DNA of 64,000 nt, from positions 186,001 through 250,000 of the forward strand of contig NZ_JAEHFX010000006.1 in the NCBI RefSeq assembly GCF_016623615.1, written 5' to 3'. A program made the translations under genes and the position numbers. Below are positions 1-64,000 of this stretch, piece after piece. Numbering within the stretch: position 1 is the stretch's first letter; each line of letters opens with the position of its first letter. Source of the DNA: Adhaeribacter terrigena (GTDB lineage: Bacteria > Bacteroidota > Bacteroidia > Cytophagales > Hymenobacteraceae). The notes under the pieces were generated by a model, which did no database searches, was not told the origin of the DNA, and saw only the letters and a list, made by a program, of their open reading frames with translations.

Positions 1-2452
1 CGCGGATATCGAATAAAAAGAGTTTAAGCAGCGTAATGGCAAAAAGCGAAAGCGCAACAATGCGGAGTTGTTTATTCTTCTTTTTCAAGCCGATGAACAT
101 GAACGTAAACGCGCAGATTCCCCACAAGATCGGGAAGCCGACTTTATAGGTCTGGTGCTGCAGTTCGTAAAAATAAGCAAATTTATCTGCTGCGAACTGA
201 TCGCCTTTTAAGCCTGACGCGTTGGCAAATGGCAGGTTGAAATAAAGCACATGGTATAGTAGTTCGGAACTCGCCACAAACACAATTACCAGGCTTAAAC
301 CCCACACCAGGACCTTGGTCATTTTTGGCCAATGTTCTTCCAAAACAAACCGGTTCCGGTAGATAAAATACAGCAAAACAACCAGCAGTGCCAGACTCAG
401 GTAATGAAACCAGAAACCGGTAAACTCCTGTACATCGTAGAGAAAATGTGATTCGAGCAGTTTTCTTACCTGAATATTATAGAACAGGCAATAAAGCGCC
501 ACCCCAAACATGCCCAGCAAAGTAATAGTCAGCGTAAGTTTGGGTTCATTTTTATGTTCCGCCAACCCGAATAAACCGGCTATAAAACCAAGGTTGTAAC
601 AGCCCAGCATGATGGTGCGGCTCAGGTTCGAATCGAAGTAGAAATTAAGCTGGTAATTCAGTTCAAAAAGCAGCACCAGATAAAGGGTAATGACCGCGGC
701 AAAACCAAGCAATTTCCGGTACACCAAAGGCTGAAAATCGAATTGCTTGAACACGACCGGTTCCGGTTCTTTTTGAAGCAGCCACCGCAATGCCACCAAA
801 CTTAATATGCTGATCGCACCGGTAATAAAACCTTTGTTCAGCAGCACGTAATACGTTTCACCCGCCGGAAATCTCTGGTAAATATTCACCCAATCCATTG
901 CCAGCGAAATCAGCATTAAACCGGTAATAATTACTGAACTGATAACGGCAAGTTTTATCCCCGTTTTCTGCGCAAACCACAGCAACAATACCGCTTCCAA
1001 GGCCCAGAACATGGTAATGTAATTGCCCTCCAGCTGAACCGGAATAGATAAACTTATAAAGGTGATCACCATACCGATAAGCAGGTAAACGAGGTTACGG
1101 TCTACCTGCCGGTTACGGAACAGCAAAAAGGCAAAAGCAAAATTAAAAACCGCCACGGCTGCCGTAAATAAACCTTGGTACATGCCCTGCTGAAATTCGT
1201 GCAAAATGGCCATGCCCGCCGAATAAAACAGGAAGGTATTGCTCACCAGGATCCCGATTTCGGAAGCCACGAAATGCGTACGTGCTTTTACATTGTTTAT
1301 GATGTTCATCAAAAAGAAAACGGTATAGAAAAGCACCGCAAAAGTCAGGGCTCCCAGATACGGCGCATTTGGCTGCCCCAGTACCCGCGAAGAAAGCCAG
1401 CCGCCGTAAAGTAAAATGGTAGCGCCGTAACAGATCCAGTTAATTATTTTCCAGTTTTTCAGGTAAGCCAGCACCAGCATGCCCACGTTCAGGATCAGGA
1501 TGTAGGTAAAAAGCACCACGTAATTTCCTTCGCCGGTGCTCACCATAAACGGTGTGGCAAATCCGCCCAGAATAGCCAATACCGCCAGTTCTACCCGGTT
1601 ATACGACACTGAAAGCAGCACCGAGAAAGCCGTAATGACTACCATCACCAGGAAAGCCGCCGTCTGGTTTAAAAGCTGGTATTCGTGAAAAGCAATGGCA
1701 ATGGTGAAATACAAAACGGCCAGACCACCGCCCACTAAAACCGAGCTGAAGGCCGAAAATGATTTCCGTAACCGGTGCGCCAGCCCGATCAGAACGCCGC
1801 CCGCCAGGATCCCGATGAACACCCTTCCTATCTCGTTGATCCAATCCTGATCGATGGCAAATTTCACAAAATAGCCGATGCCTAAAACCAGGATGGCGAT
1901 GCCGATTTTGTTGATCAGGTTTTCGCCGATGAATTTCTCCAGATCCGGATTGTTGTGCATAAAGCGCTCCATAAAACCGGGTTGCGGCTCTTCGTAAACC
2001 GGTTCCGGGGCAATTGGCGGGGTATAAACCGGCTTTTCAGCGGCTGGAGTTTCCTCAACTTTTTCAGTCGTTTTCCCTACCGTTTCCGCAGCATTGCCTT
2101 CAGTTTTTTCTGCAAGTTTCTCCCCGGGTTTTTCTTCCGTTGCCGATACCGTTTTTGCTGGTGCTGTAGCAAATGGGAAAGCTGGTTTTGGAATTTCAGT
2201 AACTTCAGGAGGGGTTAAAATTGGTGCCGCCGGAGACGTAACCGTAACTGGTTTTATTTCTTCCGGGGTTGCTGTTTTTTGCAGCGATGGTGGCGTCTGC
2301 TGCCGGCGCAGCAATTCAAGCTCGGCCCTGATGCGCAGCAGTTCGTCTTTTATGGTTTCGAAACGCAGGCTTACTTCCTGAATTCTTCCGGATAAAATAT
2401 TGATTATAAGAAAAGCTGCCACTACAATGGCCAGAAGCAACATCATTTCCAT
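1..2452 (-). CDS. DUF2339 polytopic membrane protein (C-terminal end cut by window)
   Basis: Open on the minus strand from an ATG at 2452 to the window edge with no stop, so at least 817 codons are present. It begins MEMMLLLAIVVAAFLIINIL (a membrane anchor), then a short coiled segment, then a Pro/Glu/Lys/Thr-rich linker of about 100 residues, then a very long run of hydrophobic helices starting near NLINKIGIAILVLGIGYFVK. This order (anchor, coiled linker, then 20 or more membrane helices) is that of DUF2339 proteins, whose function is unknown. The family assignment is from recall of its hallmark first helix and overall architecture. The gene reads towards the window's left end; what follows it cannot be seen. 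Confidence 0.85.
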   Translation of the reverse strand, partial: MEMMLLLAIVVAAFLIINILSGRIQEVSLRFETIKDELLRIRAELELLRRQQTPPSLQKTATPEEIKPVTVTSPAAPILTPPEVTEIPKPAFPFATAPAKTVSATEEKPGEKLAEKTEGNAAETVGKTTEKVEETPAAEKPVYTPPIAPEPVYEEPQPGFMERFMHNNPDLEKFIGENLINKIGIAILVLGIGYFVKFAIDQDWINEIGRVFIGILAGGVLIGLAHRLRKSFSAFSSVLVGGGLAVLYFTIAIAFHEYQLLNQTAAFLVMVVITAFSVLLSVSYNRVELAVLAILGGFATPFMVSTGEGNYVVLFTYILILNVGMLVLAYLKNWKIINWICYGATILLYGGWLSSRVLGQPNAPYLGALTFAVLFYTVFFLMNIINNVKARTHFVASEIGILVSNTFLFYSAGMAILHEFQQGMYQGLFTAAVAVFNFAFAFLLFRNRQVDRNLVYLLIGMVITFISLSIPVQLEGNYITMFWALEAVLLLWFAQKTGIKLAVISSVIITGLMLISLAMDWVNIYQRFPAGETYYVLLNKGFITGAISILSLVALRWLLQKEPEPVVFKQFDFQPLVYRKLLGFAAVITLYLVLLFELNYQLNFYFDSNLSRTIMLGCYNLGFIAGLFGLAEHKNEPKLTLTITLLGMFGVALYCLFYNIQVRKLLESHFLYDVQEFTGFWFHYLSLALLVVLLYFIYRNRFVLEEHWPKMTKVLVWGLSLVIVFVASSELLYHVLYFNLPFANASGLKGDQFAADKFAYFYELQHQTYKVGFPILWGICAFTFMFIGLKKKNKQLRIVALSLFAITLLKLFLFDIR

Positions 2453-2698
2453 GCAAATTTTTATTGAAATTCAGGTAAAAACCGGAATGGCAAGGGTATT
2501 AAAATTACGGTTGGAAGTTAAGCATTTAATAAATCCGATTCGAAAAATCTCATCAGAACATTTTTATATAAACGGCCTGGTTTAAATTCTACCAACCGGA
2601 GCACCTTGTGCGGATTTCAGTTTTCAAATAAACTTGCAACACCCTTTGGATGTAAAATGAGAATTGCTTTACTTGAAGAAAATATAACCTGAAAGGTC

Positions 2699-3187
2699 AT
2701 GGTAAGAGAAAGTACCGTTTATCTTTTTGCTGCGGCTTTGCTGTTCAGTGCCTGTAAGAAAGATGAACCCGTGAAACCAGAACCGGCTGCCACTGAAATT
2801 TCGGCGCAGGAAAAAATAAGCGGCAATGCTTCGAAAAGCTGGGTGTTAACAAGCTGGACCACCAAAGAACAATTCGGCGTGATCACCAACAGTTATTTAA
2901 CCCTCGATTCCTGCGAAATGGATGACGAGTACACGTTTTACGCGAACAAAACCTTTTTGCGCACAGATGGGAAGTTAGCCTGTAATCCCGGTTCTAATAC
3001 CATCCATCTTTCAGCGGCTACCTGGGAATTACAGAAGAATAATACCGAATTGAAATTCAATACATTTGGTGGTGGCTCTGTCTTTAAGATCAAAAGCCTG
3101 AGCAATACCACGCTGGTGCTCAATCTTCCGCTTCTGATTCTTGACAACGACACAATTTCTACTACTTATACCTTTACCGCCAAATAA
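2699..3187 (+). CDS. Small lipoprotein, lipocalin-like
   Basis: 162 aa with a lipoprotein signal: hydrophobic helix YLFAAALLF followed by lipobox FSAC and then KKDEP, so it is probably lipid-anchored at Cys 19. The mature part has a helix-poor, strand-rich look with the sequence order W..T.W, DSCEMDDEYTFYANKTF, TWELQ and FKIKSLSNTTLVL, which is the pattern of Bacteroidota lipocalin-like lipoproteins (DUF4923/Lipocalin_4 style). No catalytic residues are evident. It stands alone on the plus strand between the DUF2339 gene (divergent) and the tRNA unit. Function unknown; the fold call is an inference. Confidence 0.75.
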   Translation: MVRESTVYLFAAALLFSACKKDEPVKPEPAATEISAQEKISGNASKSWVLTSWTTKEQFGVITNSYLTLDSCEMDDEYTFYANKTFLRTDGKLACNPGSNTIHLSAATWELQKNNTELKFNTFGGGSVFKIKSLSNTTLVLNLPLLILDNDTISTTYTFTAK

Positions 3188-3243
3188 TTCCCTCTTTTCT
3201 TAGCACTAATCTTAACTGTTATTAGCGAGGATCAAAAACAAAA

Positions 3244-3271
3244 AAGCCCTCCAGAAAATTCTGAAGGGCTT
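3244..3271 (-). terminator. Intrinsic terminator of tRNA unit, copy 1
   Basis: On the minus strand AGCCCTTCAGAA-loop-CTGGAGGGCT is followed by a T run, directly after tRNA-Arg. One bulge/mismatch in the stem. Confidence 0.75.
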
Positions 3272-3275
3272 CAAG

Positions 3276-3349
3276 TGATCCCATTTGGATTCGAACCAAA
3301 GGCCTACTGCTTAGAAGGCAGTTGCTCTATCCAGCTGAGCTATGGGACC
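3276..3349 (-). tRNA. tRNA-Arg (UCU), copy 1
   Basis: 74 nt cloverleaf read on the minus strand. The acceptor arm GGTCCCA pairs with TGGGATC (one G-T) with discriminator A. The anticodon arm is ACTGC-CTTCTAA-GCAGT, so the anticodon is TCT. The T arm contains GGTTCGAATCC. CCA is not encoded. Second gene of the minus-strand tRNA-Pro/tRNA-Arg unit; identical to the copy at 5876-5949. Confidence 0.95.
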
Positions 3350-3446
3350 GGGGTAAAAAAAAATTACGAATTATAAATCAGGAATTAAGAACGTTCTTGC
3401 AGAACAGAAACCATAATTCGTAATTCTAATTCGTAATTTAAATAAG

Positions 3447-3520
3447 TCGGGGTGGCAGGATTCGAACCTACGACCTCCACATCCCAAATGTGGCGCGATA
3501 CCGGGCTACGCTACACCCCG
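3447..3520 (-). tRNA. tRNA-Pro (UGG), copy 1
   Basis: 74 nt cloverleaf on the minus strand. Acceptor CGGGGTG/CACCCCG with discriminator A; anticodon arm CCACA-TTTGGGA-TGTGG gives anticodon TGG; T arm AGGTTCGAATCCT. Identical to 6047-6120. A TACCTTTG box lies 27 bp upstream (3547-3554, minus). Confidence 0.95.
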
Positions 3521-3546
3521 AACTTTGCTTCATTATATTCAGCGCA

Positions 3547-3554
3547 CAAAGGTA
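3547..3554 (-). promoter_or_regulatory. Candidate -7 box for tRNA copy 1
   Basis: TACCTTTG on the minus strand, 27 bp upstream of tRNA-Pro and outside the 299-bp repeat. It is the Bacteroidota -7 consensus TAnnTTTG. I see no good TTG at the expected upstream spacing, so it may be weaker than the promoter of copy 2. Confidence 0.5.
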
Positions 3555-4343
3555 GTAATATTTCTTAAATCCGCTACCAGCTGCCGCATATTTTTTCGTC
3601 TTTTTTTGCTGAATTTCTATTATTATGCAGTCTTTCAGCCATTTAAAATTCGTTTTCTGCCATTAAATTCCTGACAATTATCCGGTTGCTTGAATAATCC
3701 TCAGGTAAATGCTTCTGATAAGTCCTGTATAAACCAATCAACCCTTGGGTTCAGGAAGTAAGACTTCACTTAAAAGAGGCGTTACAAGCGTAAGATCCTG
3801 ATATCAGTTGCATTGTCAGGTTATAGGTCCCACAACTTTCACTGGTAAAACATTTTGAAAATCCAGTAACCTTAACCACCTTTTCGCTTCTGGCGTCAAA
3901 CTTGATAAGGTGATTTCCCAAAAAAAGCCGCTACCCGTAATGATTGCCGAAATTTAAATTCCACTATCCTTACCCATGCCAACCCGAATCTGAAAGTAGG
4001 AACGTCAAATTGTTTCCGATAATGAAGCCCGGCCAAAAACGCTATACTTTTACTCTTAAAAACTGCTCTTTCTCCAGCCAGATTAAATATCAAATAAAAT
4101 GCTGTGGCTGCAAAAATTTTAACCGTAGTTTTTCCTGTTAAAAGTATAGCGTTTTCCAGGTGCTTTCAAAAATGCCTGGAAAGAAATTTCAGCTAAAAAG
4201 AGGACTTAAAATTCGGTAATGCACTGCTCCTACAAACAGTTAATAATATAAAAAAAGCGAATTCTATAAATGACAGCTAAAATCCTGTAACGCTTTCGGG
4301 GATATGGCGGCGTATCTTTGCAAGGTACTTTAAAGCACAAATT
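3555..4343. other. Gene-poor stretch, 0.8 kb
   Basis: No convincing coding region on either strand. It contains a facing pair of the interspersed CGCTATACTTTT element (forward 4035-4052, reverse 4140-4155, about 90 bp apart) and, at 4313-4320, a TATCTTTG box that probably belongs to the promoter of the HMA gene that starts at 4344. The rest looks like decayed sequence. Confidence 0.5.
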
Positions 4344-4553
4344 ATGAAAGACCTGAAATTCAAAACCAATATTAATTGCGGTGGTTGTGTGGCCAGCATT
4401 ACACCTTTCCTGAACAAAGCTGAAGGCATTACTGAATGGAACGTAGATACCACCAACGCGCAAAAAGTTCTGACTGTTTCTACTGAAAAATTAAACGAAG
4501 CGGAAGTAATTAAGCTGGTGCAGGAAGCCGGTTATAAAGCTGAAAAATTGTAA
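4344..4553 (+). CDS. Heavy-metal-associated (HMA) domain protein, CopZ-like
   Basis: 69 aa, entirely one HMA domain (beta-alpha-beta-beta-alpha-beta). The metal-binding loop is NINCGGCVAS at residues 8-17 with the CxxC pair; it ends EAGYKAEKL, usual for this fold. By family it would carry Cu(I) or a similar soft metal in the cytoplasm, passing it to a P-type ATPase or regulator. The loop is CGGC rather than the more common M-x-C-x-x-C. A strong terminator follows at 4583. A remnant resembling a CopB-type copper ATPase lies just downstream on the other strand, so the protein may have lost its partner here (inference). Confidence 0.88.
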   Translation: MKDLKFKTNINCGGCVASITPFLNKAEGITEWNVDTTNAQKVLTVSTEKLNEAEVIKLVQEAGYKAEKL

Positions 4554-4582
4554 TTCAACACGGAAGAATTTTAAACAAAAAA

Positions 4583-4609
4583 CGGCAGCCAAATTGGCTG
4601 CCGCTTTTT
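4583..4609 (+). terminator. Intrinsic terminator after the HMA gene
   Basis: CGGCAGCC-AAAT-TGGCTGCCG hairpin followed by CTTTTTG, about 30 bp after the HMA stop codon. Confidence 0.85.
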
Positions 4610-4627
4610 GTTTCCTTGCTATTTAAT

Positions 4628-4800
4628 TTACTTCAATTCCTTCCGGAACAATTGCGCATTAATAGCAACGATTATGGACTCCTGCTCATTAAAACAGCTC
4701 CAACCGCAGAATCATGATGCCGCATTTTTAAAGTAACCCGGCTGCCAAAGGCAAAAAAGCCATCCATTTTCAGTTCCTGGCTTACACTTTCGTCACTCTT
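4628..4800 (-). pseudogene. Remnant resembling the C-terminus of a CopB-type copper P-type ATPase
   Basis: On the minus strand, two adjacent frames give AVGAVLMSRS and then IIVAINAQLFRKELK followed by a TAA stop (4630-4628). Joined with a one-base shift this matches the end of CopB-type ATPases, where the last metal-site helix reads like AVLMSxSTIIVAINAQxLR. Upstream of this (4740-4800) an open frame continues (MDGFFAFGSRVTLKM) but I do not recognise it. The segment is short and broken, so the identification is tentative; a CxxC metal-binding protein gene next door makes it more plausible. Confidence 0.4.
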
Positions 4801-5142
4801 TCGATATCGCCGGTTAAAGCACCGTTTTATGTCCTTTTCTTTAAGATCGGAATTGGCAGTATGCAGGTTTCACCATTTCAGATCACGCGGGCTTCGATAG
4901 GCGTTTTCCTCACCAGAAGTTCGGGCGCGCTGGTAACTCCATTAACAATTTCATTTTGACACACAATATAGTTACGATTTGGGCAGCCAGCTCCCAGAAA
5001 ACTCCGGATCTTTTATAACCTATGCAATGGCTTAACTAATGCCTTACGCGACGGTTATGGCAATACCTACCTAAGGGCATTTTAAACTAAATCTCCCTTT
5101 TTTCCGGTTGATGTTGTTAATGCGTATGATCGGTCAATTAGG
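4801..5142. other. No gene recognised
   Basis: No supported coding region. Possibly further decayed sequence of the 4628-4800 remnant: short minus-strand segments look coding (for example ALTGDIERVTKV around 4790-4830) but are interrupted by stops. Confidence 0.35.
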
Positions 5143-5454
5143 TTAAAAATAAGCCGATTTAAGTTTCGCTGCCATTTCCGGCGACACCGAATCGGCATAC
5201 ATGCCATAGGCATCTACCAACACTCCTTTCTGGCCGGTCCTGGATGATATACCGTAAACCACCGAGCTATCAGCAGGATTGCTCATGCCTTCAAAACGGT
5301 ATACTTCTTCGATCGTAAAGTCTTCGGGATTCAATTGTAATTGCGCCTGAGGACATTTCAGGCAATCGCCTTCCAGATTAAAATCCAGGGCATAACCCCG
5401 TTTCTTCAGGTCATTCAAAGCTTCGAGGGCCGAATTGTAATGAAATCTTTCCAT
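5143..5454 (-). CDS. Small conserved protein (family often mislabelled phosphoribosylpyrophosphate synthetase)
   Basis: 103 aa, soluble and acidic. The pattern ALEALNDLKKRGYALDFNLEGDCLKC (residues 9-34; quoted in parts: ALNDLKKRGY, DFNLEGDCL) followed by PEDFTIEEVYRFEGMSNPADSSVVYGI is typical of a Bacteroidota family of about 100 aa. Database entries sometimes call it phosphoribosylpyrophosphate synthetase, but it is far too short and lacks the PRPP loop, so I do not assign that activity. Function unknown. It sits alone between the two tRNA repeats. Confidence 0.75.
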   Translation of the reverse strand: MERFHYNSALEALNDLKKRGYALDFNLEGDCLKCPQAQLQLNPEDFTIEEVYRFEGMSNPADSSVVYGISSRTGQKGVLVDAYGMYADSVSPEMAAKLKSAYF

Positions 5455-5827
5455 TTCTATATTTTATAGTTCGGTATTAATATTAAATCAACCCGCTGGT
5501 GGCTTAGTGGAAAATACTAATTTTAAAATTGATAAAAGCTGGTATTTCGGAAGTTTACAGAAAGTTAGCATGGCCGGAGTACTAGCTGCAGGTTTAGAAT
5601 TTGACCGGTAATTCTGCGGAATCATTATTTTTACTGAAAGAGGTCGAAATTAATCCTTGTCTTGAAAACCTGAATTAATGCAAAATGTTCGGGAATATTT
5701 TTAAGAGAAAGCAGATAATCAGCACCTAAGATGCCATGAATGAGTTCTGATCACATTAATTCGAATTTCAAACCGGGAGCCTGAACGGGCGTTCAGGATT
5801 TTTTAATTTTGAATCGTTTAAATAAAC
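5455..5827. other. No gene recognised
   Basis: 370 bp of AT-rich sequence before the second tRNA repeat. No open frame of note and no clear regulatory signal. Confidence 0.4.
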
Positions 5828-5843
5828 AGGATCAAAAACAAAA

Positions 5844-5871
5844 AAGCCCTCCAGAAAATTCTGAAGGGCTT
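5844..5871 (-). terminator. Intrinsic terminator of tRNA unit, copy 2
   Basis: Same hairpin plus T run as at 3244-3271, after the second tRNA-Arg. Confidence 0.75.
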
Positions 5872-5875
5872 CAAG

Positions 5876-5949
5876 TGATCCCATTTGGATTCGAACCAAA
5901 GGCCTACTGCTTAGAAGGCAGTTGCTCTATCCAGCTGAGCTATGGGACC
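5876..5949 (-). tRNA. tRNA-Arg (UCU), copy 2
   Basis: Identical in sequence to 3276-3349: same cloverleaf, anticodon TCT, no encoded CCA. Confidence 0.95.
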
Positions 5950-6046
5950 GGGGTAAAAAAAAATTACGAATTATAAATCAGGAATTAAGAACGTTCTTGC
6001 AGAACAGAAACCATAATTCGTAATTCTAATTCGTAATTTAAATAAG

Positions 6047-6120
6047 TCGGGGTGGCAGGATTCGAACCTACGACCTCCACATCCCAAATGTGGCGCGATA
6101 CCGGGCTACGCTACACCCCG
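6047..6120 (-). tRNA. tRNA-Pro (UGG), copy 2
   Basis: Identical in sequence to 3447-3520, anticodon TGG. Preceded on the minus strand by a near-ideal Bacteroidota promoter at 6170-6199. Confidence 0.95.
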
Positions 6121-6169
6121 AACTTTCACTCCTGAATTTCTGCTTTTGGGCTTTCATTCAATCGTGGTG

Positions 6170-6199
6170 CAAACTTAAAACTTTTTTGAATTAAATCAA
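6170..6199 (-). promoter_or_regulatory. Promoter of tRNA-Pro/tRNA-Arg, copy 2
   Basis: On the minus strand TTG (6199-6197), a 19-bp spacer, then TAAGTTTG (6177-6170), matching the Bacteroidota sigma-ABfr consensus TTG-N19-TAnnTTTG. Transcription would start about 40 bp before tRNA-Pro. Confidence 0.75.
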
Positions 6200-6224
6200 T
6201 CAATTCGAAAAAAAATAAGTTCAG

Positions 6225-6313
6225 CGGAGGGGGGGGGATTCGAACCCCCGGTACAGTTTGACCCGTACGACAGTTTAGCAAACTGCTGGTTTCAGCCACT
6301 CACCCACCTCTCC
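6225..6313 (-). tRNA. tRNA-Ser (GCU)
   Basis: 89 nt with the long variable arm of class II tRNAs. Anticodon arm GCAGT-TTGCTAA-ACTGT gives anticodon GCT; the variable arm is the CGTACGGGTCAAACTGTACCG region; T arm GGGGGTTCGAATCCCCC. The acceptor starts GGAGAGG and pairs with the C-rich 3' side with one apparent A-C mismatch. Its own promoter lies at 6339-6370. Confidence 0.93.
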
Positions 6314-6338
6314 ATGACCCTTTCTGCTAAAGGATGTG

Positions 6339-6370
6339 CAAATATACAGAATCTTATTTCAGAATTGCAA
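6339..6370 (-). promoter_or_regulatory. Promoter of tRNA-Ser
   Basis: Minus strand TTG (6370-6368), 21-bp spacer, TATATTTG (6346-6339), 26 bp upstream of the tRNA. Confidence 0.65.
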
Positions 6371-6531
6371 CAGCAGGTTCTAATTTTAGACCCAAAAAGG
6401 TTAAAAAAAATTCCCTGAGCAGCTTAATATTCTGATTTTAAAATACATAAATTTTTAAAGATTTAACTTTTTTCCGGTAACTTCTTAAAATCACCGTTAC
6501 ACCTTCCTTTATACGCGGAGCAATTGCTCCG

Positions 6532-7812
6532 TTACTGGAGCACCAGTTTTTGGCGCTTAATTATTTTGCCTGCTTTCAGGGTTACCAGGTAAACACCTTT
6601 GGGTAAACCACTTAGATCAACAGCAGCTCTGGAGACACCCTTTCCAGAAGAAAAAACCTCCCGGCCCGTCAGATCAGTAATAAAAAGACTTTCGGTAATT
6701 CCTGGTTCAGCCAGATATAAGGTTCCGGTGCTGGGATTCGGGTACAGCAATGCCGCTTGCACAGTATTTGGCTCTGAAACACCCAAGGCGCCCCCACTCC
6801 ACTGGTAAGAAACTCGGGAATTAACGCCTGAGGTCCAGCCGGCATTTACGCTGGCAAAGGCTACAGCCATGTGAGGCATAGAATCTAAAGTTGCCCAGTT
6901 AAGGCCGCCATCGGTAGTGAAAGAAGACCCGGCAAAACCGCTGCTATTGAAACCGGTAGTAACAAAAACACCCGGAACCCGGGGCATAGCGGCCATATCG
7001 TAATCATATATATCGCCCTGAAACATCACATTAGTCCACGTTAAGCCCCCATTGGTAGTTTTAGCCAGTTCCCCCATATTACTCATTGCCAAACCATTAT
7101 TCCCATCCGTAAAAGCAACCGCCTGAATTCCGAACAAGGAGGTGTTGGCAGCCGTCCAGGAAAGGCCTTTGTTTACTGAACGCAAAATACGGCCTTCGGA
7201 GGTTCCGACCCAAATAGTATCGCTTACGGCAGCTTTGGCAAACATCACGTATTCATCACCGTTACTTCCGGAAAGAATTGCTGGTAAACTGGCTGCGGGA
7301 ACTCTTACCCAGGTTGAACCGCCGTTATTGGTGTGGTAAACCTCAAAGTACCCTCCTACCGGGTCGCCAAAAACAACTCCGTTGTTCGCATCGAAAAAAT
7401 GGATCACGGAGGGGTAACTGTTAGCATTGGTGTAGGTATTGCTTCCCTGATTAACCCAGGTCTGGCCACCATTACTGGTTTTCTTAATCATGCCCCCGCC
7501 CAGGGTATCTGAAACCATGGCAACCCAAGCGGTACTGGCATTTATGGCAGTTATGTTGTTAATTATTTGGTCCTGGGGATTGGTAACCATACCACTTTGC
7601 CAGGTATTTCCGCCGTCAACAGATTTCATGTAGGCTTGTCCGGCAGGGTTTATATCGTCGGAGCCGGCGGCCCAGATCACGTTATCATCAACGGCCTCCA
7701 TCTCATAAACCAGCACGTCAGAAGAAAAGCCTAGTGGCTTGCTGATCCATTGCGCCTGGGCTGAAAACCCCAGAAAAATTGACATAAAAACAGGAAGTAA
7801 CGCTCTTTTCAT
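6532..7812 (-). CDS. Secreted YCF48/BNR-repeat beta-propeller-like protein with type IX sorting domain
   Basis: 426 aa. Residues 1-21 (MKRALLPVFMSIFLGFSAQAQ) are a Sec signal peptide. The body holds repeated Asp-box-like units of the type VDGGNTWQSG, SNGGQTWVNQ, NNGGSTWVRV, NKGLSWTAAN, TNGGLTWTNV and TDGGLNWATL, about 45-60 residues apart, as in YCF48/sialidase-like propellers. The last 80 residues (YPNPSTGTLYL, then FITDLTGREVF, PKGVYLVTLKAGKIIKRQKLVLQ) are a type A C-terminal sorting domain, so the protein should cross the outer membrane by the type IX system. Substrate and role unknown. Single gene, no operon partner. Confidence 0.9.
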   Translation of the reverse strand: MKRALLPVFMSIFLGFSAQAQWISKPLGFSSDVLVYEMEAVDDNVIWAAGSDDINPAGQAYMKSVDGGNTWQSGMVTNPQDQIINNITAINASTAWVAMVSDTLGGGMIKKTSNGGQTWVNQGSNTYTNANSYPSVIHFFDANNGVVFGDPVGGYFEVYHTNNGGSTWVRVPAASLPAILSGSNGDEYVMFAKAAVSDTIWVGTSEGRILRSVNKGLSWTAANTSLFGIQAVAFTDGNNGLAMSNMGELAKTTNGGLTWTNVMFQGDIYDYDMAAMPRVPGVFVTTGFNSSGFAGSSFTTDGGLNWATLDSMPHMAVAFASVNAGWTSGVNSRVSYQWSGGALGVSEPNTVQAALLYPNPSTGTLYLAEPGITESLFITDLTGREVFSSGKGVSRAAVDLSGLPKGVYLVTLKAGKIIKRQKLVLQ

Positions 7813-8086
7813 AGAATGATGCCTAAGGTTAAATAAAAAAGATGATTGATAAGATTCAGGTAATTATGGTATGCTCCGGCAAGAAAAAACACCAATTAAA
7901 CTGTGATCGGGATGAATTGTTTTCTGCCGGGCGAAATAAAGGTACGTAACAACCCCCTACAAAGGTCAACCGGAAACAGGGGAATTTTCTGAGTTGGAAA
8001 AAGTAGGTCCTGAACCGGAAAAATAAAGCTGTAGCGGCAAACTACCAGGGAAGATGAAAGCAGTAGGGCGGAATTCCTGAATTTTG

Positions 8087-8094
8087 TACCTTTG
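8087..8094 (+). promoter_or_regulatory. -7 box upstream of batB
   Basis: TACCTTTG about 22 bp before the batB ATG at 8116. This places the transcription start beyond the in-frame ATG at 8092, which decides for 8116 as the start codon. No clear TTG element upstream. Confidence 0.55.
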
Positions 8095-8115
8095 GTCTCT
8101 TCCAATTTTCAACGA

Positions 8116-9084
8116 ATGACCTGGAGCCAGCCCTTTTCTTTACTGGAGCTTATTTTCGGCATAATTTTCATCCTGCTTTACGCCGCTTTCCTGATCCGGA
8201 TGAAAAAGCTGGCAAATACCCTGCACCAGAAACCGCACCTTGTCTGGCTGAAAATGCTGCTACGCATTACCTATTTTACGCTGCTGCTCATTGCGCTGCT
8301 GGGGCCTTCTTTTGGGGCAGCTACCAAAGAAATAAAAACCACCGGTAAAGATATTCTGGTTGCCGTAGATCTTTCGCAATCTATGAACGCCACCGATGTG
8401 CAGCCTTCGCGCCTGGAAAAAGTAAAATTCGAGCTTCCAAAATTGCTGCAGGAATTCAATTCAGACCGCATCGGGCTGCTCATTTTTTCTTCCGAAGCCT
8501 TTGTTCAAAGTCCGCTTACCTTCGATCAGAATGCCCTGAAGCTTTACACTGAAACGCTGAACACGAACCTGGTGCCGCACGCCGGAACCGAACTGGCCGC
8601 TCCGCTGGAAATGGCGCTTCAAAAATTTAAGGAAGAAAAAACGCCGCAATCGCAGCAAACGGCCAAAATCCTGGTGCTGATCTCCGATGGCGAAGATTTC
8701 GGCGAGAACCTGAAAAAACCACTGCAGGAGCTGGAAAAAGCTGGTGTTAAGGTTTTTTCGCTGGGTGTGGGCTCAGCCGATGGCGGCAATATTCCGGAAG
8801 GAAATGGCTTTAAACTGGATAACGAAGGCAATAAAGTTGTTACCAAACTGAATATAGAAGCACTGCAGGAAATTGCCTCGAAAACGAACGGCGAATACTT
8901 CGAGATAAACCAACGGGCCAGCGAAATAAACAAACTGATCAGTGCAATAAACAACGTGAAAGGCAATGTGCGACAGAGCAAAACCATAGACGTGAAGGCC
9001 AATAAATATTTTTACCCTTTGCTGCTGGCTTTGCTGCTCATGCTTTTCGATGCTACCATTCGTTTTAATACCTTTAAGATATGA
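8116..9084 (+). CDS. batB: BatB: VWA-domain membrane protein of the aerotolerance (Bat) operon
   Basis: 322 aa. Two N-terminal helices (LLELIFGIIFILLYAAFLI and LLRITYFTLLLIALLG), then a von Willebrand A domain with MIDAS motif AVDLSQSMNA (DxSxS) and GTELAAPLEMAL, LISDGEDFGE, and one C-terminal helix (YFYPLLLALLLMLFDATI). This is the arrangement of BatA/BatB proteins. BatB is chosen because the next bat gene in order is batC. The gene ends ATA TGA; that TGA overlapped the ATG of batC (ATGA) before the 13.6-kb element inserted there. Batch function is thought to be an inner-membrane complex helping cell-envelope integrity or stress tolerance (known only loosely). Confidence 0.9.
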   Translation: MTWSQPFSLLELIFGIIFILLYAAFLIRMKKLANTLHQKPHLVWLKMLLRITYFTLLLIALLGPSFGAATKEIKTTGKDILVAVDLSQSMNATDVQPSRLEKVKFELPKLLQEFNSDRIGLLIFSSEAFVQSPLTFDQNALKLYTETLNTNLVPHAGTELAAPLEMALQKFKEEKTPQSQQTAKILVLISDGEDFGENLKKPLQELEKAGVKVFSLGVGSADGGNIPEGNGFKLDNEGNKVVTKLNIEALQEIASKTNGEYFEINQRASEINKLISAINNVKGNVRQSKTIDVKANKYFYPLLLALLLMLFDATIRFNTFKI

Positions 9085-9085
9085 A
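9076..9085 (+). repeat. attL core
   Basis: AAGATATGAA, exact match to 22716-22725. It includes the batB stop codon (TGA at 9082-9084). Confidence 0.8.
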
Positions 9086-9122
9086 GATACGGAATCAAAA
9101 CATATAAATAACAAACATACAC

Positions 9123-9158
9123 AAAAGCCGCTTTAACACTCATTTTAGCGGCTTTTTT
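9123..9158 (+). terminator. Intrinsic terminator just inside the element's left end
   Basis: AAAAGCCGCT, 14-nt loop, AGCGGCTTTTTT. It lies 38 bp after the batB stop and would end transcripts coming from the bat operon before they reach the integrase or batC. Confidence 0.8.
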
Positions 9159-9234
9159 ATCGCCTTGTTTGTACTTACTTTGTTTTGTTATTAGTTTATT
9201 TTGGTTAGATTTGTTCCTCAAAGTGTTCCCCAAA

Positions 9235-10365
9235 ATGAAAAACATCAGAATAACGCTCCGGACAAAACCGATAAAAAACAATAAGGAAAGCATTCGTTTG
9301 GATTGCGCCCCGCCATTGGTGAACCCGGCAACCGGAAAGAAAACCCGATGGATCTATACTGGCCTGTTCCTTTATGCAAAACCCAAAAACCAGCTGGAAC
9401 GGGAACACAACAAAGAAACCAAAGCATTGGCCGAAAGCATCCGCGCTCAGCGCCTTCTTGAGGTTCAGGCCGGCCAGTATGGCTTTATCGAAGAAAAGGC
9501 CGTTGAGGTCAATTTAATTGAGTATTACACGGCCCTGGCAATTAAAAGGGATAATGGCGAATACGGCGTTTGGCAATGCTCCCTGAAACACATTAAGGAA
9601 TTCTTTGAGCCCAACAAAACCCTCAACGATCTGAAACTTTCTGAATGCGAAGCTTACCGGGAATACTTATTGCAAGCCGCCCAGAATAACAATTTCAAAA
9701 CAGAAAAAACCGGGATAAGCCAGAACACGGCCAGCGTTTATTTCAGCAAACTAAAAACCGCCCTGAAAGAAGCCTACAAAAAGGAAATCCTGAAAACAGA
9801 TTTGAACGGCCGGCTTCCAATCATTCGTGCCACAGAAACAGACCGCCAATTTTTAAGCATGGAAGAGCTGCAGGCATTGGTTAATGCCGATTGCAGGCGC
9901 CCGGAATTAAAGCAAGCCGCGCTTTTCTCTGCCCTTACTGGTATGCGGCATTCGGATATTAAAAAGCTTACCTGGTGCGAAGTACAGCACAGCAAGACCG
10001 GCGGGTACTTCCTGAGGTACAGGCAACAGAAGACCGGCGGCTCAGAATTATTACCTGTATCTGAACAGGCGGTTTCACTACTTGGTGAACGTGGTGAGGA
10101 CAGTAGCAAAGTTTTCGAACTTGACTACTCAAAGCACAATAATGACCTTTTGAAGGAATGGGTTAAAAACGCTGGGATTACGAAACACATTACTTTCCAC
10201 AGTTTCCGGCATACCTACGCCACACTGCAAATCAGTTTGGGAACCGACCTTTTCACCCTTTCCAAAATGCTCGGGCACCGGGAATTAAAAACAACGCAGA
10301 TCTACGCGAAGGTAATGGATAAGGCCAAACAGGAAGCGGCCAACAAAATAAAGTTAAACTTTTAA
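9235..10365 (+). CDS. int: Tyrosine recombinase (phage integrase family)
   Basis: 376 aa from the ATG at 9235; an upstream in-frame ATG at 9169 would add an unlikely hydrophobic leader. N-terminal Arm-DNA-binding region (MKNIRITLRTKPI, ESIRLDCAPP), a SAM-like core-binding domain (about 110-200), then the catalytic domain with TGMRHSDIKKLTW (Arg), the HSFRHTYAT box (HxxR), LGHRELKTTQ (His) and the tyrosine in IYAKVMDKA. All catalytic residues are present, so it looks active. Bacteroidota satellites, ICEs and prophages use this subfamily. It lies next to attL as expected and should act on the AAGATATGAA core. Confidence 0.95.
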   Translation: MKNIRITLRTKPIKNNKESIRLDCAPPLVNPATGKKTRWIYTGLFLYAKPKNQLEREHNKETKALAESIRAQRLLEVQAGQYGFIEEKAVEVNLIEYYTALAIKRDNGEYGVWQCSLKHIKEFFEPNKTLNDLKLSECEAYREYLLQAAQNNNFKTEKTGISQNTASVYFSKLKTALKEAYKKEILKTDLNGRLPIIRATETDRQFLSMEELQALVNADCRRPELKQAALFSALTGMRHSDIKKLTWCEVQHSKTGGYFLRYRQQKTGGSELLPVSEQAVSLLGERGEDSSKVFELDYSKHNNDLLKEWVKNAGITKHITFHSFRHTYATLQISLGTDLFTLSKMLGHRELKTTQIYAKVMDKAKQEAANKIKLNF

Positions 10366-10377
10366 CCAGGGAAGAAT

Positions 10378-11715
10378 ATGGAAACATTGACGAGAAGAGG
10401 CAGAAAAGTAAAAACTATTGCAGATTTAAAAAAACCAAAGGCATATCCTTTACAAAATTTTGAAACGCTAAAAACTTTTATAGGGTTTAATGAAATTCTC
10501 ATTGATCTTGACAAACTAAACCTATATTCAGAAGATTCTGAAAGGTTAGAATACTGTAATTCACTTTTCTGGTATATTGGTCTTTTGAATAATAACTGGC
10601 AAAAAGTCCCGGATATTCTATACATAGTTATCAATGATATTGAAGAAAAGAACATTTCAGAAAAATACGGCAACGTATTCTTGACTCACTTTTTAAAACT
10701 CATTAAAGGCTATGAATTGCATCCATGGGAAAGAATACCAGCACCAAATGCAAGTGGGTTTTATAATGATTGCTTTTATCAATTTCTTTATCGTTTCTAT
10801 AACGAAATACTATCAGGAACAAAGCGCAAAATCTATATTTTTAATACCGGACAGTATGCATTGGAGCATTTCTTTATAAATGGTGATCATAAACTTAGGA
10901 GTGAATTTTTTATTGAATGTTACTATTATTTCAAAAGAAGATATTTAGAAAAATACAACCCTGTAGAATTTTTAGGATTAGTTAATGAATACATTTCTTA
11001 TGCTTTTGAAATTGGCGTAGGAAACCCTATACGATTTTTAGAAGCGATAACGAAACATCGTAATGACGCCAATGAAATTGAAAAAGAAATCGAATGTAAT
11101 GCAGTATTATATTGGGTTCTATTAGGTATAAAATACAGGCTTGGCCCCAACCCCTTCATTTCATATTTTTCTGAACCATGGCAAAAAGAACCAATATACA
11201 ATCAATCAAGCGAAAATGAATTGGACCTGCTATATAGGTTTTTGAATGGTGAAGCAAAAATTCTTAATTGTTCACCAGACTTAGATCCGAACTCCCCACA
11301 ACTTGAAAGAACCCCTGAAGTTGAATTTTATATAAAAAATAAAGAAGTTGAAACGAAAGAAGTTGACAAAGGTAGTGATCTACAATGTTCGACGATCCCC
11401 AACGGAATTAAAGCTTCAAGGGCAGCTCATGCACTAGCTTATTATTACAAACAGGTATGCAAACTTGTCCCACACTCTGAAATGAATGAAGATGGTAAGG
11501 TTGCTGCATTAGAGAAGTTAGGAAGTTCGCATGGTTACGAACCTAAAGGATTTGTAAACATCTATTATGATGTTACTAAAAAGGATCAGCGAGCACAGCA
11601 TAATAGATCAAGAAGCATAAAACAAGCAATTGTGCTTTTAGCTGAATTTCCTGAAGCTCGAGAAAAGGCTATGAAAGAATTGAAGGAATATGAGCCAGCT
11701 TATGAAGCCGCTTAA
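10378..11715 (+). CDS. Unknown accessory protein of the element
   Basis: 445 aa, starting 12 bp after the integrase stop. I do not recognise a family. It is soluble, rich in aromatic residues (many Tyr/Phe), mostly alpha-helical by eye, with a basic N-terminus (METLTRRGRKVKT), an acidic mid-section and a basic C-terminal helix region (GSSHGYEPKGF, then KKDQRAQHNRSRSIKQAI) that could bind nucleic acid. Its codon use is clearly more AT-rich than that of the integrase before it and the replication genes after it, suggesting separate acquisition. The slot between integrase and excisionase often holds cargo or regulatory genes in mobile elements, so defence or helper-interference roles are possible but unproven. 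Confidence 0.75.
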   Translation: METLTRRGRKVKTIADLKKPKAYPLQNFETLKTFIGFNEILIDLDKLNLYSEDSERLEYCNSLFWYIGLLNNNWQKVPDILYIVINDIEEKNISEKYGNVFLTHFLKLIKGYELHPWERIPAPNASGFYNDCFYQFLYRFYNEILSGTKRKIYIFNTGQYALEHFFINGDHKLRSEFFIECYYYFKRRYLEKYNPVEFLGLVNEYISYAFEIGVGNPIRFLEAITKHRNDANEIEKEIECNAVLYWVLLGIKYRLGPNPFISYFSEPWQKEPIYNQSSENELDLLYRFLNGEAKILNCSPDLDPNSPQLERTPEVEFYIKNKEVETKEVDKGSDLQCSTIPNGIKASRAAHALAYYYKQVCKLVPHSEMNEDGKVAALEKLGSSHGYEPKGFVNIYYDVTKKDQRAQHNRSRSIKQAIVLLAEFPEAREKAMKELKEYEPAYEAA

Positions 11716-11828
11716 TCAAAAAACATATAGAAAATCAAAGTTTTAACCAGTTGTAAAAGTGGTTGTAACCAGTAGTTAATCGTTGTTGCCCACATCTTTG
11801 GATAAGAAAACAAAACAAGTCCAAAGAT

Positions 11829-12170
11829 ATGGTAATACTACAATTAACAGGCGAACAATTAACGGGCATTATTGAAAATGCCGTTCGCACCGCTTTAACC
11901 GGACAAGTCCAACAGCCTGCCCCTGATACTGATGAAATGCTCACAGTAGATCAGGCGGCGGGCTTTCTTTCTTTAGGCACTGCTACCATTTATAGTATGG
12001 TAAGCCGGAAAGAAATTCCATACATGAAGCCCAACGGTAAACGGCTTTATTTCTCAAAGCAGGAATTAACAGACTGGCTTAAAAGCGGTCGGAAAAAGAC
12101 CAACGCCGAAATAGCTACGGATGCCGGCAATTATCTCAGAAAAGGCCCTAAACCTAAAAGAGCGAGATAA
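11829..12170 (+). CDS. Helix-turn-helix DNA-binding protein, excisionase/AlpA type
   Basis: 113 aa. Residues 38-84 (MLTVDQAAGFLSLGTATIYSM, quoted as LTVDQAAGFLSLG and TATIYSMVSRKEIPYMK, then KRLYFSKQELTDWLKSG) form an HTH_17/excisionase winged-helix domain. The C-terminus is basic (RKGPKPKRAR). The stop codon overlaps the start of the next gene by one base (TAATG), so it is coupled to the DUF3987 gene. Likely roles: directionality factor for the integrase or activator of the replication genes; the sequence does not tell which. Confidence 0.85.
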   Translation: MVILQLTGEQLTGIIENAVRTALTGQVQQPAPDTDEMLTVDQAAGFLSLGTATIYSMVSRKEIPYMKPNGKRLYFSKQELTDWLKSGRKKTNAEIATDAGNYLRKGPKPKRAR

Positions 12171-13699
12171 TGAGCGAACCTTCTACAGTAACCGCCCATA
12201 ACCCCGCTCCTTCCGGAAACCAACTAAATCAAAACACAAAATCTGAAGTAAATAAAGATACGGAATTTTCTGGGAAAGAACCAATTAGCGAAACTTCGCT
12301 TTTTAATGCAGTGGATCTACTGGCAAAGCAAGCCAGTACACTGAAGTTTGAAGCACCTACACGCTCAAATAGTGAACTGTCCCAGTCCCGGGACTGGGAC
12401 AAGGTAACAAATAAATTTCCGGATTCTGTTTACCAAAACCTACCAGCCTTATTAAAACAGCCGTGTTTAATGCTGGATGCCAAAGAGCGTGAAGTTTACG
12501 CTGTTGCCGCCTTAGCCGTTGGTAGTGGTTGCCTTCCAAACATTTTGGGACACTATGGCGGCAACGTCTTCGGGGCAAACCTTTACTTGTATGTATTAGG
12601 CAATTACGGCGAAGGGAAAGCAGGCGTAATGCACGCGCGCAAACTAGGCGAAGCAATACACCTGGAAAAGCTGGAATACTCTAAGGAGCTTGAAAAGGAC
12701 TATAAAAGGGAAATGGCGCAATACAAAAAAGCGTTCAAACTTTTTGAAGCCGGCAAAGCTGAAATGCCAGACGAGCCCACCCCGCCGGAACACCGCAAAT
12801 TCTACCTACCTGCAAATAGCAGCAAAACAGCGGTTAAGCAATTATTGAAAGAAAACAGCGGCCGGGGCGTAATATTCGAAACGGAAGGCGATACCCTGGC
12901 AGACGTTTTCAAACAGGACTACGGCAATTTTTCCGACGATCTTCGGAAAGCCTGGGGACATGAACCACTAAGCTACTACCGGCGCACCAATAACGAAGAC
13001 GTAGATATTTCTTTCCCATGCGTTTCGGTTGTTCTTTCAAGCACGTTCGACCAGCTTTTAAGGCTTATTCCAAATATTGAAAACGGCTTATTCAGTCGAT
13101 TCATGTATTATGAACTGGAAAGCAGCCCAGAATTCAAAAATGTATTCGACAAAAAGAAAGTAGGCTACGGTAAATACTTTTCAGAATTAGGCTTGCAGTA
13201 CCAGAACATTTACAACGAACTGGCAAAGCAGGAATACCCGATCTACTTTGAATTACAACCCCACCAGGAAGCTCAATTTGTAAAAGTTTTTCAAGATCAG
13301 AAAAGCGAGATCCTGGAGTTTGTTGGTTCTGCTTTAGGTGGCACCATTAACCGGTTGGGCCTTATCTGCTTTCGAATTGCAATGCAGCTGGCAGCACTCA
13401 GGGCCTTTGACGATGGCGAATTACCCAATCCTTTAATCTGCTCTGATCAGGATTTCGAGAACGCGATAAGAATAACCGAATGCCTGAAAAAACACGCTCT
13501 TTCGGTTTTCTATAAACTCCCAAAGCCCCGGGTAATTAATCCGGATGCAGAAGAGGATAAGGACGTGGCCAAAGTTGAGAATAAAAAGAAGTGCCTGGAG
13601 CTTCATTCGCAGGGCCTTAGCGTTCGGGAAATTTCAGAAGCAGTCTTTGGTACTGAAAAGAAAAAATCTACTGTCCACCGGTGGATAAATGGAAACTAA
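12170..13699 (+). CDS. DUF3987 domain protein (replication-associated)
   Basis: 509 aa. Residues 60-450 match the DUF3987 layout found beside primases and helicases in mobile elements, including PALLKQPCLMLDAKEREVYAVAA, quoted here as LDAKEREVYAVAALAVGSG, then NLYLYVLGNYGEGKAGVMHA in the place of a P loop and DISFPCVSVVLSSTFDQLLRL. The P-loop-like stretch ends GKA instead of GKT/S, so nucleotide binding may be lost. The C-terminal 35 residues are a homeodomain-like HTH (SQGLSVREISEAVFG, STVHRWINGN). A perfect 24-bp palindrome lies inside the coding region at 12378-12401. Role: probably initiation of the element's replication together with the next gene. Confidence 0.85.
   Translation: MSEPSTVTAHNPAPSGNQLNQNTKSEVNKDTEFSGKEPISETSLFNAVDLLAKQASTLKFEAPTRSNSELSQSRDWDKVTNKFPDSVYQNLPALLKQPCLMLDAKEREVYAVAALAVGSGCLPNILGHYGGNVFGANLYLYVLGNYGEGKAGVMHARKLGEAIHLEKLEYSKELEKDYKREMAQYKKAFKLFEAGKAEMPDEPTPPEHRKFYLPANSSKTAVKQLLKENSGRGVIFETEGDTLADVFKQDYGNFSDDLRKAWGHEPLSYYRRTNNEDVDISFPCVSVVLSSTFDQLLRLIPNIENGLFSRFMYYELESSPEFKNVFDKKKVGYGKYFSELGLQYQNIYNELAKQEYPIYFELQPHQEAQFVKVFQDQKSEILEFVGSALGGTINRLGLICFRIAMQLAALRAFDDGELPNPLICSDQDFENAIRITECLKKHALSVFYKLPKPRVINPDAEEDKDVAKVENKKKCLELHSQGLSVREISEAVFGTEKKKSTVHRWINGN
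12378..12401. promoter_or_regulatory. Perfect 24-bp palindrome inside the DUF3987 gene
   Basis: Each arm is TGTCCCAGTCCC (and its complement), with no loop. Its left 13 bases, TGTCCCAGTCCCG, recur at 13711-13723 upstream of the next gene. Candidate binding site for the element's replication or regulatory protein. Confidence 0.7.
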
Positions 13700-13709
13700 A
13701 ACTGCCCCC

Positions 13710-13735
13710 CTGTCCCAGTCCCGAAAATGGGACAG
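13710..13735. promoter_or_regulatory. Hairpin carrying the same 13-mer as the palindrome
   Basis: CTGTCCCA (13710-13717) faces TGGGACAG (13728-13735) around a 10-base centre; contains TGTCCCAGTCCCG again. It sits 11 bp after the DUF3987 stop and 30 bp before the next start. Confidence 0.6.
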
Positions 13736-13765
13736 GTAGTTTTTCACCTCAAAAGCATAGCGTTT

Positions 13766-15085
13766 ATGGCATACCGATACACTTTAGATAAAGGCAGCAA
13801 GAAATTTATTTGTCCCAGATGTGGGGAAAAGGAATTCGTAAAAACGATCGATACTGAAACAGGGGAATACTTACCTGACGATGTAGGCAAGTGCGACCGC
13901 GCCAATGGTTGCGCTCACGAATATCACTATTCAGATTACTTTAAAGAAAATCCTGATCAGCGCTCGGAAGGATTGTTTACTTCAAAACCAACGCCACCAA
14001 AGAAACCCGCATACATACCAACCGATTATGTAGAAAGCCGGCGGAAGGGTTACGATGCAAACACATTTGTAAAATACCTGAAAGGTTTATTTGGCTCTGA
14101 AATAACCAGGCAGTTAATTGACCTTTACGATATTGGAACCTTTAACGAACGCTGGCCAGGATCTGCGATCTTTTGGGTAAAGGATGTCGAAGGGCGTACC
14201 CGCTCCGGACAAGTTAAGCACTTTGAAGAAAACGGACATACCGGTAAGTATTTGGATAAAGCAGGCAAACCCAAAAGCAAAACGGATTGGGTACATAGCC
14301 AACTTATATTTAAATACAGCCGGAAACATTGCGAAGAAAAGCAGCCGGCCTGGCTTACAAAGTACCAGGAAAACCCGGAAGGTTGGCCGTGCTTATTTGG
14401 TGAACAGCTATTAAGCCATTTCCCTGAAAAGCCCGTGGCGCTCGTAGAAGCTCCTAAAACCGCAATAATTGCCAGCGTGTATTTCCCCCAGTTCGTGTGG
14501 CTTGCAATTGGTGCTAAAGGGTACTTTACCACAAACAGGCCGGATCGTTTGGCCGCATTAAAAGGTCGCACTGTTGTACTGTTCCCGGACCTGAAAGCAT
14601 TTGATGACTGGAACCAAAAGGCGGTGGCGCTTTCCCATATTGCCGCTTTTATAACGTCTGACTTTTTAGAGCAAAACGCTACCGATGCCGAACGGGAAAA
14701 AGGATTGGACCTGGCCGATTATTTAACCCGGTTTCCGCTTTCTGCATTCCAGAAAAACGGTATGGTTTCGGAGCCTAAATCTCAAAGCCCGCCCGTAAAA
14801 TACGGCGAAATACGGGAAAGCCAGAAACCACAGCCCGTGGTTCAAACGGAAGCAGTCATAAACGGTCGCGTTTCAAACGCTACCCTTCAGCTGCAGCCCG
14901 AACCGGTAAGCATAGAGTATTACCATTACTCCTACGCAGACCTTTGCAAAGAGGTCGGAGAGTTGGAAGCCCTGGCCAAAGTGAATATGTACCTAGAACT
15001 TTCCCGAACCTACTCACACAGTCCCGGCTTTGTGATCCATACCTGCAACCTGCTTACCTCCTACCGGCAACGATGCGCCGCTTAA
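13766..15085 (+). CDS. Zinc-finger/Toprim primase-like protein (DUF6371 type)
   Basis: 439 aa from the ATG at 13766 (MAYRYTLDKGSKKF); an upstream in-frame ATG at 13727 lies inside a hairpin. N-terminal zinc-ribbon-like motif CPRCGEKEFVKT and GKCDRANGCAHEYHY, then a Toprim-like region around residues 210-290 (VALVEAPKTAIIASVYFPQ with the Glu, and TVVLFPDLKAFDDW with the Asp). This is how DUF6371/primase-like proteins of mobile elements are built. Role: priming of the element's DNA, probably with the DUF3987 protein. A copy of the host's interspersed repeat (13751-13766) abuts the start codon, the only copy inside the element. Confidence 0.8.
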   Translation: MAYRYTLDKGSKKFICPRCGEKEFVKTIDTETGEYLPDDVGKCDRANGCAHEYHYSDYFKENPDQRSEGLFTSKPTPPKKPAYIPTDYVESRRKGYDANTFVKYLKGLFGSEITRQLIDLYDIGTFNERWPGSAIFWVKDVEGRTRSGQVKHFEENGHTGKYLDKAGKPKSKTDWVHSQLIFKYSRKHCEEKQPAWLTKYQENPEGWPCLFGEQLLSHFPEKPVALVEAPKTAIIASVYFPQFVWLAIGAKGYFTTNRPDRLAALKGRTVVLFPDLKAFDDWNQKAVALSHIAAFITSDFLEQNATDAEREKGLDLADYLTRFPLSAFQKNGMVSEPKSQSPPVKYGEIRESQKPQPVVQTEAVINGRVSNATLQLQPEPVSIEYYHYSYADLCKEVGELEALAKVNMYLELSRTYSHSPGFVIHTCNLLTSYRQRCAA

Positions 15086-15228
15086 AAAATTTGCTTGACC
15101 TGATAGATACAATCTATTACTATGCTTTATTCATAGACCATTCACCAATCAGTGAAACGCTATCTAAAAGTTTAGAAACAGGACTTTTTCACCATTCAAT
15201 GGAAAACCCGGCAAAGCTTACTTTCTGA
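15073..15228 (+). CDS. Possible small protein overlapping the primase-like gene end
   Basis: 51 aa (MRRLKNLLDLIDTIYYYALF...) starting 13 bp before the previous stop, in another frame. The overlap is of the kind seen in coupled genes and the N-terminal half is an amphipathic or membrane-like helix. No family recognised; could be chance. Confidence 0.3.
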   Translation: MRRLKNLLDLIDTIYYYALFIDHSPISETLSKSLETGLFHHSMENPAKLTF

Positions 15229-15488
15229 CCTAGTAAGTATACCGCTTTGATATACAGTTATTTATAATTCAAAGGAACAATTAAGGCACAAATTAGGAAT
15301 TCTTTCTTCGGTTTTCACCCGGCAAATTTGCGGAGTGAAACCAGCTAAATGCAACTCTAAATTGAACTATAATTACCTGACAACTAGGCAGTTAAATATA
15401 TTGAATTAAAGCAATATTTTAGCATTAAAACCTTTCTATTTCCTTGCAATTTTCGTAAATTATAGCATAAACCAAATAATAAAACAAA
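15229..15488. other. Intergenic region before the tail module
   Basis: 260 bp without a gene. It contains an inverted repeat GGTTTTCAC/GTGAAACC near 15312-15343 and an AT-rich stretch before 15489. It probably carries the promoter for the tape-measure/terminase module, but no clear TAnnTTTG box was found. Confidence 0.4.
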
Positions 15489-16154
15489 ATGAAGAACACA
15501 ATCGAAATTCCTGCAGAACCAATTATTCTGGAACAGAAAACCGAACAGATTAAAGAAGCCCGCGAAAGAGCGGAAGCAACCGTGGAAGCGGTGAACGAGT
15601 TTCTGGAATCATTTGAAAAGTTAGGCTTTGGCGGCCTTGATGAAGATCAGATCTACCAGGTTCAAAGCAAAGGTTTAGATGCCTACGTTCGCGAACAGGT
15701 AGCAGGCACGGCCCCGGTCATGGTGGGCGGTTTAAAGCTCAGCATTGAGAAAGTGCAGCAAATGGTTGAACTTCCGGACCTGCGGGCACAGTACAAAGCC
15801 CTGGAAGAAATGCGGCGCTTTATGCCTTACTCTGCCCATGGTGCGAAGATCGAGAACGGCCGGGCGGTTGTAGATGAAGAAATGATGGAAGGCGTGGTAA
15901 AACGCGCTACCACTTACGCGAGCACCGAAGCGGAAAAGAAAGCCTGGCTTTTGCTTCAGCAGATCACGGAAAACATGGCAACGCTTTACAATGAATTCCG
16001 GGTGCAGCCTTTCGATAGCTACGCACCGGTAGTTCGCTTTAGCGTTTGGCATGGTAAACCACAATTCAAAATTTATCACAGTATGTTCTTGGACCAAGTA
16101 CGGCGCGGTGCGAATACGGCTAATCTTGAAAACAGAACTAAAGCCGTAGCATAA
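15489..16154 (+). CDS. Unknown protein upstream of the tape-measure-like gene
   Basis: 221 aa, charged, mostly helical. The first 60 residues form a coiled-coil-like helix ([20 protein letters not shown]). It ends in a strand-rich segment ([20 protein letters not shown]). No family recognised. The stop is 2 bp before the start of the tape-measure-like gene, so the two are co-transcribed and may act together, for example as tail assembly chaperone or tail component (inference from position only). Confidence 0.75.
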
Positions 16155-16156
16155 TC

Positions 16157-18307
16157 ATGGGCGGGCAAGAAAATTTCCTGCTTTATGGTGTAGAGTTCAA
16201 AATGGGTGAAGCTTACCAGAACGTTGGTAAGCTCACCAAAGCCATAGCAGAAAGCAAAAAGGAAGAAAAGGAGCTGAACCAGATCGTTAAAGAAGGCAAC
16301 GAACTTTCAGACGAACAGGCCAAACGTTTAGCCGAAGTGCAGGCCAAAACCCGGCAGCTGACCGAAGAAAAACGGCGGGAAGAAAAAGCCATTGATGAAG
16401 TTACAAAAGCGGTAATAGCAGAATCCGGTTCTTACGAACAGCTTTACCGGTTGCAGAAAGTAGCCGAAAACCAGCTGAAGACCATGGCCGGCCAATTGAA
16501 GCGTAATGAAGATGGCACCTATGAGCTGACCGCTGAATATATCCGGCAATCTAAAGTAGTAAAGCAGGCCAAAGATGCGCTGCTGGAATACAACAAAGGC
16601 GTTTCTAATGGAACCCTGAATGTTGGCCGGTATAAAGAAGCAGTCCTGGAGGCGGCCAAAGGATCCGGTAAGTTCGGTGATAGCATTAACACCATGAACG
16701 ATGCTTTCAAAATGAACCCGGTCGGCATGCTGGTAACCGCTTTAACCCTACTGCCGAAACTCTTTGCAAGCTCAGGCGATAGCGCCGGCATGTTTACCGG
16801 AATTATGGAACAGGGAACCGCGGTTCTGAACGTGTTCCTGGACCGGGCAAAGTTTATAGGGGAAGCGGTAAGCAAATTACTCAAAGGTGATTTTTCCGGG
16901 GCAGCGGAAGCGGCGAAGAAAAGCTATAAAGGTATCGGCGACGAGCTGGAACGGGAAGTAAAGCTGACCGGCGATCTATCCAAAGCAAAGTACCAGCTGG
17001 AACGGGATGAGGCTAAAAACATAGCTACTTCCAAAAAGATGCTCAACCAGATCGAGCGCCTGAAAAATGAGCGGGATAACGAGTTCAATTCTATTGAGCA
17101 GCGTAACGAAGCCAACGAAAAAGCCTTTGCCCTGGAAACTCAACGGCAGAACACGCTTGAAGCCATAGCCCGCCGGCGCGTTGAAATCATCCAGAAGGAA
17201 GTTGAGATGCGGGGCGGGGAAGCCAAAGCCAGCACCGAACAGCTCCGGGAATTAGGCGAAGCGGAAGAGGCCCTGTTTGATATTCTGGAAGACAGCGCCG
17301 GGAAGCAAAATGAATTCATTACCAACCGCTTCCAGCTCAACAAAGAAGCCAAAGAGCAGGAAAAGCAGGTACGGGCAGAACGGGAAAAAACATTTAAGGA
17401 CCAGCAGGAAAAACTCAAAGAAGAGGTAAAAGGCTACCAGGAACTACTCGACAGCCTGGCAAAGATCCGGAAGCAACAGCTTGACGAAGAAAAGGCCTTG
17501 CGTGAGGAATTCGATAAAACCCGTGAAAAACAGTTTGAGAATTCAGAGAAAGCCCGGAAGAAACGGGAGCAGGATGCCATCGATGAAATTCAACTGGCAA
17601 AAGATGTAGCGAAGAAAAAGCAGGACTACAAAGAAGCGGAGTACCTGGCCATCGTAACGCTTGCTCAGGCATCTTCGGATATTGTTTCTGCCTTATCTGC
17701 CCAGGGTGCGGAAATGTCAGAGTTCCAAAAGCTTATAGCGTTATTCCAGATCGGACTAAAACAGGCGGAAGCTATTGGGAACCTGACCGCTTCGGCTACA
17801 GTGGTAGCGGGTAATATCGCGGCAGCCAGTGGCCCGGCCGGTATTGTTGCCGGCCCTGTTGCTTATGCGGCATACTACGGAACACAGATAGCGTCCATTC
17901 TTACTGGCTTTGCACAGGCGCGGCAATTGCTTTCTGCCGATGCTCCAAAGGCTGACTTTTCAAAAGCTGAATTTTATGGTGGTGGCTATACCGGTGATGG
18001 CGGCAAGTACGAGCCGGCCGGGATTGTCCATAAGGGGGAAATTGTTTGGAGCCAGGAGGATGTAAGAAAAGCCGGCGGGGTGGCTGCTGCCGAACGATTG
18101 CGCCTTAGCCTTCCGGGTTACGCTGATGGCGGTTTAGTGGCCAGGTCGGTATCGGCACCAGTTGTACAACAGCAGCAGATGACCCAACAGATAGCCTATC
18201 AGGTACAGGTTGCATTTAAGAACCTTCCGCCAATTTATACCCGGATAACCGATATAAATGCAGCACAGAAAAACGGTATTCAAACCCAACTTAGGTCTGA
18301 TATATAA
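16157..18307 (+). CDS. Phage tail tape-measure-like protein
   Basis: 716 aa. Residues 15-190 are coiled-coil ([20 protein letters not shown] onward), 195-250 a hydrophobic stretch ([20 protein letters not shown]), 270-500 a second long coiled-coil rich in Lys/Glu, 505-610 hydrophobic and Ala/Gly-rich ([20 protein letters not shown], then [20 protein letters not shown]). The C-terminal part [20 protein letters not shown] is the motif found near the end of many tape-measure proteins. In phages this protein sets tail length and guides DNA entry. No other tail or head gene is present, so here it must serve with, or interfere with, a helper phage's tail (inference). A coiled-coil structural protein of other purpose is the alternative. 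Confidence 0.75.
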
Positions 18308-18309
18308 CG

Positions 18310-18438
18310 ATGGCAAAAAAATGCAAAAAGCCTTATGAAAGAAAGGCCTTGCTGAAAAAGCAAAAGAAACATCGAGAGCTTACCTATGAAATCCTAAGAG
18401 CAAAACGGGAACATAAAAAGAAAGTGGAAACTAACTAA
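18310..18438 (+). CDS. Very basic 42-aa peptide
   Basis: ATG at 18310, two bases after the tape-measure stop: MAKKCKKPYERKALLKKQKK and on to KKKVETN. Over a third of the residues are Lys or Arg, with one predicted helix, so nucleic-acid binding is possible. It is followed after 8 bp by the DUF5681 gene. Spacing suggests a real gene of the tail/terminase module; no family recognised. Confidence 0.5.
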   Translation: MAKKCKKPYERKALLKKQKKHRELTYEILRAKREHKKKVETN

Positions 18439-18446
18439 TCAGGAAC

Positions 18447-18776
18447 ATGAGCACACAATTTGAAAAGGGAAACCCAGGCAAACCGAAAGGAGCGAAAAAC
18501 AAAGTTACTACCGAGATCCGGGAAAAGTTCGATCAGTTATTACAATCTGTTACTGCTGAGCAAATGGCAGCGGATCTTTTAGCCCTTAAACCGGCCGAAC
18601 GGTTAAACCTGATAATGGGATTAGCAGAATACATTACGCCAAAGCTAGCCCGTACGCAAATGCAATTTGACAATCAGGCAATACTAAACCCGGTTTTTAA
18701 AATTAATGTAATTCACAGCAAAGATGGATTTACGGCTCCACCGCTGGCCAATTCAGAAAAAGATGTTGTACTGTAA
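18447..18776 (+). CDS. DUF5681-like phage-associated protein
   Basis: 109 aa. The N-terminus FEKGNPGKPKGAKNKVTTEI is the DUF5681 signature (KGxxGNPKGRPKG-like basic loop) seen in phages next to terminase genes. The rest is helical. Probably DNA-binding; role in packaging suspected from position, 11 bp before the small terminase-like gene. Some related proteins are listed as terminase small-subunit-like themselves. Confidence 0.75.
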   Translation: MSTQFEKGNPGKPKGAKNKVTTEIREKFDQLLQSVTAEQMAADLLALKPAERLNLIMGLAEYITPKLARTQMQFDNQAILNPVFKINVIHSKDGFTAPPLANSEKDVVL

Positions 18777-18787
18777 ATTTGTGAAGT

Positions 18788-19228
18788 ATGGCCGCAAACC
18801 AACACCATAACTTGAAAGGGCGGCCTCGCCGTTTTGCCACGCCTGAACAACTTTGGCAGGCAGCAAGTGCGTACTTCGAATGGTGCGAAGCTCACCCGCT
18901 TTTCAAAGTGCAATGGGTTGGCGGTATAGCAAAAAGGGTAAACATTGAAATACCGCGGCCCTTCACTTTATCTGGCCTGAGGCTTCATTTAAGATGTGGG
19001 GTAAACTATCTTAGTCAGTTAAAGAAACGCCTTACTGACAGCCCACAGGACCGGGAACTTGAGGACATCATAAACCGGATTGAATTGGTAATTTATGAAC
19101 AGAAGTTTGTAGGGGCTGCCGTTGGAATTTACAATGTTTCAATAATTGCTCGTGATCTAGGGCTTATGAACCGGAAAACAATAAAAAACATTGAGCCGCA
19201 AAAGCAGGCTGTTTATCATTTAGCGTGA
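18788..19228 (+). CDS. terS: Small terminase subunit, DNA-packaging gp3-like
   Basis: 146 aa. RPRRFATPEQLWQAASAYFE (N-terminal helix-turn-helix region), EWCEAHPLFKVQW, then RPFTLSGLRLHLRCGVNYLS and the C-terminal FVGAAVGIYNVSIIARDLGL are the sequence of landmarks of the GP3_package/terminase-small family. The small subunit picks the DNA to be packaged and hands it to a large terminase. No large subunit lies nearby, so it would have to recruit a helper phage's enzyme, the hallmark strategy of PICI-type satellites (established for SaPIs). Last gene of the plus-strand operon; a terminator follows at 19298. Confidence 0.85.
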   Translation: MAANQHHNLKGRPRRFATPEQLWQAASAYFEWCEAHPLFKVQWVGGIAKRVNIEIPRPFTLSGLRLHLRCGVNYLSQLKKRLTDSPQDRELEDIINRIELVIYEQKFVGAAVGIYNVSIIARDLGLMNRKTIKNIEPQKQAVYHLA

Positions 19229-19297
19229 GTCTTACGCGCGCGTATAGAGAAAGGAGGTAATATCTAATTTTAATTATTTGGTTGTTTTGGTTTAGCA

Positions 19298-19327
19298 AGC
19301 CCACGGCGTTATTCCGTGGGCTTTTTA
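19298..19327. terminator. Bidirectional intrinsic terminator
   Basis: AGCCCACGG-CGTTATT-CCGTGGGCTTTTT, lying between the convergent terS (plus) and the 19309-19629 gene (minus), whose stop codon it overlaps. Confidence 0.85.
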
Positions 19328-19629
19328 CTTAACCAATCTTCATTCCCGGTCAGCTTCAGCAATGGGTTTTTAGAAGTCTTCGCGGCGCTGGCTATCATGT
19401 CTAAACCTCGATCACTAGCCAAGAATTCATGTTGATCTTTGAACCCGTACATGTGCGCTAAATTCCCGGCATCGGTATAAATTTCGCCCGTTTCTTTATT
19501 GCGGTAAAAGGCCCAGCGTACACCGTTATCATCTACAGATTGTAGTACTTCAAACGGATCTTCGGCGGCGGGCTTTGGATCTGGTATTAACTTTAAAAGC
19601 GCTGCGAGTTTTGCAATTATCTCTTTCAT
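19309..19629 (-). CDS. Unknown element protein
   Basis: 106 aa from the ATG at 19629 (MKEIIAKLAALLKLIPDPKP); the longer frame to 19683 has no better start. An N-terminal hydrophobic/amphipathic helix, then a compact domain with DDNGVRWAFYRNKETGEIYT, and GNLAHMYGFKDQHEFLASDR. The last stretch resembles the KilA-N/BRO-type or Bro-N helix pattern only loosely; I do not assign it. Convergent with terS. Confidence 0.65.
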   Translation of the reverse strand: MKEIIAKLAALLKLIPDPKPAAEDPFEVLQSVDDNGVRWAFYRNKETGEIYTDAGNLAHMYGFKDQHEFLASDRGLDMIASAAKTSKNPLLKLTGNEDWLSKKPTE

Positions 19630-19683
19630 ATTCAGCAAGTTGGTTTCCCTGTAATTTACAAAAATCGCCGCTTTAAACCTCAA

Positions 19684-19993
19684 AATTCAGGTGAAATTAC
19701 ATAGCCTTTTTGCTTTTTATATTGTGTGTGCTACACATATTTGCGGCATTACATTCACTCTCAGAAAGTGTCTTTCTTTGCAAGGCATTGAAAAACAGTT
19801 GTTTAATTTCTGAATATGGGAACAGGGAACAACCACCGAACAAAAAAGTAATTTTAGCAGATTATGAGGGGGTATGCGCAATTTTACGGATACCCCTTTT
19901 AAGTAACCGAAGCAGTCTAAATTATGCACGCATCCAACTGAGAAATAAAAGGGCAAACTTAAACCAGGTTAAATTTTTCAAGTATAAAGCCAC
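19684..19993. other. No gene recognised, 310 bp
   Basis: Open frames here are short and not convincing. It separates the minus-strand 19309 gene from the small membrane protein at 19994 and probably carries both promoters. Confidence 0.4.
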
Positions 19994-20134
19994 ATGAAAA
20001 AAGCCCTGAAAGAAGCTGCAACATCTTTGTTTTTGCTGGTTTATCCTGGCGAAGAACCTACCACCCGGCAGCTGGTCTGGTTTTATGCGGCCTTGCTCTT
20101 TGGCCTGGCCATGGTCGCGCTCTGGAATTATTAA
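19994..20134 (+). CDS. Small single-pass membrane protein, 46 aa
   Basis: MKKALKEAATSLFLLVYPGE then PTTRQLVWFYAALLFGLAMV and ALWNY. A charged N-terminus and one clear membrane helix near the C-terminus. Not recognised. Size and shape are compatible with a holin-like or other small membrane protein, but one helix is not enough to say so. Confidence 0.5.
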   Translation: MKKALKEAATSLFLLVYPGEEPTTRQLVWFYAALLFGLAMVALWNY

Positions 20135-20176
20135 GGCCGCACGCATTAGTGCTGAGAACCTTATAAAACCTGAGCT

Positions 20177-20374
20177 TCAAAGATCCTGTTTCCTAACCGC
20201 CGTTTCTCTCCAGATTATTGCCTTTTCAAATTCACCTTTTACCCTAACCGTGGGGAAGGTAATATTTTTAAAAACCTTTGTTGCTTCATCTTCATTCAGG
20301 TTATCTACCCTAACCAGGGCCTTTTCACTTCCTACCCGCCGAATTTCTACCCGGTGATCATTTCTAATATCCAT
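20177..20374 (-). CDS. Unknown small protein
   Basis: 65 aa, beginning MDIRNDHRVEIRRVGSEKAL, with alternating strand-like segments (EKALVRVDNL, NITFPTVRVKGEFEKAIIW). It starts 17 bp from the TTCGAA box cluster (20391-20442) and is divergent from the 20531 gene, so the boxes probably control it. Function unknown. Confidence 0.6.
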   Translation of the reverse strand: MDIRNDHRVEIRRVGSEKALVRVDNLNEDEATKVFKNITFPTVRVKGEFEKAIIWRETAVRKQDL

Positions 20375-20390
20375 AAAGCAAAATTAAGAA

Positions 20391-20442
20391 TTCGAACTAT
20401 TCGAACCACTCGAACAGGGTTCGAAAGTTCGAATAGTTCGAG
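20391..20442. promoter_or_regulatory. Cluster of six TTCGAA-type boxes between divergent genes
   Basis: TCGAA/TCGAG units begin at 20392, 20401, 20410, 20421, 20429 and 20438, that is every 8-11 bp, about one helical turn. The outer parts form an inverted repeat: TTCGAACTATTCGAAC faces GTTCGAATAGTTCGA. Candidate operator for the two divergent genes or iteron-like replication origin. Confidence 0.7.
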
Positions 20443-20530
20443 GGAGAATCTGTCAAAAGCAATAAGTATTGTCCAATCCACTTACATCAATTTTAGTTGC
20501 AAATTTGTTGAAACTAAAAAACAATAATTT

Positions 20531-20788
20531 ATGAACTTAAAAAACACAAGCCGGCAAGAACAATTAGCCGCATTTTTTGAATTACTTATTCCTATCGAAG
20601 CGAAAAGTAAATCCTGGTTTACCCAACATGGCGAAAACTTTACAATTAAGGATTTTCTAATTGAAGCTACACCGGCGGATCCAAATAGTTTTGCATTTAG
20701 AATTGCAGATAATGTCCCAGGTTATATAAGAAAGGAAATTGAAGAAGCCCGGGAAATAATATTTCAGAGATACTACGTTCAGAAATAA
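20531..20788 (+). CDS. Unknown small protein
   Basis: 85 aa, acidic, helical (SRQEQLAAFFELLIPIEAKS, FTIKDFLIEATPADPNS, VPGYIRKEIEEAREIIFQRY). Not recognised. It is divergent from the 20177 gene across the TTCGAA cluster and has its own terminator at 20794. Confidence 0.65.
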   Translation: MNLKNTSRQEQLAAFFELLIPIEAKSKSWFTQHGENFTIKDFLIEATPADPNSFAFRIADNVPGYIRKEIEEAREIIFQRYYVQK

Positions 20789-20793
20789 AAAAA

Positions 20794-20816
20794 GCCGGGG
20801 CAAAACCCCGGCCTTA
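20794..20816. terminator. Intrinsic terminator after the 20531 gene
   Basis: GCCGGGGCAAAACCCCGGC hairpin with A-rich left flank; lies between the plus-strand 20531 gene and the convergent minus-strand 20850 gene and may serve both, although the right flank has few T. Confidence 0.7.
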
Positions 20817-20849
20817 GTTCCTTAAACATTTATGAACATGCACTATATC

Positions 20850-21245
20850 TTACCCGAATAGCGCCAGCAAAACTTCATTTACCATTCTATTTTCCACTTC
20901 GGTTAATTTATTCTGTCTGTGTTGTATGGTCCATTCGTGCAGCACATTCCCTATAAAACTTACCTGGCTTTCTGAAAAGGCGTACTCCATATACTCTTCA
21001 CCTTTCAGCGTTTCAGATCCAGCAACCGGCCGGTTTGTGCCAGTAACTTTATCCCGTATTCCTTCCACCTCGCCGCGTTCTTCAGGCGTTGCTACTTCGG
21101 ACTGAGTATCCCAAAAAAGATCACACAAACCCGTAACCACTTCCACTTCCTGAGCGGAAAAGCATACCGTAATAGCTTTGGTTTCTTCGGACTGATCCAC
21201 TTCTTCCGGCTGTTCCGGCTGGTTTTCATTTCTAATTATTTCCAT
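20850..21245 (-). CDS. Unknown acidic protein
   Basis: 131 aa with a strongly acidic first third (ENQPEQPEEVDQSEETKAI), then a helical domain (SAQEVEVVTGLCDLFWDTQS, SQVSFIGNVLHEWTIQHRQN). No family recognised. Acidic small proteins of phages and satellites often mimic DNA or bind host/helper proteins, but nothing in the sequence proves this. It lies downstream of the 21361 gene on the same strand, 115 bp apart. Confidence 0.65.
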   Translation of the reverse strand: MEIIRNENQPEQPEEVDQSEETKAITVCFSAQEVEVVTGLCDLFWDTQSEVATPEERGEVEGIRDKVTGTNRPVAGSETLKGEEYMEYAFSESQVSFIGNVLHEWTIQHRQNKLTEVENRMVNEVLLALFG

Positions 21246-21360
21246 GGTTCCTTCTTTTTAATCTTTTGATTCCTTTTTTCTGCAGTTTTAACAGGTGATT
21301 TAATAGTTGGATTTGTTCTTTAATCTACAAAAAAACCACTCAACTTTTGGCAGTTAAATG

Positions 21361-21951
21361 CTACAATTTGTAAGTATTTAAGCGATTTTCTAACCAGCGC
21401 CAGTCGCTTTGCAACCTGTTTTCTGCAGCCTGTTTCGCCATTTTAGAACATCTTCGCCAGGAGTCCATTACTTCGCCACCAGTGGATTCCATAAAGGCAT
21501 TCCGAAGCTCCCGAAGTAGCCATAAATTCTCCTTGAAACTATCGGTAAAATCGTCGGGGTTGGAGGTTTTTATTAAATCATACATGACTGTATCGAGCAT
21601 AGCCACTATTCCGGCGGTGTTACAGTTTTCAATACACTCAAAGATCGGCCGCACGTCAACCGTTTCATGTAACACAGAGAATTTAAAAGGTGCGTGCGTG
21701 TCATCTGCCGGCACGTTGGAAAGTATTTTAAGGTTTATTTCCCTAATGTTACCTTCGAAACCGATGAAGCCACTATAAGGGCTGCGGCATACCAAAAGTG
21801 CGTTCAGATAGTCTAGATGTTCTTCATCCGAAATGATGCCGGCCAGCTTTGCATGATCAGCTGCTACAGCAAACGAAATTAATTCAGGATCAGTAATCGA
21901 TGGTAATGTAGGGCGCGCGGTAACCGCTGCCTGGTTGGAATTGTGTTTCAT
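21361..21951 (-). CDS. Unknown element protein
   Basis: 196 aa, soluble, mixed helix and strand. No recognised domain. Notable stretches are LVCRSPYSGFIGFEGNIREI, and a C-terminal charged helix with ENRLQSDWRWLENRLN. It is divergent from the ribbon-helix-helix gene at 22129; three GTGTAACTTT-type repeats lie between, so that regulator probably controls both. Confidence 0.65.
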   Translation of the reverse strand: MKHNSNQAAVTARPTLPSITDPELISFAVAADHAKLAGIISDEEHLDYLNALLVCRSPYSGFIGFEGNIREINLKILSNVPADDTHAPFKFSVLHETVDVRPIFECIENCNTAGIVAMLDTVMYDLIKTSNPDDFTDSFKENLWLLRELRNAFMESTGGEVMDSWRRCSKMAKQAAENRLQSDWRWLENRLNTYKL

Positions 21952-21992
21952 GACTGATGCGATTTTGGAAGTTTAAATTTTATGCGTTTTTG

Positions 21993-22090
21993 GTGTAACT
22001 TTGGAGTAATATATATGCAAAAATAGTGTAAGTTTCATGCAATACAAATTAATTTTACATTTTTTTTATTCCTAAATGGTGTAACTTTTA
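21993..22090. promoter_or_regulatory. Three GTGTAACTTT direct repeats in a divergent promoter region
   Basis: GTGTAACTTT at 21993-22002, GTGTAAGTTT at 22026-22035 and GTGTAACTTT at 22081-22090. The third is followed at once by a TACCTTTA -7-like box for the gene at 22129. Candidate operator for the ribbon-helix-helix protein. Confidence 0.55.
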
Positions 22091-22128
22091 TACCTTTACC
22101 TTGTTGAATAAAAAACCTTATATAAACT

Positions 22129-22293
22129 ATGGCAGAAGCAGAAAACCCAGGAGCTGAAAAAGTAAAACTGAATATCCAGATGGAAAAAGAGTTGCTTGAA
22201 AAAGGCAAGGAACACGCCCGAAAGAAGGGGATCAGTTTTGCCGGTTTGATTAGGCAGTTATTAATTGAGGACATGGAAAAAGTAAAAGCTTAA
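22129..22293 (+). CDS. Ribbon-helix-helix (CopG-like) regulator
   Basis: 54 aa: a short acidic lead, then the strand KVKLNIQMEKELLEKGKEHA and the helices RKKGISFAGLIRQLLIEDM, the usual pattern of a ribbon-helix-helix DNA-binding domain (beta strand that enters the major groove, then two helices). Such proteins bind as dimers to short direct repeats, and three candidate repeats lie upstream (21993-22090). It is 7 bp before the next gene, so the two form an operon. Likely a repressor of element genes (inference). Confidence 0.7.
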   Translation: MAEAENPGAEKVKLNIQMEKELLEKGKEHARKKGISFAGLIRQLLIEDMEKVKA

Positions 22294-22300
22294 AAAAACC

Positions 22301-22609
22301 ATGGTCGAAGTTTTAACCAAAGCAGAAACACTGGCCGCGATCAAGAAGGCTACGGAACCCTTGGCTAAAGAGCTGGCCATCCTCCGGGAAGTGGTAGAGC
22401 AGAACGCCGAACTGGTAGATAGTGTAGAAGCCAGCCGCTTGACCGGTTTTTCGGATAACCGGACGCTTAAAAAGCATTTTACCGAGATCAAGGTAGGCAC
22501 ATCCATCCGGTTCAGCAAGGCCGAGATCATCCGCTGGAGGCATGAGCAGAGCCTGCATAAAGCCCCGGAATTACGCATACAGACAATGGAATCATCCGGA
22601 AAGAGATAA
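22301..22609 (+). CDS. HTH DNA-binding protein with coiled-coil N-terminus
   Basis: 102 aa. Residues 1-40 are a coiled-coil (TKAETLAAIKKATEPLAKEL), residues 41-85 an excisionase/MerR-like winged helix (VDSVEASRLTGFSDNRTLKK, then VGTSIRFSKAEIIRWRHEQ). As the last gene before attR and the second such HTH protein of the element it could be the excision factor, with the 11829 protein acting on replication or transcription, or the reverse. Confidence 0.75.
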   Translation: MVEVLTKAETLAAIKKATEPLAKELAILREVVEQNAELVDSVEASRLTGFSDNRTLKKHFTEIKVGTSIRFSKAEIIRWRHEQSLHKAPELRIQTMESSGKR

Positions 22610-22715
22610 TAAACTTACAAGTGGCGGGCAATACTTGACGGTTAAATGTTCCTTTATTCCGACACACAATTACAACGCATTGATTCTCATCACACTTACA
22701 AACGGTAGTATTTTC

Positions 22716-22725
22716 AAGATATGAA
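22716..22725 (+). repeat. attR core
   Basis: AAGATATGAA, identical to 9076-9085; its ATG (22721-22723) is the batC start codon. Confidence 0.8.
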
Positions 22726-23698
22726 AGCGCTCTGGCTGATCATTTTCCTGTTTATGAGCGTCGGCGATTTCCAGCACATTGCTGAACGGAACGCCCGAAA
22801 CCAGCAAGCGGTGGAAGCCTTTGCCAAAGGCGATTACGCGACGGCTGTTAAAAATTTCGAATATTTAGTTTACGAGATCCGCGACGATGACCCGCGTTTG
22901 TTACTGAACCTGGCGCACGCCTACCGGAAAAACAACCAGCTGGATAAAGCGCAGAAAGCCTACGAAAAATGCCTTAAAAACCCGAATGCCTGGCTCCGCT
23001 CCATTGCCCTGGAACAACTCGGCACCTTAAATGCCCGCTTAAAAGATTACCGGAAAGCGCTCACTTTTTATAAACGCGCAATGATTGCCGATGCCGGGAA
23101 TGAACAGGCGCGTTACAATTACGAAATGCTGAAAAAATACCTGCGCGAAAATCCGGAAGAAGAAAATAAAATTCCGCCGCCGCAACCGGAGAAAAAACAG
23201 CAGGAAGAAAAGCAGGAACAGCCCAAAGAACAAAAAGACCAACAGGAAAAACAAAGCGAAAAACCAAACGAGCAAGGCGATCAGGAAAAGGAAAATCCGG
23301 ACCAGCCGGAAAAAGGCGATCAGCAGCAAAAACCAGATAAGCAAACCAACCCCGAAATGCCCGACCAGCCGAAGAAAGAAAAACCTGCCGGCGGGGAAAA
23401 CGCTAAGGAAAAAGAGCAAAAAAGTGGCACAGAAAAAGGAAACGAAGAAGGCCAGAACTTAGCCGAGAACGAAGAACAACCGAAGCCCGAAAAACCTAAT
23501 AAAACCGGCGGAAAAGACGCCGCCAGCGGCAATGAACAACGCCTGCAAACGCAATACGAACGCCTGCGCAAAGCCAACATCAGTCCGGAACAAGCTGAAA
23601 TGATGCTGAATGCCATGCGCGCCGCCGAACAGCAATACTTACAGCAGCTTCCTAAAAAGCCCACTAAACCTCGTGATCGTTCCAAGCCAGACTGGTAG
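22721..23698 (+). CDS. batC: BatC: TPR protein of the Bat operon
   Basis: 325 aa. Signal-like helix LWLIIFLFMSVG, then about three tetratricopeptide repeats over residues 25-140 (QQAVEAFAKGDYATAVKNFE, NLAHAYRKNNQLDKAQKAYE, RLKDYRKALTFYKRAMIADA), then a long low-complexity tail of Gln, Lys, Glu and Pro (about 150-270) and a final helical segment (ISPEQAEMMLNAMRAAEQQY). This is the standard BatC form. Its start codon lies in attR, so it is now 13.6 kb from batB and cut off from the operon promoter unless the element or its last genes supply one. Confidence 0.88.
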   Translation: MKALWLIIFLFMSVGDFQHIAERNARNQQAVEAFAKGDYATAVKNFEYLVYEIRDDDPRLLLNLAHAYRKNNQLDKAQKAYEKCLKNPNAWLRSIALEQLGTLNARLKDYRKALTFYKRAMIADAGNEQARYNYEMLKKYLRENPEEENKIPPPQPEKKQQEEKQEQPKEQKDQQEKQSEKPNEQGDQEKENPDQPEKGDQQQKPDKQTNPEMPDQPKKEKPAGGENAKEKEQKSGTEKGNEEGQNLAENEEQPKPEKPNKTGGKDAASGNEQRLQTQYERLRKANISPEQAEMMLNAMRAAEQQYLQQLPKKPTKPRDRSKPDW

Positions 23699-23958
23699 GA
23701 ATTTGGTATCGTTAATTGGCTATTTGGTTTTTTATTATTGTGTGATAGTTTAGGGGCCTGATTAGCTTTCCTGAAATTAAAGCGGCGAAGTAGTTTCAAT
23801 GCGTTTAATTCCAAAAGATCCAGATAGAGTAAAATTGATATTACACCTGTTTATTGTGGATCAATCAACAGTTAACAATTAACAATCAACAATTCACCCG
23901 ATTTGCAATTCCCATATAGTCTGGGTAATTTCACGGCAAAACAGAAAATCATCGCTTT
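23699..23958. other. Intergenic region upstream of thiolase
   Basis: 260 bp. Contains an AT-rich tandem-word tract around 23867-23896 (AACAGTTAACAATTAACAAT and CAACAATT), a type of tract that recurs before other genes here. No gene. Confidence 0.5.
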
Positions 23959-25143
23959 ATGCAAACGAAAGAAGTATATGTAATTTCGGCGGTTCGTACG
24001 CCAATTGGTAGTTTTGGTGGTGCTTTGGCTAGCGTTTCTGCTACGCAACTAGGTGCTGCTGCTATTAAAGGTGCGTTGGAAAAAGCCGGCGTAGATAAAA
24101 AAGAAGTGCAGGAAGTAATTATGGGCAACGTATTGAGCGCTAACGTTGGCCAGGCTCCGGCCCGCCAGGCAGCTATTTTTGCCGGGTTGGGTTACGAAGT
24201 AGAATGTACTACTGTAAATAAAGTTTGTGCTTCGGGTTCTAAAGCCATTATGTTTGGCGCGCAGGCCATTATGCTGGGCCACAAAGACGTAGTAATTGCC
24301 GGCGGTATGGAAAGCATGAGCAACGTGCCTTATTATTCAGACAAAACCCGTTTCGGAGCTAAGTTAGGCCATATCCAGTTGGTAGACGGTCTGGTGAAAG
24401 ACGGCCTGTGGGATGTTTACAACGACTACCACATGGGTTCTGCGGCTGAAAATACGGCCAAAGAAATGAACATCACCCGCGAAATGCAGGATGAATTTGC
24501 CAAGCAATCTTATACCCGTTCTGCCGAAGCGGCCAAAGCCGGTATGATGAAAAACGAGATCGTTCCGGTAGAAATTCCTCAGCGTGGCAAAGACCCGATC
24601 ATTGTTTCGGAAGATGAAGAATACACCAAAGTAAACTTCGATAAAATTGCAGGCCTGCGTCCGGTTTTCGATAAAGAAGGTACAGTAACGGCTGCCAACG
24701 CTTCTACCCTGAACGATGGTGCTGCGGCCGTTTTATTAATGAGCAAAGAAAAAGCCGAAGAACTTGGCTTAAAACCAATTGCCAAGATCTTAGGTTTTGC
24801 CGATGCCGAACAGGATCCGAAATGGTTCACCACCACCCCATCGCTGGCAATTCCGAAAGCATTGAAAAATGCCGGTGTTTCGGCGGACATGGTAGATTTC
24901 TACGAGATCAACGAAGCTTTCTCGGTAGTTTCTATTGCCAACAACCAGAAATTAGGTTTACAGGGCGACAACGTGAACGTTTACGGTGGCGCGGTTTCTT
25001 TGGGTCACCCGCTGGGAGCTTCTGGGGCCAGAATTGTAACTACTTTAATTAACGTTCTGAATACCAAAGGCGGCAAAATCGGCGTTACCGGTATCTGCAA
25101 CGGCGGCGGCGGTGCTTCTGCTATTGTACTGGAAAAAATGTAA
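23959..25143 (+). CDS. Acetyl-CoA acetyltransferase (thiolase)
   Basis: 394 aa, full length for the family. Catalytic Cys in NKVCASGSKAIMFGAQ (about residue 90), His in NEAFSVV context and GGAVSLGHPLGASGARI, and the second Cys in GICNGGGGASAIVL at the end, all conserved. The enzyme joins or cleaves acetyl-CoA units (2 acetyl-CoA to acetoacetyl-CoA, or the last step of beta-oxidation). Single gene with its own terminator. AtoB/PhaA-type is most likely; substrate length cannot be told from sequence alone. Confidence 0.93.
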   Translation: MQTKEVYVISAVRTPIGSFGGALASVSATQLGAAAIKGALEKAGVDKKEVQEVIMGNVLSANVGQAPARQAAIFAGLGYEVECTTVNKVCASGSKAIMFGAQAIMLGHKDVVIAGGMESMSNVPYYSDKTRFGAKLGHIQLVDGLVKDGLWDVYNDYHMGSAAENTAKEMNITREMQDEFAKQSYTRSAEAAKAGMMKNEIVPVEIPQRGKDPIIVSEDEEYTKVNFDKIAGLRPVFDKEGTVTAANASTLNDGAAAVLLMSKEKAEELGLKPIAKILGFADAEQDPKWFTTTPSLAIPKALKNAGVSADMVDFYEINEAFSVVSIANNQKLGLQGDNVNVYGGAVSLGHPLGASGARIVTTLINVLNTKGGKIGVTGICNGGGGASAIVLEKM

Positions 25144-25182
25144 TTCAGACTTTTTTGCTTTCAAAGCATACCATTTTCAAAG

Positions 25183-25212
25183 AGCCTTACGTTCAGTTGT
25201 AAGGCTTTTTGT
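25183..25212 (+). terminator. Intrinsic terminator after thiolase
   Basis: AGCCTTAC-GTTCAGTT-GTAAGGCTTTTT. An interspersed repeat copy (25162-25177) lies immediately before it. Confidence 0.85.
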
Positions 25213-25420
25213 TTTTTATCGCGGATGAAACGGATTCATCGATTTTGCGTTTTTTTTTGTCTGGATCAGGATTTTCAGGTTTTCAGAAATTTCAGAAATG
25301 AAAAACGGTATGGTTTTGGCCTAAAAAAGTCGGGAACCGCAACTAAGAAAAAAAGCACCTTTAAATCAGCAGCTCACCGCATTAGCACATCAGCACATTA
25401 AATAATCAGCACATTTCCAC

Positions 25421-26866
25421 ATGCTTCGCACTACACTTACCGGCACTTTTTTACTCGTTTTCACTACCGTTTCTTTCGGGCAGCGAAATACTTACAAGCG
25501 CTTTGAAAAAACCAACGGGCCGGAAGTAAAAGTTACAACCTACCACGATTCGGCTTACGCCAAGATCAAGGAACGTTATTCCATTTTGACCAAACCCGAT
25601 ACCATCATTCAGGGACAATACCGTAAATTTTATAACGACGGCAAAACCGTAGAAGTGCGCGCCAAATTCGTAAATGGCAAACCCGACAGTATTTACACCG
25701 AATATTACCCAACCGGTCAAACCAGGTTTGAGGTTCCTTATGTGAATGGGTTGAAGAACGGCGTTTTCAAGACTTACTTCAGCAACGGCAAGATCATGCA
25801 GGAAGGCAGTTACGTAGACGACCAGCAAAGCAACGTAATCAAAACTTTTTACGACAACGGCCAACCCAAAATGGAAGCGGGTTTTATAAACGGTTTTCCG
25901 GATGGGCTGGTGAAGGAATATTATCCCGGCGGTAAAATTAAATCGGAGATCACCTATAAAAATAACCAGCAAAACGGCCTTTCCAAAACCTATTACGAAA
26001 ATGGTCAGCTCGAAACGGAGGCGCAATTCCTGAACGGAAATATAGACGGCTATTACAAAACCTTTTACGATAACGGGCAGCTGAAATCTATTGCCCAGCA
26101 GGATAAAAGCGGCAAAACCGGTTCGTATAAAAGCTACTATAAAAGCGGCGGTTTAGAAACTGAAGGCACGTACAAAACGGTAAAGATCGAGCAACCCAAA
26201 GAGTTATTTTTCGATGGCAAGCAAACCCGTCTGCGCGAAAGCATTGCCCTCGACGCTACCACCGGCAAACGCGACGGCCTGGTAAAATCGTATTACGAAA
26301 ACGGCAAACCCATGCGGATCAGCACCTATAAAGAAGGAATTCTGGTAGGTACGGCGCAGGGCTTTTACGAAAGCGGCAAGCTGAAAGAAGAAGTTAAATA
26401 CAGCAACAATGCCCTGGACCGCAAAATAACCACGTATTACGAAAGCGGCAACGTAAAAGAAGAGCAGGCCTATAAAAACAAACTAAAAACCGGCGAATGG
26501 CTTACGTATTACGATGTTGCGCCGAAGAAAATCAAAATAAAAGAACCTTACCTGAACGACCGCATTTCCGGAATCCGCTTTACCTACCATGAAAACGGGC
26601 AGGTAGCCAGCAAAGCAGAATTTATAAACAACAATAAGATCGGGCTGGAAGAAACCTTTTACCCGAGCGGCAAACTCAAAACCGAAACCGAATACAAAAA
26701 CGGCTCCCGTTCCGGTAAATTCCGGCAGTATTTTGAAAATGGCAAAACGGAAATTACCGGCGCTTTCCGCAACAACCGCGAAACCGGGAACTGGAAATGG
26801 ATGAACGAAAACGGTAAAACGACACGTACGGCTATTTTCAGAAATGGAAAAGAAGTTCCGAAATAA
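25421..26866 (+). CDS. Exported MORN-like repeat protein (YwqK type)
   Basis: 481 aa. Signal peptide MLRTTLTGTFLLVFTTVSFG. The rest consists of about 17 repeats of some 22 residues with the core YYENGKLK/E.Y.NG...G (for example YYPTGQTRFEVPYVNGLKNG, YYENGQLETEAQFLNGNIDG, YYESGNVKEEQAYKNKLKTG). These are MORN_2 repeats as in proteins often labelled toxin-antitoxin system YwqK family antitoxin; there is no toxin gene beside it, so that label should not be taken literally. Likely a periplasmic or surface beta-sheet solenoid. Role unknown. Confidence 0.85.
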   Translation: MLRTTLTGTFLLVFTTVSFGQRNTYKRFEKTNGPEVKVTTYHDSAYAKIKERYSILTKPDTIIQGQYRKFYNDGKTVEVRAKFVNGKPDSIYTEYYPTGQTRFEVPYVNGLKNGVFKTYFSNGKIMQEGSYVDDQQSNVIKTFYDNGQPKMEAGFINGFPDGLVKEYYPGGKIKSEITYKNNQQNGLSKTYYENGQLETEAQFLNGNIDGYYKTFYDNGQLKSIAQQDKSGKTGSYKSYYKSGGLETEGTYKTVKIEQPKELFFDGKQTRLRESIALDATTGKRDGLVKSYYENGKPMRISTYKEGILVGTAQGFYESGKLKEEVKYSNNALDRKITTYYESGNVKEEQAYKNKLKTGEWLTYYDVAPKKIKIKEPYLNDRISGIRFTYHENGQVASKAEFINNNKIGLEETFYPSGKLKTETEYKNGSRSGKFRQYFENGKTEITGAFRNNRETGNWKWMNENGKTTRTAIFRNGKEVPK

Positions 26867-27004
26867 AGTCGCTTTGCTGAAACTGGTTTTGCTTTTTGCA
26901 AACCCGGAAGGGAAACAAACTACAAATTACCGCTTGTAAGCTAATCAAAACCCCCGTTTTAATTGTTTATTAAATACTGTCAGTAACGAAGTTGACAGTT
27001 TTTA

Positions 27005-27478
27005 ATGAACACTAAAATGAAACAGTTAACCTTCTTTTTGTTAATTTTTGTTTTGACTGCTTTCAACAATTCAGCCAGAAACAATACGCCCTTTAAAGTA
27101 GAGATCGCCTACAGAGCGCTTCCTGATCCGATGACGACTGAGTACATAATCGATAATAAAAAAATGTACCTGAATCATGTAATTTATGACAATCAGGAAG
27201 CTTCTTACCAGAGTTTAAATAAATCAACTTATAAAGACTTTGACCGCGATAAAATTATTTCCTTTTTAACGCAAACGAACTGGTCCGATATTCCTGCTCA
27301 AATTGGCACTACTGCCGAAGGTCAGCACTATATTGTTAAAATAGAAATAAACAACCAGGTATATAATTTCGACATCCGGAATACGTATCACCCAACTTTT
27401 GCCAGTTTATTTACGATCTGCAACGAGGCGATTCCAAGTAAAGAAAAACGGGAAAAGTATGCATTGCCTTACAAGTGA
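27005..27478 (+). CDS. Exported protein of unknown function
   Basis: 157 aa with signal peptide (MKQLTFFLLIFVLTAFNNSA from the ATG at 27017; the first ATG at 27005 adds four residues). The mature domain has strand-like segments (FKVEIAYRALP, KKMYLNHVIYD, HYIVKIEINNQVYNFDIRN) and ends KEKREKYALPYK. No family recognised. Lone gene. Confidence 0.7.
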   Translation: MNTKMKQLTFFLLIFVLTAFNNSARNNTPFKVEIAYRALPDPMTTEYIIDNKKMYLNHVIYDNQEASYQSLNKSTYKDFDRDKIISFLTQTNWSDIPAQIGTTAEGQHYIVKIEINNQVYNFDIRNTYHPTFASLFTICNEAIPSKEKREKYALPYK

Positions 27479-27779
27479 TTTCTGAAAGAAAAATAAAATT
27501 CACCAACCTTTCATACCATAAAAATATAAGCAAGCCTTGCAACAACAAAACCCAGATTGCATCAAAACTTCTTCCAACCGGGTTTAGGGTAGAACGACCT
27601 GTGTTTTATTTGATCCGATCGCGTACCTCGTAACCGTTTTATGGCAATCTTACCTTTCAAAACGGTATCCTTTTCCTTTCAAAAACTCTGAATTCTCTTT
27701 TCTTCAAGTATCATTTTCCGGGGCTTTCTTCTTACTTTTGCAACTTAATTGCATAGCATTTTTGCATAATCTTTTATAA
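27479..27779. other. Intergenic region upstream of lysC
   Basis: 300 bp. Holds an interspersed repeat copy at 27657-27674 and a TACTTTTG box at 27733-27740 that fits a promoter for lysC (47 bp to the start). I see no lysine riboswitch. Confidence 0.5.
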
Positions 27780-29108
27780 ATGAAAGTCTTAAAATTTGGC
27801 GGTACTTCTGTAGGTTCCGCAGCCCGCATTAAAAACGTAGCCCAGTTGGTACAGCGCGAAAACCGGCCAGTGCTGGTAGTTCTTTCGGCCATGAGCGGCA
27901 CCACCAATCGTTTGGTAGATATAACCGGGCTGCTTAAACATAAACGTACCGACGAAGCAAAGAAACAGATCCAGGAACTGCACCGCCAGTACCAGCTCGT
28001 AGCCGAAGAACTATTCGAAACCGAAAACTGGAAACAGCAGGCGCTGCAACTGCTGGAAGAACATTTTCAGTACCTGCAGGCTTTCACACAGGACCTTTTT
28101 ACCGTTAACGAAGAACGCGCCATTTTAGCTCAGGGCGAACTTTTATCTACCGCACTTTTCCATTTCCATTTGCTGGAAACCATGGTACCGGGCACGTTGC
28201 TGCCCGCCTTAAATTTCATGCGCCTGGACCAGGATCAGGAACCCGACATGACTTACATCCGCGAAAACCTGCAGCGCGAAATTTCGCAACACGATCAGAA
28301 CCAGATATTTGTAACCCAAGGCTATATCTGCCGCAACACTTTCGGCGAAATTGATAACCTGAAACGCGGGGGTTCCGATTATTCGGCATCCCTGATCGGA
28401 GCGGCCCTCAAAGCTGAAGAAATTCAGATCTGGACCGATATTGACGGCATGCACAACAACGATCCGCGCATCGTAAAAAACACCTATCCCATTGCCGAAC
28501 TTTCTTTCGATGAAGCGGCCGAATTAGCTTATTTCGGGGCCAAAATTCTGCACCCGAGCAGTGTATGGCCTGCCAAACAGGAGAACATTCCGGTACGTTT
28601 GCTCAATACCATGCAACCGGAAGCCCGCGGCACGCTGATCTCGGGCAAAACAACCGGCCAGAATATTAAAGCGGTGGCAGCCAAAGACTGTATCACGGCT
28701 ATTAAAATTCAGTCGAGCCGCATGCTGCTGGCTTATGGTTTTCTGCGCAGCGTTTTCGAAGTATTCGAGGTTTATAAAACCCCGATCGATATGATCACAA
28801 CCTCGGAAGTGGCCGTTTCGATTACTATCGACGATACCAAACACTTAGGCGCCATTGTGGAAGATCTGAAGCTTTACGGCAACGTAGAAGTAGAACAGGA
28901 TCAGACCATTATCTGTATAGTAGGCGATTTTCTGGCCGAAAGTACTGGTTATGCCCTGGAAGTAGTTACTGCCTTGCAGCATATTCCGTTGCGCATGATC
29001 TCCTACGGCGGCAGCAAAAACAACATCAGTTTCCTGATTAAAACGGAACATAAAGTGGAAGCATTAACGGCGTTGAATGATAACGTTTTTGGCAAAAGCA
29101 AAAACTAA
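27780..29108 (+). CDS. lysC: Aspartate kinase
   Basis: 442 aa. N-terminal kinase domain with KFGGTSVGSA (residues 4-13), the SAMSGTTNRLVD loop, RGGSDYSASLIGAALKAEEI and WTDIDGMHNNDPR; C-terminal ACT domains (about 300-440). It phosphorylates L-aspartate, the first step to lysine/diaminopimelate, threonine and methionine. Monofunctional, without a homoserine dehydrogenase part. Twelve bases separate it from lysA, so the pair is an operon for lysine and cell-wall diaminopimelate synthesis. Feedback control through the ACT domains is expected for the family. Confidence 0.95.
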   Translation: MKVLKFGGTSVGSAARIKNVAQLVQRENRPVLVVLSAMSGTTNRLVDITGLLKHKRTDEAKKQIQELHRQYQLVAEELFETENWKQQALQLLEEHFQYLQAFTQDLFTVNEERAILAQGELLSTALFHFHLLETMVPGTLLPALNFMRLDQDQEPDMTYIRENLQREISQHDQNQIFVTQGYICRNTFGEIDNLKRGGSDYSASLIGAALKAEEIQIWTDIDGMHNNDPRIVKNTYPIAELSFDEAAELAYFGAKILHPSSVWPAKQENIPVRLLNTMQPEARGTLISGKTTGQNIKAVAAKDCITAIKIQSSRMLLAYGFLRSVFEVFEVYKTPIDMITTSEVAVSITIDDTKHLGAIVEDLKLYGNVEVEQDQTIICIVGDFLAESTGYALEVVTALQHIPLRMISYGGSKNNISFLIKTEHKVEALTALNDNVFGKSKN

Positions 29109-29120
29109 AAGAAGAAATTA

Positions 29121-30272
29121 ATGCTACACATAGATAAAAGCGAACTGCAAAACCACCCGACGCCTTTTTACGCATACGATCTGCAACTGCTCCGCGAAAC
29201 CTTGCTGTCGGCGGCCAATGAAGCGCAAAAATATGGTTATCATGTACATTACGCCCTGAAAGCCAACACCAACAGCCCGGTTTTAAAGGAAGTGCTGAAC
29301 GTTGGTTTCGGGGCCGATTGTGTAAGCGGGAACGAAGTAAAAAAAGCCCTGGAAAGCGGTTTCCCGGCCGGGAAAGTAGTTTTTGCCGGCGTTGGCAAAT
29401 CGGATGCAGAAATAAACTTCGGACTGGAAAACGATATTTTCTGTTTCAATACCGAATCGGTACATGAGCTGGAAGTGCTGAACGAACTGGCCGGCCAAAA
29501 AGGAAAAACCGCCCGGATTGCCCTCCGCATTAACCCGAACGTGAACGCCAAAACGCATCATTACATCACCACCGGTTTAGAGGAAAATAAATTCGGGATC
29601 AACTTCTGGGAATTACCGCAACTACTAGATTATTTGCCGGAGCTGGAAAACCTGCACCTAGTTGGTCTGCATTTTCACATCGGCTCGCAGATTACCGACC
29701 TGAGCGTTTTTAAAGCCTTGTGTTTGCGCGTAAACGAGATTCAAAGCTGGTTTTTAAGCCGGAATGTAGTAGTAGAACACCTGAATTTAGGCGGCGGTCT
29801 GGGCGTAAATTACCACGAACCCGATACCGATGCCATTCCTGATTTTGCAACGTATTTCGGGATTTTTAAAGAATTCCTGAAACCGGAACCGGGGCAGCAG
29901 GTCCATTTTGAACTCGGCCGGGCCTTGGTGGCGCAATGCGGCACGCTTGTTTCCAGGGTGCTTTACATTAAAAAAGGCATTAAAACCAATTTCATCATTC
30001 TGGATGCCGGCATGACCGAACTGATGCGCCCGGCGCTTTACCAGGCTTATCACAAAATAGAAAACCTGAGCAGCCAAGCCCACGAACTCCGCTACGATGT
30101 GGTTGGCCCGATCTGCGAATCTTCCGATTGCTTTGGCAAAGCGGTAATGCTACCCGAAACCAACCGCGGTGATCTGCTGGCGATCCGCACGGCCGGCGCT
30201 TACGGTGAAGTGATGAGTTCCGGCTACAACCTGCGCGAAAAAGCACCCGCTTTTTATTTCGGAAGAAGGTAG
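29121..30272 (+). CDS. lysA: Diaminopimelate decarboxylase
   Basis: 383 aa, alanine-racemase-fold type III decarboxylase. PLP lysine in HYALKANTNSPV (about residue 48), HFHIGSQITD, the phosphate loop LNLGGGLGVNY, and the substrate/dimer motif GPICESSDCF near the end. Converts meso-diaminopimelate to L-lysine. In an operon with lysC. A little shorter than the E. coli enzyme, normal for Bacteroidota. Confidence 0.95.
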   Translation: MLHIDKSELQNHPTPFYAYDLQLLRETLLSAANEAQKYGYHVHYALKANTNSPVLKEVLNVGFGADCVSGNEVKKALESGFPAGKVVFAGVGKSDAEINFGLENDIFCFNTESVHELEVLNELAGQKGKTARIALRINPNVNAKTHHYITTGLEENKFGINFWELPQLLDYLPELENLHLVGLHFHIGSQITDLSVFKALCLRVNEIQSWFLSRNVVVEHLNLGGGLGVNYHEPDTDAIPDFATYFGIFKEFLKPEPGQQVHFELGRALVAQCGTLVSRVLYIKKGIKTNFIILDAGMTELMRPALYQAYHKIENLSSQAHELRYDVVGPICESSDCFGKAVMLPETNRGDLLAIRTAGAYGEVMSSGYNLREKAPAFYFGRR

Positions 30273-30296
30273 TTTTAGATCAAATGAAAAAATAAA

Positions 30297-30326
30297 CGGG
30301 CATCTTTATAGGTGCCCGCTTATTTT
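30297..30326 (+). terminator. Terminator of lysC-lysA
   Basis: CGGGCA-TCTTTATAGG-TGCCCG then CTTATTTTTC, 25 bp after the lysA stop. Confidence 0.7.
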
Positions 30327-30599
30327 TCGGTCTGAACACGATTTTAAGGATTTTTGGAATGGCCAGTATTTTTGTCTGAATTTGGATTTATCAGATTAGG
30401 GGATTAAAGGATTATTTGTTTGAAACTGAATTTTCTGAAACAAGGTTCGGTGTAGCCAATTCAAGAAATATCAGAATCAAAAAAAGAATTTACCAATAGG
30501 GGCATCTTCGGTTGCCCTTTCACATTTCCAAATCAAGCCTATCGCCAGCGCAGCGTCACATGAAAATCAGGTTATCCGAAAAACTAAAATAAAAGAAAG

Positions 30600-30745
30600 C
30601 CAGCTACGAAGGAGCAAGACACCAGTTTCTGTGAGAGCGGCCTCCAAGACTTCCGGTGCCGAGGTACGAGGCAGCCCGCCAGGGCAGGAAGGGTTGCAGC
30701 CGCGAACGCAGAAACGAAGCCACCCGGCTCGAGGGAGAAAGTAAA
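30600..30745. ncRNA. Candidate structured RNA or structured repeat, GC-rich island
   Basis: A 145-bp GC-rich island in AT-rich intergenic sequence with no open frame. Helices read by eye: GTTTCTG (30625-30631) with CAGAAAC (30709-30715); inside it GCGGC (30637-30641) with GCCGC (30699-30703); inside that CTTCC (30650-30654) with GGAAG (30687-30691); within it TGCC (30657-30660) with GGCA (30670-30673) and the hairpin GCCC-GCCA-GGGC (30674-30685). The consistent nesting argues for a fold. No Rfam family recognised; a dispersed structured repeat is the alternative. Strand undetermined. Confidence 0.35.
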
Positions 30746-30899
30746 CTATTAAAGTTAAAAGTTATGAATTAAGTGTTAAAGCTACCTATGAAAACGGTAT
30801 CCTTTCAAGCCTAAAAACTTAATAGTCAACTTCCTTATCAGCTTAAATAGATCCTTTATCGTCAGGACGTCGCCATAAAACGGTATGCTTTTAAAGCAA

Positions 30900-30939
30900 A
30901 AAAGTCTGACGGAGCAATTAATTGCTCCGTCAGACTTTT
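30900..30939. terminator. Perfect 40-bp palindrome, probable bidirectional terminator
   Basis: Arms of 20 bp: AAAAGTCTGACGGAGCAATT and its exact complement, giving a hairpin with A-run and T-run flanks on both strands. It lies before the convergent minus-strand gene end at 31006. Confidence 0.7.
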
Positions 30940-31005
30940 CTATTTCTTACCTGATCGAAAATTCAGGAAATGAACATTTTCAAATCTTCAAAACCTTCAA
31001 ATCAT

Positions 31006-31572
31006 TTAGATCTGATCCAAAACTAAATTCTGGAAAAAATCAGGTTCGCCGATCTTGATCCCCGGGCTTTCGTGGAAATAATTGGCCATATCGAGCGCGT
31101 TCCCGGCAGAATTCTTATCGGCCGATAAAAGGTAAATATTATTCCCCAACTCTTCCACCAGGTGCGTATTGGTGCGTTTCATCAGTTTTTCCAGCAGCAC
31201 CTTGCTTACCGGTTCTTCCAGCGTTACAATAAACTGGTTCGTAATGCCTAATCGACCCAGTTTATCTTCGGTACGCGAAAAGAAAGGCGTGGCATACAGA
31301 ATTTTCGGGTTCTGTTCCAGCAAATTGAACTTCAGTTCCATGGTGCCGGGCGTAATTTCGCCACGGGCCGAAACCACCGTTACATCGGCTGAACCTGAGG
31401 TTGTTTCATCCAGAATATTACCCAGAAAATCGTATTCGCTTAAAATTTTATCTTTGGTTGCTTTATCGGTGCCTTCAGCAAAACCGATAATTAGCATATC
31501 TGTCAGGACCGGGCCTAATTCAACTTTCTGATCCTGATAATAGAAGTAATGGGAAGCTCCAGAGTTTGCCAT
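31006..31572 (-). CDS. Stand-alone protein resembling a subtilase propeptide
   Basis: 188 aa from the ATG at 31572 (MANSGASHYFYYQDQKVELG). Segments such as KILYATPFFSRTEDKLG, TNQFIVTLEEPVSKVLLEKL, ELGNNIYLLSADKNSAGNAL and SPGIKIGEPDFFQNLVLDQ follow the pattern of the N-terminal prodomain of large S8 peptidases (repeated strand-helix units ending in EPDF). The peptidase domain itself is absent. It could act as a free inhibitor or chaperone of a subtilase encoded elsewhere, or be something different with the same fold. No signal peptide. Confidence 0.6.
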   Translation of the reverse strand: MANSGASHYFYYQDQKVELGPVLTDMLIIGFAEGTDKATKDKILSEYDFLGNILDETTSGSADVTVVSARGEITPGTMELKFNLLEQNPKILYATPFFSRTEDKLGRLGITNQFIVTLEEPVSKVLLEKLMKRTNTHLVEELGNNIYLLSADKNSAGNALDMANYFHESPGIKIGEPDFFQNLVLDQI

Positions 31573-31767
31573 ATTTTTATAAATAGCTGGAAGTTTTTTC
31601 CTTCCTATAACGCACACCTTGCCTTTAGGTTCTGACTTTTTATATTAAAAACGCTATACTTTTAGCCCGGAAAAATAGTAACCCGCCATTTTTCAAAAAA
31701 TCGCTCCCGCATAACTGTTCTTAAAAACGAAAAAACCGTAAGCTATTTCAGCCCAAAACTACCAGCT

Positions 31768-33201
31768 ATGAAAATATTACTGACCGGTGCCAACGGTTAC
31801 ATTGGTAAAAGATTATTGCCGGTGCTGCTCGAAAACGGGCACGAAATCACCTGCCTGGTGCGCGATCCGCGAAGGTTTGAGCTGGAAGAAAGCCTTAAAG
31901 AAAAAGTACAGATCGTAAAAGCCGATCTGCTCGATGAAGCCAGCTTGCAGGCTTTACCGACTAATATAGACGCAGCCTATTATCTGGTACATTCCATGGG
32001 TGGCAGCTCCGATTTTTACAGTGCCGAAGCCCGTTCAGCCACGAATTTCAGAACCTATTTAGATAGAACTTCTGCAAAACAAGTAATTTATTTAAGCGGT
32101 CTTTCTTACGGCAACCATCTTTCGCAGCATATGGCCTCGCGCAGCAACGTAGCGCAAATTATGCGCGCCGGCCGTGTTCCGGTTACGGTCCTGCGCGCTT
32201 CCATCATCATCGGCTCCGGTTCGGCTTCGTTCGAAATTATCCGCGACCTGGTAGAAAAGCTGCCGGTGATGGTCACCCCGAAATGGCTGAATTCCCGTTG
32301 CCAGCCCATTGCCATCCGCGACGTATTATTCTATTTATCGGAAGTGCTTACCTGCGAAAAATGCTGGGACCAGACGCTGGATATTGGCGGGCCCGATATT
32401 CTTACCTACAAGCAAATGCTGCTGAAACTAGCCGAACTCCGGGGCCTGAAACGCAGGATCATTACGCTGCCCATTCTCACGCCCAAACTTTCTTCCTACT
32501 GGCTGTATTTTTTAACCAGCACCAGTTTTTCCATTGCCCGCAGTTTGGTAGCAAGCCTGAAAGCAGACACGGTGGTACAAAACGATCAGATCAAACAACT
32601 GATACCGCACGAATGCATCACGTACGAAGAAGCCTTAAAACTCGCTTTCAGCAAGATCGAGCAGAATTCCGTGATCTCCAGCTGGACCGATGCTTTGGTG
32701 AGCGGCACAATCAGGCAGGATTACATGGATTTTGTGCAGATCCCCCAAAATGGTGTACTTACCGACAAACAAATTATTCCGCTGGAAGGCGAACATACCC
32801 ATGTGCTCGATAATATCTGGCAGATCGGCGGGCAACGCGGCTGGTACAAAACCGACTGGCTCTGGAACATCCGCGGTTTTCTGGATAAGCTGGTGGGCGG
32901 TGTGGGTTTACGGCGCGGCCGCCGGCACCCTTTTAATCTGAAAGCCGGCGATACGCTCGATTTCTGGCGCGTGCTTTTGGCCGATAAACAAAATAAACGC
33001 CTGCTGCTTTACGCCGAAATGAAACTGCCCGGTGAAGCCTGGCTGCAGTTCCGGATATTTGAGGAAAACGGCAGGAATTACCTGGAGCAACTCGCCGCCT
33101 TCCGTCCTAAAGGCTTGTGGGGAAGGTTATACTGGTACAGTTTATTGCCTTTCCACTTCATAATTTTTGGAGGCATGGCGCGTAACCTCACTAAAACCTA
33201 A
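31768..33201 (+). CDS. NAD(P)-binding SDR-type oxidoreductase with DUF2867 domain
   Basis: 477 aa. N-terminal atypical SDR domain starting MKILLTGANGYIGKRLLPVL (glycine-rich NAD(P) loop), Asp/Leu pair KADLLDEAS, and the YYLVHSMGGSS segment; the last 180 residues (from about 300, with DFVQIPQNGVLT, WLWNIRGFLDKLVGGVGLRRG, LLYAEMKLPGEAWLQF) are a DUF2867 domain. Substrate unknown. Single gene; interspersed-repeat copies lie before (31647) and after it (33216). Confidence 0.88.
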   Translation: MKILLTGANGYIGKRLLPVLLENGHEITCLVRDPRRFELEESLKEKVQIVKADLLDEASLQALPTNIDAAYYLVHSMGGSSDFYSAEARSATNFRTYLDRTSAKQVIYLSGLSYGNHLSQHMASRSNVAQIMRAGRVPVTVLRASIIIGSGSASFEIIRDLVEKLPVMVTPKWLNSRCQPIAIRDVLFYLSEVLTCEKCWDQTLDIGGPDILTYKQMLLKLAELRGLKRRIITLPILTPKLSSYWLYFLTSTSFSIARSLVASLKADTVVQNDQIKQLIPHECITYEEALKLAFSKIEQNSVISSWTDALVSGTIRQDYMDFVQIPQNGVLTDKQIIPLEGEHTHVLDNIWQIGGQRGWYKTDWLWNIRGFLDKLVGGVGLRRGRRHPFNLKAGDTLDFWRVLLADKQNKRLLLYAEMKLPGEAWLQFRIFEENGRNYLEQLAAFRPKGLWGRLYWYSLLPFHFIIFGGMARNLTKT

Positions 33202-33360
33202 AGTCTGAGCCGGCTAAAAACGCTATGCTTTTCAACTTAAAAACTGCCCAGAATAATTTTCAGCCTTATTCTTACAGGTCCTGGCTTTAAAGGCATAAAA
33301 GTTATGCCCGCACCAAAGAAAGAAATCCGGCCGATTCGTTCAATATTTACCGAACCTTCC

Positions 33361-33368
33361 TACCTTTG
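33361..33368 (+). promoter_or_regulatory. -7 box of purC
   Basis: TACCTTTG 30 bp before the purC start codon; no clear TTG partner. Confidence 0.5.
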
Positions 33369-33398
33369 CAACAATCATTTATTACTCCTTTTTTCTGA

Positions 33399-34334
33399 AT
33401 GGACGCGCTTAAAGAAACAAATTTCGAATTCCTGGGTCAGACCGGTTTTTACCGCGGCAAAGTACGCGATGTGTATTATTTCGGCAATAAATTAGCCATT
33501 GTAGCCACCGACCGCATTTCGGCTTTCGACGTGGTTTTGCCCCGCGCCATCCCTTATAAAGGACAGGTACTGAACCAGATAGCCGCTTACCATTTAAAAG
33601 CCACCTCCGATATTGTTCCGAATTGGGTATTAAACCAACCCGATCCGAACGTTGCCATCGGCCATTTCTGCGAACCTTTTAAAGTGGAGATGGTTATACG
33701 TGGGTATTTAGCGGGCCACGCCTGGCGCGTTTACCAAAGCGGTGAGCGCTTGCTATGCGGGGTTACTTTACCGGAAGGCCTGAAAGAAAACGACCGTTTG
33801 CCGGAACCCATAATTACGCCAAGCACCAAAGCCGACCAGGGCCACGACGAAGATATTTCGCGGGAAGAGATTATCCGTCAGGGCATTGTAAGCGAAGCAG
33901 ATTACGTGCAGCTCGAAAGTTATACCCGTGCTTTGTTTAAACGCGGCACTGATCTTGGAACCAAGCAAGGCCTGATTCTGGTTGATACCAAATATGAGTT
34001 CGGGAAACTGGATGGCCAGATCTACCTGATCGATGAGATCCACACCCCTGATTCTTCGCGGTATTTTTACGCGGAAGGTTACGAGGCAAGGCAAAATAAC
34101 AACGAGCCACAGAAACAACTTTCCAAGGAGTTCGTAAGGCAATGGCTGATCGAAAATAACTTTCAGGGCAAGGACGGGCAGCAGATACCCGAAATGACGG
34201 ACGAAAAAGTGCTGGAAATTTCGGAGCGCTACCTGGAGCTTTACCACAATGTTACCGGCCAGAAGTTTGTAAAAACCGGCTACCAAGGCATTTTGGAAAG
34301 AATTGAGAAAAGCATAAAAGAAAACATTTTTTAA
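33399..34334 (+). CDS. purC: Phosphoribosylaminoimidazole-succinocarboxamide synthase
   Basis: 311 aa, the longer eukaryote/Bacteroidota-type SAICAR synthetase. Landmarks: [85 protein letters not shown] and [12 protein letters not shown]. It joins CAIR and aspartate with ATP in purine synthesis. The gene stands apart from other pur genes here. Confidence 0.96.
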
Positions 34335-34402
34335 CGCGAATTTTTACAAAAGTCTCGTTACTTTTTACTACATTCGCACTTTAAACCATATTACCCCGAC
34401 GT

Positions 34403-34780
34403 ATGAAATACACGATCGATAAAAAAGAGAACTATACCGTCATTACCATCGACGAGAAAAAGCTTGACACGACGATTGCCCCTGATCTGAAGTCGGAATT
34501 CGTGAAGCTCAACGCCGAAGGTATCAATAACCTGATCCTGGACCTGACCAACGTAAAATACACTGACTCTTCCGGCCTGAGCTCGATCCTGATCGCTAAC
34601 CGTTTGTGCAATTCTTCTAACGGCCTGCTGATCCTTACCGGCCTGCAAGACCACGTAATGAAGCTGATCACGATCTCTAAACTGGAATCTGTACTGAACA
34701 TTCTGCCAACCGTAGAAGAAGGCATCGACCGCATTTTTCTGCACGAAATTGAGCGCGACCTGACCAACAAGGAAGACTAA
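34403..34780 (+). CDS. STAS domain protein (anti-sigma factor antagonist-like)
   Basis: 125 aa, one STAS domain. The phosphorylation site region NLILDLTNVKYTDSSGLSSI carries the conserved DSSGL serine, and the strand-helix pattern of the SpoIIAA fold is intact. Such proteins bind and release partner switch kinases or sigma regulators. No kinase or sigma gene is adjacent, so the partner is unknown. It lies 24 bp before RNase Z on the same strand and both may be co-transcribed. Confidence 0.88.
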   Translation: MKYTIDKKENYTVITIDEKKLDTTIAPDLKSEFVKLNAEGINNLILDLTNVKYTDSSGLSSILIANRLCNSSNGLLILTGLQDHVMKLITISKLESVLNILPTVEEGIDRIFLHEIERDLTNKED

Positions 34781-34804
34781 CGAAACCTTTTAACGGGAGC
34801 AGGA

Positions 34805-35737
34805 TTGGATTTTGAACTCAAAATACTGGGCAGTTCTTCTGCCATTCCTGCTCCCAACCGTTTCCATACGGCCCAGGTACTAACTGTTGGCAGCCATCTG
34901 AATTTAATAGATTGCGGTGAAGGCACCCAAAGCCAGCTTATGCGGTATAAGATCAAGCATCACCGCATACTCAATATTTTTATCAGCCATCTGCACGGCG
35001 ACCATTACTTCGGTTTATTCGGGTTGCTTTCTACCATGCATCTGCAGATGCGCACTACCCCTTTGAATTTGTTCGGGCCTCCCGGCTTAGCCGAATTGCT
35101 TACCCTTCAGTTCAAGGTTTCCAATACCAACATCAATTTTCCGATCACGTTTCACGAAATAGACCCTACGGTTTACAAGCGGATCTACGAAGATAAAACC
35201 ATTACGGTGCACACGCTGCCCATGCAGCACCGCGTGCCCTGCTGCGGCTTTTTGTTTAAAGAAAAACCCAAACCGCGCCACCTGGTAAAAGAAAAACTTC
35301 CCTCCTTCCTTACCCCGCCGCAACTCGTTCGCCTCAAATTCGGGGAAGATATTAAAGACGAGCACGGCAAAATACTGGTGCGCAACAAAGACGTCACCAC
35401 TTCCCCCAAACGCAGCCGCAGCTACGCCTATTGCTCCGATACCAAATACAAAGAAGATATTCTGCCTTACATTCAGGGGGTAGACCTGCTTTACCACGAA
35501 GCAACGTTTATGCACGATATGGTTGAACGCGCGGCATATACCCACCACAGCACGGCCCAACAGGCAGCTACGTTAGCCGCCAAAGCCAATGTAAAGCGTT
35601 TATTCATCGGCCATTTTTCGGCCCGTTATAAAGACCTTACCCCTCTTCTGGAAGAAGCCAAAGCCGTTTTTGAAAACACCGCGCTCGCTATAGAAGGCAA
35701 AACCATCGGCATTCTGGAATATGATTTCCGGGACTGA
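34805..35737 (+). CDS. rnz: Ribonuclease Z
   Basis: 310 aa metallo-beta-lactamase-fold nuclease that trims tRNA 3' ends. Zinc motif SHLHGDHYFGLFGLL (HxHxDH), the later AYCSDTKY and LYHEATFMHDMVERA, GHFSARYKD, and the exosite-like region between 150 and 190. Start codon is TTG at 34805 preceded by GGGAGCAGGA, a usable ribosome-binding site; no ATG in frame precedes the conserved start FELKILGSSSAIP. The chromosomal tRNAs of this window lack encoded CCA, so this enzyme is needed for them. Confidence 0.94.
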   Translation: MDFELKILGSSSAIPAPNRFHTAQVLTVGSHLNLIDCGEGTQSQLMRYKIKHHRILNIFISHLHGDHYFGLFGLLSTMHLQMRTTPLNLFGPPGLAELLTLQFKVSNTNINFPITFHEIDPTVYKRIYEDKTITVHTLPMQHRVPCCGFLFKEKPKPRHLVKEKLPSFLTPPQLVRLKFGEDIKDEHGKILVRNKDVTTSPKRSRSYAYCSDTKYKEDILPYIQGVDLLYHEATFMHDMVERAAYTHHSTAQQAATLAAKANVKRLFIGHFSARYKDLTPLLEEAKAVFENTALAIEGKTIGILEYDFRD

Positions 35738-35874
35738 ATTGATTGTTAATTTTTAATTAGCGAATCAGACTTTTTAAGGCTGAAACCATAGCGTTTTTTT
35801 ATCGCAGCTTTTTCTTTTTTCAGAGAATTGATCAAACTGGTTTTTGCCGCCAACTTTCTTTCTGTGCTGTAATT

Positions 35875-36450
35875 ATGTCTGAAATTCTCAAAAATCATAT
35901 TAGAAAGTTTGTTAATTTAAGTGAGGAAGAATTCGCTGCAGTTCTTTCATTTTTCAGAACGGCAGAAGTAGCTAAAAAGGAAAATTTACTAACGGAAGGG
36001 CAAATATGCGGATCCAATTATTTTGTTTTAAAAGGTTGTCTTCGGAAGTTTTTTATAAACGACAAAGGCATCGAACAAACTACTGAATTTGCGATCGAGA
36101 ACTGGTGGATCACCGATCATATCTCATTCGAGCATCAAACCAAGTCTGAATTTTACATTCAGGCAGTAGAACCTTCTATCATTCTAATGATTGACCGGGA
36201 TTCGCAGGAAAGGTTACTGGAGCTGCACCCAAAAATGGAACGGTATTTCAGATTTATTTATCAGAGGGCTTATGCTGCGGCACAAATGCGCATTAAATAC
36301 TTATTCGATCTTTCGAAAGAAGAATCTTACCATGCTTTCTACAGCAAATATCCTGAATTTGTGCAGCGCATTCCGCAATATTTGTTAGCCTCATTTTTAG
36401 GTTTTACACCGGAATATTTAAGCGAATTAAGAAAGAAAAAACGTTCTTAA
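35875..36450 (+). CDS. Crp/Fnr-family transcriptional regulator
   Basis: 191 aa. N-terminal cyclic-nucleotide-binding-like beta-roll (about 1-120: EGQICGSNYFVLKGCLRKFF, QTTEFAIENWWITDHISFEH) and a C-terminal helix region with LLASFLGFTPEYLSELRKKK as the recognition helix. No Fe-S cysteines and no clear cAMP-binding arginine. The next gene (36514) is an AhpD-like enzyme on the same strand; such pairs are common in Bacteroidota, so it probably regulates that gene. Confidence 0.9.
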   Translation: MSEILKNHIRKFVNLSEEEFAAVLSFFRTAEVAKKENLLTEGQICGSNYFVLKGCLRKFFINDKGIEQTTEFAIENWWITDHISFEHQTKSEFYIQAVEPSIILMIDRDSQERLLELHPKMERYFRFIYQRAYAAAQMRIKYLFDLSKEESYHAFYSKYPEFVQRIPQYLLASFLGFTPEYLSELRKKKRS

Positions 36451-36482
36451 ACCAGTTTAAGTTTTAATGGTTAACGTTTGAA

Positions 36483-36490
36483 TACCTTTG
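36483..36490 (+). promoter_or_regulatory. -7 box of the AhpD-like gene
   Basis: TACCTTTG 23 bp before the ATG at 36514. It overlaps the longer open frame from 36478, which argues for 36514 as true start. Confidence 0.55.
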
Positions 36491-36513
36491 CCTTGTCATC
36501 AAAACTTACAACC

Positions 36514-36954
36514 ATGAGCAAAAGAATAAATATCCAGGAAGTGGAACCTAAAGCCTATAAAGCGATGCTGGGTTTAGAAGGTTACTTAGCCACCACCGAT
36601 ATTAGCAGAACGCATAAGGAACTCATAAAAATCAGGGCATCCCAGATTAATGGCTGCGCCTTTTGCATAGATATGCACACCAAAGATGCACTTAAAAACG
36701 GCGAAACCAACCAGCGTATTTTCTTATTGAATGCCTGGAAAGAAACCGATTTATATTCTGAAGAAGAAAAAATAATTTTAGCCGCAACCGAAGAAATTAC
36801 TTTAATTCACAAGGAAGGCCTATCGGAAAAAACATACCAAAAAGTGATCGAAACATTTGGGGAAAATTATGTAGCCCAACTGATCATGTTTGTGGTAACC
36901 ATTAATGCCTGGAACCGGATCGCCATAAGCACGCATTTAGAAATTCCAAAGTAA
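36514..36954 (+). CDS. Carboxymuconolactone decarboxylase/AhpD-family protein
   Basis: 146 aa from the ATG at 36514 (MSKRINIQEVEPKAYKAM). All-helical AhpD-like fold with the redox motif GCAFCIDMHTKDALKNGE (CxxC followed by His), which in AhpD relatives reduces peroxides or alkylhydroperoxides; other members decarboxylate. Immediately follows a Crp/Fnr regulator, which suggests an oxidative or chemical stress response. A strong terminator follows at 36973. Confidence 0.9.
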   Translation: MSKRINIQEVEPKAYKAMLGLEGYLATTDISRTHKELIKIRASQINGCAFCIDMHTKDALKNGETNQRIFLLNAWKETDLYSEEEKIILAATEEITLIHKEGLSEKTYQKVIETFGENYVAQLIMFVVTINAWNRIAISTHLEIPK

Positions 36955-36972
36955 AAACCATAAAATAAAAAA

Positions 36973-37015
36973 GGCAAAAGCGAGAGAATTTAACTTCGCT
37001 TTTGCCCTTGTTTTT
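36973..37015. terminator. Intrinsic terminator after the AhpD-like gene
   Basis: GGCAAAAGCGA, 12-nt loop, TCGCTTTTGCC, then a T run. Confidence 0.75.
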
Positions 37016-37205
37016 ATAGAAAGCAATATTAAATTAAATCAGTTTAAGCATGCTTTAGGCTATACTTTTCAGACTGAAAACAATACCGTTTTTAACTTAA
37101 AAACGCTCAGAAAACATTTGATTTAGATCGAAAAAATTTACTTGTCTGGCTTTCTTCTTTTCATGGCTGTAAGTATTTTGTTATGAAGGTTGAAAAGAAT
37201 GTTTC

Positions 37206-38852
37206 TTATTGATACAACTTCCGGTAATATTCATCGGCCATTCTATCGGAATCGAAATATGGAAGCACAGCACGCATGCTTTTTTTCATGATGCGGAGCC
37301 ATTTGCTGCGGTCTTCATAATACATCGGAATAATTTCGCGCTCCAGAATGGCCATCATGTTCTGGTAGTCGATATCATCTTGTACTTCAGAAGGCAAATT
37401 GCTGTCTACAACCGGGAAAAGGAAACTGTTTTCGCCATGGCGGCCAAATTCGGGAATCCAGCCATCCTGCACCGAAAAGTTAATGGCCCCGTTCATGGCC
37501 GCCGTCATGCCGCTGGTGCCCGATGCTTCCCGCGGGCGGCGGGGCGTATTCAGCCAGATATCGGCGCCCTGTTTCAGTTTCCGCGACAGATCGATCTCGT
37601 AACCGGTAAGTACGGCAAAATTCTTCTTCTTATGAGATAGCCGGATGAGTTTGTTAAACACGTCGATGGCATTGTAATCGAACGGGTACGGTTTGCCAGC
37701 CCAGATCACCTGCACCTGGTCTTGTTCGCAAACCAGTTTATAAAACCGTTCCAGGTCGCGAAGTAAAAGGTCGGCCCGTTTGTAAGCGGCAAAACGGCGC
37801 GCCCAGACAATGGTCAGCACATCGGAGCGGAAAAGTTTCCCGGTCTGGTCGGCTACCACTTCAAAAAGCGGCTTTTTCATTTCGGCTTTGCGCCGCGTCA
37901 GGCCTTCATCGTCGTTAATTTCCAGGGTTTTGTATAATGCCTTATCGCGCCAGAAACCGTTGTGCTGCGCATTGGTAATGGCTATAATTTCCGAAACTTG
38001 CTCGTTTCCGTACCACATTTTCCGGGCAACTTCCCCGTGCAATTGCGAAACGCCATTAGCCCGTTTGGAAAGCCGCAAAGCCGCCAGCGTATGGTCGAAA
38101 CTGTTGCTCCGGATGCCGGTAATATAGCGCACGTCTTCCAGATCGAGGTTTTTAAAATACGACATGGAATGCAGAAAATGGATATCGTGTTCTTCGTTGC
38201 CGGCTTTTTCGGGCGTATGGGTGGTAAAAACCAGGCGTTTACGCACTTCATTTACGTCGCGGTATTTATCGTAAAGGTGAAAGGCCAGCGGCAGGGCATG
38301 CGCTTCGTTCATGTGATGAATGGCGGCCCCGCCTAAGGCTTCCACTACTTTTGCGCCGCCTATGCCCAGCACAATGCTTTGCGCAATGCGGGTAGAAACT
38401 TCCTGATCGTAGAGTTTGTGGGTAATGGTGCGGGCCAGGTGGTCGTTCTGCGGAATATCGGTGGTGAGCAGGTAAATGGGCACCGTGCCGAAAGTGGAAG
38501 GTTTCAGGACCAGGGCTTTAACCCAAACCGGGTGGTTATGAATATTGACCTGCACCATAATGTCCGTTTCTTCCAGGTAAGTGTAGAACTTTTTCTGAAA
38601 CTGAATACGCATGCTCAGGTCTTCGTGGCGGCCCTGGTCGTAATAACCGAATTTCCAGAGCATGCCTATCCCGATCATGTTCTGGCGCAGATCGCGGGCG
38701 CTGCGCATGTGCGAACCTGCCAGAAAACCCAGGCCGCCCGAGTAAATCTTAAGTGCCTGGTGAATACCGAATTCCATGCTGAAATAAGCAACCCGCTCGG
38801 CATATTTTTCATTAATATCGTACGGATGATGCCATTTGCTGTATTGTGCCAT
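37206..38852 (-). CDS. glgP: Alpha-glucan phosphorylase-like protein (short GT35 form)
   Basis: 548 aa, the short alpha-glucan family form rather than the 800-aa classic enzyme. Landmarks: RVAYFSMEFGIHQALKIYSG, LGFLAGSHMRSARDL, NEAHALPLAFHLYDKY, FTTHTPEKAGNEEHD, WARRFAAYKRADLLLRD and TPRRPREASGTSGMTAAMNG. Expected role: release of glucose-1-phosphate from glycogen-like glucan. In the last motif classic phosphorylases have the PLP-binding lysine (GNMK, GMK); here the position is Thr (GMT), so PLP-dependent catalysis is doubtful (see findings). Single gene. Confidence 0.85.
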   Translation of the reverse strand: MAQYSKWHHPYDINEKYAERVAYFSMEFGIHQALKIYSGGLGFLAGSHMRSARDLRQNMIGIGMLWKFGYYDQGRHEDLSMRIQFQKKFYTYLEETDIMVQVNIHNHPVWVKALVLKPSTFGTVPIYLLTTDIPQNDHLARTITHKLYDQEVSTRIAQSIVLGIGGAKVVEALGGAAIHHMNEAHALPLAFHLYDKYRDVNEVRKRLVFTTHTPEKAGNEEHDIHFLHSMSYFKNLDLEDVRYITGIRSNSFDHTLAALRLSKRANGVSQLHGEVARKMWYGNEQVSEIIAITNAQHNGFWRDKALYKTLEINDDEGLTRRKAEMKKPLFEVVADQTGKLFRSDVLTIVWARRFAAYKRADLLLRDLERFYKLVCEQDQVQVIWAGKPYPFDYNAIDVFNKLIRLSHKKKNFAVLTGYEIDLSRKLKQGADIWLNTPRRPREASGTSGMTAAMNGAINFSVQDGWIPEFGRHGENSFLFPVVDSNLPSEVQDDIDYQNMMAILEREIIPMYYEDRSKWLRIMKKSMRAVLPYFDSDRMADEYYRKLYQ

Positions 38853-39204
38853 CTTTATATCGCGACGGAAACAAGGTTCCCGATTTGGTTAGTTAAAAAA
38901 AACTGATCTGTTCGAAACGCTGCTTTTTCCGGAAGTGGTATACCTTTTACCTGCGAAACTCCTGCTCACTTACAAATCCGGAAGCGCTTCAGCAAGCTTT
39001 TAAACGGTTCAGCGGTATTCCAGTTCAAATAATTTCAGCCGAATGCATTTTTTAGTTTGTTGCGGAAACAGAATACCGGGTTAATACTTTTTAATGGGAA
39101 AACCATAACGTTTTATGGCAGTTAATGAAACTGCAGTTTTAAGGCGCTGACTTTTTTAACTCAAAAGCATAGCGTTTTTCCGGCAGAATTCGCACCTTTC
39201 GGGT
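38853..39204. other. Intergenic region between divergent genes
   Basis: 350 bp. Two reverse-orientation copies of the interspersed element (39100-39114 and 39163-39178) and a partial forward one near 38936. The second copy lies 27 bp before the transporter start. No gene. Confidence 0.5.
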
Positions 39205-40011
39205 ATGCATGCCACCACCACCTTTCAAAACAAAAAAACGCAGCTCTTTGTAGTGCTCAGTGCCATTTTTATTGCCAATGCTTTGCTGGCCGAACTCATT
39301 GGGGTGAAGATCTTTTCCGGGGAAACCCTACTGGGTCTGCCGCCGGCCCAGATGCAATTATTAACCGATTTCCGGCTCGATTTTAACCTGACTGCCGGCG
39401 TGGTTATCTGGCCGGTGGTTTTTATTACTTCCGATATCATCAATGAATATTTCGGAAAAGAAGGAGTAAAACGCGTGAGCTGGCTGGCCGTGATCCTGAT
39501 CGTTTACATGTTCCTGGTAATTACGGCGGTTACGGCTTTACCGCCAGCGCAATTCTGGCTTGAAGTGAACAACAAAGATGCCGCCGGACAACCTTTCAAC
39601 ATCGATTTTGCTTACAACAGCATTTTCCGGCAGGGCGGGGGAATTATAATTGGTTCGGTTACGGCATTTTTGCTGGCGCAGCTTTTAGATGCTTCGGTTT
39701 TTCAATGGTTGCGCAAACGCACGGGCACGAAAATGATCTGGCTGCGCGCAACGGGCTCCACGGTAGTTTCGCAGCTGGTAGATAGTTTTGTGGTGCTTTT
39801 TATCGCGTTTTTTCTTTTCGGGAACTGGAGCATGGACCAGATCATTTCGGTAGCCATTATTAATTACCTGTATAAATTTTCGGTAGCCGTTTTGCTTACC
39901 CCGGTTTTATACCTGGCTCATTACCTCATTGACCTGTATTTAGGAAAAGATGCCGCCCACGCCCTGGAAACCGAAGCCGTGCTTAATCCTTTGGCGCATG
40001 ATAAGGATTAA
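39205..40011 (+). CDS. Queuosine precursor transporter (YhhQ/VUT family)
   Basis: 268 aa with 6-7 membrane helices. Family landmarks: FVVLSAIFIANALLAELIGV, FNLTAGVVIWPVVFITSDIINEYFG (quoted: VIWPVVFITSDIINEYFG), and the later GSTVVSQLVDSFVVLFIAFF. YhhQ proteins import preQ0/preQ1 for queuosine synthesis in tRNA. The insert between helices 3 and 4 (EVNNKDAAGQPFNIDFAYNS) is typical of the Bacteroidota group. Lone gene, plus strand. Confidence 0.92.
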   Translation: MHATTTFQNKKTQLFVVLSAIFIANALLAELIGVKIFSGETLLGLPPAQMQLLTDFRLDFNLTAGVVIWPVVFITSDIINEYFGKEGVKRVSWLAVILIVYMFLVITAVTALPPAQFWLEVNNKDAAGQPFNIDFAYNSIFRQGGGIIIGSVTAFLLAQLLDASVFQWLRKRTGTKMIWLRATGSTVVSQLVDSFVVLFIAFFLFGNWSMDQIISVAIINYLYKFSVAVLLTPVLYLAHYLIDLYLGKDAAHALETEAVLNPLAHDKD

Positions 40012-40274
40012 TGTTTAATGGTTAGAACCAAAATAAAATAAAATAAAATGTGGTCTTCCTTTGATTTATTATTTTTTTGAATCCCGTAGTAGCGTTAAGT
40101 TTAAACTCTACGCTACAATGGAATTATTATTTATGAGATCGCTTTATTAACAAGGAAGCTGGGTTTTTCTTTTGAGCTGACTGAATAAGATTCGATTTAC
40201 TAGTCATTAATCATTATTCCCTGATCATTAATTGCGCAGCATTTCGTTACTTTGCACAAATTAATTTCATTGCT

Positions 40275-41255
40275 ATGGCACGAATTTTAACCGGCATTCA
40301 GGCAACCGGCCGGCCGCATCTGGGCAATTTACTGGGCGCTATTATCCCGGCAATTGCTTTATCCGAAAACTCGGCAAATGAATCGCTTTATTTTATTGCG
40401 GATCTGCATTCTTTAACCACCATTCGCGATGCGGAAACCATGCGCGCGAATACATATGCGGTAGCAGCTGCCTGGCTCGCCTCCGGATTTGATACAGAAA
40501 AGCATATTTTTTACCGCCAGAGCGACGTGCCGCACGTTACCGAACTGACCTGGTATCTGAGCTGTTTTACGCCGTTCCCGATGCTGGCCAATGCCCACTC
40601 GTTCAAAGATAAATCGAACCGGCTGGCCGATGTAAATGCAGGTTTGTTTACCTATCCGGTTTTAATGGCCGCCGATATTTTAATGTACGATGCCGATTTT
40701 GTGCCCGTAGGCAAAGACCAGATCCAGCACCTGGAAATTGCCCGCGACATAGCCAGCGCTTTTAACAACAAATACGGCGAAACGTTTGTATTGCCCCAGG
40801 CTAAAGTAGAAGAGCACATCATGACCATTCCGGGTTTGAACGGCGAAAAGATGAGCAAAAGCTACGGCAACATCATCGATATATTCGTGCCGGAAAAAGA
40901 ATTACTGAAAACTGTGCGCAGCATTGTTTCAGATAGCAAAACGCTGGAAGAACCCAAAGACCCGGAAACGGATACTACGTTCAAGTTATTTGCTTTACTG
41001 GCTACGCCCGAAGAAACCGAAACCATGCGCCAGCATTACCTGAACGGCAATTACGGTTACGGTCACGCCAAAACGGCTTTGTACGAAGTAATTATGCGCC
41101 GTTTTGCAAAAGAACGCGAGATCTTCAACTATTACATGAACAACCTGCCGGAACTGGATGCCAAACTGAAAGTGGGTGCCGAAAAGGCTTATGCCATTGG
41201 CAGCGAAACACTGAAAAAGGTTCGGGAAAAAGTTGGCTATCTGCCGAAAGTCTAG
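40275..41255 (+). CDS. trpS: Tryptophan-tRNA ligase
   Basis: 326 aa class Ic synthetase. ATP motif GIQATGRPHLGNLLGAI (HIGH equivalent HLGN), substrate pocket YFIADLHSLTT and YPVLMAADILMYDADFVPVG, DQIQHLEIARDIA, and the second ATP motif GEKMSKSYGN. Full length. Strong terminator at 41271. An AT-rich ATTAATCATTA tract lies upstream (40200-40234). Confidence 0.96.
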   Translation: MARILTGIQATGRPHLGNLLGAIIPAIALSENSANESLYFIADLHSLTTIRDAETMRANTYAVAAAWLASGFDTEKHIFYRQSDVPHVTELTWYLSCFTPFPMLANAHSFKDKSNRLADVNAGLFTYPVLMAADILMYDADFVPVGKDQIQHLEIARDIASAFNNKYGETFVLPQAKVEEHIMTIPGLNGEKMSKSYGNIIDIFVPEKELLKTVRSIVSDSKTLEEPKDPETDTTFKLFALLATPEETETMRQHYLNGNYGYGHAKTALYEVIMRRFAKEREIFNYYMNNLPELDAKLKVGAEKAYAIGSETLKKVREKVGYLPKV

Positions 41256-41270
41256 ATTGTTTTCTTATTA

Positions 41271-41298
41271 AAAAGCCACTGCAAAACAGTGGCTTTTT
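41271..41298 (+). terminator. Terminator of trpS
   Basis: AAAAGCCACTG-CAAAA-CAGTGGCTTTTT. Confidence 0.9.
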
Positions 41299-41433
41299 GT
41301 ATTTAATCGGCCAAAAACGATACGGCAATAATACCTGTGCGGCAATAATTCAGAACAGCTACGCCTTTATTTTCAAATGCTGCCTTCCGGATACACAAAC
41401 TCCTGACTATGAAAAAGAACAAACCTGTAAACC

Positions 41434-42219
41434 ATGCATTCCTGGGGTAAAAAACATTTGCTTAACCGGAAAACTTTTGGGGCTATAGCAGGGTTTTTGA
41501 TCCTGTTTTTTATTTACCATTTCCCGGAATTTTATTCGGATTTACGGATCATGGCAGTTTTTAAGATCGGTTTTTTAGCCGTAGCAATTATAATGGCTAA
41601 AACGCAGGGCTGGAAAGGTTTGGGGGGCTATGGGCTCGGCTTAAAAACTGGCTGGTACAGGCACTTGTTTTCAGGTTTTTTTATTGGGTTGCTGTGCTTT
41701 GCCGCTTCCTTTTTTATTTCCGTGCTGGCCGGTTTTGAAAAAATAAGTGCTGTTCATTTAATTTCAACCCTGGCCCGGCAACTCCCTTTCATTCTGCTCA
41801 TGACCGCTATTCCCTCCCTGGCCGAAGATATTCTGACGAGGGGTTATTTGTACGCGCACGCAGGTAAAGCAGTAAACCCCCTTTTATGGATATTTCTTTC
41901 GGCGCTTATCTATGTTTTAAATCATATCTGGCGGTTGCAGGATGGGACGGCTGTTTTAAGCTACCTTTTTTTCTTGGGTTTAGTGCTCGCTTTTGCCGTG
42001 GTAATTGGCAAATCACTTTGGCTCGCTTTCGGCATTCATTGGGGCTCGAACGTTGCCTTCGAATCTTTCAAGGTCTTTTTACCAACAACTGAAACTTCAA
42101 CAACCAATGGCAGCACCTGGGTGCTGGCCGGAACCTGGGGAGCACTGCTTTTGGTATTCGTTATATTCCGCTTCGCTAAAAAGAAACCCGAAATTCCGCT
42201 ACTTGCACCCTTCAAGTAA
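41434..42219 (+). CDS. CPBP-family membrane protein (Abi/CAAX-like)
   Basis: 261 aa with about 7 membrane helices. The CPBP signature is partly kept: PSLAEDILTRGYLYAH (normally EExxxR; here the first Glu pairs with Asp, AED-I-L-T-R), then ALIYVLNHIWRLQDG (NH..) and FGIHWGSNVAF (H-W.SN). Members are membrane-embedded glutamic-type proteases or related proteins. Because one of the two acidic residues is Asp instead of Glu, activity is uncertain. Start chosen at the ATG 41434; the C-terminus is cytosolic and Lys/Pro-rich. Confidence 0.78.
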   Translation: MHSWGKKHLLNRKTFGAIAGFLILFFIYHFPEFYSDLRIMAVFKIGFLAVAIIMAKTQGWKGLGGYGLGLKTGWYRHLFSGFFIGLLCFAASFFISVLAGFEKISAVHLISTLARQLPFILLMTAIPSLAEDILTRGYLYAHAGKAVNPLLWIFLSALIYVLNHIWRLQDGTAVLSYLFFLGLVLAFAVVIGKSLWLAFGIHWGSNVAFESFKVFLPTTETSTTNGSTWVLAGTWGALLLVFVIFRFAKKKPEIPLLAPFK

Positions 42220-42253
42220 AGCGAACGCAGAAAGCTGGCCGGCAAAAAAAACC

Positions 42254-42826
42254 TTACTCCCCGATCACAAAATTTTCCACTTCTTTTACTTCGCCGGCAT
42301 CTAAATTCCCGAGCTGCATATTGCCAATGCGCACGCGTACCAAACGCAGGGTCGGGAAACCTACCGTGGCGGTCATTTTGCGAACCTGGCGGAATTTGCC
42401 TTCGCGGACGGTAATGGAAACCCAGCTGGTAGGGCCGTGGCGGTCGTCGCGGATCTTGCGGCGGCGCTGCGGAAATTCGGGAACCTGTTCTACTTTAAAA
42501 GCTTTGCAGGGCAGCGTCTGGTAGGTTTCGGAACGGTGCACAATTTCTACGCCTTCCTGTAATTTTGCAATGGCTTCGTCGGTAATAAGGCCATCTACCT
42601 GCGCGTAATATTCTTTTTCTACCTTTTTGCTCCGCACCAGTTCGCTCATTTTACCATCGGTGGTTAGCAAAAGCAAGCCTTCACTGTCTTCGTCCAGGCG
42701 GCCAATACTCATAGTTCCTTCGGGGAAATCGTGAAATTCGCCGAGGAGTTTTTTACTTTTTAATTCGCACACAAACTGGCATAAATAGCCGTACGGTTTG
42801 TGAATAATGAAATGTCTGTGCTCCAT
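42254..42826 (-). CDS. rluE: 23S rRNA pseudouridine synthase, RluE type
   Basis: 190 aa, catalytic domain only (no S4 domain). FIIHKPYGYLCQF at the start, the catalytic Asp motif SIGRLDEDSEGLLLLTTDG, YYAQVDGLITDEA, and WVSITVREGKFRQVRKMTAT near the end. RluE of E. coli modifies U2457 of 23S rRNA; the short form and these motifs suit RluE best, although the target base cannot be proved from sequence. Convergent with the CPBP gene. Confidence 0.88.
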   Translation of the reverse strand: MEHRHFIIHKPYGYLCQFVCELKSKKLLGEFHDFPEGTMSIGRLDEDSEGLLLLTTDGKMSELVRSKKVEKEYYAQVDGLITDEAIAKLQEGVEIVHRSETYQTLPCKAFKVEQVPEFPQRRRKIRDDRHGPTSWVSITVREGKFRQVRKMTATVGFPTLRLVRVRIGNMQLGNLDAGEVKEVENFVIGE

Positions 42827-42870
42827 AAATCTAATTTCTGCCGCAAATTACCGGCAGACTTCTTCAACAA

Positions 42871-42909
42871 AAAACGCTATGCTTTTCAAGCGGAAAAGCA
42901 TAGCGTTTT
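42871..42909. repeat. Facing pair of the interspersed element, perfect hairpin 1
   Basis: AAAACGCTATGCTTTT (42871-42886) and its exact complement (42894-42909) around a 7-base loop: a 16-bp stem. Confidence 0.85.
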
Positions 42910-42965
42910 CGAGGTACAAAGATACAGAAACCGGCAGAGCTTTTTGAATTAAGCCAGTAACAAAA

Positions 42966-43002
42966 AAACGCTATACTTTTTACGTTAAAAAGTATAGCGT
43001 TT
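42966..43002. repeat. Facing pair of the interspersed element, perfect hairpin 2
   Basis: AAACGCTATACTTTTT (42966-42981) and its exact complement (42987-43002) around a 5-base loop: again a 16-bp stem, in the variant spelling TATACT instead of TATGCT. Confidence 0.85.
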
Positions 43003-43052
43003 CCGCCTTTCAAAAAGAAAAGTCTAAAATTAAACAGCTGCAGTTCAGAAGT

Positions 43053-43448
43053 TTACTCTGCTTTCCAAACCTCTTTACGAACGGCTTTTCCTACCGAAAG
43101 AATGATGCGGGTTGGGTTTGGCACCAGCACCAGGCGCGCTTCTTTGCCCGGAAACTCGTCTGAATCAACCCAAACGCCTTCTTTATTATCACCGCCGCTT
43201 TCGCCGTCCAGATTGTTTGGCAGGTAGGCCGTTGGCAGCAACACATCGGTATCGGGGCAAAGTTTGGCGTGTACGTCCTCCAGCACATCTTCTAAATACG
43301 GGCCGAACTCTTCGTTAAAGGAGTCTTCCAGGTCGTGCAGCTCTTCTTCAATGTCGTCGTAGCGCTCGTCGTTGTAAGAAAGTTTGCCTAACGCCTGCTT
43401 CTTTTCGATGAGGGCTACGAGTTGTTTATTTAAATTTTCTGTATTCAT
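43053..43448 (-). CDS. Unknown cytosolic protein
   Basis: 131 aa from the ATG at 43448 (MNTENLNKQLVALIEKKQAL). N-terminal coiled coil followed by an acidic helix (YDDIEEELHDLEDSFNEEFG), then a strand-rich part (AYLPNNLDGESGGDNKEGVW, ARLVLVPNPTRIILSVG). Looks like a conserved Bacteroidota hypothetical; no function assigned. Convergent neighbour of nothing; upstream is divergent hpd. Confidence 0.75.
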   Translation of the reverse strand: MNTENLNKQLVALIEKKQALGKLSYNDERYDDIEEELHDLEDSFNEEFGPYLEDVLEDVHAKLCPDTDVLLPTAYLPNNLDGESGGDNKEGVWVDSDEFPGKEARLVLVPNPTRIILSVGKAVRKEVWKAE

Positions 43449-43593
43449 AGTTCGGAATGATTTATACAAATTTTAAAACTACCGGCGCGAATTGCAAATA
43501 ATAAGGCAAAAAAACCGAAATAATTTTCTGCTTTTCAAATACCACTTAAATTCTTAAATTTACGGCAATTACTCATTTTAAAGTTTATTTATC

Positions 43594-44724
43594 ATGACTC
43601 AGGAAACAGCTCAGGCTGCTGCGACACAAACTGCAGTAGATTTTTTACCCCTTAACGGTACCGATTATATAGAGTTTTATGTTGGCAACGCCAAGCAAAG
43701 CGCTTATTACTACCAGGCCGCTTTCGGCTTTGAACTGGTAGCGTATGCAGGCCCGGAAACAGGGGTGCGCGACCGCGCTTCCTACGTATTGCAGCAGGAA
43801 AAAATCCGCCTTGTGCTTACTACCTCTTTGCTGCCCGATTCTGACATTACCAAACACGTAGCCAAGCACGGCGATGGCGTAAAAGTAATGGCGCTGTGGG
43901 TAGACGATGCCGAAAAATCCTTTAACGAAACGGTAAAACGCGGTGCCAAACCAGCTTCTGAGCCTCAAACCTTAACCGATGAATTCGGCGAAGTTAAAAT
44001 TGCTTCCATTCATACCTACGGCGAAACCATTCACACGTTTGTAGAGCGCAAAAACTACAAAGGTGCTTTTATGCCGGGTTTTGTGGCTAAAAAGAGCACC
44101 TTCGAAACCAAGCCGGTTGGCCTGAAATACGTAGACCACTGCGTAGGCAACGTAGGCTGGGGCGAAATGAACCAGTGGGTAAAATTCTACGAAGATGTAT
44201 TAGGCTTTAAATTGCTCATCACGTTCGACGACGAAGACATTTCTACCGAATACTCGGCTTTAATGAGCAAAGTGGTTTCCAACGGCAACGGCTACGTTAA
44301 ATTCCCGATCAACGAACCGGCCGAAGGCAAGAAGAAATCGCAGATCGAAGAATACCTTGATTTTTACCACAGCCCCGGCGTTCAGCACATTGCCGTAGCC
44401 ACTTACGATATCCTGGAAACGGTTTCTGAACTGCGCAAACGCGGCGTGGAATTCCTGGTGGTGCCTGATTCTTACTACGATGACCTGATTGCCCGCGTAG
44501 GCAACATAGACGAAGACCTGGAAGATCTGCGTAAACTCAACATCCTGGTAGACCGCGACGATGAAGGTTATTTATTACAGATCTTCACCAAACCGGTAGA
44601 AGACCGTCCGACCGTATTTTACGAGATCATCCAGCGTAAAGGCGCCAAAGCGTTCGGTAAAGGCAACTTCAAAGCTTTATTCGAATCTATTGAGCGCGAG
44701 CAGGCACTGCGAGGCAACCTCTAA
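43594..44724 (+). CDS. hpd: 4-Hydroxyphenylpyruvate dioxygenase
   Basis: 376 aa, two vicinal-oxygen-chelate domains. First domain: DYIEFYVGNAKQSAYYYQAA; second: KYVDHCVGNVGWGEMNQWVK (first iron His), SPGVQHIAVATYDI (second His) and ptsFYEIIQRKG near the end (quoted: FYEIIQRKGAKAFGKGNFKA; third ligand Glu). It turns 4-hydroxyphenylpyruvate into homogentisate in tyrosine degradation. A fumarylacetoacetate-hydrolase-family gene is at 57145, but not linked. Terminator at 44758. Confidence 0.95.
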   Translation: MTQETAQAAATQTAVDFLPLNGTDYIEFYVGNAKQSAYYYQAAFGFELVAYAGPETGVRDRASYVLQQEKIRLVLTTSLLPDSDITKHVAKHGDGVKVMALWVDDAEKSFNETVKRGAKPASEPQTLTDEFGEVKIASIHTYGETIHTFVERKNYKGAFMPGFVAKKSTFETKPVGLKYVDHCVGNVGWGEMNQWVKFYEDVLGFKLLITFDDEDISTEYSALMSKVVSNGNGYVKFPINEPAEGKKKSQIEEYLDFYHSPGVQHIAVATYDILETVSELRKRGVEFLVVPDSYYDDLIARVGNIDEDLEDLRKLNILVDRDDEGYLLQIFTKPVEDRPTVFYEIIQRKGAKAFGKGNFKALFESIEREQALRGNL

Positions 44725-44757
44725 GCCGAATTTTACGACTACATTTCAATAATTAAG

Positions 44758-44790
44758 AACACCTCTGTTGAAAAGCGGAGGTGTTTTTTT
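44758..44790 (+). terminator. Terminator of hpd
   Basis: AACACCTC, loop, GAGGTGTTTTTTT. Confidence 0.88.
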
Positions 44791-44811
44791 CGCTTTTTTA
44801 ATTCTGAAATT

Positions 44812-45363
44812 ATGGCACTTTTTAACCGGTTTTTCCTAGCGTTTTTTGGTCTTTTTCTGTTTTCCATTTCCAGCCAGGCCCAAACCGAATTCTCCCGCGA
44901 CCAGAAAGCGCTTTTAAAAGAAGCCCTGCGCATTGCCGTTTCCGACCCTAATTTCCTGCCCGAATATCCGGAACTGGTAGCCGATAAAACGGTTTTGCTT
45001 TACGATAAAATGATTTCGATGGATTATCCGGATAAGGAACCGGTTTACCTGAACGAAAAACAGCTACCGAAATTCAAAAACGTAAAATTCGAACTCAAAA
45101 CGCAGAGCGAAATCTTTGACCCGGCCCGCCGCCAGGACATGGTATTTCTGCGGGTAATGCAGATCAATCAGCCCGAGAGCGAATATGCCCTTGTAACCGT
45201 GCTGAGCCAAATTGCGTTAGGCAGCGAAAGCCGCGAAAAAGGCTTTTTGCATAAACAAAGTTACGGCAAGACCATGTTGTTTAAGAAAGACAAAAAAGGC
45301 TGGAGGTTCGAAAAGGTAGCGAACACGCTTCCAAACTTAGTGGACTACAATTTGCCTTATTAG
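44812..45363 (+). CDS. Exported protein of unknown function
   Basis: 183 aa with a signal peptide (MALFNRFFLAFFGLFLFSIS, cleavage near SQAQ). The mature part has KTVLLYDKMISMDYPDKEPV, MVFLRVMQINQPESEYALVT and a C-terminal KDKKGWRFEKVANTLPNLVD, the WRFEK stretch being usual for small periplasmic alpha/beta proteins. No family recognised. It follows the hpd terminator by 20 bp, so it must have its own promoter. Confidence 0.75.
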   Translation: MALFNRFFLAFFGLFLFSISSQAQTEFSRDQKALLKEALRIAVSDPNFLPEYPELVADKTVLLYDKMISMDYPDKEPVYLNEKQLPKFKNVKFELKTQSEIFDPARRQDMVFLRVMQINQPESEYALVTVLSQIALGSESREKGFLHKQSYGKTMLFKKDKKGWRFEKVANTLPNLVDYNLPY

Positions 45364-45444
45364 TTTTTTCGCTAATTTTCCTACCGTTTTTGTTACGGGC
45401 GCTATTGGTTAATTGCGCCAAACCACAACCTAACCTACTCGCAT

Positions 45445-47208
45445 ATGAATCTGGAAAAAAACATAACCCTAGTAGATACAGCCCAGCAAAAAGTGAACAC
45501 CTGGCTGGAAGGTAATTACGACGAAGAAACCAAAACCGCCATCCGGCAGCTTTTGGAAACCGACCAAACCGATGCCCTGAACGACGCTTTTTACCAGGAC
45601 CTGGAATTTGGAACCGGCGGATTGCGCGGCATTATGGGTGTAGGTTCTAATCGGATGAACCGCTACACGCTCGGCATGGCTACGCAGGGGTTAAGCAATT
45701 ATTTACTGAAGTCTTTTCCGGATCAGGAAATTAAAGTGGCCATTGCCCATGACAGCCGCAACAATTCCGATGCGTTTGCCCAGATCGTGGCCGACGTTTT
45801 TTCGGCTAACGGCATTACCGTTTACTTTTTCGAAGGCCTCCGCCCTACCCCGGAATTATCGTTTACTATCCGCGAACTTGGTTGCCAGAGCGGGGTGGTA
45901 TTAACGGCCAGCCATAATCCCAAAGAATACAACGGCTACAAAGCCTACTGGACCGATGGCGCGCAGGTAACAGCACCACACGATAAAAACATCATCGCCG
46001 AAGTAAACGCCATTAAATCCATCGAAGACGTGAAATTCCAGGGCAACCCGGAAAAGATCCACGTGATCGGGGCGGAAATCGACGAAAAATATCTGCAAAA
46101 AGTAGCTTCGCTTTCAGTTTCCAAAGAAGCGATTCACCGGCAGCATAACCTCAAAATTGTGTACACGCCGCTACACGGAACCGGCATTACGTTGGTGCCG
46201 CGCGCCCTGCAGATGTTTGGTTTCAGCAACGTTACTATTGTAGAAGAACAGGCAACGCCCGATGGCAATTTCCCGACGGTGGTTTACCCGAACCCGGAAG
46301 AGAAAGATGCCATGAAACTGGCCGTTGAAAAAGCCAAAGCCATCGATGCGGATTTGGTTTTAGCTACCGATCCGGATGCTGACCGTGTAGGCATTGCCGT
46401 AAAAGATCTGAAAGGCGAATTCGTGCTTTTAAACGGTAATCAGACCGGCAGTTTGCTGATCTATTACATGCTCAACGCCTGGAAAAAAGCGGGCAAAATT
46501 ACCGGCAACGAGTACGTGGTAAACACCATTGTAACCACTGATCTGATTAACCACATTGCCGAAAAGATGGGCGTTAAAAACTACGAAACGCTTACCGGCT
46601 TTAAATATATTGCCGAAGTGATCCGCGAACAGGAACTGAGCGGCAACGGCGCCACCTACATTGCCGGCGGCGAAGAAAGCTACGGCTATATGATCGGAGA
46701 TTTTGTGCGCGACAAAGACGGCGTAGCGAGCTGCGCGATGATCGCGGAAATGGCGGCGGTAGTCAAAGACCAGGGCAAAACCTTGTTCGAACTCATGATC
46801 GAGATGTATAAGGAATTTGGTTTCTACAAAGAAGACCTGATCTCGATCACCAAGAAAGGCATGAATGGCGCCAAAGAAATTGCCCAGATGATGAGTGATT
46901 TGCGGGCCAATCCGCCGCAGGAAATTGCCGGCTCAAAAGTGGTAGAACTGCGCGATTTTAAAACCGGCCAGATCAAAAACTTCGAAACCGGCGCAGAAAC
47001 CAAAACCACTACCGAAAGCTCGAACGTGCTCCAGTTCCTTACGGCCGATGGTTCCAAGATCTCTGCCCGGCCAAGCGGCACGGAACCCAAGATCAAATTC
47101 TACTTCAGTGTAAACGAAAAGCTGGAAAAAGCCGAAGATTTTGACCAGGTAGATCAGAAACTCACCAATAAGATCAAAGCCATTGTTGCAGATCTGCAGT
47201 TGAAGTAA
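45445..47208 (+). CDS. Phospho-sugar mutase (phosphoglucomutase/phosphomannomutase)
   Basis: 587 aa, alpha-D-phosphohexomutase with four domains. Phosphoserine loop VVLTASHNPKEYNGYKAYWT, metal loop VLATDPDADRVGIAV, sugar loop GGEESYGYMIGDF and phosphate loop ARPSGTEPKIKFYF. It interconverts hexose 1- and 6-phosphates. It also has the FGTGGLRGIMGVG N-terminal motif of the PGM2-like group (PgcA-like), so glucose-1,6-bisphosphate-dependent phosphoglucomutase or phosphopentomutase activity is most likely. Terminator follows at 47231. Confidence 0.93.
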   Translation: MNLEKNITLVDTAQQKVNTWLEGNYDEETKTAIRQLLETDQTDALNDAFYQDLEFGTGGLRGIMGVGSNRMNRYTLGMATQGLSNYLLKSFPDQEIKVAIAHDSRNNSDAFAQIVADVFSANGITVYFFEGLRPTPELSFTIRELGCQSGVVLTASHNPKEYNGYKAYWTDGAQVTAPHDKNIIAEVNAIKSIEDVKFQGNPEKIHVIGAEIDEKYLQKVASLSVSKEAIHRQHNLKIVYTPLHGTGITLVPRALQMFGFSNVTIVEEQATPDGNFPTVVYPNPEEKDAMKLAVEKAKAIDADLVLATDPDADRVGIAVKDLKGEFVLLNGNQTGSLLIYYMLNAWKKAGKITGNEYVVNTIVTTDLINHIAEKMGVKNYETLTGFKYIAEVIREQELSGNGATYIAGGEESYGYMIGDFVRDKDGVASCAMIAEMAAVVKDQGKTLFELMIEMYKEFGFYKEDLISITKKGMNGAKEIAQMMSDLRANPPQEIAGSKVVELRDFKTGQIKNFETGAETKTTTESSNVLQFLTADGSKISARPSGTEPKIKFYFSVNEKLEKAEDFDQVDQKLTNKIKAIVADLQLK

Positions 47209-47230
47209 GAATTCTGTTATAAGAATTTAA

Positions 47231-47263
47231 AAAAGCCTGGGCATTATTGCTTCAGGCTTTTTT
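47231..47263 (+). terminator. Terminator of the mutase gene
   Basis: AAAAGCCTG, loop, CAGGCTTTTTT. Confidence 0.8.
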
Positions 47264-47582
47264 CTTGTCTGAATAGATCCGGTTTTAAGAAGGAATTTAT
47301 CTCGCGAAAGTTGAAAAGATTTGTGAGGTATTCAATCTCTAAAACGCTATGCTTTTAGCTCTGAAAAGTTAAGGTAAAGCTGTTAGAATACTCGCCGGGA
47401 AGCAAAACCGAAAACCAATAAATTGCGAAAAGGGAGCTGTAGCGAAGCTTTTTAATTTTCCGTATTAGAAATGTATTTTCTTAATAAACTTATCAGAACC
47501 TGCGTGCTTATTACAATAAAATAGCATTTCAGGCATTTAAGCAGTAAATTACCAAAACTGAAAATAAACCTAGCCCTATTGC
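47264..47582. other. Intergenic, no gene
   Basis: 320 bp; one forward interspersed element at 47341-47356, otherwise featureless AT-rich sequence leading to the antiporter gene. Confidence 0.45.
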
Positions 47583-49853
47583 ATGGAGCACCTACCAAAA
47601 CTAATTCAAGACCTTGCCCTGATTCTGATTGTTGGCGCTATCACTACTTTACTTTTCCGGAGTATTAAACAACCTTTGGTTTTAGGCTATATTATAGCCG
47701 GTTTACTGATCGGCCCGCATTTATCGCTCACGCCTAATGTTGTAGACACCGAAAACGTAGAAACACTGGCCGATATCGGGGTAATTTTCCTTTTGTTTAG
47801 TTTAGGTCTGGAGTTTAGCTTTAAAAAACTGATGCGGGTAGGAGGCTCTGCCAGCATCACAGCCTTTGTGGAAATTATTTTCATTACCGTAGCTGGGTTT
47901 TTCCTGGGTAAACTTATGGACTGGTCTACCATGGACAGCTTGTTTTTAGGCGGTATGCTGGCGAGTTCTTCTACCACCATCATTATCAAAGCGTTCGATG
48001 AATTGGGAATAAAAACCAAAATGTTCGCGCGCATCGTTTTCGGGGTGCTGGTAGTGGAAGATATTGTAGTGATCCTGCTTATGGTATTGCTTTCTACCAT
48101 TGCCGTTACCCAACAATTTCAGGGCGCAGAAATGGCTTATACCGTGCTGAAACTGCTCTTTTTCCTGGCTTTGTGGTTTATTGCCGGCATTTTTCTGCTG
48201 CCTACTTTGCTGCGAAAAGCCAAACCCTTACTCGACGAAGAAACCTTATTGATCTTATCTATCGGGCTTTGCCTGGGCATGGTGGTTTTAGCTACGCAAG
48301 CCGGATTTTCGGCGGAATTAGGAGCTTTTATCATGGGCTCGATTCTGGCAGAAACAACGGCGGCTGAAAAAGTAGAGCATATTCTTACGCCGGTTAAAAA
48401 CCTGTTCGGCGCAATATTTTTTGTTTCGGTGGGCATGCTCATCGATCCGGAAACGATCTGGGAATACCGCTGGCCGGTGGTTTGGGTAACGTTGCTTACA
48501 TTATTTGGTAAATTTTTCAGTACCACGCTGGGGGCTATTCTTTCCGGTCAACCGCTCAGGCAATCGGTACAGGTGGGCATGAGTATGGCGCAGATCGGGG
48601 AATTTGCCTTCATTGTGGCGGCCCTGGGCCTTTCCCTGGGCGTTACCAGCGATTTTATTTTCCCGGTTGCCGTAGGGGCTTCGGCCATTACTACGTTCAC
48701 CACCCCGTACATGATCCAGTATTCTGAGCCGGTTTATAATTTCATTACCCGCGTAACGCCGGAAAGGTGGCTGGTTGCTTTGAACAAATATTCCTCCGGC
48801 ACGCAAAACATTCAGGCAGAAAGCAACTGGAAACGCCTCACCAAAGCTTATCTGAACATTGCGGTTACCAACGGCATAGTTTTACTGGCACTGATGTTAG
48901 TTTCCATCAAGTTTCTGATACCGTTTCTGGCTGAACATATTGACGACGAGATTACCCGGAACGTGATTGCCCTGGTTATTTCCCTGGCCGCGGGATCGCC
49001 GTTCTTATGGGCTCTGATGACCAAAAGGCCGAAAAACATGGGTTTTAAAGAGCTCTGGCTTGAAAAAGAATATAGCCAGGGGCCTTTGCTGGTGCTGGAA
49101 GTAGTTCGGATGGCGCTGGGCATTCTGATCGTTGCCATCTGGGTGGAGCGCATTTTTTCCACTACTATTGCCATACTGGTGGCTGTACCCATCATCATCA
49201 TTGTCATGTTCATGTTCTCAAAACGGATCCAGGCATTTTACCAGCGTCTGGAAGGCCGCTTTTTAAGCAACCTGCACGCGCGAGAAAGAGCCGAAGCCGC
49301 AAAGCTTTCCGAATCTGAAAACATTCTGAGCAAGCACTTCAGCCCGCAATCCGATCTTTCGCCCTGGGATGCGCACATGGTAGACCTGGAAGTAAACCAG
49401 CAGGCCGAATACATTGGTAAAACCCTGCAGGAGCTGGCCTGGCGCGAAAATTATGGGGTGAATATTGCCTACATTAAACGGGGCGACAAACTCATTTATG
49501 CTCCCGGCAAAAACAACAAACTGCTGCCTTTCGACCACGTGGGTATTATTGCCACCGATGAACAAATGCAGGCTTTTAAACCAGTTTTCGATACGCTGGA
49601 AGCCGTAGATACCGCCGATCACAACATTGAAGACATTGTAGTGCAGAAAATTGTGGTTGACGAACATAACCGGCTGAAAGGCAAAACCGTGCTTAATTCC
49701 GGCATTCGCGAAAAAACCAACGGACTGGTAGTTGGCATTGAGCGCAATAACGAACGAATCTTAAACCCGACTTCAACAACTACTTTTGAATGGGGCGATA
49801 TTGTGTGGATTGTGGGCGAAAAGCAAAAAATCCAGAAGCTGAATACGCTGTAG
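47583..49853 (+). CDS. CPA2 monovalent cation:proton antiporter with RCK-C domains
   Basis: 756 aa. Membrane domain of about 12 helices (residues 1-390) of the Kef/NapA fold: QPLVLGYIIAGLLIGP, DIGVIFLLFSLGLEFSFKKL, LGGMLASSSTTIIIKAFDEL, SAELGAFIMGSILAET. A second set of 3-4 helices (420-560) follows, and then two TrkA-C/RCK-C-like domains (about 595-670 and 680-756: SPWDAHMVDLEVNQQAEYIG; VVDEHNRLKGKTVLNSGIRE). The Rossmann RCK-N domain of KefB/C is missing. Proposed role: K+ or Na+/H+ exchange in the inner membrane, gated by a ligand on the RCK-C domains. Ion not determined. Confidence 0.92.
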   Translation: MEHLPKLIQDLALILIVGAITTLLFRSIKQPLVLGYIIAGLLIGPHLSLTPNVVDTENVETLADIGVIFLLFSLGLEFSFKKLMRVGGSASITAFVEIIFITVAGFFLGKLMDWSTMDSLFLGGMLASSSTTIIIKAFDELGIKTKMFARIVFGVLVVEDIVVILLMVLLSTIAVTQQFQGAEMAYTVLKLLFFLALWFIAGIFLLPTLLRKAKPLLDEETLLILSIGLCLGMVVLATQAGFSAELGAFIMGSILAETTAAEKVEHILTPVKNLFGAIFFVSVGMLIDPETIWEYRWPVVWVTLLTLFGKFFSTTLGAILSGQPLRQSVQVGMSMAQIGEFAFIVAALGLSLGVTSDFIFPVAVGASAITTFTTPYMIQYSEPVYNFITRVTPERWLVALNKYSSGTQNIQAESNWKRLTKAYLNIAVTNGIVLLALMLVSIKFLIPFLAEHIDDEITRNVIALVISLAAGSPFLWALMTKRPKNMGFKELWLEKEYSQGPLLVLEVVRMALGILIVAIWVERIFSTTIAILVAVPIIIIVMFMFSKRIQAFYQRLEGRFLSNLHARERAEAAKLSESENILSKHFSPQSDLSPWDAHMVDLEVNQQAEYIGKTLQELAWRENYGVNIAYIKRGDKLIYAPGKNNKLLPFDHVGIIATDEQMQAFKPVFDTLEAVDTADHNIEDIVVQKIVVDEHNRLKGKTVLNSGIREKTNGLVVGIERNNERILNPTSTTTFEWGDIVWIVGEKQKIQKLNTL

Positions 49854-49911
49854 TCTGAACGAATTTTGAAAAAAAAGCTGAAAACGGTATGGTTTTCAGC
49901 TTAAAAAGTAA

Positions 49912-51039
49912 TTACTGGCATTTATTAAAATTTATTAGTTGGGCGGCTTGCTTTGCTCCAAGGCTGTAAGCTTTATTCAGATCGGCACAACCGCCAACTT
50001 TATTTTTCAGCATTACGCGGCAGTATCCTCTGCCTAAAAAAGCTTCGGCGTTTTTGGGTTGAATGGAAAGTGCATGGGTAAAGTCTTTTTCTCCCTCGAC
50101 AAAACTTTTAAGAGCAATTTTTACTTCGCCGCGATGCCGAAGAAAATCAGCCTGCTTTGGTTTCAAGGAGATAGCTTTGTTAAGATCAGCCAGAGCTTCG
50201 GTATTTTTATTCAGTTTTTTATAAGCAAGTCCCCGGTTAAAATATGCTTCCGGCCTTTTCTTATTCAGAGCAATAAATTTATTCAGGTCCTGTAAGCTGC
50301 CATTTGCATCGTTACGGGCATATTTGAGCAAAGCCCGATTATAAAACGCATCTGCTTTGCCGGGAGACAAAACTACTGTTTGGGTAAAATCTTCTTCCGC
50401 TTCCAAACCATACCCTAAATCATTATAGGCTGAGCCTCTTTCAAAATAGGCTTCGGTTAACTTAGAATTTCTGGCAATAGCTTCGGTAAAATCACTGATT
50501 GCTCCATGCATATCATTCAATTTCGCCTTTACTTTCCCGCGTTCCAATAAGGCTTTCGCGGTTGGGCTTAACCTGATACTTTCATTCAGGTCAGCAATAG
50601 CATTTTTGCTTTCGCCGGCAATTACATGGTATAAAGCTCTTTCGTAATACAGCGCGCCATCATTGGGTTCTAAAGCAATAGCTTCGTTAAAATCAGTTAA
50701 GGCTTCCGGATATTGTTTCAATTTCAATCTGGCTACTGCCCGGTTTTTAAAATTATTTTTATTGCTCCTGTCCATCAGAAGTGCCTGATCAAAATCTTTC
50801 AGCGCAGCCCGGTAATTTTTCAATTCCATTTGTGCTAGGCCTCGGTTCACATAAATTTCAGACATCATCGAATCTAAAGAAAGCGCTGCTGTATAAGCCA
50901 CAACTGCTTCCTGATGCCGGCCAGCGTCGAAATGTTCATTGCCTTTCTGAAATTCATTTACATGTATTCTTTCCTGAGCCGAAATATGAAACGCCTGAAT
51001 ACTCAAAACAAAAAGTAAAAAAAGTAATCTTAGGTCCAT
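49912..51039 (-). CDS. Exported tetratricopeptide-repeat protein
   Basis: 375 aa from the ATG at 51039 (MDLRLLFLLFVLSIQAFHIS, signal peptide). The remainder is about ten 34-residue TPR units, e.g. NEHFDAGRHQEAVVAYTAAL, AQMELKNYRAALKDFDQALL, NRGLAYKKLNKNTEALADLN, with the usual W/L-G-Y-A-F-A-P positions. Likely a periplasmic scaffold for protein contacts. It lies between the antiporter (convergent) and dnaB (same strand, separated by a terminator). Confidence 0.88.
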   Translation of the reverse strand: MDLRLLFLLFVLSIQAFHISAQERIHVNEFQKGNEHFDAGRHQEAVVAYTAALSLDSMMSEIYVNRGLAQMELKNYRAALKDFDQALLMDRSNKNNFKNRAVARLKLKQYPEALTDFNEAIALEPNDGALYYERALYHVIAGESKNAIADLNESIRLSPTAKALLERGKVKAKLNDMHGAISDFTEAIARNSKLTEAYFERGSAYNDLGYGLEAEEDFTQTVVLSPGKADAFYNRALLKYARNDANGSLQDLNKFIALNKKRPEAYFNRGLAYKKLNKNTEALADLNKAISLKPKQADFLRHRGEVKIALKSFVEGEKDFTHALSIQPKNAEAFLGRGYCRVMLKNKVGGCADLNKAYSLGAKQAAQLINFNKCQ

Positions 51040-51142
51040 GAAAATTTGAATTATTAACAAAAAACTAAACTACTTTATTAAATCAGCTTGGACAATTAAA
51101 TGGAATTAAAACAACCTTCAGAAGTTCAGTATAGGCATAAAA

Positions 51143-51171
51143 AAAGGCTCTGCAGTATTGCAGAGCCTTTT
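51143..51171 (-). terminator. Terminator of dnaB
   Basis: Minus strand AAAGGCTCTGC-AATACT-GCAGAGCCTTTTT after the dnaB stop codon; the hairpin is symmetric and works on both strands. Confidence 0.85.
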
Positions 51172-51192
51172 CCCAGTTAAAATAATACCGTT

Positions 51193-52752
51193 TTAAAAAG
51201 GTGGTTCTTCATCGAAGGCTGAACCCGGGAAGCCGCTGCCGTCGTTCATTTTGCTGCCTAAACGAATCGTTCCTGGGGTTTCGTTTTCAAAATTGCTGGC
51301 CGAAGAAAAACTGCCTGGATTAAAATCAGCATTGAAATCGCCGTCGAGATCCGCAAATTTTGTGTACTTGCCGATGAATTTCAGGATCACGTTTTCCAGG
51401 GAACCGTTCCGGTGTTTGGCAATGATTACTTCACCAGTTCCGGCTGTCGGGTTACCCATTTCATCTTCCGTAATTTTATAATATTCCGGACGGTACAGGA
51501 ACACTACCATATCAGCATCCTGCTCAATAGAACCGGATTCACGTAAGTCGGAAAGCATTGGTTTTTTATCGCCGCCGCGGGTTTCCACGGCCCGGCTTAA
51601 CTGCGAAAGCGCAATTACCGGCACGCTTAATTCCTTGGCGATCATTTTCAAAGCCCGCGAAATGGAAGCGATTTCCTGTTCACGGTTACCCGGGCCTTTA
51701 CCGTCGGTTGAGCCGGTCATGAGCTGCAGGTAATCAATGATCACCATCTGGATGTCGTGATGGGCTTTTAAGCGGCGGCATTTGGTACGAAGCTCACGAA
51801 TGGAAAGCCCCGGCGTATCATCAATGTAAATGGGGGCTTCGGAAAGTTTAGCAATTTTATGGTTCAGCTGTGCCCACTCGTATTCTTCCAGGTTGCCTTT
51901 TTTGATCTTCTCCGAATCCAGTTCCGCTTCCGCTGAAATAAGACGATTTACGAGCTGTAGCGAAGACATCTCCAAAGAGAAAATAGCTACCGGTTTTTTA
52001 AATTCTACGGCAGCATTCCGCATGGCTGAAACTACGAAAGCGGTTTTACCCATACCCGGACGGGCTGCCAGGATAATTAAATCGGAAGGTTGCCAGCCGG
52101 AAGTTACGCGGTCCAGAGCGGTAAAGCCGGAAGGAACCCCGGTTAAGCCTTCCTTCTGGTTTTTCTTTACTTCCAGTTCTTTAATGGCTTTCACCATTAA
52201 CGAGCGCATATCGTCGAAGTTCTTGCGGATGTTCGATTCAGATACTTCGAAGAGCTGGGCCTCAGTTCTATCCAACAGGTCGAAAACGTCGGTAGTATCT
52301 TCGTAGGCTTTGCTTAAAACTTCGGAAGAAATGCCAATGAGTTCACGCTTGATGGAATTTTCGGAAATGATACGGGCGTGAAACTCGATGTTGGCCGCTG
52401 AGTTTACGCGGGTAGTGAGCTGCGAAACGTAGTACGGTCCGCCTACAAATTCGAGTTCGCCGCGTTCGCGTAATTCGGTTACAACCGTCAGGATATCGAT
52501 TGGTTCTGATTTATCGAAGAGGCCAACGATGGCGGAGAAAATTTTCTGGTGCGCTTCTTTGTAAAAACTTTGCGGGCGCAGAATATCAATTACGGTGGTT
52601 AAAGCGTCTTTTTCGAGCATTAAGGCGCCCAAAACAGCTTCTTCCAGTTCCAGGGCCTGGGGGGGCAATTTGCCTACGCCTGCCGGCAACACCGATTTTG
52701 CGTTCCAACCGTTTTTGGTTTTTGTCTGAAACTTTACGTTATTCTCTTCCAT
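51193..52752 (-). CDS. dnaB: Replicative DNA helicase DnaB
   Basis: 519 aa. DnaB-N domain (PPQALELEEAVLGALMLEKD onward), linker helix, then the RecA-like motor: Walker A AARPGMGKTAFVVSAM, IFSLEMSSLQLVNRL, Walker B VIIDYLQLMTGS, the ALSQLSRAVETR and LRESGSIEQDADMVVFLYR motifs. Full length, no intein. It unwinds DNA ahead of the chromosome fork. The C-terminal 55 residues are a flexible Asp/Phe/Asn/Gly-rich tail, typical for Bacteroidota. Start 52752. Confidence 0.96.
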   Translation of the reverse strand: MEENNVKFQTKTKNGWNAKSVLPAGVGKLPPQALELEEAVLGALMLEKDALTTVIDILRPQSFYKEAHQKIFSAIVGLFDKSEPIDILTVVTELRERGELEFVGGPYYVSQLTTRVNSAANIEFHARIISENSIKRELIGISSEVLSKAYEDTTDVFDLLDRTEAQLFEVSESNIRKNFDDMRSLMVKAIKELEVKKNQKEGLTGVPSGFTALDRVTSGWQPSDLIILAARPGMGKTAFVVSAMRNAAVEFKKPVAIFSLEMSSLQLVNRLISAEAELDSEKIKKGNLEEYEWAQLNHKIAKLSEAPIYIDDTPGLSIRELRTKCRRLKAHHDIQMVIIDYLQLMTGSTDGKGPGNREQEIASISRALKMIAKELSVPVIALSQLSRAVETRGGDKKPMLSDLRESGSIEQDADMVVFLYRPEYYKITEDEMGNPTAGTGEVIIAKHRNGSLENVILKFIGKYTKFADLDGDFNADFNPGSFSSASNFENETPGTIRLGSKMNDGSGFPGSAFDEEPPF

Positions 52753-52964
52753 AGCCTTATCTTCCTAATTCAAACAAATCTACTGCAAAAACCGGCAGAA
52801 TAATAAACAAGTTGTTCACAAAAAGTCCACTTTCCTGAAAGCCAGTAAATTAAATTTCGGTTAGTTTTTAAGCCTAAAAGCATACCATTTTCACTATATT
52901 GGTTTAAGCAATTGGGATGCTTTCAAAATTAAAAACCGGCCATAGGCGAAGAAGTTTATTTTCG

Positions 52965-52972
52965 TACTTTTG
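52965..52972 (+). promoter_or_regulatory. -7 box upstream of mpl
   Basis: TACTTTTG 20 bp before the mpl start. An interspersed repeat copy (52876-52891) lies 75 bp further upstream. Confidence 0.5.
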
Positions 52973-52992
52973 CTTTCTTACCATGCTATTTT

Positions 52993-54366
52993 ATGCTTTC
53001 GAACGAATATAAACGCATTCATTTAATTGCTACCGGTGGCAGCATTATGCACAACCTGGCTTTGGCCCTGGCCGAAAAAGGCCTGCAGGTTACCGGGTCT
53101 GACGACGAAATTTTTGAACCTGCCAAAAGCCGTCTGGCTGAGGCCGGTTTGCTGCCGGAAAAAGAAGGCTGGTTCCCGGAAAAAGTTACGGCTGAACTGG
53201 ATGCAGTAATTGTGGGTATGCACGCCCGCGCCGATAATCCGGAACTGCTCAAAGCCCAGGAGTTGAACCTGCCGGTTTATTCGTTCCCGGAGTTTATTTA
53301 CGAGCAAAGCAAAAACAAACAGCGCATTGTAATTGGCGGCAGCCACGGAAAAACCTCCATTACCAGCATTATTATGCACGTGCTGCAGTACCACAACCGC
53401 AAGTTCGATTACGCGGTGGGCGCGCAGCTGGAAGGTTTTAAGAACATGGTAAAGCTGACGGAAGATGCGCCGATCATTATAATTGAAGGCGATGAATACC
53501 TTTCTTCGCCAATTCTACGGGTGCCGAAATTCCATTTGTATCATCACCACATCGGCGTAATTTCCGGCATTTCCTGGGATCATATCAACGTGTTCCCGGA
53601 CGAGAAAATGTACCGCGAGCAGTTCCGCATTTTTGCCGACATGACCCCCAAAGCCGGCGTGATGATCTACAACCAGGACGACGAGCAGGTAGCCCACGTG
53701 TGCGTGCCGCGTACACAGGACGCTAAATTTATTGGTTACAGCGTGCATGAGCATAAGATCAAAAACGGGAAGACCTGGCTCATCACCAAAAAAGACCCGG
53801 TAGAAATTCAGATCTTTGGCGAGCATAACCTGCGGAATATCAGCGCGGCTAAGGAAGTTTGCAAGGAGATCGGGATCAAGGGTGCTGCTTTTTACGAAGC
53901 ACTGGCCACCTTTAAAGGTGCGGCTAAAAGATTAGAGAAATTAGGCGAAAAAAATTCTACGGTAATTTACCGTGATTTTGCACACGCGCCTTCCAAAGTA
54001 AAAGCTACTACCGAAGCCCTGAAAAAACAATTCCCGCACCGGAAGTTGGTTGCTTGTTTGGAATTGCATACCTTCAGCAGCCTGAACAAAGCTTTCCTGC
54101 CGCAATATGCAGGCGCTTTGCATGCGGCCGATGTGCCGGTGGTGTACTTCAACCCAAAAACGGTGGAACATAAGCGCATGGAAATGCTGGATGAAAGCCA
54201 GATAAAAGAAGCGTTCAAAAATCCGAACATCAGGGTTTTTACCAATAGCAAAGTCCTGCAGGCATTTATTGAAGATCAAAATTGGCAAGAGCAGAATCTG
54301 CTCCTGATGAGTTCGGGAAATTACGACAACCTGGATTTTAAACATTTGACGGAGAAAGTGCTTTAA
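52993..54366 (+). CDS. mpl: UDP-N-acetylmuramate:L-alanyl-gamma-D-glutamyl-meso-diaminopimelate ligase
   Basis: 457 aa Mur-ligase family. HLIATGGSIMHNLALALAEK (N-terminal UDP loop), the ATP loop VIGGSHGKTSITSIIMHVLQ, IIEGDEYLSSP, SWDHINVFPD, GEHNLRNISAAKEVCKEIGI and DFAHAPSKVKATTEALKKQF with the ELHTFSSLNK segment. The Mpl type is favoured over MurC by the short sequence, the HAPSK motif and the isolated position outside the dcw cluster. It reattaches recycled murein tripeptide to UDP-MurNAc. Confidence 0.88.
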   Translation: MLSNEYKRIHLIATGGSIMHNLALALAEKGLQVTGSDDEIFEPAKSRLAEAGLLPEKEGWFPEKVTAELDAVIVGMHARADNPELLKAQELNLPVYSFPEFIYEQSKNKQRIVIGGSHGKTSITSIIMHVLQYHNRKFDYAVGAQLEGFKNMVKLTEDAPIIIIEGDEYLSSPILRVPKFHLYHHHIGVISGISWDHINVFPDEKMYREQFRIFADMTPKAGVMIYNQDDEQVAHVCVPRTQDAKFIGYSVHEHKIKNGKTWLITKKDPVEIQIFGEHNLRNISAAKEVCKEIGIKGAAFYEALATFKGAAKRLEKLGEKNSTVIYRDFAHAPSKVKATTEALKKQFPHRKLVACLELHTFSSLNKAFLPQYAGALHAADVPVVYFNPKTVEHKRMEMLDESQIKEAFKNPNIRVFTNSKVLQAFIEDQNWQEQNLLLMSSGNYDNLDFKHLTEKVL

Positions 54367-54472
54367 AACCAATCCTTCCTTTTAAAAGAGGCGAGCTTTA
54401 AAATTTCTAAAGTGGGGTTTTAACAACTAAACCTGATTTTTCAGGGCATCCCGATTTTAGGAGGAATCTATT

Positions 54473-54533
54473 TCAGTTCGAATGCCAAGCCAGATCCCGC
54501 GCATGCCCGGGATAACTTTCATTCGAAACTGAC
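54473..54533. repeat. Nested imperfect palindrome downstream of mpl
   Basis: CAGTTCGAATG (54474-54484) faces CATTCGAAACTG (54520-54531), and inside it ATCCC (54494-54498) faces GGGAT (54509-54513); a T run follows. May serve as terminator of mpl or be a member of a dispersed palindromic family. Confidence 0.5.
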
Positions 54534-54604
54534 TTTTTTACCCATTTTCGATACCGTTTTTGCGAATAATTAATTATTATTCATTAGCCATTAATCATTA
54601 AACT

Positions 54605-55417
54605 ATGAAGCTGAACCTGAGAAAGCCCATTGTGTTTTTCGATCTGGAAACTACCGGAACCGATATTTGCAAAGACCGGATTGTGGAGATCAGCGTGCTG
54701 AAAGTGATGCCTGATGGTGAAGAAATCCTGAAAACGCGGAAGATCAACCCAACCATTCCGATTCCACTGGAGTCGAGCATGATCCATAAAATTTACGACG
54801 ACGACGTGAAGGATTGTCCTACGTTTGCGCAGGTTGCCAAGAATCTGTATGATTTTATGCAGGGTTGCGACCTGGGCGGTTATAACCTGCTCAAATTCGA
54901 CATCCCTTTGCTGGCCGAGGAATTTTTGCGCTGCAACATCGAGTTCGACCTGGAAAACCGCGCCGTGGTAGATGTATGCCGCATTTTTCACCAGATGGAA
55001 CAACGGACTTTAAGTGCGGCCTATAAATTTTATTGCGACAAAGCCCTGGATAATGCCCATAGTGCGGAAGCTGATACGGTGGCCACTTACGAAATTCTAA
55101 AAGCGCAGATCCTGCGGTACGAAAACGTTTCGATGGTTTCGGCGGATCTGAAAGAAGTTTTTCCGGTTTGCAACGACATGCAGCAGCTGCATAAATTTAC
55201 AGCGCAAAACACGGCCGATCTTTCCGGCAGAATTGTTTACAATAACGCCGGCCGCGAAGTTTTCAATTTCGGGAAACATAAAAATGTGCCAGTGGAAGAC
55301 GTGCTTGTTAAGGAACCAAGTTATTACGACTGGATGATGAAAGGTGAATTTCCGCTTTACACCAAGAAAGTACTGACCAAAATCAAGTTGCGCGGCGTTA
55401 CGATGTTTAAAGCCTAA
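54605..55417 (+). CDS. 3'-5' exonuclease, DnaQ (epsilon) fold
   Basis: 270 aa. Exo I VFFDLETTGTDICKDRIVEI, Exo II GYNLLKFDIPLLAEEFL, Exo III AHSAEADTVATYEIL, all DEDD residues present (DEDDh by AHSAEAD). A C-terminal extension FNFGKHKNVPVEDVLVKEPS and YYDWMMKGEFPLYTK is the small domain found on this Bacteroidota exonuclease group. Probable role: proofreading or nucleic-acid repair. Terminator at 55441. Confidence 0.9.
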   Translation: MKLNLRKPIVFFDLETTGTDICKDRIVEISVLKVMPDGEEILKTRKINPTIPIPLESSMIHKIYDDDVKDCPTFAQVAKNLYDFMQGCDLGGYNLLKFDIPLLAEEFLRCNIEFDLENRAVVDVCRIFHQMEQRTLSAAYKFYCDKALDNAHSAEADTVATYEILKAQILRYENVSMVSADLKEVFPVCNDMQQLHKFTAQNTADLSGRIVYNNAGREVFNFGKHKNVPVEDVLVKEPSYYDWMMKGEFPLYTKKVLTKIKLRGVTMFKA

Positions 55418-55440
55418 AAATCCTCCTAAACATAAAAACC

Positions 55441-55472
55441 AAAAAAGTCCGGCTCTTCTGCCGGACTTTTTT
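55441..55472. terminator. Intrinsic terminator between convergent genes
   Basis: AAAAAAGTCCGGC-TCTTCT-GCCGGACTTTTTT; ends both the exonuclease gene (plus) and the small-peptide/lipoprotein pair (minus). Confidence 0.9.
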
Positions 55473-55491
55473 GGTTTAAAATTATACCGTT

Positions 55492-55575
55492 TTATTTCTT
55501 TTTCTGCCGTTTATCACCGGCTAAGGTGGTAGCGGCTAAAACGGCCAGGGCGGTTAAGATCAGTTTCTTCCACAT
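55492..55575 (-). CDS. Short membrane peptide coupled to the lipoprotein gene
   Basis: 27 aa: MWKKLILTALAVLAATTLAG then DKRQKKK. Its ATG begins one base after the TGA of the upstream lipoprotein gene (TGAAATG), so it would be translated by coupling. It is a basic, one-helix peptide with a signal-like helix and Lys-rich tail; no family known. Too short for most gene finders. A reverse interspersed element overlaps its stop codon end. Confidence 0.5.
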   Translation of the reverse strand: MWKKLILTALAVLAATTLAGDKRQKKK

Positions 55576-55576
55576 T

Positions 55577-56107
55577 TCAGCGGCGCATAAAACTGTTGGT
55601 TTCGGCTACGGAATAGGAACAGGAACCGGCGCTTGCTTCTTCCTGACATTCGGAACCGGTAATAATATTATGATCGTAGGTGAAAAGGCAGAATTCGCAG
55701 TCGCGGCTGGTGGTAACGTATTTCCGGGAATTGGAGCTTACGTATAAACTGTTGTCTTCGGAAACGTGAAGCTCTAAAGCCATCATCCGGAATTCGCCGT
55801 TCTTCTGCCCGATCCCTACGGCGTAGTAGTACGGCTTATCATTTTTAGTGGCCTGCACCCTTCTGATCTGCGCATGATCTACCACGGTGCCATCGCCAAA
55901 TTCATCGATAAACGGTTGCAGCATTTTTTCGGGCTCCACGGCATACGTTACGCTATCGAAGATCATTTGCCCGAGCAATTTTCCGGCTGCTACTTTTTCC
56001 CCATTCTGTTCTACGGGCATGTTGATTACTTCCGGAAAATTGCCTTCGCGCTGGCAGGCAGAACCGAGCAACAGGACAGCACTAAAAATGAATGCATACT
56101 TTTTCAT
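55577..56107 (-). CDS. Lipoprotein of unknown function
   Basis: 176 aa. Lipoprotein signal MKKYAFIFSAVLLLGSACQR (Cys 18). Mature part: KLLGQMIFDSVTYAVEPEKM, TKNDKPYYYAVGIGQKNGEF, RMMALELHVSEDNSLYVSSN, and a Cys-rich end (TSRDCEFCLFTYDHN, GSECQEEASAGSCSY) with four cysteines that could form disulfides. No family recognised. Followed directly by the 27-aa peptide gene. Confidence 0.75.
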   Translation of the reverse strand: MKKYAFIFSAVLLLGSACQREGNFPEVINMPVEQNGEKVAAGKLLGQMIFDSVTYAVEPEKMLQPFIDEFGDGTVVDHAQIRRVQATKNDKPYYYAVGIGQKNGEFRMMALELHVSEDNSLYVSSNSRKYVTTSRDCEFCLFTYDHNIITGSECQEEASAGSCSYSVAETNSFMRR

Positions 56108-56126
56108 GATATTACCCTAGCGTTTT

Positions 56127-56921
56127 TTAGCGTGGTTTATAATATTTCATGGCTTCCGGCATTAAACGGCGCAGATCGTTGATACGCGTGGCATCGGAAG
56201 GGTGAGTGGATAAAAATTCCGGGGGAGCTTGTCCGCTGCCCTGGGCCGCCATGCGTTCCCAGAACGGAATTGCCTGCTGCGGATCGTAACCGGCCATGGC
56301 CATAAAAATCAGTCCCAAATGGTCGGCTTCCGATTCCTGGGTGCGGCCGTATTTAAGCAAACCTAAGCCCGAACCTACGTTGTAAGAAGTTAAAAACAAA
56401 CTGCGCGTCTGGGCCGGTTTCTGAGAAAGAGCAACATCCAGCGCTACGCCGCCTAACTGCTGGGCCAGGCCCTGGCTCATGCGTTCGTTGCCGTGTTTGG
56501 CAATGGCGTGGGCAATTTCGTGGCCCATTACTACGGCCAGGCCGGTTTCGTTCTGGGTTAAAGGCAAGATGCCGGTATATACCACCACTTTTCCGCCGGG
56601 CATACACCAGGCGTTAGGCGTTTTATCTTCCACCAGGTTAAATTCCCACTGAAATCCGGCCAGTTCGTTGCTTAAATTATTTTGCGCCATGTAGGCTTCC
56701 ACGGCCTGCTGAATGCGCTGCCCTACCCTTTTCACCATGGCCGTGTTGGCTGCATCGGAAGAAAGGCGGTTTTGTTTCAGGAAAGTATCGTATTCGGAAA
56801 AGCTCATGGAAAGCATTTGCGAATCGGGCACCAGATCGAGCTGCCGGCGGCCGGTAACCGGAACCGTGGAACAACTAACGGCAGCGAACAAACAACTGGC
56901 GAGGAAAAATTTTCTTAACAT
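56127..56921 (-). CDS. M48-family metallopeptidase, lipoprotein
   Basis: 264 aa with lipobox AAVSCSTVPVTG (Cys 17). PVTGRRQLDLVPDSQMLSMS is the usual start of LoiP/YcaL-type M48B peptidases; zinc motif VVMGHEIAHAIAKHGNERMS (HExxH) and the third ligand Glu in RTQESEADHLGLIFMAMAGY (ESEAD). Final STHPSDATRINDLRRLMPEA is conserved too. Expected to degrade misfolded outer-membrane or periplasmic proteins. 19 bp upstream of the lipoprotein gene at 56107, so the two, and the small peptide, likely form one operon. Confidence 0.9.
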   Translation of the reverse strand: MLRKFFLASCLFAAVSCSTVPVTGRRQLDLVPDSQMLSMSFSEYDTFLKQNRLSSDAANTAMVKRVGQRIQQAVEAYMAQNNLSNELAGFQWEFNLVEDKTPNAWCMPGGKVVVYTGILPLTQNETGLAVVMGHEIAHAIAKHGNERMSQGLAQQLGGVALDVALSQKPAQTRSLFLTSYNVGSGLGLLKYGRTQESEADHLGLIFMAMAGYDPQQAIPFWERMAAQGSGQAPPEFLSTHPSDATRINDLRRLMPEAMKYYKPR

Positions 56922-57144
56922 AATGATTCTACTTTTTAGTATGAAAAAGATAGCGTTTGGGGTATACCCATGGTGATTGCACCTCTATACGTTTTTAGCT
57001 ATATAAAATGTTTGCTTCCGGAAAAAAATCCTGCTGGTTCCAATATCCGTAAGGGGTGATTTCCGGGGCCGGGCAATAAACTTGCAGCTAAGCCTGTTTT
57101 CCCTGAGAATTAAGTTTTACTTTTGAAGGAAGAAATTCCCTGCT

Positions 57145-57756
57145 ATGAAAATACTTTGCATTGGCCGTAATTACGCCGACCATATTGCCGAACTGAAAAA
57201 CGAAATTCCGGACGAACCGGTAATTTTCACCAAGCCAGATACCGCTCTATTGCGCCAGAATTCACCTTTTTACTTCCCCGATTTCTCCAGCGACATTCAC
57301 CACGAAATTGAACTGATCTTAAGAATAAGCAAGGAAGGCAAGAATATTCAGGCAAAATTTGCGCAGAATTATTACGACGGTATTGGCCTGGGCGTAGATT
57401 TTACTGCCCGCGACCTGCAGGCCAAAGCCAAAGCCAAAGGTTTGCCCTGGACCCTGGCCAAAGAATTTAACGGCTCCGCCCCGGTTTCGGAATTTAAACC
57501 AATTGCCGATTTCCCGGATCAGAACAACATCAATTTCAGCTTACAGGTAAACGGCCAGGTGCGGCAGCAAGGTAATTCTGAACTCATGATGCATAAGTTT
57601 GCTGATATTATTGCTTTCATTTCCAGATACATTACCCTGAAAAAAGGCGACATTATTTTTACAGGTACCCCTGCCGGCGTTGGCCCGGTTCAGATCAGCG
57701 ACCGCCTGGAAGGCTTTATAGAAAACGAGAAAATGCTCGATTTTGAAGTAAAATAA
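57145..57756 (+). CDS. Fumarylacetoacetate-hydrolase family protein
   Basis: 203 aa, the short FAH domain type. KILCIGRNYADHIAELKNEI, EPVIFTKPDTALL, metal-binding HHEIELILRISKEGKNI (E.E pair), GLGVDFTARDLQAKAKAKGL and GDIIFTGTPAGVGPVQ. Members hydrolyse C-C bonds of diketones, or act as oxaloacetate decarboxylase/acylpyruvase; the short length and motifs suggest acylpyruvase-like activity. Too small for true fumarylacetoacetase in tyrosine degradation, and not near hpd. Confidence 0.9.
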   Translation: MKILCIGRNYADHIAELKNEIPDEPVIFTKPDTALLRQNSPFYFPDFSSDIHHEIELILRISKEGKNIQAKFAQNYYDGIGLGVDFTARDLQAKAKAKGLPWTLAKEFNGSAPVSEFKPIADFPDQNNINFSLQVNGQVRQQGNSELMMHKFADIIAFISRYITLKKGDIIFTGTPAGVGPVQISDRLEGFIENEKMLDFEVK

Positions 57757-57759
57757 TGT

Positions 57760-57870
57760 GCTAATGTGGCAATGTGCTAATGTGTTAGTGAATTAATAAT
57801 TTTAACCCATTTACACATTAGCGCATTTAAATTAGCACATTAACACATTTTCACATTTACATATTAAATT
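57760..57870. repeat. Tandem-word tract (GTGCTAAT, inverted downstream)
   Basis: GTGCTAATGTGGCAATGTGC and AATGTG on the left, then CACATTAGCGCATTTAAATT and AGCACATTAACACATT on the right: the same word in both directions, so the tract can form a long imperfect hairpin. A related tract is found at 25378-25420. Confidence 0.6.
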
Positions 57871-57874
57871 AGTT

Positions 57875-59773
57875 TTGAAGTTCAGATTTTTTGCAGCGAG
57901 TTTTTTAGCGTTTTTTAGTACCGTTTTTGCAGTGCTGGCCCAGATGCCGGCCGATGTGCCTTTAGATTATTTTATGTTCCCGATAAAACCGGGCCAGCAG
58001 AATTTCCTTTCTGGCAGCATGGGCGAGATCCGGCCAAGCCACTTTCATGGCGGCATCGATATTAAAACGGGCGGCGTAACGGGCTGGCCGGTGTATGCGG
58101 CCGCCGACGGGTACGTATCGCGGTACAAACAATCGAGCTACGGTTACGGCAACGTTGTTTATTTAACCCACCCCAATGGGCTGGTAACGGTTTATGCCCA
58201 TTTAGAGCGTTTTGCCGAGCCGATAGCCGCTTTTATGCTGCGCAAGCAATACGAAAACCAGGCCTTTGAACTGGAACTAAAGCCGGAAAAAGATATTTTC
58301 AAGTTCAAAAAAGGCGATATTATTGGCTATGGCGGAAATACGGGCGGTTCTGGCGGCCCACATCTGCACTTCGAGATCCGCGATAAAGATGATGTACAGT
58401 ACAACGTGCTGCGTTTCAGGTTTCCGGAAATAGTGGACAATATTCCACCTACTTTAAATACCATCGCGCTTAAAACACTATCTATCGATGGCCGGGTAAA
58501 CAACCAATTTGACCGTTTTGAATTTACGCCCGTGAAAAGCGGCACTTTTTACACCTTAAAAGATAGCGTTTTTGCCCACGGCTTGATTGGCCTGGAAATG
58601 ATGGCTTTCGACCGGCTGAATAATGCCGAAAACAAGAACGGCGTACAGAAAGTGGATCTGACAGTGAACGGCAAAGTGGTTTACAGCCATTACATAGACG
58701 CCATTCCGCACGAAAAAAGCCGCCAGGTTTCCTGCCATATTAATTACGAGGTACTGAAACGCTATGGAAAAAGCTTCGAAAAGTGCTATGTAGACGATGG
58801 CAACGGCTTACCGATCTACGCGCAAACCTACCAGAAAGGCAAATTCTTCATTAAACCGAACTCTAAAAATGAGGTGGTGCTCACGCTGAAAGATGCTTAT
58901 CAAAACACTACCACGTTCCGTTTTACGATCTACGGCCGGAAACCGGTTTTTGAAGGCACGGCCAAAAAACCCAAAAAACCGCAACTCGATTACGAAATCA
59001 GCGAAAATATTCTGAAAGTTACCGCCAACGATACGGCCAGCCAGGTTCGCAACGTAGAACTTTATATTGGCCGCTTAAAATACAACCTCCTGCCAAGTTA
59101 TGCTACCGAAAACGGTTCGGTGCACCTTTATGACCTGCGCGGCGGCATTCCGGATTCCATAACTTTCTGCGGCATTTCCCGGAAACCCGGCATCCGCCAG
59201 ATCGTACCCTCGGGCCAGGAACTGAATTATACCGACAATAACGTGAGCGTGGTTTTCCAGCCAAATTCGCTTTACGATACGCTGTACTTGAAAACGGCTG
59301 TCGACAAAGAGTTCTTTACCGTAAACGATATGTTCACGCCACTTTACGGCCCTATTAAACTGACTTTAAAACCGCAAACCTTGCCAGCCGGCGATCTGAG
59401 TAAAGCCGCAGTTTATTTTGCGGGCTGGGGCAAAAGCCGCAATTTTGAAGGCGGCAAATGGGAAAATGGCGCGATCACGACTTACACCAAAAACTTGGGC
59501 AAATTCCGGATATTAACCGATACCACCGCCCCGACCGTGAAATTGCTGATGAAAAACAAAGACGTAATTTCTTTCCGGGTACGCGACGACCTTTCAGGAC
59601 TGGCTTCATATAAGCTGGAAATAGACGGCAAATTCGTTTTGCTCAAGTTCGAACATAAAAAAGCGCTGATGTGGTCCGAAAAACTGGATAAAAAAGTACC
59701 TTTGTCGGGCGAAGTGGTTTTGCGGGTGAAAGACAACGCCGGAAACGAAACGGTTTATAAAACCAAAATATAG
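57875..59773 (+). CDS. M23-family metallopeptidase, exported
   Basis: 632 aa. TTG start at 57875, then a signal peptide (MKFRFFAASFLAFFSTVFAV). Residues 40-180 hold the LytM/M23 domain: HFHGGIDIKTGG (HxxxD zinc), GYVSRYKQSSYGYGNVVYLT, TVYAHLERF and GGPHLHFEIRD (HxH). A 45-residue insert splits the domain near residue 115. The remaining 400 residues are Ig-like/strand-rich. Expected activity: cutting peptidoglycan cross-links or regulating amidases. TTG is chosen because no ATG starts the signal sequence. Confidence 0.88.
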   Translation: MKFRFFAASFLAFFSTVFAVLAQMPADVPLDYFMFPIKPGQQNFLSGSMGEIRPSHFHGGIDIKTGGVTGWPVYAAADGYVSRYKQSSYGYGNVVYLTHPNGLVTVYAHLERFAEPIAAFMLRKQYENQAFELELKPEKDIFKFKKGDIIGYGGNTGGSGGPHLHFEIRDKDDVQYNVLRFRFPEIVDNIPPTLNTIALKTLSIDGRVNNQFDRFEFTPVKSGTFYTLKDSVFAHGLIGLEMMAFDRLNNAENKNGVQKVDLTVNGKVVYSHYIDAIPHEKSRQVSCHINYEVLKRYGKSFEKCYVDDGNGLPIYAQTYQKGKFFIKPNSKNEVVLTLKDAYQNTTTFRFTIYGRKPVFEGTAKKPKKPQLDYEISENILKVTANDTASQVRNVELYIGRLKYNLLPSYATENGSVHLYDLRGGIPDSITFCGISRKPGIRQIVPSGQELNYTDNNVSVVFQPNSLYDTLYLKTAVDKEFFTVNDMFTPLYGPIKLTLKPQTLPAGDLSKAAVYFAGWGKSRNFEGGKWENGAITTYTKNLGKFRILTDTTAPTVKLLMKNKDVISFRVRDDLSGLASYKLEIDGKFVLLKFEHKKALMWSEKLDKKVPLSGEVVLRVKDNAGNETVYKTKI

Positions 59774-59839
59774 TGGATTTGAAAATTTGGAGATTTGAAA
59801 TTCGAAGATGATTTTCAGGATTTTCTAAAACAAATAAAA

Positions 59840-60292
59840 ATGAGCTTACAAGTTGGCGATATCGCACCTGATTTTGAAGTGAAGAACCAGCACGGCGAGT
59901 TACTAAAGCTTTCCGGTTTCCGGGGCAAAAAAGTGGTGCTTTACTTTTACCCGAAAGACGATACGCCCGGCTGCACCGCCCAGGCCTGCAGCCTTCGCGA
60001 CAATTACGATGCACTTTTAAAACAAGGCTACGTGGTTGTAGGCGTAAGTGTAGACAACGAAAAAAAGCACCAGAAATTTATAGATAAATACGAACTACCT
60101 TTCCCGCTCCTGGCTGATACAGAGCACGAAATAGTGGAAAAATACGGCGTGTGGCAGGAAAAAAGCATGTATGGCCGCAAATACATGGGCACTATGCGAT
60201 ACACTTTTGTGATTGATGAGGAAGGAAAAATTGAAGACATCATCACCAAAGTGGATACAAAAAACCACGCGGCGCAAATTCTGAAAAGCTAA
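59840..60292 (+). CDS. bcp: Thioredoxin-dependent thiol peroxidase (bacterioferritin comigratory protein)
   Basis: 150 aa from the ATG at 59840 (MSLQVGDIAPDFEVKNQHGE); the longer TTG frame from 59795 adds 15 unlikely residues. PRX domain with peroxidatic Cys and resolving Cys in TPGCTAQACSLRDNY (CxxxxC, atypical 2-Cys BCP type), and the usual GVSVDNEKKHQKFIDKYELP and PFPLLADTEHEIVEKYGV. Reduces H2O2 and organic peroxides using thioredoxin. Terminator at 60295. Confidence 0.95.
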   Translation: MSLQVGDIAPDFEVKNQHGELLKLSGFRGKKVVLYFYPKDDTPGCTAQACSLRDNYDALLKQGYVVVGVSVDNEKKHQKFIDKYELPFPLLADTEHEIVEKYGVWQEKSMYGRKYMGTMRYTFVIDEEGKIEDIITKVDTKNHAAQILKS

Positions 60293-60294
60293 CT

Positions 60295-60330
60295 AAAAGT
60301 TGAACTGTGAAAATCGCGGTTCAACTTTTT
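60295..60330. terminator. Terminator of bcp
   Basis: AAAAGTTGAAC, loop, GTTCAACTTTTT. Confidence 0.8.
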
Positions 60331-60418
60331 GGCTTTATAGGTTTGATGGTAGAAGGATAAAGGAAGAAAGTAGAAGGAGTTTTTTTGGGGAAAAGGATAG
60401 GGTTTTTGAACGAGCTGA

Positions 60419-60838
60419 ATGGATATAAAAAAATGGTTTAAGGGGAAATATTTATTTTTTACAATTCCTACGATAATTTGGGTGGGCGGAGTGATCGTAT
60501 TAAGCATATTCAAAATTGATATAGGAAACACTGAGAGCCGGATTAATAAAAAGAATTGCGAAGACGAAAAAAAATTAAAAGCAGAACGCATTCAGGGAGT
60601 AGTTACAAGTAAATTCGCTGATGAAAGAGGAGTGAAGTTTTTCAAGTATGTAAGTGGCTCTGATACCTTGATCAGCCAGTGGGCACTTTTAAACCCTAAG
60701 ACTTACAATTTCCTTCAGGTTGGTGATTCCATTCTAAAAGAAAATGGCAGCCTGGAGTTTAAAATAAACAGAACAGCTCTAAACACTACTTTTATCTACT
60801 ATATTGATTGGGATTGCAATGAAGCACTTTTAAAATAA
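60419..60838 (+). CDS. Membrane-anchored protein of unknown function
   Basis: 139 aa. One membrane helix near the N-terminus (YLFFTIPTIIWVGGVIVLSI) with positively charged residues before it, then an external soluble domain (GVVTSKFADERGVKFFKYVS, LQVGDSILKENGSLEF, TTFIYYIDWDCNEALLK). Looks like a small single-anchor protein with an OB- or SH3-like beta domain, but no family recognised. Stands alone; its AT content is somewhat higher than that of its neighbours. Confidence 0.65.
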   Translation: MDIKKWFKGKYLFFTIPTIIWVGGVIVLSIFKIDIGNTESRINKKNCEDEKKLKAERIQGVVTSKFADERGVKFFKYVSGSDTLISQWALLNPKTYNFLQVGDSILKENGSLEFKINRTALNTTFIYYIDWDCNEALLK

Positions 60839-60935
60839 ACCCTGACTTTTTAACCAAAAAACAATACCGTTTTCAACTGTTATACATTGAAGTAAAATTA
60901 ATCATTAGTCATTATACATTAATCATTACAAATAA

Positions 60936-61790
60936 ATGAACCCTTTTAACAAAAACGTTGACGAACTGAACCAGATGGCATCGCAGGTGCGCCGCGACAT
61001 TCTGCGCATGGTGCACGCCGTAAATTCCGGTCACCCGGGCGGCTCTTTGGGCTGTACTGAATTCCTGGTTTCCCTTTACTTTAAGGTAATGGATCACAAC
61101 CCGAATTTCAACATGGATGGCACCGGCGAAGACCTGTTTTTCCTTTCGAACGGCCACATTTCCCCGGTTTGGTACAGCGTTTTGGCCCGTTCTAGTTACT
61201 TCGATGTAAAAGAACTTGCAACGTTCCGTAAACTGAACTCCCGCTTACAGGGCCACCCGGCCACGCACGAGCATCTACCGGGCATCCGCATTGCTTCGGG
61301 TTCTTTGGGCCAGGGCTTATCGGCGGCTACCGGCGCAGCGCAGGCTAAAAAACTGAATGGCGACGACAAACTGGTTTACGTGCTCATGGGCGACGGCGAA
61401 CTGGAAGAAGGCCAGGTTTGGGAAGCGGCCATGTATGCTCACCACCACAAAGTAGATAATCTTATTGCTACTGTAGACGTGAACGGTCAGCAGATCGATG
61501 GCCCGACCGATGCGGTTATGAGCTTAGGCAACCTGCGCGCCAAATGGGAAGCTTTCGGTTGGAAAGTGCTGGAAACGCAGGGCAATAATTTCAACGAATT
61601 GCTGCCAACGCTGGAAGAAGCTAAAAGCTTAACCGGTCAGGGCCAGCCGATCATGATCCTGATGAACACTGAAATGGGTTACGGCATCGACTTCATGATG
61701 GGTTCGCACAAGTGGCATGGTATTGCGCCGAACGATGCGCAGCTGCAGCAGGCGTTATTACAGGCAGCTGAAACAGCCGGAGATTATTAA
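60936..61790 (+). CDS. Transketolase, N-terminal (TPP-binding) subunit
   Basis: 284 aa, about half the size of one-chain transketolase. NSGHPGGSLGCTEFLVSLYF, DLFFLSNGHISPVWYSVLAR, ASGSLGQGLSAATGAAQAKK and the TPP motif YVLMGDGELEEGQVWEAAMY ending in DVNGQQIDGPTDAV. With the C-terminal subunit (63573 onward) it forms the heterotetramer that moves two-carbon units in the pentose phosphate pathway. Between the two halves lies a VWA gene, unusual because the pair is often adjacent. Upstream: a reverse interspersed repeat (60858) and an ATTAATCATTA tract (60899). Confidence 0.93.
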   Translation: MNPFNKNVDELNQMASQVRRDILRMVHAVNSGHPGGSLGCTEFLVSLYFKVMDHNPNFNMDGTGEDLFFLSNGHISPVWYSVLARSSYFDVKELATFRKLNSRLQGHPATHEHLPGIRIASGSLGQGLSAATGAAQAKKLNGDDKLVYVLMGDGELEEGQVWEAAMYAHHHKVDNLIATVDVNGQQIDGPTDAVMSLGNLRAKWEAFGWKVLETQGNNFNELLPTLEEAKSLTGQGQPIMILMNTEMGYGIDFMMGSHKWHGIAPNDAQLQQALLQAAETAGDY

Positions 61791-61862
61791 TTTCCGAACC
61801 CTGGCGGGCTGAAAACGGTATGATTTTGGGGCTTAAAACTATGCCTCAAAAATATTCAGGTT

Positions 61863-63248
61863 ATGCAAAATTTCTTCCGGTTATTCATTTTTCTGTTTTT
61901 GCTAAGTTTCGCGGCGCAGGCTCAAAAAGCCCCTACCCCGAAACCGAAGAAGACACGCATTTTATTTCTGCTCGACGGTTCGGGCAGTATGAATGCGAAA
62001 TGGGAAAACAGCGTTAGGATGACAGTGGCCAAGCAATTGCTTACCGAAATGGTCGACTCTTTGAAAATGCACAAAAACCTGGAAATGGCCTTGCGCGTGT
62101 ACGGTCACCAATTCCCGAACAAGGAAAATAACTGCACCGACAGCAAACTGGAAGTGCCTTTTTCGCCGGGAAATTCGGATCAAATCAAGAAACGCATCAA
62201 AGCCATCACGCCGAAAGGAAATACGCCGATCACGTATTCACTGGAGCAAAGCGCGAAAGATTTTCCAGCCGAACCAAACACCCGGAACGTGATCATTATT
62301 ATTACCGACGGGCTGGAAAGTTGTAAAGGCGATCCGTGTAAAGCTTCATTGGCCTTGCAGAAAAAGCGGATCTTTTTGCGGCCTTTCGTAATTGGCATCG
62401 GGGCAACGGAAGAATTCCAGAAGCAGTTCGAGTGCGTGGGCCAGTATTACAACGCGGCCGACATTAAAACCTTCGAAAATGTACTGGATGACGTGGTAAC
62501 CACCGCTTTGAGCACCACCACGGTTAGCGTAGAATTAAAGGACGAACAAGGCAAACCGGTAGAAACCAACGTGAATATGACCTTCATAAACACCGTTACC
62601 GGCGAACCCGAATACAACTACGTGCACTACCTGGACGCCAACGGCAAAACCGATATCCTGGACATTGATGCGCTTTTGAACTACGACCTGGTGATCAACA
62701 CAACCCCGCAGATTATAGAAAAAAACCTGAAGATAAAAGCGGGTAAGCACAACGTATTTTCGGTTACCGCGCCGCAGGGTTACCTGAATTTCCGACAGGA
62801 AGCGCCGCCGGCTTACGGTACGGTTACGGCCATTATCCGGAAGAACGGCTCGCCGCAAACCCTGGCCTGGACCACCTATGGCTCCACCCAGAAATTGCTG
62901 GCCGGGAAATACGACATCGAGCTGTTAACGCTGCCGCGCTATTATTTAAACGATGTAGTGGTAAAGCAAGGCGAAACTAAAATCGTAAGCTATCCGATGC
63001 CCGGTTTGTTGAATATTACGTCGGAACTGCAAGGCTACGGCAGCATTTATACGATTGATAGCGAAGGCAGTCAGAAATGGATCTATAACCTGCCGGAAAG
63101 CAACAGCAAAATTAACCTGCCGCTGCTGCCCGGAAAATACCGCCTGGTGTACCGCGCCAAAAGCGCCCGCGCCAGTAAATTCACAGAAACCAAAGACTTC
63201 ACCATAACCAGCGGCAAAACCACTACCGTGAAGTTGTTCGGGCAATAA
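61863..63248 (+). CDS. Exported von Willebrand A protein
   Basis: 461 aa. Signal peptide MQNFFRLFIFLFLLSFAAQA. VWA domain (about 30-220) with MIDAS FLLDGSGSMNAKWENS (DxSxS), GNTPITYSLEQ (Thr) and IITDGLESCKGDPC (Asp). The C-terminal half has repeated beta-sandwich-like modules of about 80 residues (VSVELKDEQGKPVETNVNMT, GYLNFRQEAPPAYGTVTAII, GLLNITSELQGYGSIYTIDS). Likely periplasmic or surface metal-dependent adhesion/scaffold protein. Sits between the two transketolase halves. Confidence 0.85.
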   Translation: MQNFFRLFIFLFLLSFAAQAQKAPTPKPKKTRILFLLDGSGSMNAKWENSVRMTVAKQLLTEMVDSLKMHKNLEMALRVYGHQFPNKENNCTDSKLEVPFSPGNSDQIKKRIKAITPKGNTPITYSLEQSAKDFPAEPNTRNVIIIITDGLESCKGDPCKASLALQKKRIFLRPFVIGIGATEEFQKQFECVGQYYNAADIKTFENVLDDVVTTALSTTTVSVELKDEQGKPVETNVNMTFINTVTGEPEYNYVHYLDANGKTDILDIDALLNYDLVINTTPQIIEKNLKIKAGKHNVFSVTAPQGYLNFRQEAPPAYGTVTAIIRKNGSPQTLAWTTYGSTQKLLAGKYDIELLTLPRYYLNDVVVKQGETKIVSYPMPGLLNITSELQGYGSIYTIDSEGSQKWIYNLPESNSKINLPLLPGKYRLVYRAKSARASKFTETKDFTITSGKTTTVKLFGQ

Positions 63249-63572
63249 TTTCTGGACACAGGATTTAAGACACAAGTAGCAGGACTTTCTTCCTGGATTT
63301 TAAATAAATTTAGAACTAAAAAATAAGATGCGGAAAGTGAAAGGTAACTGATAAAAGTCCCACTTTGGGCGGGGTTTACGTTTTGTCATTTCGCCGCAAG
63401 GAGAAATCTCTTGAGGAAGGGAAAATGCCAGCTTAAATGGTAATACTAACCGGATGAGATCCCTCCGGTCGTCGGGATGACCGGATAACGTGAAAATTTT
63501 CTTCCCTCAAAAAAACTTAAAAGACAATCCTTTTTCACATTTCAGCATCCTGAAAAACATTAAAACATAAAA
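63249..63572. repeat. Intergenic palindromic repeat of the TGTCATTTCG type
   Basis: 320 bp. TTTGTCATTTCGCCGCAAGG then AGAAATCTC (63384-63413), and at the far end GAGATCCCTCC and GGTCGTCGGGATGAC (63457-63481): the two ends face each other as in the well-known intergenic repeat of Cytophagales/Bacteroidota beginning CGTCATTTCG and ending CGAAATGAC. The ends here have diverged. No gene. Confidence 0.55.
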
Positions 63573-64000
63573 ATGAAAGATTTTCCTTACACCGAATCGA
63601 AAGATACCCGTTCTGGTTTTGGCGCGGGCTTATTGGAACTGGGCCGTACCAACCCGAACGTGGTTGGTTTGTGCGCTGACTTAACCGGCTCCCTGAAAAT
63701 GGATGCGTTTCAGAAAGAGTTTCCGGAGCGTTTTTTCCAGGTAGGTATTGCTGAGGCGAACATGATCGGCCTGGCGGCTGGTATGACCATTGGTGGTAAA
63801 ATTCCGTTCACCGGTACGTTTGCCAACTTCTCTACGGGTCGGGTTTATGACCAGATCCGCCAGAGCGTGGCTTATTCCGGCAAGAACGTAAAAATTTGCG
63901 CTTCGCACGCAGGCCTTACATTAGGCGAAGACGGCGCCACGCACCAGATCCTGGAAGATGTGGGCATGATGAAAATGCTGCCGCACATGACCGTGATCAA
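63573..64000 (+). CDS. Transketolase, C-terminal subunit (cut by window end)
   Basis: Open from the ATG at 63573 to the window end (142 codons). [60 protein letters not shown] (the active-site Glu of transketolase, EAN) and [20 protein letters not shown]. Pairs with the N-terminal subunit encoded at 60936. Confidence 0.95.

Follow-up and report, generated by a model that had tools for sequence, protein, structure and literature searches.

An integrated element between batB and batC

Within the window (the whole stretch of 64,000 nucleotides that was analyzed), a Bacteroidota chromosome carries an element of 13.6 kb with exact boundaries at 9076-22725. Its features are:

9076..9085, no strand: attL core AAGATATGAA, direct repeat at the batB end
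9238..10365, plus: tyrosine integrase (Phage_integrase, SAM_5, Arm-DNA-bind_5); the ORF opens at 9169
10378..11715, plus: orf2, 445 aa, without family match; its slot is filled by diverse proteins in relatives
11829..12170, plus: HTH_17 protein (Pfam), excisionase/regulator-like
12170..13699, plus: DUF3987 protein, replication-type (E=1.5e-53)
12378..12401, no strand: perfect palindrome of 24 bp (0 expected in shuffles)
13711..13734, no strand: second copy of the palindrome, 3 mismatches
13727..15085, plus: Zn_ribbon_16 + DUF6371 protein (Pfam), marker gene of the family
15489..16154, plus: orf6, 221 aa, directly 5' of the tape-measure gene, i.e. in the tail chaperone position; homology to chaperones not seen
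16157..18307, plus: tail tape-measure protein (TMP), 716 aa (PHROG)
18447..18776, plus: DUF5681-like protein, 109 aa (Pfam, below cut-off)
18788..19228, plus: small terminase (TerS) of the P22 gp3 type (Pfam GP3_package, PHROG)
19297..19323, plus: terminator-like hairpin downstream of the genes running from the integrase to TerS; such hairpins are no commoner than in shuffles
19309..19629, minus: small protein, homologue downstream of the G028 element
20177..20374, minus: 65-aa protein, homologue downstream of the G028 element
20850..21245, minus: 131-aa protein without family
21361..21951, minus: 196-aa protein, homologue downstream of the G028 element
22129..22293, plus: ribbon-helix-helix-like regulator (DUF6364, just above cut-off)
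22301..22609, plus: HTH-like protein, weak match
22716..22725, no strand: attR core AAGATATGAA, direct repeat spanning the batC start codon

The element splits batB (8092-9084) from batC (22721-23698), with the batB stop and the batC start codon both retained. In a genome of the same genus (G001) the stop/start overlap of the two genes is intact, and this junction aligns with the sequence made by joining the two window flanks at the core. It is this empty site that fixes the assignment, a 10-bp repeat by itself being weak evidence; the defined ends claimed in the initial annotation are thereby confirmed, with the core present on both sides and batB/batC uninterrupted in G001.

The proteins of the element, a few small overlapping ORFs excepted, were scanned with Pfam, PHROG and NCBIfam models. 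The integrase, HTH/excisionase and DUF3987 assignments were all recovered as Pfam matches, whereas the zinc-finger/Toprim protein stands only in part: the Zn_ribbon_16 is present, but Toprim finds no match and the accompanying domain is DUF6371. We take this protein to be primase/Toprim-like. Of the two proposed regulators near the right end, the ribbon-helix-helix protein is retained by a narrow margin and the HTH protein matches weakly. No large terminase, portal or capsid family, and no relaxase or mobilization family, was matched by the scanned proteins. The ORF map of the element shows no clear divergent repressor pair, the HTH_17 gene lying two genes in. The 24-bp palindrome is a candidate origin or operator, and the DUF5681-like protein might be small-terminase-like, judging by its recurrent position. 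For orf6 no phage homologue was found, and its AlphaFold model (pLDDT 46), like that of the c34 protein of relatives (pLDDT 51), is too poor for a fold search.

The packaging and tail genes

The window TerS matches phrog_606 (E=3e-32), and a profile of four relatives matches P22 gp3 (PDB 3p9a) with E=5e-37, so that the small-terminase-like protein lacking a partner large terminase (TerL) among the scanned proteins holds as first described. It is 40-46% identical to the TerS of prophages in genomes G033 and G118. Its conserved motif is followed by 21 residues versus 38-40 in the two helper-type phages; a comparably short tail is seen in two phage TerS. In P22 this tail is reported to bind TerL (PMC9611059).

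The TMP matches phrog_21845 (E=5e-17) and phrog_24 (E=1e-15), and weakly, far under the model cut-off, the NCBIfam lambda tape-measure model. Its N-terminal part shares 33-37% identity over 120-135 residues with the TMPs of the same G033 and G118 prophages, whose ORFs comprise 829 and 928 residues versus 716 in the window. It has no strongly hydrophobic segment (maximum 1.42 versus 1.82-2.76 in 12 other TMPs) and hence may not eject DNA; such a segment is present in 10/10 other element TMPs compared.

Related loci with a shared backbone in Bacteroidota

The marker gene occurs in 82 of 390 genomes of the order. Besides the window, 60 of 68 marker places (E up to 1e-20) were fetched and eight left out. 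The integrase of cluster c1 is found at 49 and the HTH gene of cluster c2 at 39 of the 62 mapped loci, and many relatives share the backbone order of the window; the search for this gene order, for which the initial annotation had asked, thus disposes of the option that no such relatives exist. The same locus furnished with capsid, portal and large terminase genes was not seen; for capsids in relatives, genes were mostly judged by reading rather than by family scan.

A TMP was recognized by PHROG at at least eight of the 62 loci (the window, L007, L026, L038, L047, L061, L079 and L082, in the last about 4 kb away) and a PHROG-confirmed TerS at at least 11, both being lower bounds because PHROG annotation covered the proteins of 30 chosen relatives and 10 TerS candidates. 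The TMP, originally presented as a lone virion gene, recurs among these elements. Both genes occur together at four mapped loci (the window, L007, L047 and L061) and additionally in L161, and the TMPs and TerS families differ among these. At the remaining four of the eight TMP loci (L026, L038, L079 and L082) the TerS models, which were seeded from genes 3' of the marker, found none. Excluded from the TerS loci was L060, with a weak DUF5681 match upstream of the marker, and fragmentary matches in G013, G218 and a second site of G502 were left uncounted. Further TMPs come from other collections (L161, L211 and L248). Among relatives, L047 has a chaperone-like gene (phrog_183, E=3e-4), and others have c34, a homologue of which adjoins the TMP in the G033 prophage. 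Several other long ORFs initially taken as tail proteins proved to be helicase-like with a weaker head-closure match (L027), a methyltransferase (L030) or transglycosylase-like (L131), while those of L066, L033, L035 and L056 gave no clear match.

On a quickly built marker tree, with SH-aLRT support only, the TMP label requires eight changes, and the well-supported branches alone force eight; it clusters as tightly in 34/500 shuffles. Neither the TMP nor the TerS label is borne by 39 of the 75 rows (including L082, so labeled for the distance of about 4 kb to its TMP), and the backbone alone is accordingly no proof of a satellite lifestyle. Direct repeats exceeding all 30 shuffles were found in three of 16 relatives, namely L079 (50 bp), L061 (18 bp) and L041 (16 bp), by a search whose minimum of 11 bp puts the window's own 10-bp core out of reach. 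The L079 repeat lies at tRNA-Val and bounds an element of 13,493 bp with the TMP inside.

Candidate helper-type prophages and related phages

The G033 and G118 prophages, which lie in genomes of the same bacterial family, have a large terminase and numerous late genes alongside the TerS and TMP relatives described above, and are likely of the helper type. No resident helper was found in G000 or G001: PF03237 has no match in G000, and a helper-type TerL profile matches neither genome while matching G033 and G118, its own seeds. A portal search with PF04860 is uninformative for this type of phage, as it also misses the prophage-bearing G033 and G118. Among the hosts of TMP relatives, G237 (L038) has a related TerL and a portal, and G293 (L061) a portal. 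Single-sequence scans (TMP and TerS in viral contigs, TMP in genome contigs) returned no relative; profile or whole-genome searches were required.

The marker gene is common to phages and elements: IMG/VR contigs that we read as phages carry it with a TerS and an ORF of large-terminase size. In L015-L021 the putative TerL beside TerS was assigned by ORF size, position and reading rather than by family search. On the marker tree, eight of the nine phage rows group apart from the elements, whereas L211 pairs with a phage row; TerL is retained in L211 and L077.

A satellite with its own tape measure?

The gene content, exact ends, empty site and backbone order in relatives support the original proposal that the element is a satellite of a Bacteroidota phage, to which we assign a probability of roughly 0.77. 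Integration and excision at the batB/batC junction would be the work of the integrase and HTH protein, and replication that of the DUF3987 and zinc-ribbon/DUF6371 proteins. The predicted trigger is infection by a siphophage resembling the G033/G118 prophages, upon which the P22-gp3-like TerS would turn the packaging apparatus of the helper, its large terminase and capsid, toward satellite DNA. That the TMP goes into helper tails we consider an even proposition; the resulting satellite particles would then bear chimeric tails, with the satellite determining the tail core and perhaps also tail length and DNA delivery. These two estimates were slightly lowered because TerS was detected at only four of the eight TMP loci. 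The account as a whole, a helper-dependent satellite of a new Bacteroidota family with TerS and its own TMP, we hold to be somewhat probable.

The short TerS tail and the weakly hydrophobic TMP could alternatively mark a phage-interference island, in which both proteins act as decoys poisoning the packaging rings and tails of the helper, such that the cell is protected with little or no transfer; these two features keep a decoy role in consideration. Interference with tail assembly is a reported defense strategy (PMC11364771), and 10 of the 62 loci hold a cluster read as type I restriction-modification, with HsdM_N matched by Pfam in four of 140 scanned neighbor proteins (a set that omits a batB-like ORF of L049). 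The integrase, replication genes and exact ends nevertheless indicate a mobile element, the other element TMPs compared all have the hydrophobic segment that the window TMP lacks, and PADLOC gives a single match among ten window proteins, a weak one of orf6 to a candidate without assigned function (E=8e-4). We consider such an island improbable.

A lone decayed prophage, with TerS and TMP as relics of lost virion genes, is unlikely, and somewhat more so than a decoy island. The phage-like contigs with marker, TerS and TerL-sized ORF, as well as L211 and L077 with their retained TerL, point in this direction; against it, the element genes are open, TerS and TMP co-occur repeatedly with differing families, most phage rows form their own group, and the L079 element keeps its matching tRNA ends. 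Very improbable is an NBU-like element, conjugally mobilized and carrying phage genes as cargo: the succession of integrase, HTH, DUF3987 and primase-like genes resembles that of Bacteroides mobilizable elements, but no relaxase or mobilization family appears in the scanned element proteins or among the commonest 25 of the 84 Pfam families in the 140 neighbor proteins (the neighbor tallies comprise the best 25 of 84 and the best 25 of 129 families).

Returning to the satellite interpretation, we tentatively suggest, as a doubtful extension, that satellites across the phylum may hijack both ends of delivery through interchangeable genes, TerS for the DNA of the head and TMP with neighboring tail genes for the tail core. 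If so, satellites could set tail length, escape tail-directed defense or alter which cells receive their DNA, and carrying two or three terminase-like genes might let an element serve several helpers.

Comparison with known satellites

Good descriptions of satellites exist for a small number of groups, chiefly proteobacteria and Gram-positive cocci; among the open-licence PMC matches listed, assessed from titles and the opening of abstracts, none describes them in Bacteroidota. PICIs and SaPIs are likewise of about 14 kb, with an integrase, a replication protein and a TerS without TerL, and they share defense-type cargo with the relatives of the window element. An integrase with its own att site and an empty site in relatives is a further PICI trait matched here, whereas the TMP is additional and the replication genes are of a Bacteroidota type. 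PICIs have a phage-induced repressor switch beside the integrase. The cf-PICIs bring capsid genes, unlike the scanned proteins of the window element, in which none were found. The definition of a phage satellite, as given in the literature, includes means that favor packaging in helper particles (PMC11389934), for which the short-tailed TerS is the candidate.

The closest parallel is offered by the PLE satellites of Vibrio cholerae, reported in 2026 to build their own TMP into chimeric tails; deletion of PLE tmp lowers transduction by 96 to 99.9%, and PLEs also encode a tail chaperone and, in some cases, a baseplate hub (PMC12987554). The authors of that report state that no other satellites were reported with a TMP, and show that tmp genes are predicted in PLE-like elements and in a number of cf-PICIs (PMC12987554, Extended Data Fig. 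10). The window element shares the satellite-encoded TMP, here by homology; a counterpart of the PLE chaperone may be orf6 by its position, or in relatives the chaperone-like gene of L047 or c34. It differs in its phylum and, as far as seen, in its gene families, and in having a P22-type TerS. A TMP-diverse satellite family in another phylum would point to the takeover of tails as a general strategy among satellites, and would supply many natural replicates for testing why satellites need their own tail ruler.

Ends and gene content of the element

The initial annotation had ascribed defined ends to this phage-satellite-like element, and these are borne out: a 10-bp direct repeat, AAGATATGAA, flanks 9076-22725, giving an inserted length of 13,640 bp. 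The left copy of the repeat is the end of batB, and batC has its start codon within the right copy. The site is empty in the same-genus genome G001, where batB and batC overlap uninterrupted, and the flanks of the element, joined at the core, align to that junction. Because of this repeat, the uninterrupted batB/batC pair and the alignment of the joined flanks, the ends are exact. The host probably belongs to the Hymenobacteraceae, as sequence is shared between G031 (L036), a genome of its family, and Rufibacter psychrotolerans (L157).

From left to right, one strand encodes a tyrosine integrase, orf2, HTH_17, DUF3987, a Zn_ribbon_16+DUF6371 protein (hereafter the marker), orf6, a tape-measure protein (TMP), a DUF5681-like protein and a small terminase (TerS); 3' of TerS lie small genes, mostly on the opposite strand, and RHH/HTH-like genes. 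The families of orf2 and orf6 were not recognised. By sequence, TerS is a relative of P22 gp3 (Pfam E=2e-20; PHROG E=3e-32), and a profile built from four relatives retrieves PDB 3p9a (E=5e-37). The TMP call has two bases: PHROG matches, strongest in the C-terminal part, and homology near the N-terminus to prophage tape measures; the NCBIfam lambda tape-measure model matches weakly, under its cut-off. Large terminase (TerL), portal, capsid and relaxase families had no match among the scanned proteins of the element. Further features of the window are:

3228-3527 and 5828-6127: 300-bp exact direct repeat with a tRNA-Arg/tRNA-Pro pair, copies 2600 bp apart
12378-12401: 24-bp perfect palindrome in the DUF3987 gene
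13711-13734: copy of the palindrome with 3 mismatches, where the following gene begins
13727-15085, plus strand: marker gene
19309-19629: gene for a small protein

The palindrome and its near copy, the only two in the window, could be a replication origin or operator. The small protein recurs in elements and one prophage (L008 8259-8492, L018, L024, L038, L161); in L008 it matches Bro-N weakly and is possibly an antirepressor.

A wider family of elements

A sister element in genome G028 (locus L007) encodes an integrase, HTH, replication genes, a DUF6371 protein and a 1123-aa tape measure unlike that of the window, after which Terminase_2, DUF5681-like (just under cut-off) and GP3 genes succeed one another; a large terminase was not seen in it. 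Homologues of three of the genes that lie 3' of TerS in the window element are found further along. Beside it, L007 14082-18017 encodes a 1311-aa protein read as RHS-like, perhaps cargo.

The marker has matches in 82 of 390 genomes of the order. We fetched 60 of the 68 marker sites besides the window (E up to 1e-20), which with the window and L007 gave 62 mapped loci. Their recurrent backbone comprises an integrase (cluster c1 in 49/62), a variable orf2, an HTH gene (c2 in 39/62), a primase-like gene and the marker, while the 3' part is variable, with small terminases, tape measures, cluster c34, or restriction-modification-like and other cargo. The combination of integrase, HTH gene and marker was likewise found in IMG/VR and in named genomes of Flavobacteriales, Bacteroidales and Chitinophagales type. 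Likely ends were found in L079 (50-bp repeat at tRNA-Val; 13,493 bp), L061 (18-bp repeat at tRNA-Leu; 15,345 bp) and L041 (16-bp repeat; 12,652 bp). The left end adjoins the same gene in seven loci (L023, L029, L041, L058, L063, L064, L080); we take this gene to be mnmE, which suggests a favoured integration site. In L049 (genome G405) a further marker copy lies ~2.7 kb upstream of batB/batC-like genes.

PHROG matches identify a TMP in at least 8 of the 62 loci (window, L007, L026, L038, L047, L061, L079, L082), a lower bound from a scan of chosen proteins; other collections add L161 (Spirosoma endophyticum), L211 and L248 (both IMG/VR). TerS is PHROG-confirmed in 11/62 (window, L007, L024, L028, L031, L045, L047, L048, L061, L077, L078), or 20/62 with DUF5681-like genes included. 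TMP and confirmed TerS occur together in four mapped loci (window, L007, L047, L061) and in L161, outside that set; TerS models found no TerS in the TMP loci L026, L038, L079 and L082. A large terminase is present in L024, L077 and L211, and thus variants of the element exist. In the IMG/VR contigs L211 and L215 (16.4 and 18.7 kb), which share the backbone of the elements, closely similar TerS and TerL ORFs precede a TMP in one case and, in the other, a protein with matches to tail and minor-head families. Directly 3' of the marker in L066, the slot of the TMP elsewhere, 9123-16772 encodes a 2549-aa protein with only a weak PHROG match.

Recruitment or decay

Some IMG/VR contigs, read as phages, carry the marker gene together with TerS and a TerL-sized ORF. 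A tree of 75 marker proteins was built by a quick search, with SH-aLRT as the sole measure of support; 23 of its 72 inner branches are well supported. Eight of nine such phage contigs form a separate group on it, the ninth, L236, pairing with L211. For TMP presence, a label on 10 rows, this tree requires 8 changes, all 8 forced by well-supported branches alone; shuffled labels averaged 9.5 changes, with 34 of 500 shuffles as low as 8. The label is thus spread over the tree and mildly clustered (L007 with L026; L038 with L047). Tail genes also differ between close relatives: L045 and L047, two elements of genome G222 with closely related markers and TerS, carry c34, a tail-region gene, and a TMP, respectively. 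The TMPs of L026, L038, L047 and L161 are related, as are those of L082 and L248; the remaining ones have only short weak matches to others, and the L061 TMP is 42-45% identical to that of the G118 prophage over ~100 residues. Repeated recruitment would give such a pattern, whereas decay of one prophage would not.

Candidate helper phages

TerS relatives are rare: counting the own genome, 5 of 200 family genomes by single-protein query and 8 of 390 order genomes by profile. In nine loci besides the window and G028 (L009, L011, L015-L021), an intact TerS adjoins an ORF read as a large terminase. The prophages of G033 and G118, two genomes of the same family, have TerS 46% and 40% identical to that of the window and each also encode a related tape measure; theirs is the likely type of helper. 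Its TerL profile matches G033 and G118 (its own seeds) and G237, with no match in G000 or G001. A PF03237 search of G000 gave no match; it also lacks the portal family PF04860, but so do G033 and G118, and this family therefore says little on this phage type. Phage portal genes are present in G237, host of the TMP element L038, and in G293, host of L061, with a TerL related to the helper type additionally in G237; these phages are possible resident helpers of L038 and L061.

Mechanism and comparison with known satellites

Among demonstrated cases, PLE satellites come closest. According to PMC12987554, these encode a TMP and a chaperone, and some a hub protein, chimeric tails are built, and transduction falls by 96 to 99.9% without tmp. 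Under the same logic, the window TMP would be built into chimeric tails of the helper. Against this counts its low hydropathy, with a 19-residue mean reaching at most 1.42, versus 1.82-2.76 in 12 compared TMPs. Likewise, the TerS tail extends 21 residues past the conserved motif, versus 38-40 in two helper-type phages; one result in PMC9611059 is that the P22 TerS tail binds the large terminase and that its deletion abolishes both DNA binding and that association. Given the low hydropathy and the short tail, both proteins may instead be decoys, although L019 and, counted by eye, L020, both phage TerS belonging to the same family, have tails about as short.

The gene content of the element agrees with the general phage-satellite definition given in PMC11389934. 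It differs from cf-PICIs, which have capsid genes, and from mobilisable elements, which have a relaxase, neither being found among its scanned proteins. PICIs are similar to it except for the TMP, which it has in addition, and the switch, of which the ORF map gives no clear sign. We classify the element as a new family of satellites; like a PLE it has a TMP of its own, a likeness of gene content.
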